A DNA stretch of 64,000 nucleotides, from assembly GCF_963576615.1 (NCBI RefSeq), contig NC_088711.1:38560621-38624620 (forward strand), in the 5' to 3' direction. Positions 1-64,000 of the stretch are shown here, in pieces (position 1 is the first letter of the stretch; each line of letters opens with the position of its first letter). The translations under genes were made by a program, and so were the position numbers. This DNA is from Watersipora subatra (Eukaryota; Bryozoa; Gymnolaemata; Cheilostomatida; Watersiporidae). A model generated the notes under the pieces. That model saw only the letters and a program-made list of their open reading frames with translations. It ran no database searches and had not been told where the DNA came from.

Positions 1-1640
1 AATAGTTAAAACAATTTTTGCATTTGTGCAATTTGGGAAAGTTTTCACAATTTGTGTGTGTGAAAATCTTTCAACCATTCTCATCATACACTGTATACTA
101 AATTATTGGGTGGTTGTATAATTGTGTTGCCATAGTTGAAATTTAATCTACCAATGTGACACTATTACCATTTCACAGAATATATCAAAATATTAAACTA
201 ATTAGGAATCTTTATATTATAGTACTAAGGCTAGTAATTCTCATTATTAACATCATTAACGCCCACACTTGTGCACATGCATGCTCACGCAGATACGCAA
301 ACAAACACACGTATATATAACTTTATTGGCAATAATTTCATTTTAAATAGCAATGTTTTTTTAAATTATGCCAACTAATAAGCTACTTACTGATTTCTAG
401 TCTGTGCCAAAAATCAAATTTTTTTAGTATCAAGTTTACAAAGAAAAAAAAAATTGACCAGTAACTATAGCAACAGCAATTGCTCTTGATCAGACATTAA
501 AATTTGTCTCCGCATATAGAAAAGTTATTTATTATACTAGCATGAAATGATTTGTAGTAGTTCATCATTTTATCAAATCTTCCTTCACTTAATAAATCAA
601 AACACTAAAATGTGCTATTTGAGCGTGAGAATCTAATATATCCAAATTGACCCACGTACACAATCTCCAGTCACAACAGTTGACATACTTGAGACTCAAT
701 TTGTAGCCATTGATATATGCATTGACTTCAACTGCCGTTTTTTGGCAAAAACTGACAGCTTTGATGACATTTGAAAACTGTAAAAAATGTTCTATTTTGA
801 TTTGCAGAAACATTGATAGAAGATCCATCACTTTTACTTGGCAGACTATTTGCTTTTAACATTTGATAAGTGTTTGGCTAAACTTATGAGCAGACAACTT
901 CTAATTGAAGTATTTCTCACTGGAAACAATTTACTCATGGATAGTTATTCTCGATAGCTATATTATACTATATTGTTGTATTGTATTATGTATGCTATAG
1001 ACCATTTTTAGAGTCTCATTTGTACAAAAAAATTTAGTTCGTATTTTACCAGTCTAACCCTTTGAATTCTCAGTTAGATGACAGTCTCATCTTTGATATA
1101 ATGTGCAGTATACTTCATTATATATAATTAAATGTTGCCTATTTTTGTAAATAATGTACAGTATATAATCTGTAACAACTGATGATAGACCTAAGTAAGT
1201 AGTCTATTTGTACTAACGACCCAAACACAGGGTCCACCGACAGTGAGCACAATTACGATATATTATTTTAGAAAATAAAAGTAAGTAGACAACTCCTATT
1301 TAAATTATCCTTATTAGCTACATGCATGTATCTAACATGTAAACAATTGATAGTAAGATTAAACATGGCAATAAATAATTATAACTCACACTGAGTATTA
1401 AGGTTTTTAAATTGCTTGAATATGTTACAAAATGAGAATAGTGCCTCACTTGTATCAAAACTCTAAAAATGTACAAATGGGACAAGCGGGTCAAAAAAGG
1501 AAAGCCTAAATCTTTGGTAAAACTATGAATTTACTCATAAAGCAATAAACCTAGAGTGAATGTGTTTAATCGCATCTTATTACATGTTTAATTATGATGT
1601 TATTATAGGGGTTGTAGTCAGAGTAGCCTGTATATTAAGT
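1..1640. other. AT-rich stretch, no gene seen
   Basis: No frame is convincingly open, and an 80-residue minus-strand frame at 589-831 has no family signature. No tandem array or terminal inverted repeat was recognised. It precedes the first duplicated unit and shares no block with the later units that I could see. Confidence 0.5.
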
Positions 1641-1648
1641 TATTAGAC

Positions 1649-1729
1649 ACTGTCTATCGTTCACCCTAGTAAATGTGACAACATTCTAATAGAATATCTT
1701 CACATGTACTAGGGTAAACAATGGACAGT
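1649..1729. ncRNA. 81-nt near-complete hairpin, candidate pre-miRNA or small foldback
   Basis: A 30-nt left arm (1649-1678) pairs with a 30-nt right arm (1700-1729) with three mismatches and one G:U. Past a 4x4 internal loop the apex is a perfect ATTCTA/TAGAAT stem around a single A (1683-1695). Length, a stem of more than 22 bp and scattered mismatches fit a microRNA precursor; a small decayed foldback element would look the same. I do not recognise a known mature miRNA in either arm. Transcription cannot be seen from sequence. Confidence 0.4.
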
Positions 1730-2930
1730 CTATATCTACATGTAGATATCTGATGGTTTGGAGACACTATTAGAGGAATTTGGAAATACTTTTAGCAGTA
1801 CTAGTCTATGTATCAAACAGATAAGCAGGGGATCAAAAAAGGTGTCAAATCTCTGAGCTGATAATAATTTAGTTAGATTTTAAAAGCATCAGGCATTGTG
1901 ATGATAACATACATGTATTAACAGCCAGAATAAGGTGCATCTTTACTACTACTCATGTGTTTAATAATAAACCAGCGGGTATATTAAAACTGATCTTGTA
2001 CATCCTGGTACCTTATGACACGTTGCCACGCTGAAAATGGCAAATAAATGATTGATTAGCCCTTTTAGAGGCACATAGTTGATGACTCTGAAATTGATAG
2101 TCATGGCGACTGATACTGAAACCCTTTGAATAATGATTTCACGTCTATATATATCCTACACACTTCCTGTTTTGTGCAAGCGCCAAGTTCAGTGTAGCGA
2201 CAAGCTTCCTGTGAACCTTGTTAAATAATCATTTGCCTTGGGGCTGGAATTGAGAAACTCAAGTTGACTATGTACATGTATATCATATGAAACTGACAGA
2301 GATAGAGCACTTAATAATGCAACTATCAAAGCTGCTCCTTATTGTTGGTTTCACAAGGGATTTACAAATACTAAAAATCTTATGTTTAACACCAATATGA
2401 GTACAATAAGTAAAAGCGGTTTACTGCTACAAATATGTCAGTAAATATCCAACATTAAAATTTCTATTGCTCCGTTTGTTGAATAGGCAGCTCCTTATAA
2501 AACTAAAACATTCTATCAATAAGAGCTACATGTACCAATATCTGTCTAGCTAATAGGCCAAATTTTAAACTGGCACATATTGAGATATAGTTGTGATTGA
2601 AAAATTTAAATAGTTTTAACTATTCATTTGTTTTGTATATATACATTGTAGCTAAAAATATTTTTACTCCTATTATGCTTGATTAAACAAATTAATTATA
2701 GAATGATTAATTTTGTTTTTAAGGTGGGACATCTAATTTGTTTAGAAGAATATTCATGTGAGTGTAGACGGTTTTTGTACTATTGCATGTTGATAATAAT
2801 TAACTAAGTAATAAAAAATATTGGTTAGTTTTTCAATTACCTTTCACCCATTTAGTAATTTATACATTAGTTTTTTAAATTTTTACACTTTTATATGTTA
2901 AACTGTTAAATGTCTTGCACATTATATGAA
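1730..2930. other. AT-rich stretch, no gene seen
   Basis: Only short frames. A run of TATATATA at 2146 precedes a TCAGTG at 2189, but the 45-nt spacing does not match the promoters of the peptide genes and no open frame follows. Confidence 0.45.
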
Positions 2931-5394
2931 ATACTAACAATTAGATTTAAACCTAGTTATCAACAGTCAATCGCTTGTCTTACCATATTGATGTAAATAT
3001 GTATCGTATTATTGATACAATAGTGTCATTCTATAATATAGATTAGAGAAACTCACTTGATATTCTTAATAGGATTCATTAGCATTTCTGCATGATATTA
3101 TTATTACTTATCTTATCTTACTAGTAACAAAATCAACTATTTGATAATTTAAACATGAATTGTGCTCCTGTCTGGCTATACTAAAATTTCACATCGCTAT
3201 GCAAGCATGCCAGCAATCTGTCAACTGCTCTCAATTGATATCCCTGAAGATCCAAATAGTCATTTTCCCATTCTTTGAAGGTTGACAGTTTTGTGCCCAC
3301 AATATGAATTAAAAATAGACACCATCAGTCAATCTATATAAATAATTCCCTAATTGTGCCAAAAAGGTTATAAGCAAGTCATCAGTATGGAAGTATTTTG
3401 TTTACGTGCCATGCCATATGTAAATGAGAGTGAATGAACGATGGCGTAAGAAAACCCATCGTAATAATTATCTAATGCAATAATTGTCTCTTACTAGTAG
3501 TAAGGGCTGAATGACTATTTGGTAGTACACCTATTACCTTTGCAGGTTACGCAGTGAAGTGGAAATCTTATGGTTTGCAGTAGTGGGTTGTGATCAATAA
3601 AGCTTCGAAGAATTAATTGCGGATAAATATACCGGTAACATACATATTTCACTGCCTAATTTGTTTTTAAGAAAAAAAACATTAGATTTTTTTCCTTTGT
3701 TTGTTAGAAATAGAGAACTTACCAGTCAAATTACATTACCACAAACGAAGATTTAGACAGAAAAAACCCATGTATTTGATTGTTAACGTAGTTGGGTATT
3801 TGTATTGCTCTGGATATCTTTATCTACAAACAAAATAGCTTTCTATGTTGGGTCAGAAAGCTGTCACAGTTACAGTATTTGATTTTTGAATAATTTTTAA
3901 TGTATATAAAACCTTTTAATAAACATTAATAGCACCTAAAATTAGCTGAATGAACTTTAAGATGCTTCAAAACCAGTATTCTTCATCCTTTCATTGTTAC
4001 AAATTTAAATATTTAACAGTTTATTTAACCATGATCTTGGAGTTCCATGTCAACATAATCAGTAAACAATTTAAGATATTGATACAGGAGGTAGACAACA
4101 CATCGGCCTGATTATAAGGGAGCTGAATCACCTTATCATAACTTTTGGCATATTAGGTGGATTTGACTAACTTTTAGAATGTTAACAGCTTTACCAATAA
4201 TGCACTACTCAAACATATACTACCAAAATAACACAAGCCTATATACACCTTAAAAAGTCTATTTATGTTTTATTGATTGAGACAAGCCTGAGCTGAAACA
4301 TCGGCAGTAGCAAAATTCTTGCGAAGAAAATCTTCAAATTTTCAAGTCTATCAATTGCATCAATTATAAGTTTTAAGATCTGTCATGATTTGTGTTTTTG
4401 ACATTTTACGTGACTATTACAGATTTTTAACTCATTTCAGATTATGTGATATAAACAATTGCATAAAACCTCTAAAAAGTATTTTAAAAGTACTATTGCT
4501 AGCTCCTTTAACAATCATTGACCTAATATTAATTCTCTTAACAGAGAAAATGTAATTTAAAGGCGTTATGTCAAATCATTTATTTGCTTTTATTGACTAG
4601 CTGTTGCCCTTTTTGTTTTGTATTGCTTTTGATTCTTGTATGATATAGTTCAGAAAAAGGTTTTGTTTGAAATGATATTATATAAAACTGTATAATGATT
4701 GCTATATAGATTGTTAGGCACAGTGAACCTCAGCCATATGACATTCATTTGTGCCAATGTTGGCATCATCAGGCAAAAGTGTTAAATAGTGGAGTATGAA
4801 CACCAATCGTAATTATCAAATGCAAACACTTCCTAAAAAACCATCTGAATTTGATATACATTTTTTTAAAACTTAAAAGTTAGTAACAAAATAGTATATT
4901 GCTTAAGTAACTATAGTTAACCTATTATTAACCTGGTAATTCTAGCTTCATTGCCATGGTAATCATTTTTTTCTTTCTTTAACGTTGTTACTGATCTTTG
5001 GACCCATGGTTAAACAATTCTAAGCTATACATGTACGTATATAGTTATAAATGTATAACAAATTAAATTTTATAATAAATATTATAATAAATGATAAAAT
5101 GCATAATAATTTTTGACCTTTCACTAATTTTCATTTTCTTCATGCAATATCAAGCATTTACGAAATACGACTAATGCTAAACTGACAGATAGAAAGCGAG
5201 CGTCGTATATCTTTCAGATGTTGTTGGAGGAATTTCAACAAATAACATATCAGAATCTTTGTGGTTATGCCTAATTTGAACTTTAAAAGAAGTTATTGTT
5301 GACGATTTATGGGAAAAAATGTTACAACGAGGTGATTAAAAAACATTTAGTTTCACATCATGAGGCAAAAAAACTGTATAACAGAAATGTTCTG

Positions 5395-5445
5395 ACCCGG
5401 AGTGCACTGTAATATTAGATATTGCGGTGCACTGCCGCACTCCTG
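5395..5445. repeat. Short GC-richer foldback next to a TA tract
   Basis: GGAGTGC and GCACTCC close a 45-nt foldback, and inside it TGCGG and CCGCA form a second hairpin. It stands out from the AT-rich neighbourhood and borders a TA-rich tract at 5447-5530. It may be the end of a small transposon; no partner end was found. Confidence 0.3.
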
Positions 5446-5734
5446 CATAGTATATATTATAATGTATATAATATAATTATACTATATAATATATATTATA
5501 CATAATATATAATAAATATATATTATACATGATCTTCATATATATAAAGCTTGAAGCTAGTGCTCAAACTCTCGGGTTCCTGGTATGAGACTTGAGTTGG
5601 AGCATATATTACCACCCATATAGATTAACCGGGATGAAGAAACCTTTAATATACATATATACATATATATATATAATATACATACATGTATATATATATT
5701 ACATAAATATATTTATATATACAGTATTTATACA

Positions 5735-6189
5735 TCTATATATTTCTCAAAGTCTGTGTGTTCGTCGGAAATCCGGCTATAGATCTTAAACTCTTGGAAT
5801 GAATTTTCCATACCGAAGAGGGCTCGATCTCGAACCAAGCCGTTCACCGTTCTGACGCCTTGACCACAAGACTACGGAATACGAATTGCTAGCCTGCCAG
5901 TATAAGTCATTATATCAGAGCAAAACCTAACTGCTTTGCGTGTGACACGGGTCATAGCATAACGTCACAAGAAGCTATAATATTCTATATTATTATATTA
6001 TAAGCTCACATTATTAAGCTGGCTAATAGCAAAAATCTCACTACTTCTCATTGTTTATAAGACAAAAAACTTTTCTCATGATATGTTGTTTGAAAGTTAG
6101 AATTGCAAATGTTGTTATATGTTAAATACAAATCAATTTACTGTCCAAAAACTCTTTTATTACACGGGCAACTCCGGGTGGCACAGCTA

Positions 6190-6190
<1 letters not shown>
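5735..6190 (+). mobile_element. Short non-autonomous Helitron-like element
   Basis: The element starts TCTATATATTTCTC with a GTGTGTTCG stretch just inside, and ends in a GC-rich segment followed by CTAG. It lies between an A (5734) and a T (6191), the A|T insertion rule of Helitrons. It has no coding capacity at 456 bp. Its minus strand at about 5820-5876 looks like a decayed tRNA: a TAGTCTTGTGGTC box A-like stretch and a GGTTCGAGATC box B-like stretch. It sits in TA-rich DNA. The same 3' half recurs at 10.3-10.45, 39.77-39.89 and 51.5-52.3 kb. No Rep/helicase was seen, so class assignment rests on termini alone. Confidence 0.55.
5820..5876 (-). other. tRNA-like segment inside the Helitron-like element
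   Basis: On the minus strand a box A-like and a box B-like (GGTTCGAGATC) sequence are spaced as in a tRNA or tRNA-derived SINE head. There is no convincing full cloverleaf. Related segments lie at 16869-16930, 28540-28600, 38662-38724 and 62461-62522, all on the minus strand. Confidence 0.45.

Positions 6191-6278
<88 letters not shown>
6191..6278. repeat. (TA)n microsatellite
   Basis: Nearly pure TA dinucleotides begin at the base after the Helitron-like CTAG end. Repetitive Ile-Tyr frames here are artefacts. Confidence 0.95.
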
Positions 6279-6284
<6 letters not shown>

Positions 6285-7068
6285 TAATATATATATGTAT
6301 ATATATACATATATACACATTTATTACTATATTATATATATATTACTATATTATATATATATATTCACTTTATAGTTTCTTATTAGCTAAACCTTTTGTG
6401 GGGCTAAGGTTCATTATTAATTGTTTTTATATGTCATATATTAATAGTTGTTGTTGCGGTTGGCTAAAGAATTTTAAAAATTTAACAGAAGTTTTTAGGT
6501 TAATAAATGTTCAAATGATGAAAAGACAATAAAACCAAGTCTTAGGTCAAGAAAGGCTTCATTTCCAGATTTAGGCAAAATTCTGATTCAATTCATTGCA
6601 ATTATAGTAAAGTGAAAAAGTTGTATATATTGAAAATTTTATTAAATTCAAACAATCTAAAATGCTTACATTTTATTCTCATCAAAAGTGCTTTTATGAT
6701 ATTCAAAAAGTAAGAAGTTATCACGTACAGAAACTTTTTAGAGCCTTCTGATGCCATAAACAACAGAAAAAACTTAACCTTGAGTTTCCATAGAAACTGA
6801 AGTCATATGTGGGATTTATTCAAACTTATTTAAAGCTATTAATAAACAATTGGATTCGAACTATTGCAAAAAAATTATTGGTTCAAGCCTTTATACTAAC
6901 TATTTTATATAAATGTCAGTCAGACTTATAAGTTTAGCATTCACTCTGGCAGCTAAAATTTTTACATAACTTCCTGTGCCAAATTATAAATATTTTAGAC
7001 TCTATTTTAGAATTAAAAGTTCTATAATTGATTTTTCAAAATACCTTAAAAACCTTTGATCAAACTTT

Positions 7069-7181
7069 ATGTTTATCTATACGATTGGTTAGAGTTTACA
7101 TGACATGCAAACTGTATAAATTGTATAAATAGCGGCTTATCAGTCTCAGAATTCAGTTCATCTTCAACGACAGAAGTACCT
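7069..7181 (+). promoter_or_regulatory. Promoter and non-coding exon 1 of peptide gene copy 1
   Basis: TATAAAT at 7124-7130 lies 31 nt before the A (7155) of a TCAGTT initiator. Exon 1 is then 27 nt (7155-7181), ending at GTAAGT. Upstream, 7069-7092 carries the module shared by all five copies: TGTTTAT (forkhead core type) followed by GATTGGT. In this copy the module is about 24 nt farther from the TATA box than in the others. Confidence 0.75.
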
Positions 7182-7562
7182 GTAAGTATGTAATTTAATA
7201 TAAAATTGATACCTAATAAGCCCAAGTGCCTAAATATAAAAATTCTATGGTACTATTATACAGTAAGTATATTGTTTTTATTAATTTTCGTCAAAAAATG
7301 ATGTGTATAAGAATACTATTTTCATGTACTACTAGTTACACCAGAATGTTCTTAAATCCATAGTAACTCTCTCACTAACCATATGGCTGAATTCTATTGT
7401 TATTTTGCCTAACAATGGATAGTTATAAATTTTTCAATGTGCTTGAAAGTTATTTTCTAGTTGCTGCTTCATTGATGAAAGTTAATGAAAAAATGTTTGA
7501 CCCAAATATATATTTTTTGCAGACAGCCACTGACAAAACCAATTAATAAAATCTTTGCAAAT

Positions 7563-8258
7563 ATGAAACTGTTGGTGATCCTTGTGGCTCTTTGCCTTGC
7601 TCTCCTCCAGACTGTAGCTGGTTATGGTGGATTTGGGTAAGTTTTTTAACTTTTAGCACACACGCTGACAGGGTTAACAATCTTTTATACTAAAAAACTG
7701 AAGTATGTTTGCTACTCTAATACTTGCTTCTTTCGTCAAATATTTTGTAAAATTTATTTTAGAGGTGGATATGGTGGAGGAAGGGGAGGATATGGAGGAT
7801 ATGGTGGGTACGGACGAGGTTATGGAGGTGGATATGGACGTGGTGGTTATGGTGGATATGGACGAGGGTCTGGAGGATATGGAGGCGGTTATGGCAGAGG
7901 GTTCTGTAAGTATAGATGTACTACATTGCTTTTTAATATTATGGTTAATAAGTTATTATAGTTTGGAAAAGTGCTTAATTAAAAATAAAAAACAAACAGA
8001 GGAGATTACTCTACCTCAGTATACAAAACAAATCAACCATAACATCAACCTAAGACATAAACTGTTTTAACATGAGGTGCCACATTACACAAAATCTTTT
8101 TACCAAAACAATTCAGGACGAAATAGAAAAAAATTATTAGAACTGACTTTTTATTATCTGTGCTTATTGTGTGTCTATTGCCTTAATTTAGTTTTTAATG
8201 TATCGATGTTTTATTAACGCAGTTTAACTAATAAAATGTTTATACTGTTACAGATTAG
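7563..8258 (+). CDS. Secreted Gly/Tyr/Arg-rich peptide, copy 1 (3 coding exons)
   Basis: Coding exons are 7563-7636, 7763-7905 and 8254-8258 (222 nt, 73 aa); introns 2 and 3 are GT-AG and 126 and 348 nt long. Residues 1-20 (MKLLVILVALCLALLQ then TVAG) are a typical signal peptide. The rest is Gly with Tyr and Arg in GYGGYGRG-type units, one Ser and no Cys. The last codon, Tyr, is split across intron 3, so the protein ends GRGFY. Canonical AATAAA at 8398-8403. The start is the only ATG preceding the hydrophobic stretch. Composition resembles nematode nlp-29-type and spider glycine-rich antimicrobial peptides, but also extracellular matrix proteins. Function is inferred from composition only. 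Confidence 0.85.
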
Positions 8259-8420
8259 TCACAGAGGCAATCAAAATTTTCCACAAGCGTCTACCTTCTC
8301 ATGATGCTCGGCTCACTTAGATTTTTGTGATTATTTGTTACAACTTTTTTAGAAGTAGCTGATATAGAGGCGATCAACATTATGTTTTGTTATGGTTAAT
8401 AAATTGTAAGCTATAATATT
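8254..8420 (+). other. Exon 4 / 3'UTR of copy 1
   Basis: It follows a TTACAG acceptor. It supplies the last two bases of the Tyr codon and the TAG stop, then about 160 nt of UTR. Among the five paralogs only this one has a canonical AATAAA at the conserved poly(A) position (8398). Confidence 0.7.
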
Positions 8421-10307
8421 TCATAACCTATTTTGGAAGATTTTGATTAATTTAAATATAATTTCTTTTGAGTAACAAAATGTATTTGTTTTCTGTCTCA
8501 CCTATAAATGGAGAAGCAGAAAAAAACAATATTAACAAAAATTTGCAATACAATATTAAGTGCAGTGATTTAATAGATGATTTGGATTTAAGATGCAGAA
8601 TAAAAGAACCAGTATAACCCAACAATATTGTGAAAGCAGTTTTATATAATGACTTCAAATTAGAATGTCTTTCACTCAATGCAGGTGTAGTGGTAGCTAA
8701 TTGCCAAAGCCCATTACATAACTTAACAACATGCCACACTCGTACCTAACTCAAAAATAACCAGGTGATGTTTTTTTTGTAAATTTAACTGCATCTCTTA
8801 GTTAAAGCGATTATTGGCACTAGTTACTGCAGATGTACACTGTTTAAATAAAAGTGACAGCGACTTTCTTCTCAGAATATTTTTGGAAGCACTGCTGCTC
8901 ACCATAATTCAGTTTCAAATATTACTTTCTCAGGTTTAACGGTTAAAAATATATTTGTTTTACATTTACCTTTTCTTACAGTGAGCAAGTTCTATAATTT
9001 TTAACTTTTACTTCTTGTTTAATGTTTTGATTATGTAACATTTGCATCAATTAACTTTAGGATACTAAAAGCTAAGGTAAAACATGTATAGTGTGAGCAG
9101 TCACAATACTTGATAGATCAAAAGTCTATCAAAGCCATGACCACTTGCAGTATATATTCATGTCTGTTTTTAAGCTAAAGATGATGAAATTTTTTTCAGT
9201 TAAATATTTTATTAGGATTTTAGAATTTATTGAAAAAGGGAAAACTTGACGTGTGGAAGTGGGTAATAATAAATAGCAACTATAATAGTGTCTGTTACAA
9301 ATTGGTACTATTGGCCTATTTTTCTCTTCAGACTAAACACCACAAACCAAGTGGCTGAAAATTGTTTAGGGAATATTAATTATTTTTAAGGCGAAAAACG
9401 CTAGAACTATTCTTAGAATTTCTTTGAAAAGATTGTTTGTATATTCTGGTGCTATGGAAATACGAATTATATAGTATCATTAGATTTTACATTGATAATA
9501 ATGTTAACCTGATATGGCACATCTCCAGCTACTTTTATTGCAATATTATCGTTTAAAAACGCAGAAGACTATAAATTTATGTTGAAAGTACATCCGTGTT
9601 GACAAATATTTCTAAACTTGGGCTCTAAAGAGTAAATGGGTATTTTTATGAGTAATACTGTACTACTCACTTGAAATTTTGCACCCAGTTGAGTTAAGAG
9701 TCTTCTATTTTTTAACACGCCTCCCTCATTGCTATAAATGGCTATTTGAAGATTGGTGTATACACAAATAGTAGCTGCTACAAGTCTGTCTTCATACTTG
9801 TCACTCTATGGTTCAGAGAATAACTTTCAAAATTCGTTTTGTGTGAATTTGAAACATTTTTATTTGAACTATTGCTTTTATCAGAAACATATATAAAGTA
9901 ACTTATAAAAGATTCTAATTTAAAAGTTAGTAAGTCTCTATTTAAACATGAAATTAAACAACAAACAATGTGATCATTGCGCATAGCTAGAAACTAGTTA
10001 AGATATACTAGTAGCCGTTCTAATGCATCCACCAAAAACTATACGCATATCAAAGGGAGCCTTTTGCTTTTGATAACAGTAGCGAAAGCAGTTATATGCT
10101 TAGGTAATAAATGTGTTCAGCATTATATGAGCTATTAATAACAAGATTATGATCTAGTTATCTCCAGCCAATCAGTATGACTTGTACCGAACATGTAAAC
10201 ATGTATGGTACAAATGAGATACTTGTACCATTCTACAACATACATCAAAATTGTTAACTAAGTTATATGTTATTATGCTTCCCATTTATCATCATTTATA
10301 CATGTTA
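8421..10307. other. Intergenic DNA of units 1 and 2, no gene seen
   Basis: No supported reading frame. About 9.75-10.14 kb matches 39.9-40.2 kb in unit 4. About 10.14-10.3 kb matches the start of unit 1 (about 2.94-3.1 kb), which marks the unit 1/unit 2 joint. Confidence 0.5.
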
Positions 10308-10701
10308 CTAGCTGTACAACCCAGCATTGCGTGGGTGATAAAAAGTCTTTGGACAAAAATTTTATTTGTATTTAACATATAACAACATTTGCCATTCTAA
10401 CTTTCAAACTACATATAATAAGAAAAGTGTTTTGTATAATTAAAATAAATTAAAAAAATATATAAAAACAACTGTAAAGGTTTTCAGACTTTGTTTGTTT
10501 GTTTATTTTATCAAAAGGAAAATAGAACAAAAAATTGAAGTAATAAATACATCACAAGGTTGTCAACATAAGAGTGTATTATTAACTTCTAATAATAAAC
10601 AATAAATATAACAACACCAAGGAGGTGATGATGAGGCCTATATGCAATGGCGAGCCGGTCAAGGCAAGGCCCAGTTAGATGACAGCAGAAAAAACAGACT
10701 C

Positions 10702-13640
10702 TCACTCCCGTTCCAGAAGATGAACTCTAAGACTATTTTTAATTTCGGAAATGGTCCTTTGTTTTTTAACATATATAGGTAGTTGGTTCCATAGCACCGT
10801 TTCTTGGCATGTTGTTTTTTGATTAGTGGCAGCGGAGCTAGATGGTGGAATGAGTAAATTTATAAAACTTTGTCTCGTATTCTTTACAGGCACAGTATTT
10901 TGAAGAAAATCTTGAAATGATAGAAAAATGCGAAGCAAAGTACGATATTTATATAGTCGAAAAATGTCAAAAGGTTTTAAGGTTTGGTAAAGCTTTTTAG
11001 TAGGATATAGGAAATGTTTTTTATAAATAATATGAACTAGCCTTTTTTGAAAGAGCAATAAATGATTTAAGTGCACAGCTGGAGCATTTTCTCACACTTC
11101 AACACAGTAAGTCAGTTTTGAGTTTAAATAAGAATTGTAAATCAGTAGTAAAATATATTCAGGAAAACACTGGGAACATCTAAACAATAACCCTGAAGTA
11201 GGACGTAATTTTTGCAAAATAGAACCAATATGGTGTGACCAATTTAAGTGTTTATCTAACGTTATACCTAAAAATTTAATACTATCAGATTTAGAGATAA
11301 TTTTTGAGTTTGTATTAAGGATTTTATCAGTAAGCCTAAATTTATTTTGGGGGTTTCCAAAACAATGTATTGGGTTTTTTCCATGTTAATAGTCAATTTG
11401 TTTGAGGTAGACCAAGTATATAAAATTTGAAGGTCATTGTTTAGATCATTGTAAATTTTATTAAGGCCTTTTGATTCATAAAACAAACTTGTATCACCGG
11501 CATATAATATACAGCGAGAATGTAACAAAAACTTAGGTAGATCAATTATATAAATTAAAAACAATGAAGGACCTAGGACAGAGCCTTGAGGAACTCCATG
11601 AAGTAATGTTTGCGATGACAAAATGCTATTTTGAATCTTAGTTGATTGTCTAACGGTTACTTAGATAACTTTTAAATCATTGACAAGATGTGAGTGTCTT
11701 TAGTGTCAAAACTGAGTTTTTCAAGTTTTGTTGTCAGAATGTTATGATTGATGGTATCAAAAGCCTTTTTGAAATCCACAAAAATTCCTAACACACGCTT
11801 CTCTTTACTAAAGGCTTGTAAAGTCTGATTTTTAAACGTCGCAAGGGCATCAGCTGTAGATAGTTGTTTTTTCAAACCATATTGGTAGGAAGATAAAATT
11901 TTATGATTTTCCAAAAAGCATAGCCATTGGTTGTTCACAAAAGTTTGAAATATTTCATTAAAAATTGTAAGCACTGAAATGGGACGATAATTATCACATA
12001 GATTTACATCACCTTTTTTATATAGTAGAGTTAATATAGCATGTTTTAAATTAAATGGAAAAATACCAGTTTTTAAACTTTAGTTAATAAGAAAACATAA
12101 GGTTGTAACAATAGCTGAACAAGTTTTTTTGACAAAGAAAACCGATATTCCATCTGTACCACAGGATTTTTAACATTGATTTGTATTATTAGTCTTTCTA
12201 TATCATTTACAACCGCATATCTACATGTAAAGGAAGTTGATTCTCCATCATCGTTCAACTTTATGTAAGGTTTGGGATTTTTTGTTAATAATTGACTCCT
12301 ATCCACTTGAGTTGCCAATTTATTTGCTATAGCTGTAAAATGCAAGTTTAACATGTTACCAATGTCTGTATCACAAGGCGGATTATAAATTATTGATGGT
12401 ATTTTGGTTGGGACACGATTTGAGTTTCGTTTAGAAGCATTAAGATTAAAAGTAGGGTTTACCAATTTCCAGATAACACTGGCCGAGCTTGTTTCTAGCA
12501 TTTTTTTAAAGTAGTCTCTTTGCGTTTTTAATCTCTATGTTTACAGATTTTTTCAATCGCTTATGCTTTTTGGAAAGCATAGAATTTAGAGGAGCAAGCT
12601 TACATATTTTAGAAATATTATTCTTTTGTTGAATTTTGAATAACAGTGTCAAACTAATCCAAGGCTTTCGGGTTGTAGCAGACTTGGTAATTTTTATGTG
12701 TTTAGCCAAATATGTGTCTGGTTTAAAAAATACTGTAATAAGACTTAAAAAAATATTGTAATTGTAATAAACATCTTTGCTTTTTTAAAAATTTCATGCT
12801 AACTTATATTTGAAAGCTCAAGAATAATTAATGAATAATCAACATTTTTTCTAGTTACTGTTTTAAAAGCTTGCTGTGATCCGCTGTGTTGAAGTGGAAG
12901 AAAGGCAAAAATAGGTCACTGGTCACTAAGATCGCAAAACCTTGTGCCAGAAATGATACAAGAATTTGAATTAAGGTTGAAAAGCATATGATCAAGACAA
13001 CTACTTTTGTTGAGCTGTAACGTGTAAGTAAATTGATAACATTATAAAAGTTGTAGCAACTGAATAAATTTATGTAGGGTAAACTTACAGCAGTATCCAA
13101 AAGATCAATATTAAAATCATCAACCAAAAGTTGCTGAGAGATTTGCGGACAAAAAGCTAAAAATTCTCAAAAAACACACCAAGATCGGTGGTAGGCGAAC
13201 GGTGAATAATTGAAAGGTTTAGTGGTAGAGAGCCAAAGTGAGCATCCCTTAGATGCAAGTTTCTGCCCTTAACACATTGGTAGGTGTAAGAGTGAAGTTA
13301 ATTCCGTCTCGCACATAGACCCCAACACTATCACCCCCTGAACCTCTGGGGTTACCTACAAAAATATAGTTGCTGACATTAAACATTGAAAGTTTATCAT
13401 CGTATATCCACATTTAAGTAATACAAATTACATCAAAACTATAGTTTGTTGCAGACAAAAATAATCTAAATTCAGAAAATTTATTCTGATGCTACATAAA
13501 TTGAAGCAAATTACAGTGGGGTATTTACATTGAAGATTTTCCAAAACATGACTAAAAGAATCTATTGTATGTGATTTACAGTCAAAACCCGCATCCATAT
13601 AAGTAATCAAAAACACTCAGCAAAAAAATTTAAACAAAAT
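10702..13640 (-). pseudogene. LINE ORF2: endonuclease and reverse transcriptase, broken
   Basis: The endonuclease begins near 13560 with VICFNLCSIR and continues with a VGVYVRDGINF segment near 13310 and DFNIDLL near 13120. RT fragments include VDFKKAFDTINHNIL (about 11780), GVPQGSVLGPSLFLIYI (about 11590) and YAGDTSLF (about 11480), where the family usually has YADD, so a catalytic Asp is replaced. The C-terminal domain (11076-10702) has FQKRLVHIIY and WNQLP, as in CR1/L2-like elements. The region is spread over about seven open pieces separated by frameshifts and stops. Confidence 0.8.
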
Positions 13641-13679
13641 TCAAAAACCCAAGTAGCTAATGACAGTTTATCATCTCCA

Positions 13680-14396
13680 TTATTTATCTGCACAGGTGTG
13701 TCTTCTGGTGTTTTTTACAAAGATTTTCTGGTTAAAATTCAATATAAATTTAAAACCCTGTTGTTGTTTAAACTGACATGCTTTCCAAAACAACATTGAT
13801 TGCTCAGGACTAAGTACATGTACTTCATTAATAAAGATCTTACTCTTCAGTGCAAACCCTAAAGTGTCTATAGTTGTAATGTTTTTTCTGTAAGTTTGAA
13901 AAAACTTTTCACGTTTGTGAGATTGTGTAAATTTTACAACGATTCTGTTTGTTTGCTTAATTCTGTATATGGTGTCATGCCATTGATCAAATTTAGCCAC
14001 GAGAACTTTAAGTTTTTCTTGAGCTTTTTCAGAGCCATAAATAAATCTTCATCTTTTGACGGTGGTATTCCATTTAGCTCTACTGACTTTGCCCTACTTT
14101 GCCCTACTGACTCTGACTCAATGCTCTTTGTAAAGTTTTCATATGCTTGATTATTTACTTCATACTTTTTACATCGTTGGTAACTTTAGCCAAATCTTTC
14201 TTTAGATCATTGACCTCTTCATGTAGAAATTGAAGAAAATTTTCATACTCGCTCTTTTTGGTCTCAAGACTGTTGAGCCTAGCATTTACTTAAATCATTT
14301 GTGATAATACAATTCTAAATTTGCATCAAGTGTTGATAGAGTAACTCCATCTTTTGATTTAGAAGTACTTGCACTACGTGTTTTAGTAAAAGCCAT
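13680..14396 (-). pseudogene. LINE ORF1 (nucleic-acid-binding protein), broken
   Basis: A plausible start MAFTKTRSASTSKS lies at 14396. A short coiled-coil-like stretch rich in Glu/Lys/Leu follows, but the frame is interrupted near 14295. The C-terminal half (14000-13680) is open: IYRIKQTNRIVVKF then ...KIFVKN, the usual end of ORF1 proteins of this LINE group. The start is chosen because it is the first ATG after the 5'UTR. Confidence 0.65.
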
Positions 14397-14553
14397 CCTT
14401 ATGAAATATCTTCAAAGAAAATATTTAGCATGGCTTCACCCAATTTAGGGAGGGCTCACGCATTTACCCTCCCTATGTACTGACAATGCCTGTATATATG
14501 TTGTGTGTACTTGTATTGGTAGCTGTATGAGCAAAGAAAAATTTATTACAGTC

Positions 14554-15696
14554 TGTCAAACAACTGTAACTTTCAAACTTCATATCATGTGAAAAATGTC
14601 TTGTGCAGGTCAAATGAGTTACAAAAAAGTAAGACAACTTTAAAAACGTTTAGATATAAATGTAGAATAATTAGCCGATGCTAGTGTGACGGTCGATTGA
14701 CAGGCCGGGCCGAGCCTCCACTTCTCACTCGGAGGCTGGGACAGCAATAAATAAGATAGGAATGACGCAGGTCACATAGCCACAAAACGTTTTGGCGGGA
14801 ATTGAAACCGCAAATGGGCGGAGCAAACAAAGAGCAAAAAAAATAAAGGGAAGGACAATTGGAAAAGCAGGGAGAGCAGCGCAGCTCCCTGCATACGATA
14901 GACACTATATTCTCATACCGTGTATTATTTATGTATGCATGCTGGACCTTGTTGTACTAAATACAAATATATTTATCATGTAAATATACATTGTATGCTC
15001 ACATAGCAACTCGGTCTTTATGATTTACTTGGTTTGTGGGTAACCATGAAAGTGGAACGGTGAAATGCTCCACATTAGCTAAAATAGGTCAGTTTTGCTA
15101 CAATTGTAATAAAGGATGATTTGGTAACGATACAATTATTATGAACTAAAAACAAAATAAAAATCATAAATATGTTGAATTAATAATAACATTTCTTGCA
15201 TAGAAATGTGTGTTTAAAAAAGGTTACTGCTCCACCATAAGATAACCATGAAAACTTTGAATACAACAATACTAGAATTATCTCTCAATACTGGGAAATG
15301 AGAATGGGATTTTGGGATCTCTCAAAAAATAAGAAACTGTAGTTTGTCTGACCGAAAGGAGAAAGAATGTCGAGGCTCTTCTCACAAAAAGAATATATAC
15401 TTGTCCGTGTGAAAAGAATTGGCCTTGACTACAGATATAGTATTTGAGCTTTACAAACATATTTCTTAACAGGAGCATCGCAACGCTTAGCTGCATTGGT
15501 AAAATAATCAACGTGAGCTGTAGCTTTAGTCAGAGAGACACACATACGGACGAGCACACCAATTTTGAGAAAGATATGTAGACAGAGGTATTGTAATGTG
15601 CAGGTGCAATGCTAAAAATAAGAGCTATAGCTAGACAAACAAAATGACGAATACACAAGTACACATTCGACCAACTTTGAAAAATTTATATATAGA
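14554..15696. other. Remainder of the Helitron-like element, no gene seen
   Basis: The first 100 nt continue the Helitron-like repeat. 14690-14900 is GC-richer than its surroundings and contains AGCCTCC (14713) paired with GGAGGCT (14731). Short frames on both strands here have no family signature. Confidence 0.4.
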
Positions 15697-17295
15697 TTAC
15701 CAGTGATAGTTCTTTACTGATTTTTAGCTTGTGTAACAATTTGATAATTTAAACCAAGCTGTCTGCTTGCCTAGTTATATTACAATCTCAAAACATTATG
15801 CAAGTATGCCAACTACCGGTCAACTGCTACCCAACATTATCAATGAGGGTCTAAACAGACATTTTTCTATTCTTTGAAGTTCGCTTTTTGGCAGTTTGAT
15901 GGTCAAAATATGAACATAAAATAGACAAATATGCCAATCTATAAAAACATCCTCTCATTTGTGCCAAAAAAGGTTTTTAACAGGTTGTCAAATTTGGCGC
16001 ATTTTCGTGAACGTGCCGATACTTATGTAAATGAGAGTGTATCAGGTGAATGTGCACGGGCAACATTTGCCTATCTCTAGTTGTCAGAGTTGAATTAGTA
16101 TCTGGTAGTATGCCTATTACTTTTGTAGGTTGCACAGTCGAATAGAAATCATTTGGTTTGTAGTAGTACATGTAGGTGTGATCAATGAAATTTTGAAAAA
16201 GTAATTGCAGATAAGTCAAATATCAGCATACAGAATCTCACAGCTAAATTTGCCTTGAAGAAAAAAAGTATCATCACATTAGAATTTTTACATTGGTTCG
16301 TTAGAAAAAAAGAACGTTTCAAGTCAAATTGTATTACATCAAAGAAACTTGGCAAAACATAATTGGTCAACTCGTTAAATTACTTATTAAACGGTGGAAC
16401 AATTGTACTGTTCCAGATATTTATATTTACAAAACCAAATATTTGTTTTATTTTGGATCAAATTTTTTTCACAGTCACGGGATTTGTTAAAACAATTTAT
16501 TAGATGTCTATAAAACATTTAATATGAACTTTTATGTCACTTAAACTTTTAAGATGCTTCAAAAACAGTTTTCGTCATCTTTTAATCATTATTAGTTTAA
16601 ATATTTTATAGACTAATCAACTATGATGTTAAAAGTTTTATGTAAACTTAATCAATAAGCAATTTAAAACCTTGATTCAGCGGGTGTACATGTATAATAC
16701 AATGACCTGTTTGAGAGAGGAGAGGTTTCCTCTAGCATAGATAGGCTTTTCTTATAATTTTTTTTTCATACATTAGAAGATTTGTCTATCACAATATATA
16801 AATTTCATAGTATATCATTAGTATGGTTACGCCAATACAATTCTAAGAGCAAAAAATTCTTTGTACTGAATTTGAACTCATGAAGATTGCAACCACAAGT
16901 TTACAAACACGCACCTAACCGCAAAGCTCTTATCATTTTCAGTTATTTTATCTACAGTATCGTAATCGCTAAATAGTGATGAAATTTTTGTTATTAATTA
17001 ATATTGCCTTTTATAGAATGAAATTGTTAGATAAGAGTCTTAAAAAACCTAATAGACTGGTGTTCAAAAACTGAAAAAAGATTACTGCCATTGTATTAGA
17101 AATCGTAGATTTTGTTTGATAGAAATTAGATGCAAATGATTGAGCTGCCAAATCTTTTCTTATCAACTAGATTAGTGAGTAGACATAGTAAGTTTGTCTC
17201 ACCAAAGCATTGAACACAAATGAACCAATAAACACAAAATCTGTGTTTATTATTTTTGATTTTTGGGAACTCTGCTTGCAAAAAAAAAGAATTAT
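15697..17295. repeat. Conserved non-coding block X of unit 2
   Basis: It aligns with about 3.1-4.1, 27.39-28.85 and 37.48-38.78 kb. No protein frame is kept between copies. A TATA-like TATAAAAAC at 15940 corresponds to TATATAAATA in the other three units. A tRNA-like segment lies on the minus strand at 16869-16930. Relative to unit 3 it lacks about 0.9 kb just before 17190. Confidence 0.6.
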
Positions 17296-18007
17296 CCCAC
17301 GACCAAACAAGAGTGAAACGATTGATTGGGAGAATTATGATAAATGTACATGGGCACACAACTCCCGAAAAATTATCCGTTAACGGCCGTCACCAAACCC
17401 TTGCAACGAAATCCTATCAACAAATTTAACTATTTTTCAGTAAAGTCGTTTAAATATAATAATGATACAAAACGCATATGAACCTATTTAAATATGTTAC
17501 CAAGCCTTTGAAAGGTTACCGCAAATTCCTAAAACTAACCCATCTGATCAGATTATGCATAAATAGACAGATTTATTAGGACGCTTGAAAAGCTTCGTTT
17601 AATAAAAGTTAAGACCGGAAATTGAAACGCCGAGCGACAGAGAATAGAACGATAGTCTTGCCACAAATCGCCACAAAACGCTTGAACAGCTTGGTTTATT
17701 AATAGTTTCGACTGACCTACGAAACGCCAATAAAGCCGTGCGACAGATAGTAGACCTGTTTACTGTGTACTGTTTGTCTACTGTTTGAGGCGTAGACCGA
17801 TTTACAGGTACAAAAATGTGGTACACAGTTTATCAGCCTACGTTTTTGTCCGATTACCGAAGGTTTTTCAAATTATCTAGAACATCAGCCAGATTTCTTT
17901 ACATCTTATCTACAAGGTAGGGGGTTACTACAACGCCCTTTTATGACAAGAATATTTCGTTATTTCACTCCAGTTTGCATAAAACTTCCAGACGCGTAAA
18001 TGCCAAC

Positions 18008-18628
18008 GCTTGCTCTCTGTTACATATCGCTGTCAAAACCATTCTACATTCATCGCAACACAACCAGCTTTCAAACTGTACATTATACATCAGTTTGCCG
18101 TTTAACTTTTAATATTGCATTTCAGAGATATAATAAACATATTTTTTTATTGTTGGCATTGTTGTTGTTAGTTAAATTACGTACAGTAGGTTAGGTCTAC
18201 AGCTTGAATTAATATTTATTTTATTATTGTAAAACATAAGTATGTGATAGTTAAATATTTATTTTATTAATATTTATTTCTGTTACATATCGTTGTCAAA
18301 ACTGTTCTGCATTCAACACAACCAACTTTCAAACTGTATATTACAATATATTTTACTTGTAATATTGCATTTCAGAGCTATAATAAACATATTTCATTAT
18401 CGCTGTTGTTAGTTAAATTACGTACAGTAGTTTAGGTCTACAGCTTGAATTAATATTTATTTTAACCAACAACCAACTTTCAAATTGTGTATTACACGGC
18501 AGCTTGCCATTTTACTTTTAATATTGCATTTCAATATAATAAAAGATTTAATAAACATATTTCATTATTGCTGTTGTTATTTAAATTATGTACAGTAGTT
18601 TAGGTCTACAGCTTGAATTAATATTTAT
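18008..18628 (+). repeat. Three-copy tandem repeat inside the CCCACGA element
   Basis: Three diverged units of about 165-270 bp, each with TAATATTGCATTTCA, ATAATAAACATATTT and GTTTAGGTCTACAGC-like text (GTTAGG in the first), ending AATATTTAT. The second head copy follows at once. Confidence 0.7.
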
Positions 18629-19048
18629 CCCACGAACAAACGAGCGGAGCGAAGTGTGGGAGTTTTTATGATAAATGCATGAGCACACAACTTACGAAAA
18701 TTATTCATCAACAATGAGACGAACCCTCGTCAAAAAATTTCATCAACAAATTTAAGCATCATTTTGTAAAGTCGTTAAAGTACAATAACGATACAAAACA
18801 CATTTAAACCTATTTAAATGTTACCAAGCTTTTGAAGGTTTACTACAAATTCCTAAAACTAACCCATCTGATCGGATTATACACAAATAGACAGATTAAT
18901 TCGGACGAAAATCGCCACAAAACGCTTGAAAAGCTTGGTTTAATAAAAGTTAAGACCGGAAATTGAAACGCCGAGCGACAGATAATAGAACGATAAAGTC
19001 TTGCGCATTTCACGAAAAAATAACGTGCACTTTTCACCAGTCTATAGC

Positions 19049-19069
19049 ATTGCCGAAGGTTTCGGCAAT
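19049..19069. repeat. Perfect 9-bp hairpin inside the CCCACGA element
   Basis: ATTGCCGAA and TTCGGCAAT with a 3-nt GGT loop. A second perfect hairpin, AATATCAC/GTGATATT with a 6-nt loop, lies at 19297-19318. Confidence 0.5.
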
Positions 19070-19657
19070 TAACATAGGAGTACAAATCGTTTCATTTTTG
19101 CCGATTTCAATATTTTCATTTGCCTACACATTTGAATACTTTTGCATTCTAACTAATGTCCAACGCAGTGTAAGTACAGCAAATAACGATGATATTTTTT
19201 TAACGTTTCTTATGAGATTATTACAATAATTAATTATAAGTTTGGATGACTACAGGACAATGACTACGTAGTACAGATTTTCTAAAAATCTATATAAATA
19301 TCACAACTTCGTGATATTGTTAGCTATGCCGTTTTGAAATGTAAAAAAAAATTGTGCACTGGTTTTATATTATTGCTATATAAATAATATTGGTTATTCT
19401 AATAGTATCAGTGCATTTTACTTCTAATATTGGCCAATATTGCAATTCTCTTTTTGCAGGAGGAGAGATATAAACATATAATATTTTCCTTTCATTATTG
19501 CTATTTGTTGTATATAATAAAACCCACACCCAGTACATTACAGCTACCATTGCAGTTATCCTATTTGACTGCTAATATTGCATTTCTCAACCATCAATAC
19601 CCTTTCTTTTTGCCAATATCACTTTGATCGTGGGCTGTATGACATTGGAATTTCTAG

Positions 19658-21972
19658 TTATTTTTGCAGTTTCACCAAAGTACAGACCCCTATTATTTAA
19701 CCTACAATATAACTATCACAAATATCTAGGCATAATGCTGAAGAATTGGACAAGCAAAAATGTGTTAATGTTCCTGTAAATGGTTTTCCTTTTCATCTAT
19801 TATGAACCAAAAATAAATTTTTGAAATATTATGTCATAAATTCAGAGTAAAAAAAGTTAACTGAATAGAATTTGTTGGCAAAATGATAACCCAATAACCT
19901 GAACTTGTTGTGCAAAATTTTGAGTGAATATGTTACCTCTGTGATCCGGGGTCAATGTTTTTGTGTACGCGCTAAAAAGATACGCTATAAAAGCTTTCCG
20001 CCAGAAAGAATGATATGCATGAGCCTAGTGCCAAGTATGATATAGTTATACAGCCAATGAGACTTTACAATTAATGTGAACAAACTAGGATGACCTATGA
20101 CATACCATTTTCTGTGACAATGAAAGAGAGTACAAATCAAAATAACATATCACAAACTTGAACCAGATTTTGCAACTTAGGTAATTCCCAAAACCTATGA
20201 ACTTTAATTTGTCACTGAAAATGTGGTCATTTGTGGGTTAGTTGACATACATGTATCTGCCTCAGACATATTATTTGCTCAAAAATTTCACTTACTGTAT
20301 ATTAATCCTTTAACATAAACCTTTATAGTTATGAATTAATAACAATATTATGTAAACTCTCCAGCTTATTAGTTGAGCAGCTGTAGTGTAAGTATTTATT
20401 CACCTTTACTTGTATGAATTTTCGTAAGCTCAATTGATAGCATATGCAAAGGAGCATATAAATGTAAGCTGTTGCAAAGCGCATTTATTTTGCTTCAAAG
20501 TATATATATATATATTGAAATAAAATCAATGTGTTACCTTACCAATTGCCTTGATCTTTAGTAATATTTATGGTTTATCATGTTTTTTTTCAATATCTGA
20601 AACTTTCCGGCACATCAATAAAAAGTTTTAGCATGTTCTAATAGTCATGGCATGTATAGAATTGATTAAATGACAGCTATACATACAGGCTGAACTTCCT
20701 GCTATTCTAGTGATACAGACAAGCTAAAGCTGTCACTATGAGAATAACACTACATTATAGTAAAACTTTCAACCCTATCAGCATTCAAATTATATGTTTT
20801 TGATATTTGTCTATTTTTCTGCTAGTATGCTATGCATGTAACTAGTTGCAGTATGCATTAAGAAAGTTAATTTTGATTACTCAAAAAACATAAGTACTAA
20901 ATGTAAATGCACTAAAAAAGGCTCGATTAAAACTGTCCCACATACGACAGGTTTACAAAACAAAATGTTAGATGTTTTATGTGTTGTTCGATCTAACACC
21001 TGCACATTTAAGGAAACTCATGCGTCAATGTGATTCACCCTTGGTTTTTGTTATCAGGACTCTTTCCTCAATACTTTCAGACTTTAGGTTTTTAAGGTTG
21101 TTACAGTAGTGAACTATTAGTTTTAAACATGTAGTGACAGTTATATGATTACTACCTGTTTAATTGATTAAAAAAGTATGACAAGTATTTGGATCGGCTT
21201 GTGGAAACTTTATACAACGCATTATATCGAGTCAAAAATCAGTTTTATCTAGTCTCAATACCTACAGGTATTTACATAAAGGGCTGTACAAATTTGCTAC
21301 CACACTATCAAAATACTCCCTTTTATACAAGTATATAGCGAAAAATAAAGCCTATTCTCCAAGAACTTCTTAACAGATTGACCTTTAAATTGTGTTAGAG
21401 TTTTTGGTATATCAAAATAAACAAGGCTTCACAAAGAGTCTTGCTACATCCAAGGTCTGGTCAAACTTTTAACAAGCTAGTCAAAGTTTCTACCAGAATC
21501 ATACAGGCTACAATTTAAAATATTATTGGTTTGAAAAGCTTTGATCTGAGTTCCAAACAATTTTTAGAAAGTGCAATCTATGTGAATGTAGCCATACCAC
21601 TACATCAGCAACACATCCAAACATCTTTTCAAACTTTTTTATTCAAATCATAAATAATTTAAATTCTATTTTTAGTTTCATGAGATCTTATTCAAAGACT
21701 CCAGCATACCAACACTCGTGCCAGTGAGGCGTAATCAATTATCTTTTAAAGTTTGGAATTTGCCTCTGACAAACTTTTTCATCAAAAATGCTTCAATCTT
21801 GTTAGTTTATTTTCTATTTTTAATAATTGGCACAAATAGATCTAGCCATACACTTCAAGTGTCAACAAAATGAATTTTTCTTTATAAAGTTATAAATATT
21901 TTCAGGTAGGCTACAGACTCTTGAGTTTTTGATTAATTATTAAAATGCTAATGAAAACACAGACATTTCCTC
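19658..21972. repeat. Conserved non-coding upstream block Z of unit 2
   Basis: It aligns with about 29.9-31.33 kb (shorter) and 41.2-43.69 kb. No frame is kept between the three copies. It leads directly into the copy 2 promoter. Confidence 0.55.
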
Positions 21973-22064
21973 ATGTTTATGCACATGATTGATGAGTTTT
22001 TACATGTATAAAAAGAGTGTCAACAGCCTCAGAGTTCAGTTCATCTTCAACAACTGAAGAATCT
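21973..22064 (+). promoter_or_regulatory. Promoter and non-coding exon 1 of peptide gene copy 2
   Basis: TATAAAAA at 22007 lies 31 nt before A 22038 of TCAGTT. Exon 1 is 22038-22064 (27 nt), then GTAAGT. Module at 21973-21996: TGTTTAT (forkhead-type) and TGATTGAT (fits the PBX/Hox consensus TGATNNAT). Confidence 0.8.
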
Positions 22065-22909
22065 GTAAGTACAAAGTTTAATAATCAAGCAGTACTCACT
22101 ATAAAATATGAGTATAAGATACCTATTATATGAGATACTTACTATAAGATATGTCATATCTTACTTAAAGATATGACTCTTACATCGCAATTATAAATGC
22201 ATTGTTCTTGTGGATTCTGTTCAACACTAAAACTGTGTTTAGAGTTGATAAATGAGATAGCATTACATACTGCTTAGAGTTTGCTTTGTTTGCTTGCTTA
22301 TTTCAACATTTTTCTATTGTTAACCAATTCCAATTTTTTTGATGTGTGAGATGATCGGATAAGATGACTTAAAATTAAAATTGACAAAATTTTATTGTGA
22401 ATGAAAAAATCAATAAAGGAATGAATGTGAAACTACATTATTAGCTGCTGTCATTGCCATAGTTGATAGTTTATAGTTGATATTGGCTATTGTGTTCAAG
22501 TTAAAGCATTAGGAGTCTCTATTCTCTAGATCTTTTTGCAACTATAGGATTCATAATCCCACTATTGCTTAATCCAAGCATTTTAACCACAATGAGGTTT
22601 TGTCGATTTCAATCTTAAAACATCCTGGCAGTCAGATCACCTCAAACATCAACAACAATCGGAGATGATAGAAAGCGCCTAAACTTTCTGATAAATCTAC
22701 AAAAATATTGTCTAAAAACATTTTCAAGTAGTCAAGAGATTTACTGACTGACAATATCAAAATATTTTTAACTCTATTCGAACTTTTCTTGAATCATGTG
22801 AATTCATGATTATTTTTATTGATGGAAAATAGTAAACAATTCACTAGAGAATATAGACTATATCTTTTGTAGACTTACTGTCAAACTAGTCAAAGAAATA
22901 TTTGCAAAG

Positions 22910-23251
22910 ATGAAGATCTTGGTAATCCTTATGACTCTCTGTCTTGCTCTCCTGCAACTTACAGTTGGATACGGTGGCTTTGGGTAAGTTTTTTAGCAGA
23001 TCCACCACGCATAAAATGACAAAAGGAATATAAATACTTCATACTGTTGAAATGATATAAGGACATCAGATCATGTCAGATATCAAGCATGGTTTTAAAT
23101 TCAATGTAGGGGTGGATATGGTAGAGGATTTGGTAGAGGATATGGTAGAGGATATGGAGGATATGGTAGAGGATTTGGCAGAGGATATGGTAGAGGATAC
23201 GGAGGCTACGGAAGATACGGAAGAGGTGGATTTGGAGGTTTCAGAGGCTAA
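22910..23251 (+). CDS. Secreted Gly/Tyr/Arg-rich peptide, copy 2 (2 coding exons)
   Basis: Coding exons are 22910-22983 and 23110-23251 (216 nt, 71 aa), with a 126-nt GT-AG intron. The signal peptide is residues 1-20, starting MKILVILMTLCLALLQ. The mature part is arrays of GRGFGRGYGRGYGGYG and ends GRGGFGGFRG. The TAA lies inside exon 3, unlike copies 1 and 5. Exon 3 runs on to 23277. The sequence after the stop is homologous to the old C-terminus of copies 3 and 4 but 2 nt shorter, so it is out of frame here. Intron 1 is 808 nt. Role as for copy 1: secreted, extracellular, function inferred from composition. Confidence 0.85.
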
Positions 23252-23619
23252 CATATTTGGGATTATCAGCGGCTTTTGTAAGTATAAATACGCTGTAGTT
23301 TTTATGTTACAATAATAATTGGTGAACTTCATACTGATACAAGTGTCTTATCACAATACTATCAAAACATTAAGGATTCAAGTTGTCTCAACTTATAGCA
23401 ACAACAAAATTAATGTATACATACAAATATTTGATGATTAACCATGTACAACAGCAAGCCAAAAAATCTTTTTTAGCCTTTGTTCTACTATACCAGCTTC
23501 GAAGTAAATGTGAAAAAATTAAATTTTTTTATTTATTATTATTTTATTGTTACCTTGGTTTGGTTTAGCTTTAGCTTTGATATCCACAGTAATACCTGTA
23601 ATTACTCTTATTATTGCAG

Positions 23620-23780
23620 ACTAGACAGACAATGACAAAAATCTACTCAAACATCGACGTTCTTCTGAAGCTCATCCAAGAGTAGCTGACTGCCTGTTGC
23701 TGACTTTTTAGAAGTAGAGTTCAAACATGCCAACCATATTATGTTTTATTATGGTCAATGAAACATAACTGTGATATTTT
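23620..23780 (+). other. Exon 4 (3'UTR) of copy 2
   Basis: It follows TTATTGCAG and is wholly untranslated here. It shares the ACTAGACA start and a CTCATCCAAGAGTAGCTGACTG stretch with the other copies. The conserved poly(A) position has AATGAA (23757); AATAAA occurs at 23876. Confidence 0.6.
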
Positions 23781-24354
23781 AGAAATTATTTTGTGAGGTT
23801 TTGGTTATTTTAAATATAGTTCTTCTCGACAAAAGCCGCATTTGTTTTATGTCTATCAATAGACCAAGTACAGAAATAAAAGTCTGACAGTTTGGATCAT
23901 CTATTAATATGAAATTCTGCTACAATGAAAATTATTGACCATTGTAGATCATTATAGATTATTGTGACTTGAAAGTTTAATCATCACTAAACTGTAAAGT
24001 CACATTGATCTACTTTTTGAGGTTTTTACAAAGTGGCTGCACAGTCAACTTGAATACAAATTAATTTTTTTAGCAGAAAATTATAACTTGTAGTTGATTT
24101 TTTTGGAAACTAAGGAGTACCAAAAGCATGTTTAAGCCACACGACTGCATTTTTATAGAAAGTGGTTAATCTGCTTCCCTCAAATTGGATTTCTATTTTG
24201 CTTTAATCAAAATGAATTTTTGTTGTTTGTAAGTTCTGTTTCTTACTTAAAATTACAGCTGTTGTAAAGTTTAATTTAATCAAGTTAGACATGAGATAAA
24301 AAGTTAGAATAGATGGCTCTTCAGTGATACTTAAAAATAAAAATTGTAAATAAA

Positions 24355-24440
24355 CCATCATGTAAGTTTTATATAAATTATCATGTAAAGTTTATATAAA
24401 TTATCATGCAACTCTTATATAAGATATCATCCACATTTTA
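24355..24440. repeat. Short tandem repeat, about 22 bp unit
   Basis: Diverged copies of ATCATGTAAAGTTTATATAA-like text. The same repeat, expanded, lies at 33720-33920 and 46060-46210 in units 3 and 4. Confidence 0.7.
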
Positions 24441-24568
24441 TTCTTCTGTCAGGAATAAAAAGTTCAGCCAAGCTTAAATATGGAATAACGACATTCAAAT
24501 ATGACGGATTGGTTGGTTAGTTTACTTTATTAAAACTTTTGTAGTTTTTCAAATATATTTAATGATGT

Positions 24569-24573
<5 letters not shown>

Positions 24574-24641
<68 letters not shown>
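24574..24641. repeat. (TA)n microsatellite
   Basis: Pure TA run in the unit 2 tail. The matching place in unit 3 (about 34050) lacks it. Confidence 0.9.
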
Positions 24642-24645
<4 letters not shown>

Positions 24646-27384
24646 CATGTATATACAACTCAAAAAATTCATTTGGAGTCTTGTTAAAAAGTCTTACCTA
24701 TGTATCAATATTTTGATAAAATGTTTATAGCTCAAGAAATCACATAAAATGCATCATAATGATGTTTCGCATTCTTCTTTAAAGAGTTCATATAATTTAT
24801 AATTTGTTTAGCTATGATACTGATAATACTTTTAAAAATCTAAACCAAATAGCAAATCAGGAAGTGCTCATCAGGTTGACCTTGTTAAATGTTGGCGGAA
24901 CCACACTATCAAGATTCTGCTGAGAAACGATGTCTTTTGCCTAAATGTATATTCATCAAATTATACATGCTGCAATCTAGCTATTGTTTATTTCATGTTA
25001 CAATGTAACTGGACACGTAATTATTAGCTAATTGTTTCAAACAAAATTTAGATATAACATTAAGAAGTGTCGCATGAGGCTATTTTGTCTTTGATACTTT
25101 CTTCGATAAAAAAAATTGAAGTCAACAACTACTGCTACATTAATGATGTGAGCTCTTTTCATTTCGAAAATTATATTCACTCATTAGAATTTCCACACTC
25201 AACCGCCAGTCAGTGACTCATCACTAGTTCATTGGAACTTCAAAGACTTTACCAGATTTTAGATAATAAATGGCAATCATCTAAATTTGTTTAGTACAAG
25301 AAATCTATTGACACGTCGATCATGTGCAAGAAGCTGAGGTCTTATATAGGTTTTATATATAACATATTAGGAGTTTAGCTGCTTTTTTGTGCAAGTTAAA
25401 CTTGTGCTGAAAATTTGAAAATAATTTATTTCTTTATTTAACAATATAGAATTCTTAGGACAATATTAAACTAGAAGTTTTTAACTTCTGTCTGCATAGT
25501 ACAATTAGGTATTGGTGTATTAAAGTTTTACTTTTTAGCCAGTATACATACATGTATAGTTAAATATCTCCAGTTTTAGATAGCAAATATACAGCAGTAT
25601 TAAAAACGTTTATTGAGGAGGAAAATTGGATAATTGCATGTATAAAGAAATTAACTATAGAGATGTGATTATCAATGTAATTCAGATTTTTCATTAATGA
25701 TTGTTGTATTTAATTTATATGAGGTGTGTGACTTTTTAATTGCGATCAGTTTCAGATCAATAATTGTTCAAATGATCAAACAAAAACCACAGAACAAAGC
25801 TTTTGTTTAAAATAAATCACCATTTTCTTTTTATGTCCCGTAGTGGGCTCAAATGGCTACAGTCATATTACATCAATTGTTCTCGCATTAATTGAAAGCT
25901 CTGAACCGTTTTATAAAAGCTTTCTAAAAAGCTTACACTTTGGTCTAACGCTCTAATTTCCTACATCATATTTGAAAAAAAAGTGTGAAATTCAATGTAT
26001 TAATTCCTCACATTGTAAATTACTATACAATAATTACATCTAGCCTCAAGTTCAGATAGAAGTTTCATCACATGTGAAATCACGATCATATTTCAATCCA
26101 ACTATTCAAAACTATTGCCATATTTGAAAAGTCATCTTTGAAATGATTTAAAGTTTTGTTTGCTTAAAACCTTTGATATGTGGTGTTGGTATTTTTTGTG
26201 ATCTATATTAGTATAGCAATACAAGTGAATGTGTCAAGGCAGCCAAAAATCTTTCTGTATTCCTTTTTTATGCCAAATAATGCATAGCTTCTAGTCTATT
26301 TTTACATTTAGGAGTTCTCTATGAAATAAGCAACAATAATATTGGGATTTAATCTATTCACAAACTCTCGCATCCTAATACAAAAATCAATTCAGGTTAG
26401 CATTTTTCTGTTATGATTGGAGCCAGAGTTAAACTAAAACAAAAGCTCAACTTCTACAGTTGTTTTAGTAAAATCTGATAAAACCTTAGAGAAAAAAGAG
26501 TATCTGAACCAGCGATTGGAAAATATAATAGCTTTAAAAGGCACACAGCTTGTTTACCATCCTGTTCTAACAGGAGCTTAGGAATCTGCATATGGCCAAG
26601 CTAGGGAAGATGTGAAATTGGTGTGTCATAGCTTTTTAATATCTTTCCACGTCTAAATAAACGAGAATAGTATATTTTTATAAAAAAAACCTGGAACATG
26701 ATACATAGTTTTACCACTATATTTCTCTCAGTAAAGCAGACTGATTTGTAAATACATGCTGCATTTTTCCTTTACTTAATAGTTCCAATAGAAACATGTA
26801 TTTTTATTATTTTACGACATATTGTAACTAAAATGTATTACATAATCAATAACAATAGTATTATGCTCTTTTTCTTGTACAATGATGTGTGTTTTACAGT
26901 TAAAATAAAAAATGTGGACATAGTTCTTTAAGTAACTTGATATTTAAAATCATTTTCAGAAATGTCCCATCATTCACATCTTCCAAGATAGCTGTTTGAG
27001 ACATTTAATTAGGTAAAGCTAAAGTCCAAGCTTCAAACAACCAGCATATGCGGCCAATGTTCTTTGAAAATCTTATGCCTAAAAACTCAGCCAACTCACA
27101 GAAGTTTTACAAAATTGAATACAAGGCACAAAAACAAGTTTTTGTGATGTCCCATTATTTATGCATGTTGAGCTTCATAGCTCGGGAACTACTATTTTGA
27201 AAGCAGTAGGTTTTACATTATCTAAAATCTAAGAAAATACTGCGTCAATTAGTTAGAAGAATATTATAATGTAAGCAAATGTGTGTGTTTAGTCGGCATC
27301 AAATAACTCTAATTGTCCCATCATTATTTATAAACACGCCCATATTATTTTAGCATTTATCATCATTTATACATGATATTACCA

Positions 27385-30300
27385 GTAATAGTTCCTTACT
27401 GATTCCTTACTGATAGTTCCTTACTTTAGCCTGTGTAATAGTTCGATAATTTAAACATACATCTGCTTATCTGGCTACACTACAATTTTACAACAGTATG
27501 CAAGTATGCCAGCTATCAGTCAACTGCTCCCCAACAACATCAATGAGGGTCCAAACAGACACTTTAACCATTCTTTGAAGTTCATTTTTTGGCAGTTTGG
27601 TGCCAAAAGTATGAACTCGAAATAGACAAATTTGTCAATCTATATAAATATCATCTCATTTGTGCCAAAAAAAAGTTTCAGCAGGTTGTCAAGTTTGGCG
27701 CTTTTCATTAATGTGCTGTGATATATGTAAAAGAGAGTGGGTCAGGTGAATGAGCACTGGGCAACATTTGCCTCTTCCTAATAGTCAGAGTCAAATGAGT
27801 ATCTGGTGGTATGCCCATACCTTCGTAGGTTACACAGTCGAATGGAAATCATTTGGTTTGTAGTAGTAGGTGTGATCAAGAAAATTTTGAAGAATTAATT
27901 GCACATAAGTATAATACTAACATACAGTATTTCAGTGCCAAATTTTCTTTGAAGAAGAAAGTATTATCGTACTAGATGTTTTACTTTTGTTTGTTAGAAA
28001 AAAGAATGCTTTAGTGAAATTGCATTTACGCAAAGAAACAGAAAAAAAAGAACTGGTCTACCTTATAAGTTACTTATTTAATATTTGTAACAATATTTGA
28101 ACAATTGTACTGTTTTGGATGTTTACAAAACAAAACATTTGTTTTATTTTGGATCAAATGGCTGTCACAGTTACAATATTTGTTAGAAAAAATCATTTGA
28201 TATGAACTTTCAAGTCACCTAAACCTTTGGGACGCTTCAAAATCAGTATTTTTTATTCTTCCGTCCTTATTAGTTAAAATATTTTACAGTTTATTCAACT
28301 ATGATGTTAAGAATTTTATGCAAAATAATCAGTAAGCAATTTAAAACATTGATCTAGCTGGTGTACAACACATTGAGCTGGTTGAAAGAGGAAAAGTTCT
28401 CTTTAGCAAAAATAACTGTTTTTATAAGCTGTTCTTCGTCTATTAAAAGATTTGTGCATCAAAATATATTAATCTCAAGGTATATCATCTGTTCAGTTAC
28501 GCCGATAAAGTTTTAAGAGGAAAAAAATGCTTTGTACTGGATTTGAACTCATGAAGATTGCAACCACAAGTTTTCAAACACGCACCTAACCACAAGGTTC
28601 TTATCATTCTTAGCTATTTTATCTACAGTATCGTTATTGCTTAATAGTGATGAACTTTTTGTTAATAATTAATATTGCTTCTTATAGAACGAAATTCTTA
28701 GATAAGAGTTTTCTAAAATCTAATAGACTGATGTTCAAAAGATTGAACAAGATTATTGCTATTATATTAGAAATGATGGATTTTGTTTGATAGAAATTAG
28801 ATGCAAATGATTGAGCTGCCAAATCTGCTCCTATATCAACTAGATTAATGAGTAGACATTTTAGTAACAGAAAAGTACCTTATAACCTTTAACAGTTTGA
28901 GTTAACATTCAAGTAAAAAATGATTTTTAGTAATTCATTATGTAGACTAGGAGGTTGAAATTCTTGAGTGTACATACAATGAGTTCATTTCTAAAGAGCA
29001 GTTGGTTCCATATTTTGTTAAATTCAATATTTTGGCTTCAATAAAATAGTCTAGCCTCAAGTTTTAGAATATAGTAATTCTTTTTGCTCAAAAAAAATTA
29101 TTAAAAATCTTAAAAAACCGTGTCCAAAAGACTGAACAAGATAACTGCTAACTATATTAGAAATGGTGGACTTTGTTTTATAAAAAGGAAATGCAAGAAA
29201 ATAGAGCTGACAACTTTTTTCTTATGAACTAAATTGATGAGTAGACATTTTAGTAACACAACAGTACTTTATAACCTTTAAAGAATTGAGTAAACAATTA
29301 AAAAACAAGATTTTTAGTATTTCATTATGTAGACTATGAGGTTGATATTCTTGAGCGTACATATGATGAGTTCATTTCTAAAAACAGTTGTTTTAATATT
29401 TTGGTAAGTTCAATATTTTGACTTTGATGGAATAGTCTAGCTCAGGTTTTAAAATGAAGTAATTCTTTTAGCTCAAAACAAGTTATTTTCAGTATAAATG
29501 GAAAAAGACATAGTTTTGGTTTCAAATCTAGTTATTTTTACATTGAACTTTAATACAAATTCAGTAAATTCGAATGAAATGCTCTATTGGTGGAAAATAA
29601 ATAGGTTACGATTTTTATAAGCTAACTCATTTGCCATAGAATTTTTTACTTTTTTTGATGAAATTAATTAATGCCAAATATTTTAGGCTGACATAGTCTT
29701 ACCACTTTTATTGTAAAGTTTGTATTACTGCTTCTGTCAAAGAGTTTAAATTTAAACTAGTTTGGAATCAGCAGAAAATTCTGCACAGCAATCAATGCAT
29801 TTGACGAACAAAATCAGAGTTTATTATTTTTTATCTTTGTTAATTCTGACTGCAAAAAAGTTATCATATTTGCCGTTTTATCAAAACACATACAATATAG
29901 CTATAAATATTCAGGCATAATGCGGAAGAATTAGACAAGCAAAAATGTGTTAATATTCTTATTTGCCATTTTCCTTGTTATCTATTGTAAACCAGAAATA
30001 AAATGATTGAAATATTATGTTGCAATTCAGATTAAAATAAAAATGAACAGAATAGAATTTTTAGCAATATAATAACCCAATATCCTAAGTTTATTGTGCA
30101 AAAACTTTGAGTGAATTTGTTTCCTCTGTGAACCATAATCAATGTTTTTGTACATGTACAGTGCACTTTCAGGATACGATTACCCTGATTTATGATTTTT
30201 TCACCTTACAAAGTTAAACCTGAAGAGATTTTCACCTCACCATACAAGTTTCATTTCACCATAAAACTTCAAGAAAACTTTTACTTGAGTTCAAATTTGG

Positions 30301-31332
30301 TGGTTGATGTGCTTACAACGTACGTCAAAATAACAATGACGCCAAAAATTGGTTTGCCAAAAACATTTTCACAGCGTATAGCAGAGATATGATGACTAAC
30401 TTCTTTCAGGCCAGCATTCCACATCAGAAATTTTGTGAAAAGTGCGTAAGCAAGAGCAAATATTCATTTTTAGCGTTATACTCCATTTTACTATAAATTC
30501 TTATTCAGCATACATATATAACTACAAATATCTATACTTAATTAGTTAGCTATGAAATTTGAGACCAATACAAACATTACAAGATGAAGGACTATTCTCA
30601 ATACCTACAGGTATTAAGAAAAAAGAATGTACAAAGTTGCTACAACGCTAGCAAAATACTTGCTTTCATATTTAACGAAAATGTAAAGATTATTCCTCGT
30701 GAACTTCCAAACATATTGACCTTTAATCATGTTAACAAAAACTATGGTATATCAAAATAAACAAGGCATTGGCTTCACAAAAAGTCTTATCACATCCAAT
30801 GTTTGGTGAAACCTTTATCCAGCTGGTAAGAGTTACTACCAGAGTCATACAGGCTACAATATAAAATATTATTGGTTAAAATGCTTTGATCTGAGTTCCA
30901 AACATTTTTAGAAAGTGCAATCTACGTGACTGTAGCCATAGCACTACATCAACAACACATCCAAACATCTTTTCAAACTTTTTTATTCAAATCATAAATA
31001 ATTTAAATTCTATTTTTAGTTTCATGAGATCTTATTCAAAGACTTCAGCATACCAACACTCGTGCCAGTGAGGCGTAATCAATCATCTTTTAAAGTTTGG
31101 AATTTGCCTCTGACAAACTTTTTCATCAAAAATGCTTCAATCTTGTTAGTTTATTTTCTATTTCTAATCAACGACACAAATAAATCTAGTCGTACTCTTC
31201 AAGTGACAACAAAATGAATTTTTTTCTGCATAACTTTAGGTGCCAAGTTATAAAATATTTTTAAGTAGGCTCCAGACACATGAGTTTTTGAATGATTATT
31301 AAAAATGCTAATGAAAACACAGACATTGCTTC
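27385..31332. other. Upstream part of unit 3, no gene seen
   Basis: Conserved non-coding blocks. TATATAAATA at 27641 is kept in units 1 and 4. A tRNA-like minus-strand segment at 28540-28600 has a GAGTTCAAATCC box B-like stretch. A 66-residue frame at 30192 has no match in the other units. Confidence 0.45.
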
Positions 31333-31424
31333 ATGTTTATGCACATGATTGATGAGTGTTTACATGTATAAAAAGGGTGTCAACAGCCTCAGAGTTCAGT
31401 TCATCTTCAACAATCAAAGAATCC
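31333..31424 (+). promoter_or_regulatory. Promoter and non-coding exon 1 of peptide gene copy 3
   Basis: TATAAAAA at 31367 lies 31 nt before A 31398 of TCAGTT. Exon 1 is 31398-31424 (27 nt), then GTAAGT. Module at 31333-31356 with TGTTTAT and TGATTGAT. Confidence 0.8.
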
Positions 31425-32229
31425 GTAAGTACACAGTTTAATAATCAAGCAGTACTCACTATACTCAAGTGCTTAAAGATATGGCTCTTAAATCGCAATT
31501 ATAAATGCTTCGTTCTTGCGGATTCTCTTCAGCACTAAAACTGTGTTTAGAGTTGATAATTGAGATAGCCTAACATGATGCTTGAAGTTTGCTTGGTATT
31601 CTTGCTTATTTCAGCATTTTTCTATCGTTTGCCAAATTGAATTTTTTTGATGTGTGCGATGATCGAACCAGAAGTCTTAAAATTAAAATTGACAACATTT
31701 TTTACGGAACGGAAGAAAAAGTCCATAAAAATGAATGTGAAATTACATCACTAGCTGCTCTAATTGCCATAGTTGATAGTTTATAGTTGAAATTTGGCTA
31801 TTGTGTTCAAGTTTAAGCATTAAGCGTCTCTAATCTCTAGACCTCTTTGCAACTATAGGATTCATAATCACAATACTGCATAATCTGAATGTTTAACAAC
31901 AATCAGGCTTTGTCGATTCTAATCTTAAAACCTCGGGGCAGTCAGATCACCTCAAACATCAACAACAATTAAAAATAATAGAAAGCGCCTAAACTTTATG
32001 ATAAATCTACAAAAAACTTGTCTAAAACATTGTTAAGTGGACAAGAATTTTACTGACTGACAATATCAAAATATTTCTAACTCTATATGAGCTTTTCTTG
32101 AGTCATGTGACTGACTGCCTTTCACAATTATTTTGATTGATGGATAATAGTAAACAATTTACTGGAGAATATAGACTATATCTATTGTAGACTCTCACTG
32201 TGAAACTAGTCAAACAAATATCATCAAAG

Positions 32230-32555
32230 ATGAAGTTTTTGGTAATCCTCATGATTCTCTGTCTTGCTCTCCTGCAACTTACTGTTGGATACGGTGGTTT
32301 CGGGTAAGTCTTTGTTAGCACTTCTATCACACATGAAGTGACAAAGTTAATAAGAATACATTTTGCTATTGGAATGATGTCAGAACATAGGATCATGCCA
32401 GATTTCAAGCATGATTTTAAATTAAATGTAGGGGTGGATATGGTAGAGGATATGGTAGAGGATATGGAGGATATGGTAGAGGATATGGAGGATACGGAGG
32501 ATATGGAGGCTACGGAAGATATGGAAGAGGTGGATTTGGAGGTTTCAGAGGTTAA
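32230..32555 (+). CDS. Secreted Gly/Tyr/Arg-rich peptide, copy 3 (2 coding exons)
   Basis: Coding exons are 32230-32303 and 32432-32555 (198 nt, 65 aa, the shortest copy), with a 128-nt intron. The signal peptide starts MKFLVILMILCLALLQ. The mature part is GRGYGRGYGGYGRGYGGYGG-type units and ends GRGGFGGFRG. The TAA is inside exon 3 (exon ends 32583). After the stop, the same frame runs nine more codons and, spliced to exon 4, would end SGFY then TAG, like copy 1's GFY, so the early stop looks derived. Intron 1 is 766 nt and intron 3 is 340 nt. Confidence 0.85.
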
Positions 32556-32923
32556 CATATTTGGGATTATATCAGCGGCTTTTGTAAGTATAAATACGCT
32601 GCAGTTTTTATGTTACAATAACAATTGGGAAACTTTATACTGATGAAAGTGTCTCATCACAAAACTATTAAAACAATAAGAATTTTAGTTGTTTCAAATT
32701 ACAACAGCCAAATTTATGTGTGCATACAAACAGTTGATGATTAACCACCTATAACAACAAACTACAAAAAGTCTTTTTAGCCATTGTTTCACTATACCAG
32801 CTTTACAGTAAATGTAAAAAAATTTAATTTGTCTATTCATTATCATTTTATTGTTACCTCGGTTTGGCTTAGCTTTAGCCTCAATATTCACAGTATTACC
32901 TGTAATTACTCTTACTATTACAG

Positions 32924-33085
32924 ACTAGACATACGACGACAAAAGTTCTTCTCTAACGCCTACCTTATTCTGGAGCTCATCCAAGAGTAGCAAACTGCCT
33001 TTTGTTGACTCTTTAGAAGTAAAGTTCGTATAGGCCAGCATTATTATGTTTTATTATGATCAGTAAAACATAACTGTGATATTTT
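32924..33085 (+). other. Exon 4 (3'UTR) of copy 3
   Basis: It follows TATTACAG and starts ACTAGACATAC. The poly(A) site position carries AGTAAA (33062); AATAAA occurs at 33183. Confidence 0.6.
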
Positions 33086-33719
33086 TGAATTTATTTTGTG
33101 AGGTTTATGGTTATTTCAAATATAATTCTTTGGAACCAAAAAACTGCATTTGTTTTATGTCTATATATAAACCAAGTTTGGAAATAAAAGTCTGACAGTC
33201 CAAATCACAAATTAGTATAAAATTCTGCTACAATAAAAGTAAATCATCATTGCAGTGTAAACACACAATGAACTATTTTTTGTGACTTTTACGAAGCAGC
33301 TGCACAGTCAACTTGAATACAATTTCTTTTATTTAGCGGAATATTATAACTTGTAGCTAATTTTTTTGAAAACTAGGAAATACCAAAAGCATCTTTAAGC
33401 CACACAGCTGCATTTTTGTAGAAAGTGCTGAACCTGCCTTGCTGAAATTTGATGTTTTTTTTGCTTCAAATTTCAAAATGAAATTTTTTTGTCTGTGAGT
33501 TTTATTGCTTATTTAAAATTACAGCTTTTGTAGAATTTAATTTAATCGAGTTAATTAGAAGATAAAAAAGTTACAATATATGGCTCTTCACTGATACTTA
33601 AAAATAACAAAGACAACTACCTGTAATAATAATTTCAGCAACAAATTTTACAAGAGATACAACAATTAAGTATGTTATTGCAGATAATTGTAAGTTTATA
33701 GTCAAGTGTATTGTAAATA

Positions 33720-33920
33720 AACCATCATGTAAATTTTATATAAACTATCATTATATTTAATATTAACTATTATGTAAAGTTTATATAAATTATTACAAAA
33801 TTTTTGTGTAAATTATCATGAAAATCTTATAATAACTATCATATGAGCTTTATATAAATTATCATGTGAAGTTTATATAAATTATCATGCAACCCTTATA
33901 TAAAATATCATTTACATTTT
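33720..33920. repeat. Tandem repeat, about 22 bp unit
   Basis: Diverged ATCATGTAAAGTTTATATAA-like units, more copies than in unit 2. Confidence 0.7.
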
Positions 33921-34911
33921 ATACTTATGTCAGTAAAAAAAATCAGTCAAGCTTAAATATGGAATAAAGACATTTAAACATGACGGCTCCAATAGTTAGT
34001 TAATTTCACTTTTTTAAACTTTGGCATTTTTCAAAATATCTTTAATGAGGTTATATACAACTCAAAATGTGTTTTTGGTGCCTAGTTAAAACTGTTATGG
34101 TTATAATATTTGTTAAAACATATTGTTACTTACGTGTATGCTATGCATCAATATTTTAATAAAATGTTTATAGCTCAGGAATTCACATAAAAATGCTCCA
34201 TAACGAAGTTTCACACTCTTTTTTAAAGAGTTCATATAATTTATAATCCTTTTTGCTGTGATATAAATACCTTCAATAATCTAAACCAAAAAGGAACTCA
34301 AGTTGTGCAGAGCAGATTGACCTTGTTAAATGTTGGCTGAACCACAAGATTTGGCTGAGAAATGATGTCTTTTGCCTAAATGTATATTCATCAAATTATA
34401 CATGCTGCAATCTAGCTATTGTTTACTTCATGTTACAATGTAAATGGACACTTAATTATTAGTTCATTGTTTCGAAAATAATGTAGGTATGACATTAAAA
34501 AATGTTGCGTGATGTTATTTATTTCTGATACTTTCTCCGATAGAAAAATGAAGTTAAGAACTACTGCTACATTATTGATGTGAGCTCATTTCATTTTGGA
34601 AATGTTATTCACTCATTGGCATTCCCACACTCTACCGCCAGTCAGTGACCTATCACTAGTTCATTGTGACTTCAAACACTTATTGAGAAAATAAGTTTGA
34701 GAAGTGCATGTAGAAAGAAATTTACAATAGAGATATGATTATCAATGTAATGCAGATTTTTCATTAACCATTGTTGTGTTTAATTTATATAAGGCGTGTC
34801 ACTTTTGAATTCTGATCAGTTTCAGATCAATAATTGTTCAAATGATCAAGCAAAGCGACAGAACAAAGCTTTTGTTCAAGATAGATCCCAATTTCCTATT
34901 TATGCCCAGTA

Positions 34912-35920
34912 GCTCTTTGTTACTGGGCATATTACAACTGTTAGTGGTTCTATCTACAGATCGAACCACTACCAAGGAAGAGGGTAAAATAGTTGATGGT
35001 TTTTAAAATGCAACACTCACTTGTTTTCTTAGTTTTCCTAACATAAGTAAAATCATATTCCTTGTCTCTAACTATCAAACAACACAAGTTTTGGCCGAGC
35101 CATTAGTTTGCGCTATACTTGCCTTTAAAGACTGAAAATCGAAAATTTCTGCTCATGCTGCTACCTTTGCTATCATTTTGGTGCCTCTGTAACTAATTTA
35201 TGCATTGCTACCATTTCCATAGCCTCTGTTCCTCTCTTCATATCTACTCATATTTTACTTCCCATAACAACTGTCTTATTCATCACTTGGACTACTACTA
35301 CTCTGATATCTATTCATACTGTAGTCACTTGACTTCTAAACCTTTTATATTACTGGGACTCTTCCTGTTCCCCCCCATATCCATACTAGTATCTCTCACT
35401 CTACTAAACCTTCAATACTGCCTTCTCAACTGCCATAGCGTAACTGCTGTTTTAGCTATCTTCTGTCTACTGATGTTTCACACATCTTACTGTGCCCATT
35501 GTAGCTATAATTCTGTACTCTGCTATAACTACCATCTTGATACCTGTCCCTGTTATCTCAAGATGCATGACATCACTTCTTCCTTCACAGCATTTAATAG
35601 CAAGATGATTCATCAGTCACTACAGTTAAAATTGTAGCTTACTCATTCCTTATATCTATCAGGTGTATCTTAGAGCCGTTCTGTCAATACTATTATATTT
35701 ATTTGAACTGCCTCTTGGAGCATGCTGACTCACGGAGTCATATTCTTTATTGCTGCTTCCTTTAAAGTAGTACACATCACCTTTTTTCACTGTAACCCTG
35801 GCTACCTCAGTCATTTAGTTTATTATTTCTGTTGATTATGTCACATGATCAGCTTATCAAAACTCAAACTATGGTTAAACAAATGACTTTTAAATAGTAA
35901 CTAAAAGTAGCAGTTTTCAA
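34912..35920. mobile_element. Private ~1.0-kb insertion in unit 3
   Basis: Units 2 and 4 run straight through this point (about 25845 and 47760). At the left edge ATGCCCAGTA (34902) and TACTGGGCAT (34921) form a perfect 10-bp foldback. The interior is strongly pyrimidine-rich on the plus strand, with many short TACTACTA/TATCTA motifs. The 145-residue frame at 35200-35637 follows from that bias and matches no family I know. Class unknown. Confidence 0.45.
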
Positions 35921-38582
35921 GTTGGCTACAGTCATATTAAATAATTTGTCCTTGTATTAATCGAAAGTTCTGAACCATTATATAAAAGTTTTCTAGAAAG
36001 CTTACACTTTGGTCTATAGCCCTACTTTGCTATATCATATCTGATAGAAAAGTTTGAAAATTCAATTGTTAATTCATCGACGTTGTATATTACTATACAA
36101 TAATTACACCTAGCTTCAAGTTCAGAGAGAGATTTCAGTCACATGTGAAATCCTGGTCATATTTCAATCCAACTATTCAAAACTATCACCGCAGTCATCT
36201 TTGAAATGATTTAAAGTTTTGTTTGCTTAAAACCTTTGAAATGTGGTGTTGGTATTTTTTGTGATTTCTATTTGTATAATAATACGAGTGAATCTGTCAA
36301 GGCAGCCAAAAACTTTCTGTATTCTTTTTTATGCCAAGTAATACATAGCTTTAAATCTATTTTTACATTTAGGAGTTCTCTGTGAAATAAGCAACAATAA
36401 TATTGGGATTTAATCTATTCATGAACTCTCACATCTTAAAACAAGAATCATATCAGGTTGGCATTTTCCTGTTATGATTGGAGCCAGAGTTAAACCAAAA
36501 TAAAAGCTCAACTGCTACAAGTGTTTTAGTAAAACCTGATAAAACTTTAGAGAAACAATAATATTTTGACCAGTGATGGGAAAATATAATAGCTTTAAAA
36601 GGCACACAGCTTGTTTACCATCTTTTTCCAACAGGGCCTTATAAAGTTGCACATGGTCGGGTTAGCCAAGGTGTGAAATTGGTGCGTCATAGTTTTTTAA
36701 GATCTGTCCACATCTAAAAAAACGGTAATAGTATATTTTATAAAAAAAAACCTTGGAACATGTTAAATAGTTGTACTACTACATTTCTTTCAGTAAAACA
36801 TACTGCATTGTAAATGCATGCTGCATTTTTTTTTATACTTAATAGTTTTAGTAGAAACATGTATTGTTATTATTTTACCATATATTGTCACTACAATGTA
36901 TTACCTAACCAATAAAAATAGTATGATGCTCTTTTCCTTGTATAATCATGTCTGTTTTTCATTATTTAAATAAAAAACAGGGACATAGGTATTTAAGTAA
37001 CTTGATATTTGTAAATCATTTTCAGACATGTGTTGTCATTCATGATTGTAGTGTCCCATGATTCACACCTTCCAAGATAACTGTTTGAGACATTGAATTA
37101 GGTAAAGCTAAAGTCTAAGTTAATCAACAACCAGCATATGTGGTCAGGGATCTTTGAATATCTTATGCTTTAAAACTCAGCCAACTCACAGAAGTTTTAC
37201 AAAGTTGAATACAAGCCACAAAAAAAGTTTTGTGATGTCCCAATATTTACACATGTTGCACTTCATAGCTCCAAAACTACTATTTTGAAAGCAGTGAACT
37301 TTATATTATTTGAAAACCAAGAAAACACTAGATCGATTAGCTCAAAAAGTTTTATAACGGAAGCAAATGTGCATGTGTAGTTGGCATCAAGTAACTCTAA
37401 ATGTCCAATCGTTATTTATGAACACGCCCATATTATATGAACATTTATCATCATTTACATGTATACATGATATTACCAGTAATAGTTCCTTACTGATTGT
37501 TAGCCTGTTTTAATAGTTTGATAATTTAAACAGGAGATGTCGGCTTGTCTGGCTATATTAAAATCTCACAACAGTATGCAAGTATGCCAGCTATTAGTCA
37601 ACTGCTCTCCAACAACATCAATGAGGGTCCAAACAGACATTTTTCCCATTCTTTGATGTTCATTTTTTGACAAATAGGTGCCTAAAACATAAACTTAAAA
37701 CAGACATATCTGTCAATTTATATAAATATCATCTCATTTGTGCCAAAAAAGAGTTTTAAGCAGGTTATCAAGTTTGGCACATTTTTGTTAATGTGCTGTG
37801 AGATATGTAAATGAGAGTGTGTCAGGTGAATGAGCACTGGGCAACATTTGCCTCTTTCTAGTAGTCAGAGCCTAATAAGTATCTGGTAGTAAACCTATTA
37901 CCTTTGTATGTTGCACAGTCAAATAGAAATCATGTGCTTTGTAGTGGTGAAGTGTGATCAATAAAATTTTAAAGGATTAATCCCCTATAAATACAATATT
38001 AAAATACAGTGTTTTACTGCCTAGTTTGTCTTGAAGAAAAAATATCAATCATATTAGTTTTTTACCCTAGTTTGTTAGAAAAAATGATTTTGTTAATAAA
38101 ATAGGATTTTTTTTCTGGTCAAATTAAATTACAACAACCTAATATATAGACAAAAAAAATAATTGGTTAACTCATTTGATTGCGCAATACTTGCTATAGT
38201 CGTAAAATTGCCTTGTTTTAGATATTTATATTTACAAAACAAAATGTTTGTTTTATGTTGCATCAAATAGTTGTCACAGTTACGGTATTTGATAGAACAA
38301 TTTATTAGATGTCTATAAAGCCTTTAAAATGAACTTCCATGTTCCTAGACCTTTAGGATGCTTCAAAGCGAGTCTTCTTTATCCTTTCATTGTTATTAGT
38401 TTAAATATTTAGTAGCTTACTAAACTATAACATTATGAATCTCATTTTAACTTAATCAGTAAACAATCAAAAATGTTGATCCAGCGGGTGTATAACACAT
38501 TGACCTGGTTAAAAAAAAGGAGAAGCTAATCTAAGATAAGCTTTTTTATGAATTGATTTTTATTTATTAGAAAGTTTGTGTA

Positions 38583-39894
38583 TCTATATATACATCTCAG
38601 AGTTTGCGGTCTGCACAGTTACGCCAATAAAGTTTTAAGAGCTTCGTTTTAAGCTCTGTACTAGATTTGAACTCAGGAAGATTGCAACCACATGTTTGCA
38701 AACACGCACCAACCATAAGGCTCTAAATATTCTTAGCTATTTTATCTACAGCAGCGTTTTCACTAAATGGGGATGCGTGTTGTGTTATTGAGTAATATTA
38801 TCTTTTGCATTGTTTTTATTTTTTTAATTTTTCAAAGTCTTTTCAGAATTCATTACCTACATGTATTTCTCTGGTTTGTAATTTTCAAATGTGACGTTTC
38901 AATTTCAAATGTTCTACTGCCACTTCTACTTTCTGGCTCTCCCTCATGGCAATCGCTAAGAACTACCAAATTTAAAGCTTTTACATCTCAATTGCATCTA
39001 CATTCTCTCATCTACATTCTCTCATCTACATTCTCTCATCTACATTCTCTCATCTACATTCTCTCATCTACATTCTCTCATCTACATTCTCTCATCTACA
39101 TTCTCTCATCTACATTCTCTCATCTACATTCTCTCATCTACATTCTCTCATCTACATTCTCTCATCTACATTCTCTCATCTACATTCTCTCATCTACATT
39201 CTCTCATCTACATTCTCTCATCTACATTCTCTCATCTACATTCTCTCATCTACATCTACATTCTCTCATCTACATTCTCTCATCTACATTCTCTCATCTA
39301 CATTCTCTCATCTACATTCTCTCATCTACATTCTCTCATCTACATTCTCTCATCTACATTCTCTCATCTACATTCTCTCATCTACATCTACATTCTCTCA
39401 TCTACATTCTCTCATCTACATTCTGTCGCTGTTGAATCAGACAAAACATCCGACAAAAGGATTTCGATGTTTCATTTTAATATTTTTATCGAGAGGTACT
39501 GGTGTCGTTGTTTAAAGGTTTGATGGATAGTTTTGGTTACCACAGTAAATTTTTTACACACACTTGTATCTAATCGTTGTTATTATTACTTGAAAATAAT
39601 CATAATTTTTATTTTGTCTTTTTTAGCTCATAACAATTGTATCATGTCAAATAATTTTTTGTAGTAATCATTGTAATAAAACAGACTATTTAGCTATTAC
39701 TTGCTAATTATTTCACATTTAAACACCTTTACGTTTGTTTTATTTTTCTCTTAACTTATTTGAACTGCAAAAAACACTTTTCTCATGATATGAAGTTTAA
39801 AAGTTATAATCGTAAATGTTTTTTATGTTAAATAAAAACCAACATTCTATCCAACAACTTTTTACTACCCGGGCAACGCCCAGCATTATCATAG
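38583..39894 (+). mobile_element. Helitron-like element with an internal minisatellite
   Basis: It starts TCTATATATACATCTC after an A (38582). It ends with a GGGCAACGCCC hairpin (39871-39881) and CATAG before T, a worn CTAG end. The interior is homologous to 62381-62935 (shared AATGTGACGTTTCAATTTCA). A tRNA-like minus-strand segment lies at 38662-38724. Units 2 and 3 keep only its first part. No coding capacity. Confidence 0.5.
38996..39424 (+). repeat. 14-bp minisatellite, about 30 copies
   Basis: Nearly perfect CTACATTCTCTCAT units, with two extra 6-bp CTACAT steps. Because 14 is not a multiple of 3, every frame stays open and gives a 14-residue protein repeat; the resulting 222-residue frame is not a gene. 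The related copy at 62.4-62.9 kb lacks the array. Confidence 0.95.
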
Positions 39895-42800
39895 TAAATA
39901 GTAATTGGTAGAAGTCTGTTTTAGTGGTATGCCCATACTTGTCATTCTACATTCAAAAAAATAACTTTTATGATTCTCTTTGCATTCATTTGAAGATGTT
40001 TAGCTGGATTACTGCATGAATTAGAAGTGTATACTACTGACTGAGAAAATCATCTAATTTAAGCACTAGTTAATCTTTATTTAAATACATATATTAAATT
40101 AAACAACAAACAATTTGAACACTGCATATATTTAGCTGTTAGTTTGGAACTACTTCTAGCGCTTATAATCCGTGCATCAAAAACCAATACATATAACAAT
40201 GGCAGTCTCAAGTTTCTCTGCAAAAAACTTCTTGTTTAATGCTTGTTGGATCACTTTGAATTTTCAGCAATTCAAAATTTGTTGAAAGCCTCTATGTTTT
40301 AGTTGGAATTACATGTCAACAAGTAAAATACTTGTTAACCATTACATAGAGTGTATAGATGCCTACTAGCTCGTTGAGCCTTCACCTTAATTTTTAGTTT
40401 TCTTGGTGTTTTGAAGTATATTTACAAACATATTTGACTTTAGTTCTTGGAATGAAAATTTTAGAAAAGAGTTTTAATGAACTTTGTAGTCTGGTGTCCT
40501 AAAAACTAAACAAGATAACTGCTATTTTGTTAGAAATAATAGACTTTGTTCTTTAGAAATAAAATGCAAAAAAGATTGAGCTTTCAATTATTTTCTTATC
40601 AACTATATTAACAAGTAGACATTTAAGTAACGGAAAATAACTTTATAACCTTTAAAATATTGAGTAAGTAATCGAAACAATTTTTAAAGTATTCGATGAT
40701 GTAGATCAACAAGTTGAAATTCTTGAGTGTACATACAATGAGTTCATTTCCAAAAACCAGTTGTTTCCAAATTTTGGGAAATTCAAAGTTTTGGCTCTGA
40801 TAGAATGGTCTAGCCACAAGTTTTAACATAAAGCAATTTTTTTGAGCTCAACAAATTATTCTCAATATAAAACGCCATAGAGAAATAGCTTTGGTTCTAA
40901 ATCTAGTTATTTTTATGGTTAATTTTAATCTAAAATCTAAAATTCTTATAAGCTACCTTAATCATCGTAGAATTTTATACTTGTTCTGATGGAGTTAATT
41001 AATGCCAAACATTTTTTGGCTGACATACGCTTGCTATTTTTATTGCGAACCCTGTATTACTGCTTATGTCATAGAAATTCAATTCAAACTAGTTTGGAAT
41101 CAGTAGAAAATTCTGCACAAAAATCAACACATTTGACAAACAAAATAGGTGTTTATTGTGTTTTGTCTTTGTGAATCGGACCTCAAAAAAGCTCTATCAT
41201 TCTTGCAGTTTCACCCAAACACAAACACTTTTTATCTAACACAAAATATAGTTATCACAAATATCTACACATAATGCTGAAGAATTAGACAAGCAAAAAT
41301 GTGTTTATGTTCCTGTTTGCAATTTTACTTCTCATCTATCATAAACCTAAAATAAAATAATTGGAATATTATGCTGTGAATTCGAAGTAAAAAACATGAA
41401 CTAAATAGAATTTGTTGGCAATATAATAACACAGTATCCTAAATTTATTGAGCAAAAACTTTGAGTAAATTTGTTACCTCTGTGATTTGCGATCGACGTT
41501 TTTGTAAATGTACTAAAACAAGGCGCTGTGAAGGCTTTTCGGCAGAATGAATGATGCATGTGGGCCCAGGGCCAAGTATAAGAGCGTTGCACAACCATTC
41601 AACTTCTATAATTATTGGGAATAAACTAGGATGTCCTAAGACATACTCTTTTCTGTGATAATGGGAGAAAGTGCCAGTCAAGATGAAATATCCCAAACTT
41701 ATACCAGATTTTGCCACTTAGGTAATTTCTAAAACCTATGAACTTTAACTTGTCACTAAAAATGAAGTTCTTTGTTTTTTAGTTGACATAATGGCCTCAG
41801 AAAAATTATTTGCTAAAAATGTCACTTACTATATATTAATCATTTAACATAAACCGTTATAGCTCTCAAATTCATAACAATGTTGTGTAAACTCTTTTGC
41901 CTATTAGTTGAGCAACTACATATTTATTCACCTCTACTCAAATTAGTTTGTGTAAACTCAATCAATAGCACACGCCAAGAAGGATATCAGCTACTGTGAA
42001 ACACATAGATTTTATTTCTGACTATTGAATCAATATGCCTTGATATCTGGTAATATTTAGGGTTTATAATATATTTTTTAATATCAGCAACTTCACGACA
42101 CATCAATAATAGATTTTAGCCTATAGCAATAGCAGATATGCCAAGGAGCATATTGAACTGTTGTAAAGCACATTGATTTTATTTTAAAGTATGAAAAAAA
42201 TTTGCCTTGACTTTTGGTAATATTTAGGGTTTGTGATGTTCCTTTTAATATCAGAGATTATTGGCACATTATTAATAAGTTTTAGCATGTTCTAATAACC
42301 ATGGCATCTATAAAGTTGATAAAATGACAGCTATAAATACCTTGCTGAACTTTCTGTTATTTTATTAATATAGACAAGCTAAAGCTGTCACTATAAGGAT
42401 AACACTATACTATAGTAAAACTTTCAACCCTATCAGCATGAAAGTTGGATGTTTTTGATATATGTTTGTTTTTTGTTGCTATGCTATGTATATAACTAGT
42501 TACAGAACATATTAAGAAAATTCATCATTATCTCCAAAGAAACATAAATATTCAATATAAATGCACCAAAAAGAAGGTCAGATTTGAGCTGTCCCGTATA
42601 TGAGAGGTTTACAAAACAAAATGTTAAATGTTTTATGTGTTGTTCAGCCTAATACCTGCACATTTAAGGAATCTGATTGAAATTATGTGATGCTAATGTA
42701 ATTCACGCTTGGTTTTTGTTAGCAAGACTCTTCGCTCACTACTTTCGAACTTTACGTTTTCAAGGTTGTTATAGTGGTTAACTATTAGTTTCAAACATGT

Positions 42801-43688
42801 AACAACAATTATATGACTACTACCAGTTTAAGTAATTAAACAAAAATGACAAGTATTTGGATCGGCTTGTGGCAACTTTATACAGTGTATTACGTGTATA
42901 CCGAGTCAAAATTTAGCGTTGTCTAGTCTCAATACCTACAGATATTTACATAAACAACTGTACAAAGTTGCTACAACATACTATGTTGCTATGTACTAAG
43001 TTGCTATCAAAATACTTGCTTTCATATTTAACGAAAATGTAAAGATTTTTCCTCGTGAACTTCTTAACGGATTGACCTTTTAATCATGTTGACAAAAACT
43101 TTGGTATATCAAAATAAACAAGACATTGATTTTACAAAGAGTCTTATTACATCCAATGTCTGGTGAAACCTTTATCCAGCTGGTCAGAGTTACTACCAGA
43201 ATCATAAAGGATACAATGCAAAATATTATTGGTTTGAAATGCTTTGATCTGAGTTCCAAACATTTTTAGAAAGTGCAATCTATGTGAGTATAGCCATATT
43301 ACTGCATCAGCAACACATCCAAACATTTTTTTCAAATTTTTCTTTGAGCTATAAATAATTTCAAATCTGTTTTTAGTTTTATGAGCTTTTATTCAAAGAC
43401 TCTAGCATACCACCACTCAGGCCAGGGAGGTGTGATCAATTATTTTTTAAGGTTTGGCATTTGTTTTGGACACATTTTTTTTAATGAAAATTGCTTTGAT
43501 CTTATTTGTCTATTTTCTATTTTAATAAAAGACACAAATAAATGTAGCCATACTAATCAAGTGTCAACAAATTGAAATTTCTTCTGCATACCTTTTGAAG
43601 CCAAGTTATAAATATTTTCAAGTAGGCTACAAACTCATGAGTTTTTGATTGATTATTAAAATGATAATGAAAACACAGACATTGCGTC
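39895..43688. other. Upstream part of unit 4, no gene seen
   Basis: Blocks conserved with units 1 (39.9-40.2 kb), 2 and 3. Short frames at 40623, 41401 and 41445 are not kept in the other units. Confidence 0.45.
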
Positions 43689-43780
43689 ATGTTTATGCAC
43701 ATGATTGATGAGTGTTTACATGTATAAAAAGAGTGACAACAGCCTTAGAGATCAGTTCATCTTCAACAACCAAAGAATCT
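43689..43780 (+). promoter_or_regulatory. Promoter and non-coding exon 1 of peptide gene copy 4
   Basis: TATAAAAA at 43723 lies 31 nt before A 43754 of TCAGTT. Exon 1 is 43754-43780 (27 nt), then GTAAGT. Module at 43689-43712 with TGTTTAT and TGATTGAT. Confidence 0.8.
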
Positions 43781-44319
43781 GTAAGTAAGTCTAATAATCA
43801 AGCATTATGCTCAAGTGCTAAAAGATATGACTGCTACAGTAATATTATAAGTTAATTGTTCTCATTGATTCTCTTTAATACTGCAAAAGCATTTAGATTT
43901 CAAAATGAACTAACATAACATGCTGCACTGGATTTGCCTAAAAGAAAAGAACTAGCACATTTCTACTTCATTGGTCAAGATACTCACTGACTAATAGTAT
44001 CAAATCTTTTTAAAATATATTTCAGCTTTTCTGATAGCCATTTGACCGACATTCATAAAAGTTTTGATCAAAGGAAACTGATAAAAAATTTACTTGTGTT
44101 TATATACATCTTTTGTAGAGTCTTACTGTCAAACCAGTCATTTTACTGGCTAACAATATCAAAGTATTCTTAAATCTATTTGAGTTTTTCATTAAAGCAT
44201 GTGGCTGTTTTTCGTGGTTATTTTGATTGATGGATAATAGCAGATAATTTACTGGAGAATATAGACTATATCTATTGTAGACTCTCACTGTGAAACTAGT
44301 CAAACAATTGTCATCGAAT

Positions 44320-44657
44320 ATGAAGTTTTTGGTAATCCTTATGATTCTCTGTCTTGCTCTCCTGCAACTTACCGTTGGATACGGTGGTTTCGGGTAAGTT
44401 TGTGTTAATACTTCTATCATAGATGAAGTGACAAAGTTAATAAGAATCCATTATGTCATTGGAATGATGTTAAAACATAGGATCGTACCTAATTTCTAAC
44501 ATGTTTTTAAATTCAATGTAGGGGTGGATATGGTAGAGGATTTGGTAGAGGTTATGGAGGATATGGTAGAGGATATGGTAGAGGATATGGAGGATATGGA
44601 GGATATGGAGGCTATGGAAGATACGGAAGAGGTGGATTTGGAGGTTTCAGAGGCTAA
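44320..44657 (+). CDS. Secreted Gly/Tyr/Arg-rich peptide, copy 4 (2 coding exons)
   Basis: Coding exons are 44320-44393 and 44522-44657 (210 nt, 69 aa), with a 128-nt intron. The exon 2 protein is identical to copy 3. The mature part is GRGFGRGYGGYGRG-type units and ends GRGGFGGFRG. The TAA is in exon 3 (exon ends 44685). The frame after the stop stays open through nine codons and across the exon 3/exon 4 splice, ending SGFY. Intron 1 (500 nt) is shorter than in copies 2 and 3, and intron 3 is 335 nt. Secretion is supported by the signal peptide; function is not shown. Confidence 0.85.
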
Positions 44658-45020
44658 CCTATTCGGGTTTATGTCAGCGGCTTTTGTAAGTATAAATATG
44701 CTGCAGTTCTTATGTTACAATAATAATTGAGAAAGTTTATACTGATAAAAATGTCTTATCACAAAACTATAAAAACAATAAGAATTCCAGTTGTTTTAGC
44801 AACAATTAAGTTTATGTGAACATATAAACAGTGGATGGTTAATTACGTATAACAGCAAACTAAAAAATTCGTTTTAGCCATTGTTCTACTATATCAGTTT
44901 CAAAGTAAATGTAAACAAATTAAAATTTTCTATTTATTTTCATTTTATTGTTACCTCGGCTTGGCTTAGCTTTAGCCTTAATATTCACAGTATTACCTGT
45001 AATTACTCTTATTATTGCAG

Positions 45021-45180
45021 ACTAGACATACTACGACAAAAGTTCTTCTCAAACACCTTTCTTCTTCTGAAGCTCATCCAAGAGTAGCTGACTGCCTGTT
45101 GCTCACTCTTTAAAAGTAGAGTTCAAATAGGCCAACCATATTATGTTTTATTATGGGCAATGAAGCATAACTGTGATATA
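45021..45180 (+). other. Exon 4 (3'UTR) of copy 4
   Basis: It follows TTATTGCAG and starts ACTAGACATAC. The conserved poly(A) position has AATGAA (45159). Confidence 0.6.
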
Positions 45181-45189
45181 TTAAAAATT

Positions 45190-48100
45190 ATTTAGTGAGG
45201 TTTTAGTTATTTTAAATATAATTTTTCCTAACAAAAAACTTCATTTGTTTTATGTCTCATCCATAAATAAACCAAGTCCATAAATAGAAACCTGACAGCA
45301 TAAGTGAAATATGGTATTAAGCAAAATAGTTAGCAGTACATTTTGAGTGTAAACACTTGAGTTTAATAATTACAACAACTAACAAATAGCTTTCAACCTG
45401 GGTACGTAAAAACCAGCTACAAATTTCAACTGCAGGTTTTTCCTAAATTAGCTTATCAGTTATTTACTATTCTGATCAGAAGCAGCTACCAATGAACCCG
45501 TGTATTCTACTAGTGTACTTTATAAACATGTGCCAAGTAATGCACTTTTTTTACTAATCAGTTTGAATCACCTTTTAATATAAAATGTTGCTATAATGAA
45601 AGCTATCCATTATTAAAATTTAAAATCACAATGAAGTATTTCTTTTACAAAACAGCCAGCTGCACACTCAATTTAAATACAAATTAAATATTCTTTTAGC
45701 TGAATTGTATAAATGTAGTTGATTTATTAATAACTAGTAAATGCCAAAAGCAAGTTTAAGCCATTCAGCTGTGTTTTTAAGAAGAGTGATGAACCTTACG
45801 TGCTGAATTTTGGTGTTTATTTTGTTTCACTCAAAATGATATTTTTGCAAATTTTATTTTTTCTACATTCACAGCCTTTGTAGAATTTGACTCAATTAAG
45901 TTAATTATGAGATAAAAAGTTAAGACACCAATGCTTTAAAATAAAAAAACCACTATGTTATACTAATAACTTTAGCAACAATTTTTACAACAGATATTTA
46001 AAACAATTGAATATGTTATCACATATGCTCTATGTTCATAGTCAAGTGTACTGTAAATGAACTATAATGTAAACTTTGTATAAAATATCATTATATTTTA
46101 TATAAGCTATCTTTAAAGTTACATAATCAGTCATGTAAAATTTATGTAAACAGTTTTGTAAATTTTATATAACTTATCATGTGAACCTTATATAAACTAT
46201 CATGCACATTTAATACTCCTGTCAATAGAAAAAAAATTTAGTCTAACTTAAATATGGCGCAAGGACATCCAAACTTGGCAACTTAATTGGTTAATTAATT
46301 CACCCTTTTATTGAAACTCTTGTAGCTTTTCAAATGTCTTTGATGACGTTATATATAAGTCAAAGATATTTTTTGTAACTTTGTAAAAAAATTTTATAGC
46401 TATATTATTTGGTGAGGAACATCATTGCCTACAAGTATGCGTCAATATTTTGATAAAAATGTTTATAGCTCAGGAAATCACATGAAATGTGCTTCATAAT
46501 GATGTTTCACATTACTTTTTAAAGAGTTCATATAACACATGTATATGAACTCAAAACAACAGTTTTAGTTCATCGCGAGACCTTCTTTACTAAATCTTGC
46601 ATAACCTGGGCATATATAACCCAATTTAAAAAAATTAAAATGCATTAAAATCCTCGGAAATTGCTGATTTTAAATCTTTAAATAACTCAAAAATGTTGTT
46701 TTAGCACGGGTGTACATTTTGACTGCCTGGTCACATACTTTATAATTGGTTTAGCTATGATATAAATACCTTCAAAAATCTAAACCAATTGGCAATTCAG
46801 GAAATGCACATCAAATTGACCTTGTTAAAAGTTAGCTGAACCACCCCGCCATGATTCCGATGAGAAACGATGCATTCTGACTTGATGTATATTCATCAAA
46901 TTATACATGCTGAAATCTAGCTATTGTTTACTTCACGTTACAATGTAATTGATCACTTATTTTCTATCTCATTATTTCATACAAAATGTAGTTGTAACAC
47001 TAAAAAGTGTCGCATAATGTTATTTTTCTCTGATACTTTCTTCGTCCAAAAAATGAAGTCAAGAACCACTATTACATTAATCACATGAGCTCTTTTCATT
47101 TCAGAAATTTTATTCATTTATTGGCATTCTCACACTACTGCCAGTCATTGAGTTATTATCAATTCATGGTTACTTCAACGACATTAACAGGTTGTCGGTA
47201 ATAAATAGCGATTATCGTGATCTGTTTAATATCAGTAATTTGTTGAAGCGTCAATCAGTCAATCATGTGCCAAAAGCTGAGACCCTTTATATAAAATATT
47301 TGGCCTTCAGTTTTTTTATTGTGCAATTTAAAATAGTGCTTAAATTTTGAGACTATCTCACTTCCTAGCAACAATATAGAGTTTTTGTATCCGCAAGCAT
47401 GTTAACCTGGAAGTTTTTAACGTCTGGCTGCATAGCGCAATTACGTTTGGTTGTAAAAAAGTGATATTTTTAGCCAGTATAGATAAAATATCTCTAGTTT
47501 AAAATAGCAAATATACAAAAATATTACAAAACATGTATTGAGAAGGACAGTTTAAGAAGGCATGCAAAAACAACTTATTCTAGAAGTATGGTTGCCAATG
47601 TAATTAAAATTCTTTATTAACTAATTTCATACTTCACTTATATAACGTGTGTGACTTTTAATTCTGATCAGTTTCAAATCAATAATTGTTCAAAAGGTCA
47701 AAGAAGAATACCAAAACAAAACCTTGGTTCAAAATAGATCCCAATCTCCTACTTATGTCCAGTAGTGGCTCAACTGGATCCACTCGTATTTCATCATTTG
47801 TCCCTGGATTAATTAAAAGTTCTGAGCCATTTTATAAGAGTTTTCTAGAACGCTTACACTTTGGTCTAAAGCCCTACTTTGATATATCATATCTGAAAAA
47901 AGTGTGAAAAATTGATGTATTAATTCATCGACATTGTATATTACCATACAATATTTACACCTAGCCTCAAGTTCACTTAGAGATTTCAGTTGCTTTAAAA
48001 ATCCTGGTCATATTTCAATCCAACTATTCAAAACGAGTGCCGCATTCATCTTTGAAATGAATTAAAGTTTTGTTTGCTTAAAGCCTTTGAACTGTGGTGT

Positions 48101-48350
48101 TGCTATTTTTGTGATCTATATTAGTATAGCAATACGAGTGAATGTGTCAAGGCAGCCAAAAATCTTTCTGTATTCCTTTTTATTCCAAGTTATAAATAGC
48201 TTCAAATTTATTTTTACATTCAGGAGTTTTCCATGAAACAAGCAACAATAATATTGGGATTTAATCTATTCATGAACTCTCACATCCTAATACAGGAATC
48301 GTATTTAGTTGGTAATTTTATTTTATGATTGGAGCCAGTGTTATACCAAA
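45190..48350. other. Unit 4 tail, no gene seen
   Basis: Homologous to the unit 2 and unit 3 tails. It contains the 22-bp repeat (46060-46210) and a private insert at 46532-46735 between TTCATATAA and TTATAATTGG. No frame is kept. Confidence 0.5.
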
Positions 48351-48561
48351 ATAATAAAAAAATTGTTTGAAATGCTTTGATCTGTATTACTCATCATTTT
48401 TGTTAATATGCATAGTCATGCCAACTCATATGTATACTCAGCCAAACAAATTCTTTCATATCTTACTATGCCAAGTTATAAATAATTTCAAATCTATTTT
48501 AAATTCATTAATTCTTTGATTGATCATTTCAAAGACTTTGAAAGACTTTGATCATGAACTC

Positions 48562-48653
48562 ATGTTTATCCATATGATTAATGAGAGGTTATTTGTATAA
48601 ATAGAGTGGCATCAGTCTCTGAGTTCAGTTCAACTTCAACAGCAGAAATATTT
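48562..48653 (+). promoter_or_regulatory. Promoter and non-coding exon 1 of peptide gene copy 5
   Basis: TATAAATA at 48596 lies 31 nt before A 48627 of TCAGTT. Exon 1 is 48627-48653 (27 nt), then GTAAGT. Module at 48562-48585 with TGTTTAT and TGATTAAT. Confidence 0.8.
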
Positions 48654-49117
48654 GTAAGTACCTTCTTTAATATACAAAGGGTTCTCAGTAGAATCAGCTG
48701 CTTGTATATATAATATATCAGAGTGCCACTATCAATATACTGCTCTTGCTATTTTTTGCTACACAAAAATTGTAGGTAAACTTTGCAAAAAAGATAGTAT
48801 AACATAAATTTTCTTCTGAATTTGTTTAGGAAAACAGCATTGATGATTTTTTGAATAAATATTTAAGGCTTTTAGTCCCATTAAATTAGGAATTTCTTGC
48901 ACCTAGAAGCATTTTATTATTGAAATATTAGTCTAAGACTGTTCATAAATTCATCTTCTTAGGTCTTTACAGGTTTTTTATGTTGTCTTCAATCTAGTAG
49001 TGGGTTAGAGATTTTTTGGGGTAACTAGATTTATTGCTACACTATCAAAATATTATTTAATGATTAAATATCTTTATATTTTAGAACATCTTGTCAACAA
49101 CTAAAAAAATTGCTAAT

Positions 49118-50392
49118 ATGAAGGTCTTGGTAATACTTATGGCTCTTTGCCTTGCTCTCCTCCAGACTGCAGCTGGTTATGGTTTTGGGTAAGTTTATTC
49201 ACTTCTTTTTTATTTGGTGAAAGGCTGAATAATTTTCTATATCACTAAGATGGCACTAGTCCATAAGTCGAATATTTTTCTGAATTTTTATATTTTTTAA
49301 ATAATGTATTTTAGAGGTGGATATGGTAGAGGATATGGTGGATATGGTAGAGGATATGGTGGATATGGTGGATACGGGCGAGGTTATGGTGGATATGGAC
49401 GAGGATATGGTGGATATGGAAGAGGATATGGTGGATATGGACGTGGTTATGGTGGATATGGAAGATATTGTAAGTAAAAAGTTTTTTTTCATCCAAACAA
49501 TGATTATTAAATTATTTTACTTTTAAAAGTTAGATGTGAACGATATTTGAGATTTGGTTTTAAATACTTATAATTTTATTATATTGGTTTATATATATAT
49601 ATTGGTTTTAAATACTTATAATTTTATTATATTGGTTTATATATATATTGGTTTTAAATACTTATAATTTTATTATATTGGTTTATATATATATTGGTTT
49701 TAAATACTTATAATTTTATTATATTGGTTTATATATATATATTGGTTTTAAATACTTATAATTTTATTATATTGGTTTATATATATATATTGGTTTTAAA
49801 TACTTATAATTTTATTATATTGGTTTATATATATATATTGGTTTTAAATACTTATAATGAAACATGTAGGGATCCATGTATAGAACAAACAGATGACTCT
49901 TCGTTTAAATATTGATGAACATGTTGTATCTACTCAAAAGAGTTAAATGAATAAATGTGTGTTAAATTATAATATTTTTATAATTCAAAACAAATAATAT
50001 ATAATAATTTTAATATATAATTTTTGTTACGTTTTTTTGCAGAATTTTTGTTACTAAAAACTTATTGCAATAACTAGACAAATAGACACTCACATGTGTA
50101 TATAAAGATTGGTACATAAAAGTGATTTTAAGCTGAGGTATTAATGCATCTAAATATGTTAAAAGTGACAAAAATTAAGGATATTATCTCTTAAACAAAT
50201 TAAATGTGTTTAAGATGTAAGAATACATTTAAACACATGCATTATAACAAGCTAGCGTACAATAGATGATATTACATAAAATTAGCTATTTGTTCTCAGT
50301 ATTGCAGTTTGCTATCATTTTAGCTTCACTTGAGCACTAAGTCAGTGAGAAATGATGCTAACCATAACTATATACATTTTGTTACAGACTAG
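49118..50392 (+). CDS. Secreted Gly/Tyr/Arg-rich peptide, copy 5 (3 coding exons)
   Basis: Coding exons are 49118-49188, 49315-49469 and 50388-50392 (231 nt, 76 aa, the longest). The signal peptide starts MKVLVILMALCLALLQ and ends TAAG. The mature part is the most regular: tandem GYGGYGRG blocks ending GRYY, with the final Tyr split over intron 3 and TAG in exon 4, as in copy 1. One Gly codon of the YGGFG start is missing (YGFG). Intron 2 is 126 nt; intron 3 is 918 nt because it holds a tandem repeat. It is closest to copy 1 by its TxAG signal end and late stop. Likely an extracellular antimicrobial-type or matrix peptide; not provable here. Confidence 0.85.
49556..49860 (+). repeat. ~46-49-bp tandem repeat in intron 3 of copy 5
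   Basis: About six and a half near-identical units, each GGTTTTAAATACTTATAA followed by TTTTATTATATTGG and a short TA run; period differences come from the TA run. The other four genes lack it. The 73-residue frame at 49694 is an artefact. Confidence 0.95.
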
Positions 50393-50560
50393 ACATACAG
50401 ATAATAAACTTGCTCCACAAGTGTCCACTTGCTCGTGATGATAGTCTCACTGGAGAGTTGCTGACTGCTTGCTGTTGAGCTTGATAAGTTAATGCTATTT
50501 TGCTGTATCTGGTTTTATTGTGGTTAATGAAGCATAAACGACAATATTTCATAACATATT
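50388..50560 (+). other. Exon 4 / 3'UTR of copy 5
   Basis: It follows TTGTTACAG, supplies the end of the Tyr codon and TAG, then UTR. AATGAA at 50526 lies at the conserved poly(A) position. Confidence 0.6.
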
Positions 50561-51390
50561 TGTTAAGTTTTTGTTTAATTTAAATATAAATTATTTGAAC
50601 ATTGAAATATTTGTTTCTATCTTATCTGAGGAAGCATCAAGTTTTAATTCAAATGTTGCTAAATTATCTTTTCTGTTTTAGTTCAACAGTTAATTTGATT
50701 TTAAGCTCTCAAGTTTGTTACACTGATCAAAAGCACTCAACTAGACGGTTGAATCACTTTCATATAAGTATAACTTAGTAAGTTTCTGCTTAGATATTTC
50801 TAGGGCTAATCAAGTGATGTTTCTTTGCTATCACAAAACTCTACCTGCTTACTCTATCAGTACACAACTAATGTAACTTTTAAACACAACTAGCAAACAC
50901 ACCATTTCAATAATGAGTTTGTATTTATGAGTGGCGGAAGTATTATCACTGTTGTGTTTAAAGGAAGGCTCAGTATCTGTATGCCTCCCTTTCTTGTTCC
51001 ACAAGAGTAAAGCGACTGATTGCAAACAACAAGATGTATATACATTTTACAAATATATATGAGTACATGTGATCAATGCGGGCACATTAAAATGAGCAAC
51101 ATGCAAAGAGACTGCCAGCCATAGAGTTATCTCCCCCTAGAGTGATAACTACACGAGGGTTTCCGGTGCCAACAAGGAGCGTTTAGGCCACGCCCCTTTT
51201 TTGTGCTAGTCGGTCATAGTGATTGACTAGATCAATAACATCAGCCATGAAAAGGGTTAAACAAGGATCATGCATTTCCAGTTGAGATAGTAATTAATGT
51301 TCATATTAAAGAAATGATGATTATAGTTTATTACTCTAATATATGCTTATTATTTAAAGCAATTCAATACCTACCAGGGATTGCTAAACA
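50561..51390. other. Intergenic, no gene seen
   Basis: 51100-51260 is GC-richer than its surroundings and has two short perfect hairpins, GTTATC/GATAAC near 51130 and CTAGTC/GACTAG near 51220. No tRNA fold or coding frame was recognised. Confidence 0.45.
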
Positions 51391-51540
51391 TAGTATGGAA
51401 ATGTTTACTTTTCCATATCCATTTCCATAAACATAAATATTTCCATAATTTTAGGGAAATGGATATGGAAATTTTATTTTAGAAATATGGAAATGGTATG
51501 AAAATGGAAATAATATAAAAATAAATTATGGAAATGCTAT
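51391..51540. repeat. ATGGAAATGG-type repeat with a 17-bp perfect foldback
   Basis: TTTCCATATCCATTTCC (51410-51426) is the exact reverse complement of 51455-51471. Around it are many GGAAATGG/TATGGAAAT words on alternating strands. Confidence 0.8.
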
Positions 51541-52338
51541 GGAGTTATAAAAAAGTCTTTGGAAAGAAAATTTGTTTTTATATAACATTTATTTACCATT
51601 CTAACTTTTAAACTTCATATCATGAGAAAATATTTTTAAGCAGTTTAAATGAATTAAGAGGAAAAAGAAAACAACTGTAAAGATTTTCAAGCTTTTTCAA
51701 ACAACTACAACTTTTAAATTTAATATCATGAAAGAAGTGTTTTGTTGAAATACATGTAAATTAGGAAGAAAAATAAAACTGTAAATGTGTTTAAATGTAA
51801 AATAATTAGCAAGTAATGGCTAAATATAATCTGTTTAGCTATGATTACAATGAAAAATTATTTAATAAATAAGGTAATAAAAAAGACTATTTTATTTTCA
51901 TATAATTATAATTTAGTATAATTAAGTATAATTTGTTTTTATTTAACATATAACAACATTTGCCACTTTAACTTTCAAACTACATATTATGAGAAATGTT
52001 TTGTGTAATTGAAATAAATGAAGAAAAGAGAGAAAACAAAAACAACTGTAAATGTTTTCAAGCTTTTTCTAACAACTACAACTTTAAAATTTCATATCAT
52101 GAAAGAAGTTTTTCGTTGAAATGAATTAGGAAACAAAATGAAACTGCAAATGTGTTTAAATGTGAAATAATTAGCAAGTAATGGCTAAATATAATCTGTT
52201 TAGCTACGATTACAATAAAAAAATGATTTAATAAATAAAGTAATAAAAAAGTCTTTTATTTTTAAATAATTATAATTTAGTATAATTTATTTTTATTTAA
52301 CATATAACAGCATTTGCCATTTTAATTTTCAAACTTTT
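51541..52338. repeat. Tandem ~360-bp units derived from the Helitron-like repeat
   Basis: Two direct copies (about 51565-51925 and 51926-52285) plus a 50-bp start of a third. They share CAACAACTGTAAA-like text, a ...TTTCATATCATGAAAG stretch and AATAATTAGCAAGTAATGGC. The same text forms the 3' half of the Helitron-like elements at 5.7 and 10.3 kb. No CTAG end is seen here. Confidence 0.75.
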
Positions 52339-52357
52339 TGCTTGCTTACATCAAGCA

Positions 52358-52385
52358 AAGATGTCCACCAACTAGTGGACATCTT
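52358..52385. repeat. Perfect 11-bp hairpin
   Basis: AAGATGTCCAC and GTGGACATCTT with a CAACTA loop; two more G:C pairs follow after one mismatch. A second hairpin, TTTGCTTG/CAAGCAAA, sits directly upstream and overlaps its foot. Confidence 0.6.
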
Positions 52386-52535
52386 GGCTTCAAGCTAGTC
52401 TTTGTATTTGATTGATATGTATTGAAATCTAATATTACATGCAAGGGCTGTTTGTGGACTGTGGTGTCAATGAATCACTCTATCACCATACAATGTCAAT
52501 ACTTTCAGTTGATGGCAGTCGATTAGCTTCCCAAC

Positions 52536-54110
52536 TAACAATTTTACGTTCCCAGAACGTTCCAGGGAGGTTCCGAAAAGTCCCAGAAACGTTACATCGT
52601 AACGTTGTCACAAGATTATTTGTAGACACATTTTCAACGTTCCAGCAACGTTGTGGGAAAAACATTGCTGGAACGTAACTCTCAGAACGTTCCATCAATG
52701 TTGTGGGAATTACTTTGCTGGAACATATTTCCCATAATGTCCCTACAACGTTGCGGGAAATACGTTGCTGGGACGTATTTCCCACAACGTCCCAGCAACG
52801 ATGTGGGAATTACGTTGCTGGAATGTTAGCAAATGATCCTGCATAACATTCCCACAATATTGGGAGAACATTGCGTAATATTCCACGAACATTTCTTACA
52901 TAATATTGTCTCAAGGCTATTAGCTAACATCCCAGGAAGGTTACGCATAGAACATTGGCAGGACATTGATGCGTAGGGATTTCCATCTTTATTGTACAAT
53001 ATTCCAAGCTACTGAGAATCGCTTTCCATGCCGCGGTAATCTCGTTGAGCTAAAACGAAATATAATTATAAGGGCAAACAAGTTAATGAGCAATGGCTTC
53101 GCTCTACTAACGAAATGATTTACATACGCGTCGGCTTGTTAGACGACACGGAGCGTTAGTCAATCGGTAGATAGACTAACCATCCATCCATCACCACAAT
53201 CAACCAACCATCTGACACAACACGTATATGTGGCGACTTGGTCAGTTGCGATGAGTTCCCACTGTTGCGTTTCACTTTGACCCGTTTAACGGATAGACAG
53301 AGCTAATGGACCCTAGTCATTTTTGCGATATGTCTAATGAAGTGCGAAAATTGAAATTTGTAGTGAATTTTCATTTCATTTACATAAATCATTCAAATTT
53401 ATTATTAATTTTTTTCATTATTTTGTTTGTTTTTATATCTGTAATAAAAAATCTATAACATTTTTAATTTGTTACATTTTAAATAATTTTTTGTTATGAA
53501 AGGGGGACAACTTCCAAAAGATGAATCATGCGTTTTTGTACCATTCTAGCTAGAACGTTAGAACGAGGAAAAGGTTTGCTAACGTTATTATAACGTTGTT
53601 ACAAAACATTGTTATCGAATGTCCCAGCAATGTTACAGGATTGCTACTTTGAAATGTCTGGGTATAAGCATTCACATAATATTGTCTTCTAATATATTCG
53701 GAACAGTATGGCATTTCACCATTATGGAACATTCAGCAGATGATCTGGTGCAAAATTCCTGCGACATGGGGAGAATGTTACAGAACATTCCACAAGCATG
53801 CCTTTCATGATGTTGCCTCAAAGATATTAGCCAACATCCCAGGAACGTTTTCGTGCAGAACATTAGTGGGATGTAACTGTGTAGACAATTTCTAACATTT
53901 TGATGTTTCACAGAATGTTCCTCTAATGAATTGCGTACAATGTTACTATAATGTACCGAGCATAACCGTCGACAATATTCTTTCCTTAAGCTATACAACA
54001 TTCCGCCAACATTACGTCTCCGAAGCAACCTAATTTTTCTATAATGTGCCATGCTTGACCTTCACACAACATCTCTTCTCAAGGCTGACGGACATTCAAC
54101 AAATATTGCA
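52536..54110. repeat. Complex AACGTT-type repeat field
   Basis: Words such as AACGTTCCAGCAACGTTGTGGGAA, a CGTTGCTGGAACGTA partner and variants recur in both orientations with a spacing of roughly 40-50 bp. They are densest at 52536-52930 and more diverged at 53540-54110. The intervening 52980-53540 is ordinary AT-rich DNA. Open frames on both strands here follow from the repeat. Confidence 0.7.
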
Positions 54111-57000
54111 CCTTAGATATATACAAAGACTTTTACTAGATTATTCTTAAAATAATCTTTGTGAGCATCTCAATAGTTAGGGCATGGTTCCGAAGCTGTA
54201 TATTTTGGTACAAACAGTTGCATGATATAATAACAAAAAATAATATGAAACACAATAAAAATATAGCTATAAAATGACTAAACTCTATATATATTGTCAT
54301 CATCAAAACATGGCAGAAAAATACCACAACCTTTACACCAGAATAAATTATATATCAATGATACACAGAGACAAACAAGCAAAGCTATGATCATATTTGT
54401 GAATAATGCTACAGTCCACCAAATGCTTTACCACATTAGACTAAAGTTTTTCCAGCTCGTCCGTCCTTGGATTGTGGTGGCGAAGGCTGTTCTTTCATCC
54501 AACAATTCAGATTACAGTACAATCCTTTAAGCCCTGAAATGTGAAGAAGCATTTATATTAGCAGATGAGAACTGCTAAAAAGTACAAAATACAAACAAAG
54601 CAAATATGAGTATAAACTAAATATGGCAACAACCTGTTAACAAAGTAATTATGAACATCGAGGTTGATCTGCCACATCACAGTGTCACTTGCTAGATACA
54701 TGAAATAGTACCAGCAATACTTTTCTTTTCACTATTTGTGGGCACTCTATAATAATGTAATATTGTCCACTCATTCAAGTTTTTGGAATCGCGATTCCTC
54801 ATAATAGGCACAGGTGGATACAAGAGTGCACAACCACCATATTTTCAAAATCATCCTAATCAGCTTTTTATTTAATGGCTTCATAACTGAGCTTCCTATA
54901 AGGCTGCAACTTCATATTGGCATATTATGAAAAATGCACAAGCATATCATATTTAGGGTTGCGCTAATAGTAAGTTTCTTCAGAAGCAACTAATGTCCTA
55001 GTCGCATTGTTCTTATGCTGAATTATCATTTTAATAATTTGAAATTTAAAAAGAGTTGTTGTAGAATAGCAATGCGGTAAATTAATTAGTAAATCTCATG
55101 TAGCAAAAAACACAAACTTGGACATATCCATTAAAAAATAATAACAAACTGTAAGCTAACAACTCCGCATTAGTCGAGTTATTTACTTGGAGGTTAACCT
55201 TTCTGATGAGACGCTATATGTGCAAACAGCTATATACGCAGGTAAATGAGAAGCACTGCTAATGCTATTGCAGATTGTTCCAAAGCTTTAAGAAACGCCG
55301 TGCAGATATTTAATGAAAAATTAAACGATAAGATTTTGTAAGTTTTAGTTGATCTAGAAGTATGCGAGCAGCCTGCCTTTTCAATTTCCTTTATAAGCTT
55401 GTTTGAATTAGCGCGTACACTCTTTTAAAAATACATAGTCAATCAGCTATTGTTGCCTCTTACATATTGTCAAATTCTTCAATCATACCTATCTTATATC
55501 ACAATCAAATAGCTGAAAATCATGTCATAAAAAGAGAAAAAGAAATTACATCGCACTACTAGCTCTAAGTTGACATTTTGGTAAAAGGCAGCACGATTCT
55601 CAAAATAACATGCTTATCACAAGTTATACATAATCTAACACAATGCAAACTTTCAAGAGTTGCTTTCTTAATTATGTACACGTGCACACAACTCTTAGAT
55701 TTCCATATTTTCTCTGCTTAAAATTCTGATGTGCTAGGTAGTTAGTGTTGAAATGTGCTTCCAATCTGCCAAAAAAATCTACGTTTTGTACTACAGCATT
55801 TCTAAATTTGAAACTAATTTTTCCAACTTTCAATAACAAAAATCACAGTTAAAGGGAGAGTAACTATAGATCTATCGTAAATTCAAGAGTACAAGTCGAG
55901 ATCTGAAGTTTGGTTCGAAAATCCTGGTTTTGACATGTACATACCGTGACCTCTTCCATGGCCCAAATCTTTTATTCGCTAATAGTTCAATCGGGATCAG
56001 AGGCGGGCAATGCGTAGCTGAAGAAATGGCATTCAAAACACCATCAGTAAGGACGCCTTTTTTGGCGCCGTCGGGAATACTACAATCAACAAAAGCCTGA
56101 GAGTAGCATGTTATAGTGAAGATCACAGAGAACAAAAAACAAGCCCTTAACCAACGTACTGGTTCTCCTCAATACAAGAACAAAACCGCTACCTCGGATA
56201 ATAGGTATTCAACAGAGTAGCAATGCCGCAAGACAGATTTCTGTCAGAAATCGTGATTCATGTACAAGAAAAAGGTGTGAATGCCCAATAGTGGATGTGT
56301 CAAATGGAATACTGAAGTGTGGCCTTGTAGGCAGATACTACAAAAACCAACATCCAATTCAAAACATATCACGTAATTCCAGAAGAGAATCCTAGTGATG
56401 ACATTTCGAATGGTGAATAATGGGGACCTGGTGTTCCAATCAGCTCACATTGAGTAGGATTACTGGTATTTCACTATTTTATAAATAAATTCCTATATGT
56501 GATATCATGTAATTTTGATTTGCAACGGTTTTTGAAGTTGAATTTTACTAGAAATCGTGCCATGAATTACATTACTGTCATATTTTTGTGCAGACACCGC
56601 AGCAATACTATTTAAATTCATGAAAGAAACGAAGTCACTGTTGGGATTCAAACACCAATGCTCTATGGTAACATCTTCAAGCGCAGCGAGCTGGAAGCTT
56701 GTAGGTGTAGCATAAATACACACTGGTCAGTGCGCGAGGCGACATTGCAGTAGAAGGACTGGTCTTATGTACTGAATATTATATGGTATGTTTATCGAAT
56801 TTGATATGGTTGTCACGACGTTAAGGGCTTAGGGCACAAATAAACAAACTTTCCATGTAGCTGAATTAAAGCATATTGATAACATATTAGTAAGCCTACA
56901 ACATGTATAATAAAAACACAGACATGGAAAATTTGCAATAGTGATGGAAAAATGCAAGAAATATGTCTAGATCTCACCTGTCCCACATTTATTGATACCG
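54111..57000. other. No gene seen
   Basis: A 91-codon open stretch on the plus strand (56120-56395) has no ATG at its start and carries a Cys-rich piece (SCTRKRCECPIVD). It matches nothing I know and could be chance or an exon. Other frames are shorter. Confidence 0.35.
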
Positions 57001-59878
57001 ATTCAATTGGTTATGGAGAATTTACTGTTGAGCCGAACCGGTGTATGGTTGGCAAATTGACCATAGTAGTGGTGATTGACTAGATAACGATTAGACGATT
57101 AGTTGCAAGGATAATGGCCAGATCTTGTGAGATTCATTCTAAAAAATCGCAAACAAACCACATTAGAGATCTTGCAAACAACAAATCGATAAACTATCTA
57201 TATGGTAAGAATCTAATGGTTATGGACTTGGACTGAGATTGAACCGATAGTTGTAGTTGTAGTTGCAAACCCTAAATCTGGCCACTAAAAACTGCTGGTT
57301 GGTCACTACTAATATTGCTCAACATTTTCCAACTGAATAACAAGTTTAGTAGCTCAGTGACTAACAAACATGTCTTTACTCATTTGATATATGCGTATAG
57401 ATCTTCATCTTTATGGAGACAATTTTGGAGACAAAAATAATGGCAAAGAAAGAATTCTTCAAATTAAGTTTAGGAAATGGCGTTCAAACTTGCAAGCTGA
57501 TGCTTTTCAAGCTGTTTTCCAACGTCAAACGCATCCAAGAACGATAATCCACTGCAGTTTACCACCATGGAGTGCAATTATTTAGAAACACAGTCTTTAA
57601 CACTCGGTTTTATTTACGGAGAAAAACTTGAATTTGTACCAATGCAAAAAACTTTACTCACCAGCAATAACGATCGCAAAGAGCGTCAATATCATTTATT
57701 ACTATATTGTTAATTTTATTGCAAGTATTGCAGATGAGTTAAGCATCGTTAAATCATTAATTAAACTACAACAACCGGAAAAATAAATCATATGGCGGAT
57801 ATTTCCTCCTCCTAGTTTTGCCTTGTCCGATATTTTCAGGCATAATACGATGTAAATGCATACCTTCGAAATCTTTCGAAGGAGTACGATGCGGATTTTT
57901 AGCTTTCCCACGCATCGAACTTCATAAATTCCAAAAAGTTATAAGTAAATTCTATGTATATGCCCACAAACAATCTCGGTTGATATTTTGGTTCATTATA
58001 CAGTAATACAAAAACGCGTTTAATCTCTTTGTAAAGATTTAATAGACGTAAACTGACAAAACGTCGTAAAACCACGGTTATGGAAGACCAAGCGAGTCAT
58101 ACTTAACGCCGAATACCGACAAGGAGATTCCGACAAGTTGGTGATTTTTTCTGAAACTACCGATGTGATTACCGCTGCCTATACTCATGATGTTGTGTTA
58201 AAACTGCTAAAAGAGTTCTGAATAAATATCGCCGAGTGATTTATTCACTACTAATGGACGTGATTTGACGCTATTTGGTAAGAAACCTCAAATTGTTGAT
58301 CAGTTACAAAACTGCCTTACACAAAGCCACTGCACACTCGCAGACCTGCGAAAATGGTGCCCGAAGGGTTGAAATCAACTTGATATCGAATAATGAATAC
58401 CATATTTGCCTTGTGGTGACCGATTTAACTCATGCACTAGTATAAGCCCCTCTGTGGGGCTTACAGACAATTTAAATCAGACGGAAGCCCCTCATTGGAG
58501 CTTTTTTATATTATGTGGTTTGGTTCTCTTTTTGTAGCTACAAGTGAATGGATTCAAATTTTCTTGGTTCAAATGCTTAGTATGGAGACTATTGTAGTGT
58601 GTGCTCATGTGAAACTGACAGTAAAGGATTCTTATAAGTATTATATATATATAGCATTTGTATTCATTTCATGTGAAACGTTAATTGCGGATGATTCCCA
58701 ACGTCTATAAGCACACAAGCTCTGAAACGCGCTCGTAGAGAGCATACGAATTTCATCGCATCCGACGAAGACTTGCCTTGTTTGGCCTGACCCATTTTGT
58801 GAGCAGCTGTTTGAATGGCTTTTGTTGATACAAATTAATTATGTTCAACCTAAAATGAATTACGTAGTGAATAAGTTGAAGACTCTTTTATGAGAAAGAG
58901 ATTTTGAGGTGATTCTTTTGTGAGCAGTACATCATGTTTATGTTACACAACTATTTATTGTACTGACTGAAAAGAAAAACGAAGTTGCAAGTTGTCAGTC
59001 AAGACTCAATAATCATTTTTTATTTACAGCATGAAACTTTGTTGAGTCCAAAAATAATCCATCAGACAACAAGCAAAGCAACCTTTTCACTTCTAACATT
59101 CCTTGCAAATAAACATAATTTTCAGTGATTTGTCTGCTAATATGTTACACAATTCTAAGAAAATTTATCTTTGCCAAAATTATTTAAGCATTGCCAAGTG
59201 GAAGTAACTTTATGCGGATCCATGGTCTATTCTAGCAAATACATGTAGACTAATTATTATGACATGACCATGTAGTAACTGTAATTTTTAAATTCTGTAA
59301 TTTATCTAATTGTGATTTTTACAATTTGATATAAATGAGATAATCTCTCTTCGAGTTAAATTCAACAACAAGATTGCATAAAGGTTTGGAAATTTTTTTG
59401 AAGGTGCATCCCCCTTTTTCTTATTTTGTAAAGAGCAAATCTGACAATACAACAATCATTTCAACGGGTATGTGAACTGACTGTTTGATATAGCCGCGTA
59501 ATTGCCTTTAAGCTGTATAAATCATCTATGTGAGAATTTTCTGCAAGTTGACAGTCTCGGTTACGATGGTTGTTTCTTGTGTCATTACTGACCAATGCCC
59601 CAGATGGGCGCAAACTATTTTTCTAATTGCAAAAGGAAGATTTGTTTAGTAAATTGACAATGTCATATAAGCAAGCTAATAACAATAACTGAACACTTGA
59701 TTGTTTTGTTAATTATTTGTAATATCTACTGTGACAAGCAACGACAAAAACTGAGCCAAAGGTTTCAAAAGAACAGTGAATATCACACTGTATTATTTAA
59801 CACTGTTTACGAAAACCTACAATAGGTGTTCTCATCATTTCATGAACAAAAAATAAGATTGTTATATATGACCTATTG
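57001..59878. other. No gene seen; two short perfect hairpins
   Basis: CCTTCGAA/TTCGAAGG with an ATCT loop at 57863-57882, and TAAGCCCC/GGGGCTTA with a TCTGT loop at 58443-58463, followed by a weaker AAGC...GCTT foldback. Short frames at 57391, 57818 and 58495 have no recognisable domain. Confidence 0.4.
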
Positions 59879-60765
59879 TTAAAGGTTGACTTTCAACAAA
59901 ATTCACATTACAGTTATTTGATATCAAAAGATGCACCATGTCTTATTCTGTTGTGTTGTAGGTGCAAATTATATGGGAATGTGATTAAAAGCTTTTAAAA
60001 GCTAAAAAAACCAACAGTTAATTGCAGCCACATGAGACCGCCGTAGTCTGAATTCTCTTTCCAAAGCGGCTCAAATGGGACGTAGTTGTTACAGGATGGT
60101 TTCTGTTTACACTTTCATGCAACCGCATTCGTCGAAATATTTTCACAAATATATTTCACACATTCAATAAAACCAGGTCTATTGTTCTTACGCGTCTATT
60201 TTATCGTCATTGTAATGCAGTCACTTTTAGCTCTGATATATTATAACTTACCGTAAAAAGTCGTTAAACTTTCTATCCTTAGTTCGAAGGCGTACATATC
60301 ATTGTCTGATAATCATGACGAGCCTGTTGGTCACATGTGATATTCGAAAATTGCTGCAAAAATTATTTGCGAAGTATTGGGTCACATGATCAGATTACGA
60401 CGTGACGATTAGATCAAGCCAAAACAAAATTGAAAGTAGCGCGCATCTATATTTGATATGGGGTCTTCGGTAAAACCCGAAGTGTTTGTCATAAACTAGT
60501 GCTACGATAAGTTTTATATGGAGCTTTTTATCGGCCTTTCAATTCACATGAGAACATCATGTAACAAGACAATAACCAAACTGTCAGAACTACGTCAGAG
60601 AAATAAACAGATTCCAATTTACGGCGGCTTTTTGTTTTTGAGCTTTCAAGAGCTTGTAATCACATTTCCACATATTTGGCACCTACAACACAACAATGTA
60701 AGACATGGTGAATCTTTTGATACTAAATAACTGTAATGTGAATTTTGTCGCAAGTCAACCTTTAA
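59879..60765. mobile_element. TTAA-flanked foldback DNA element (MITE-like)
   Basis: The left arm starts TTAAAGGTTGAC at 59879; the right arm ends GTCAACCTTTAA at 60765. The first ~135 bp of both arms align closely in inverted orientation, and weaker similarity (shared CCGCCGTA, then ACGTAGTT) extends them to about 200 bp. TTAA at both ends fits a target duplication of piggyBac type. There is no transposase, and the 887-bp length fits a non-autonomous copy. Frames at 60518 and 60646 are parts of the right arm. Confidence 0.65.
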
Positions 60766-62380
60766 GACTAAAACTAAAGCTTTGGAGGCTAAGCTGCTTT
60801 TCATCAACAACAAAAACTTCAGCTTTTTAAAATTCACTCTCAGGGTCGTAGAGCTCACATGTGTGCTATACGGCTCTGTTCACGTCTACACATACTGTTG
60901 CAACAATAAAGCTATCTCTCCTTGGAGCAGACAATTCCACTTCTCCGGTAACTTTTAACTACTAAACAGCTATGGCATTCGTTAAAAAGTATTAGTCAGC
61001 CCAGCTTATAGCTCTATGGTGACAGTTTTGTCTTATTAATAGAAACACACATGTAATAGATTGAAGGGGAGTCTATGGGTGATCGATCCACATGATGCCA
61101 CACTATCACAGTATTATCCAAGAATTGTATTTCAATGGGATTATCGCTCAACTGAGCAGTTACCGGTGTATCTTAGACTCGCAGCTTACAAATTTCTTAC
61201 TCATCAATACTCTTTAAGGGTGGTCAGTGGTCACGTGAGAGCCGAAATGAAATAAACGACACAAAACAACGTCGCTGTCAGTTGTAAACTGTTCAGCCGA
61301 AGACATTTCTGGCTGAAACGAACCATTTCGATCCTGCTCAAAATTTTGTGGTCGAACCCTTGCGTTTATTGGCTGGTTAAAATTCTACCGAGCACTCGTC
61401 ACATTTCTATTTACGTGCGTGTGAGCAAAGATAAATAGAAATGGGACGATCTTTTTATTTGGTTAAATAAACAACATCAAACAATTTATGACCAGGCTCT
61501 CCCGGACTTGTGATTGTGTTGCATGAATGTAAGATGTTGTGCTTGAGTTTTGCATAAATGTTAAAAAATGGTTGTGGTTTTATTTCCTGTAGAATATAAG
61601 TAATGTGTCATACTCATCCTGATGAATAATCGTTGCCTGTTTTATTTATGTAAAACCACAGTACTATGATGAAGACTGTTTTTGTTTGTTATGTACTCAG
61701 CATAGAAAAACATTCATATATTAACAAAAGGTATAATTTTGTTGATGGAAGGTTTGGCAAAATTTTTCTATCGAGTGATTTATTCTGAGCAGGTGAACGA
61801 TCTTCTGATAAGTCTGCTGTGTAATAATAATTAATAATTGTTCCTCAAAGTTTTTTGTTTACAATAGAAATATTTAGTTTAAATACATAAAAACTACCAA
61901 TGAAACAGTGTCCTGTCTCCATGCGTATGGTATCTAGGAGGCGAACTGACTTCGGATGCCATGTGACATGTGGCTTAGCCGACCCAAAGTAAACTAACCT
62001 CCAAACCTAAGTCAGTTCGGTCATTGCGTGACCACAGCTTTAGCGTGTCACCTTTGCAACATTACTAAAAGGCTGTGTTTCAAGTAAGCGAATCTATTAC
62101 TGGTGCACCTTCCATTACATCACGTGGTCCATACATGCATACATAGCTGAGAGGTTCTATAGAGGTCCGAAGGGCTATACAATATTACATAGCCTTTTGC
62201 AGAGGTCTCTCCAAAGTCATTCTGTTATCGAAGATGTCATTGGCAGCTGACCAAAATTAAAGTAAAACAACCATGATAGTTAGTGTAATTAATATAGTTA
62301 TTCAATAAGTTAAAGCAATGGTAAAATAAATTGTGGCAATATGTTACAATGCAATACTGTTAGCAGCGGATGACATTCAA
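60766..62380. other. No gene seen; foldbacks
   Basis: It contains the 18-bp hairpin at 61396-61449 and an 11-bp perfect inverted repeat, CGAACTGACTT (61942-61952) with AAGTCAGTTCG (62009-62019). The frame at 61061-61255 is unrecognised. Confidence 0.4.
61396..61449. ncRNA. 54-nt hairpin with 18-bp stem
   Basis: TCGTCACATTTCTATTTA (61396-61413) pairs with 61432-61449 with one mismatch and an 18-nt loop. It could be a short structured RNA or a foldback; nothing else supports transcription. Confidence 0.3.
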
Positions 62381-62935
62381 TCTATATATAAATGTGAGCG
62401 TTAGTCGGTCGGTCCAGTTGTATACGGATAGTTTTAGTAATAAAAAATTCGCTTCGCAGAGGATTTAAACTTGCGAAGATTGTAATCGCAAGTTTGCAAA
62501 CACGCATAACTAACCACAAGATTGTGATTTTCGGCCATCTTTTTTTCGGTATCCGTATTGCGATTGTAGGTTACTAACTAAATGTATATGTAATTTTTAC
62601 TATTAACTAATATTACCATTTGTTTCATTTTTATAAAGTCATTTTAAAATCCATTACCTCTCTTTTAATGTGACGTTTCAATTTCAGATGTCCTGCTACA
62701 TTCCTATTTTCGGTTTTTTATAAAGCAATCGCTAAATCTACAAAGTACCGTGGTGTGCTTCATTGCTATACATTTGTACTGGTATCGTCCATAAAAACCT
62801 TTTCAATAGTTTTTCAAAGTAGCTTCTGCTGCAGCAGTAACCTTTGTATACACACGTTTCTACATGTATATAGTCACTGTTATTAATAATTCAGCCTAGT
62901 CATGATTTTTATTTTATTTTTTCAATTAAATAGTG
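62381..62935 (+). mobile_element. Helitron-like element, 5' part
   Basis: It starts TCTATATATAAATGTGAGCG after an A, followed by CGGTCGGTCC. The interior aligns with 38583-39600 of the unit 4 element but lacks the minisatellite. A tRNA-like minus-strand segment lies at 62461-62522. No clear 3' end was found, so it is probably truncated. Confidence 0.5.
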
Positions 62936-64000
62936 CAAGTGCTCTAGAATATTGAATATCAGAATAGGATGAGGTTAAGCACTTTACAAAGAATCACAGC
63001 CATCTTTGGTACTAAGAATGATCAGTGCTTGTCCAATTACTACATGAATTATGATGTTATACTTATTTCTTTGGCAATTAGGCTTATTTGTGCTGTTTGT
63101 CCGAGGTTGGAAGGAGCAGAAAAGCCTCTGACCTCTTGTATAGAACGCACTAGAGTTTGCGCAAGCAGAGTGCCTCAATAGTTTAATAACCTAACCAGGA
63201 TGGACAATCATTTGTGTCGCTTTGGTTGTCCACTAGTTTATTGAATGATTCATAAGCAGTTTGTTTGTGTGTGTGTATGTGTGCTCTGGTCACTCACCCA
63301 TTCCCATACACGTCGCAAAGTACTGGCGACAGCACCGCATGCTATTAGCGGTGAAATGGGAACCTATGCGCCGGGTACAGCCAAGGACCCCTGATAGTTG
63401 CAGACGGCCTCGCAATAGTTTAGGGCTGTTCAAATGTCGCAAAATGTCGCAGGCAAAACCTTCATGTAATGCTCGTACAGGTGAAGGTCACCATTATAGA
63501 AACGGCATGGCGAGCGAACATTTTATGTGATTCTTCGATTATGTTTAGCGATGTAGCTTATATGTGAACATATGCCACCGAGCCTAGTGCCGCAAGCGTT
63601 TTGCTGCGCAAGTTACCGCCAGAGTTTCGAAATCGATATGTGAACCAGGCTTTAGTATTAAGCTGCGTTCAGATCAGCCATTGTGCAGAGGCCAAGTTCG
63701 ATCTGGGAGTGGGTGATTTTGTCCGTTTTTTATTTGCAGGGTCAGATAACTTTAGCTGATATATTTTAGTGAGTCACTCCTTGAATTTTGCTGACTGTTT
63801 CCTACAATGTTTTTAGTGAACTTTTTTAGCAAGCTGCCTGATTATTTTGCACTGCTCATCGCTAATAATGGATAACCATAAGGAGGACGATCTTTTGCTA
63901 ACATAATGTGCTTCAACTATTATAATAACAGCAGTTTTCCGGGTTGCTGTTACTCATGAGTGAAGCTATGACAATAGCATACACAGGTGTGAAGACAAAT
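62936..64000. other. No gene seen
   Basis: A frame of 89 codons at 63261-63530 is Arg-rich and unrecognised. An ATATGTGAAC word recurs directly near 63561 and 63639, next to GC-richer sequence that may be transposon-derived. Confidence 0.35.

What the first reader, a model, noticed from the sequence alone, without database searches (positions are those of the whole stretch)
7069..50560. Five-member tandem family of secreted Gly/Tyr/Arg peptides with fixed gene architecture
Seen: five same-strand genes, each with a 27-nt non-coding exon 1, a signal-peptide exon ending in a split Gly codon, a GYG/GRG-repeat exon and a small exon 4. Intron 2 is 126-128 nt in every copy. Proteins are 73, 71, 65, 69 and 76 aa; length varies by whole codons within the GYG/GRG array, as slippage would give. 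Known: nematode nlp-29-cluster peptides and some arthropod glycine-rich antimicrobial peptides have this design and also lie in tandem clusters. Inference: an immune or epithelial secreted peptide cluster reached independently, or a matrix protein set.
Basis: partly seen in the sequence, partly recalled or inferred. Interest (0 to 1): 0.8.

Follow-up and report, generated by a model that had tools for sequence, protein, structure and literature searches.

The report
Large cluster of secreted glycine-rich peptides
The five small genes are real and belong to a cluster of some 36 related genes on one animal chromosome that make secreted, probably disordered glycine/aromatic/arginine peptides, most likely a surface coating or gel and possibly also a defence.

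Summary
Five same-strand genes share a TATA box at -31, a TCAGTT initiator, a predicted 27-nt non-coding exon 1, a signal-peptide exon, a Gly/Tyr/Arg exon, a 126- or 128-nt intron 2 and proteins of 73, 71, 65, 69 and 76 aa. One detail is off: in genes 2-4 the stop lies in exon 3, so exon 4 is untranslated. "Five" is a large undercount: 30 signal exons were read and 6 more are known only as pattern matches, on both strands, all on the same chromosome. Three look damaged. Repeat words vary (GGYGRGY, GGGFGRGF, GGGI/GGGL). Arrays are under purifying selection: third-position differences exceed positions 1 and 2, with no out-of-phase column in 70 gene pairs. The mature chain of gene 5 closely matches C. 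elegans antimicrobial peptide NLP-31 (43 of 48 columns), but low-complexity likeness cannot show common descent. Best reading: secreted, disordered peptides that self-assemble by cation-pi contacts into an extracellular coat, as in shematrin-like clusters; an antimicrobial role is the main rival. Organism and expression data are missing.

The parts
7124..7132 (+). TATA box of gene 1 (TATAAATAG), -31 from the initiator A
7155..7181 (+). gene 1 exon 1, 27 nt, non-coding, starts at A of TCAGTT
7523..7636 (+). gene 1 exon 2 (ATG 7563): signal peptide, ends in GG of split Gly codon; 5' end placed by eye at the AG
7763..7905 (+). gene 1 exon 3: GYG/GRG array
8254..8420 (+). gene 1 exon 4: last 2 nt of Tyr codon, TAG, 3' UTR (end approximate)
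22007..22015 (+). TATA box of gene 2
22038..22064 (+). gene 2 exon 1, 27 nt
22873..22983 (+). gene 2 exon 2 (ATG 22910): signal peptide; 5' end by eye
23110..23277 (+). gene 2 exon 3: array, stop TAA inside exon 3, then untranslated tail with a 2-nt deletion relative to gene 3
23620..23780 (+). gene 2 exon 4: 3' UTR (end approximate)
31367..31375 (+). TATA box of gene 3
31398..31424 (+). gene 3 exon 1, 27 nt
32191..32303 (+). gene 3 exon 2 (ATG 32230): signal peptide; 5' end by eye
32432..32583 (+). gene 3 exon 3: array, stop TAA inside exon 3; the frame beyond the stop reads HIWDYISGFY*
32924..33080 (+). gene 3 exon 4: 3' UTR (end approximate)
43723..43731 (+). TATA box of gene 4
43754..43780 (+). 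gene 4 exon 1, 27 nt
44281..44393 (+). gene 4 exon 2 (ATG 44320): signal peptide; 5' end by eye
44522..44685 (+). gene 4 exon 3: array, stop TAA inside exon 3
45021..45180 (+). gene 4 exon 4: 3' UTR (end approximate)
48596..48604 (+). TATA box of gene 5
48627..48653 (+). gene 5 exon 1, 27 nt
49085..49188 (+). gene 5 exon 2 (ATG 49118): signal peptide; 5' end by eye
49315..49469 (+). gene 5 exon 3: GGYGRGY array
50388..50560 (+). gene 5 exon 4: last 2 nt of Tyr codon, TAG, 3' UTR (end approximate)

Best explanation
A two-strand cluster of some 36 signal exons encoding small secreted, mostly cationic Gly/aromatic/Arg peptides. In the main cluster a conserved core promoter (ATGATTAATGAG near -53, TATA at -31, TCAGTT initiator, 27-nt leader exon) probably drives strong, coordinated transcription in one epithelial or gland cell type; the signal peptide sends the chain out; the mature chain is intrinsically disordered, and its regularly spaced Tyr or Phe and Arg residues on Gly spacers self-associate by cation-pi and pi-pi contacts into an extracellular coat, gel or fibre matrix, possibly hardened by Tyr crosslinking. 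Shown here by computation: gene models, conservation, cluster extent, purifying selection on the arrays. Inferred from signal-peptide form: secretion. Inferred from composition, one low-confidence AlphaFold run and the tick GRP precedent: disorder and condensation. Inferred only by analogy: tissue and coating role.
For: Family and architecture. Purifying selection: pN/pS 0.13 in 11 Y-type arrays and 0.21 in 6 F-type arrays; differences at codon positions 1/2/3 of 0.149/0.080/0.327 (Y, 55 pairs) and 0.140/0.048/0.299 (F, 15 pairs), 0 out-of-phase columns. Composition of 18 modelled mature chains: 53-69% Gly, net charge +5 to +10 (the single Cys in f5 comes from a mis-set donor, corrected). Disorder: mean pLDDT 43.8 for the gene-5 array, one sequence in the alignment. 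Mechanism precedent: tick-GRP77 phase separation driven by Arg and aromatic residues (PMC11794139, passages). Cluster precedent: Hydractinia shematrin-like/prisilkin-like clusters, expressed in stolon cells, 7 of 9 with a predicted signal peptide (PMC11876637, passages). Tyr crosslinks are reported in nematode epicuticle (PMC9612446, passages). Modelled members range from 65 to 212 aa with different repeat words, easier to reconcile with a material than with a target-specific peptide.
Against: No transcript, tissue, proteomic or biochemical data. The mature chains resemble the antimicrobial NLP-31 beyond composition. AMP genes also form clusters. The shematrin repeat rule XGnX (X = I, L, V, Y) fits the Y type and the long G-I/L member but gives 0 matches in 6 of 6 F-type models. 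No Pfam match for the 3 window peptides given (only Keratin_2_head at E 0.48). No chitin, tyrosinase or carbonic anhydrase gene among the ORFs scanned, which were a part of those listed. The most diverged members (38474513, 38484442, 38496269, 38672758) carry Glu, Asp, Ser and Gln and were not in the composition or selection counts.
Confidence: 0.5

Rival explanations
1. An epidermal or haemocyte antimicrobial peptide cluster working like the C. elegans nlp-29 cluster: infection or wounding induces the genes, and cationic Gly/Tyr/Arg peptides are secreted and act on microbes.
For: Gene 5 mature chain vs NLP-31: 43 of 48 aligned columns identical, z 7.7 against residue shuffles; the other 10 Y-type chains z 4.6-7.6. 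One paper, listing NLP-31, was the only hit for 12 exact family words in two full-text searches. Y-type chains are small and cationic (pI 9.5-10.7), clustered and duplicated.
Against: Pujol 2008 reports adaptive change on four branches in the nlp-29 cluster (section read), whereas here arrays and signals show purifying selection overall (no branch test was run). Modelled members reach 212 aa; F-type z is only 3.3-4.7 and the long member z 0.2 against NLP-31.
Confidence: 0.27
2. Both at once: a barrier coat whose cationic peptides also hold back microbes, so the matrix/immune split is false.
For: Composition suits both mechanisms; the tick GRP and NLP-31 lie near the same sequence space.
Against: No direct evidence; needs both activities to be shown.
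Confidence: 0.15
3. A dead or selfish repeat family without protein function that was spread by duplication.
For: The stretch carries transposon remains (RVT_1, a Mutator-like match), and 3 of 29 members look damaged.
Against: Frame and amino acids are kept while third positions diverge about as introns do; promoter and 27-nt leader are conserved.
Confidence: 0.03

Closest known systems
C. elegans nlp-29 cluster (nlp-27 to nlp-31, nlp-34), especially NLP-31
   Same: Small Gly/Tyr/Arg peptides in a tandem cluster; mature repeat GGYGRGY nearly identical.
   Different: Much larger (some 36 signal exons over about 1.9 Mb against 6 genes in a 12-kb cluster), F and I/L repeat types, purifying rather than reported adaptive change. 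Signal peptides, introns and orthology to nlp genes were not compared.
Hydractinia shematrin-like / prisilkin-like clusters (PMC11876637, passages)
   Same: Tandem cluster of Gly-repeat genes, most with a signal peptide; Y-type and long members fit XGnX.
   Different: F-type members give no XGnX match with X = I, L, V, Y; no expression data here; no Hydractinia sequence was compared.
Molluscan shematrins (Pinctada; PMC4660305, passages)
   Same: Gly/Tyr-rich framework proteins (Shematrin-1 is listed there as GY-rich); 14 of 18 modelled chains here end in Tyr.
   Different: No basic RKKKY-like end (that motif is recalled; no call supplied it); no evidence of a calcified tissue; no shematrin sequence was compared.
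Tick saliva glycine-rich proteins (tick-GRP77, PMC11794139, passages)
   Same: Secreted disordered Gly-rich chain with spaced Arg and aromatic residues.
   Different: Tick-GRP77 is about 26% Gly with Ala, Pro and Glu; the 18 modelled chains are 53-69% Gly and nearly free of acidic residues.

Membership tests
nlp-29 / NLP antimicrobial peptides | Signal peptide followed by short Gly/Tyr-rich chain | tested here: met
   signal peptide judged by form, no SignalP run
nlp-29 / NLP antimicrobial peptides | Tandem genomic cluster of duplicates | tested here: met
nlp-29 / NLP antimicrobial peptides | Adaptive change among cluster members (reported in PMC2453101, section 7 read) | tested here: inconclusive
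   Overall pN/pS below 1 in every group and position-3 excess; no branch test was run
nlp-29 / NLP antimicrobial peptides | Nematode origin and orthology | not tested
   Organism searches (PF00115, PF00379, PF01484) did not complete
nlp-29 / NLP antimicrobial peptides | Epidermal expression induced by fungal infection or wounding; antimicrobial effect | not testable with these tools
   no expression data
shematrin-like clusters | XGnX repeats, X = I, L, V, Y, n = 1-4 (definition from PMC11876637, passages) | tested here: inconclusive
   3-11 matches in each of 11 Y-type models and 20 in the long member (whole proteins counted), 0 in 6 of 6 F-type models
shematrin-like clusters | Signal peptide plus tandem gene cluster | tested here: met
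   signal peptides judged by form and conservation, no SignalP run
shematrin-like clusters | Expression in matrix-secreting cells | not testable with these tools
   no expression data

The most novel reading that the evidence does not exclude
A modular material-gene system: in the main cluster one conserved cassette (ATGATTAATGAG, TATA, TCAGTT, 27-nt leader exon, signal exon, usually a terminal split Tyr codon) drives interchangeable repeat words (GGYGRGY, GGGFGRGF, GGGI/GGGL, GGSRGFGGG, and a Ser/Gln/Arg-rich form), so that the animal tunes a secreted condensate by copy number and by swapping Tyr, Phe and aliphatic stickers under one regulatory switch.
Probability: 0.25. Interest if true: 0.65.

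Novelty: new variant of a known kind. Interest (0 to 1): 0.5.

Why it matters
Low-complexity secreted proteins are hard to compare by similarity search, as the Hydractinia authors report for shematrin-like genes (passages). Here the leader and signal exons give a handle that picks out the cluster from a 784 Mb genome: 22 of 25 leader hits and 32 of 32 signal hits fall in it or in its satellite cluster on the same chromosome. It also exposes natural Tyr, Phe and aliphatic variants of one sticker-and-spacer chain. That makes sequence rules of extracellular condensates, and the question whether such sets are armour, defence or both, directly testable.

Tried and rejected
Pfam scan of 3 of the 5 window peptides: only Keratin_2_head at E 0.48. 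PDB sequence search with gene 5: two hits, best E 0.062, TAF15 (TATA-binding protein-associated factor 2N), not taken as homology. Rfam scan of the window at gathering thresholds: nothing. No tRNA. Pfam scan of 83 and 67 window ORFs, a selection from the 406 listed, plus 7, and of 82 of 205 flanking ORFs: RVT_1 (E 9.2e-12) is the only strong match; the rest are weak single hits (VP_N-CPKC 0.0018 and PCAF_N 0.01; Pentapeptide 1.2e-5, Pentapeptide_4, Mutator, DEAD, P2RX7_C and ComA between 8.5e-5 and 0.00095; none). No host gene that explains the cluster was seen. Readthrough of the exon-3 stop in genes 2-4: considered because the frame in genes 3 and 4 stays open beyond the stop for 10 codons to the same split Tyr and TAG, rejected because gene 2 has lost 2 nt there. 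Collembolan-type Gly-X-X polyproline helices: rejected by inspection, since Gly falls in 7- and 8-residue words and not at every third residue. My first whole-genome pattern (0 hits) was badly designed: it encoded GYGYGRG, a word the family does not use. The organism: not identified; contig C239 was read in part in the hope of mtDNA and did not look like it. Full-text searches for 12 exact family words found one paper and none.

Limits: the substitution tests used 17 of 18 models (the long member dropped), that is 17 of the 29 members; those left out include the damaged and most diverged ones. Model f5 went into with its mis-set exon-3 end, a few codons too long. The signal queries include members themselves, so its bit scores are partly self-matches; diverged members scored 28.9-32.7 bits at best against other members, still above the shuffled maximum. 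Leader calls allow 4 mismatches in 17 nt and have no shuffle control, nor has the -53 motif. Promoters were found by a pattern spanning -14 to +13, so conservation there is partly built in; TATA, the -53 motif and the rest of exon 1 are outside it. Six signal exons are known only as pattern hits: five of the six near 40.3 Mb and 39030895; the reversed control of that search had 1 hit.
Full report
The observation. Gene models built from splice signals give ATGs at 7563, 22910, 32230, 44320 and 49118, intron 2 of 126, 126, 128, 128 and 126 nt, and proteins of 73, 71, 65, 69 and 76 aa. In all five the TATA box lies at -31 from the A of a TCAGTT initiator, and exon 1 from that A to the first GTAAGT donor is 27 nt (allowing for a one-base print offset). 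One correction: genes 1 and 5 end with a Tyr codon split across intron 3 followed by TAG, while genes 2, 3 and 4 stop at TAA inside exon 3, so that exon 4 is untranslated there. In genes 3 and 4 the frame after that TAA stays open for ten codons to the same split Tyr and TAG; in gene 2 a 2-nt deletion breaks it. The simplest reading is a shared, derived earlier stop with a decaying relic behind it.

Beyond chance. Gene 1's signal exon alone finds the other four at E 2.5e-9 to 8.8e-9 in the window; 320 shuffled signal peptides gave no hit above 23.5 bits in 302.7 kb. Genes 2-4 sit in duplicated units of roughly 9-12 kb whose larger matching blocks are about 70-86% identical and which include flanking sequence and a 23-bp satellite.

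The family is much larger. The window is C4:38560621-38624620 of a 783.7-Mb genome. The leader pattern with up to 3 mismatches has 25 hits in that genome, 22 in C4:38.509-39.019 Mb on both strands and 3 elsewhere (C2 twice, C10 once), with 0 hits for the reversed control. The one outside hit that was read (L025) has no family signal exon behind it. The signal-exon pattern has 32 hits, all on C4: 26 in 38.496-39.031 Mb and 6 in 40.323-40.375 Mb; the reversed control has 1 forward and 0 reverse. In the 302,697 bases read as ten blocks, 29 signal-exon members were found, 26 with a leader match at up to 4 mismatches; 25 of the 26 pattern hits in 38.496-39.031 Mb are among them. With one member of the second cluster read and six further pattern hits not read, that makes some 36 signal exons. 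Three read members look damaged or incomplete: 38474513 and 38727439 have stops between two pieces of array, which for 38474513 could also be an intron, and 38810411 shows no start codon in the aligned stretch.

Repeat words differ. Y type: GGYGRGY (the window's five, six minus-strand neighbours and 38537399). F type: GGGFGRGF (C4:38.68-38.82 Mb). Long members: 212 aa of GGGI/GGGL at 38656149, and a GGSRGFGGG type at 38672758. Ser/Gln/Arg-rich relatives lie at 38474513, 38484442 and 38496269. The member read in the second cluster begins MKFLVILVALCLALHQTTATFYGGRGFG and goes on with a less regular Gly/Tyr/Phe/Arg/Asn chain, again ending in a Tyr codon split over intron 3; its leader is different, and the leader pattern has no hit near 40.3 Mb. 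Of 18 full models, 14 end in Tyr. A tree from non-array sequence gives full local support to the minus-strand Y genes, to genes 2-4 and to five minus-strand F genes as groups; the order between groups, and the place of genes 1, 5 and the long member, is weaker. A motif ATGATTAATGAG near -53 is found at up to 3 mismatches in 18 of 19 aligned promoters, gene 1 being the exception. Information content is highest at the initiator, but these promoters were found by a pattern spanning -14 to +13, so only the conservation of TATA, the -53 motif and the rest of exon 1 is independent.

Selection. With protein-guided alignments, pN/pS is 0.30 for the signal exon and 0.13 for the arrays of 11 Y-type genes, 0.28 and 0.21 for 6 F-type genes, and 0.36 and 0.32 for all 17 together; synonymous divergence is of the same order as intron divergence. 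Because protein alignment favours low pN, I repeated the count on pairwise nucleotide alignments: codon positions 1/2/3 differ at 0.149/0.080/0.327 (Y, 55 pairs), 0.033/0.018/0.227 (the minus-strand Y subset, 15 of those 55 pairs) and 0.140/0.048/0.299 (F, 15 pairs), with no out-of-phase column. These are functional proteins under purifying selection.

What the chains are. In the 18 models the mature chains are 53-69% Gly; Y-type chains have 18-30% Tyr, F-type 20-23% Phe; Arg is 5-18%; net charge +5 to +10; no cysteine once the f5 donor is corrected. The diverged members, not in this count, also hold acidic residues. AlphaFold without an alignment gives mean pLDDT 43.8 for the gene-5 array, which fits disorder but is weak evidence. 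Cleavage site and secretion are inferred; SignalP was not available.

Mechanism. Tick-GRP77, a secreted disordered Gly-rich protein, phase-separates through spaced Arg and aromatic residues (PMC11794139, passages). The present chains are a denser version of that grammar. Hydractinia carries clusters of Gly-repeat genes, most with signal peptides, called shematrin-like and prisilkin-like and expressed in stolon cells (PMC11876637, passages). On these grounds I favour a coat, gel or fibre matrix. Against it stands the close match to NLP-31, quoted in PMC9658076 (table passage): 43 of 48 columns for gene 5, z 7.7 over residue shuffles. The nlp-29 cluster enhances resistance to fungus when over-expressed and shows adaptive change on some branches (PMC2453101, sections 7 and 11 read). 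The adaptive pattern is not what is seen here, but the test differs. Low-complexity likeness cannot decide between descent and convergence.

What is missing. The organism is unknown; searches meant to place it did not complete. The verdict between matrix and immunity therefore rests on analogy.

Noticed in passing
window 10700-14400, - strand: Decayed LINE-like element; reverse transcriptase domain RVT_1 E 9.2e-12 at 11268-11660.
   Followed up: partly
window 49554-49858: 48-bp tandem repeat, 6.4 copies, 98% alike, inside intron 3 of gene 5; explains part of its 918-nt length.
   Followed up: no
window 38995-39424: 14-bp minisatellite CATCTACATTCTCT, about 30 copies, open in all three + strand frames.
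   Followed up: no
window 24341-24441, 33710-33923, 46115-46204: 23-bp AT-rich satellite downstream of genes 2, 3 and 4, marking the duplicated unit.
   Followed up: partly
window 52635-52823: 50-bp palindromic-looking tandem repeat (CAACGTCCCAGCAACGTTGTGGGAAATACG...).
   Followed up: no
L019/L020, C4:38795618 and 38795751: Two complete leader promoters 133 bp apart in front of one F-type gene.
   Followed up: no
C4:40323356-40375167: Second cluster of six signal-exon pattern hits about 1.3 Mb away; one member read, with a different leader.
   Followed up: partly
L043 (contig C239) 5902-6954, - strand: Open frame that looks like an alpha-1,3-fucosyltransferase; the name is recalled, not from a search.
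   Followed up: no
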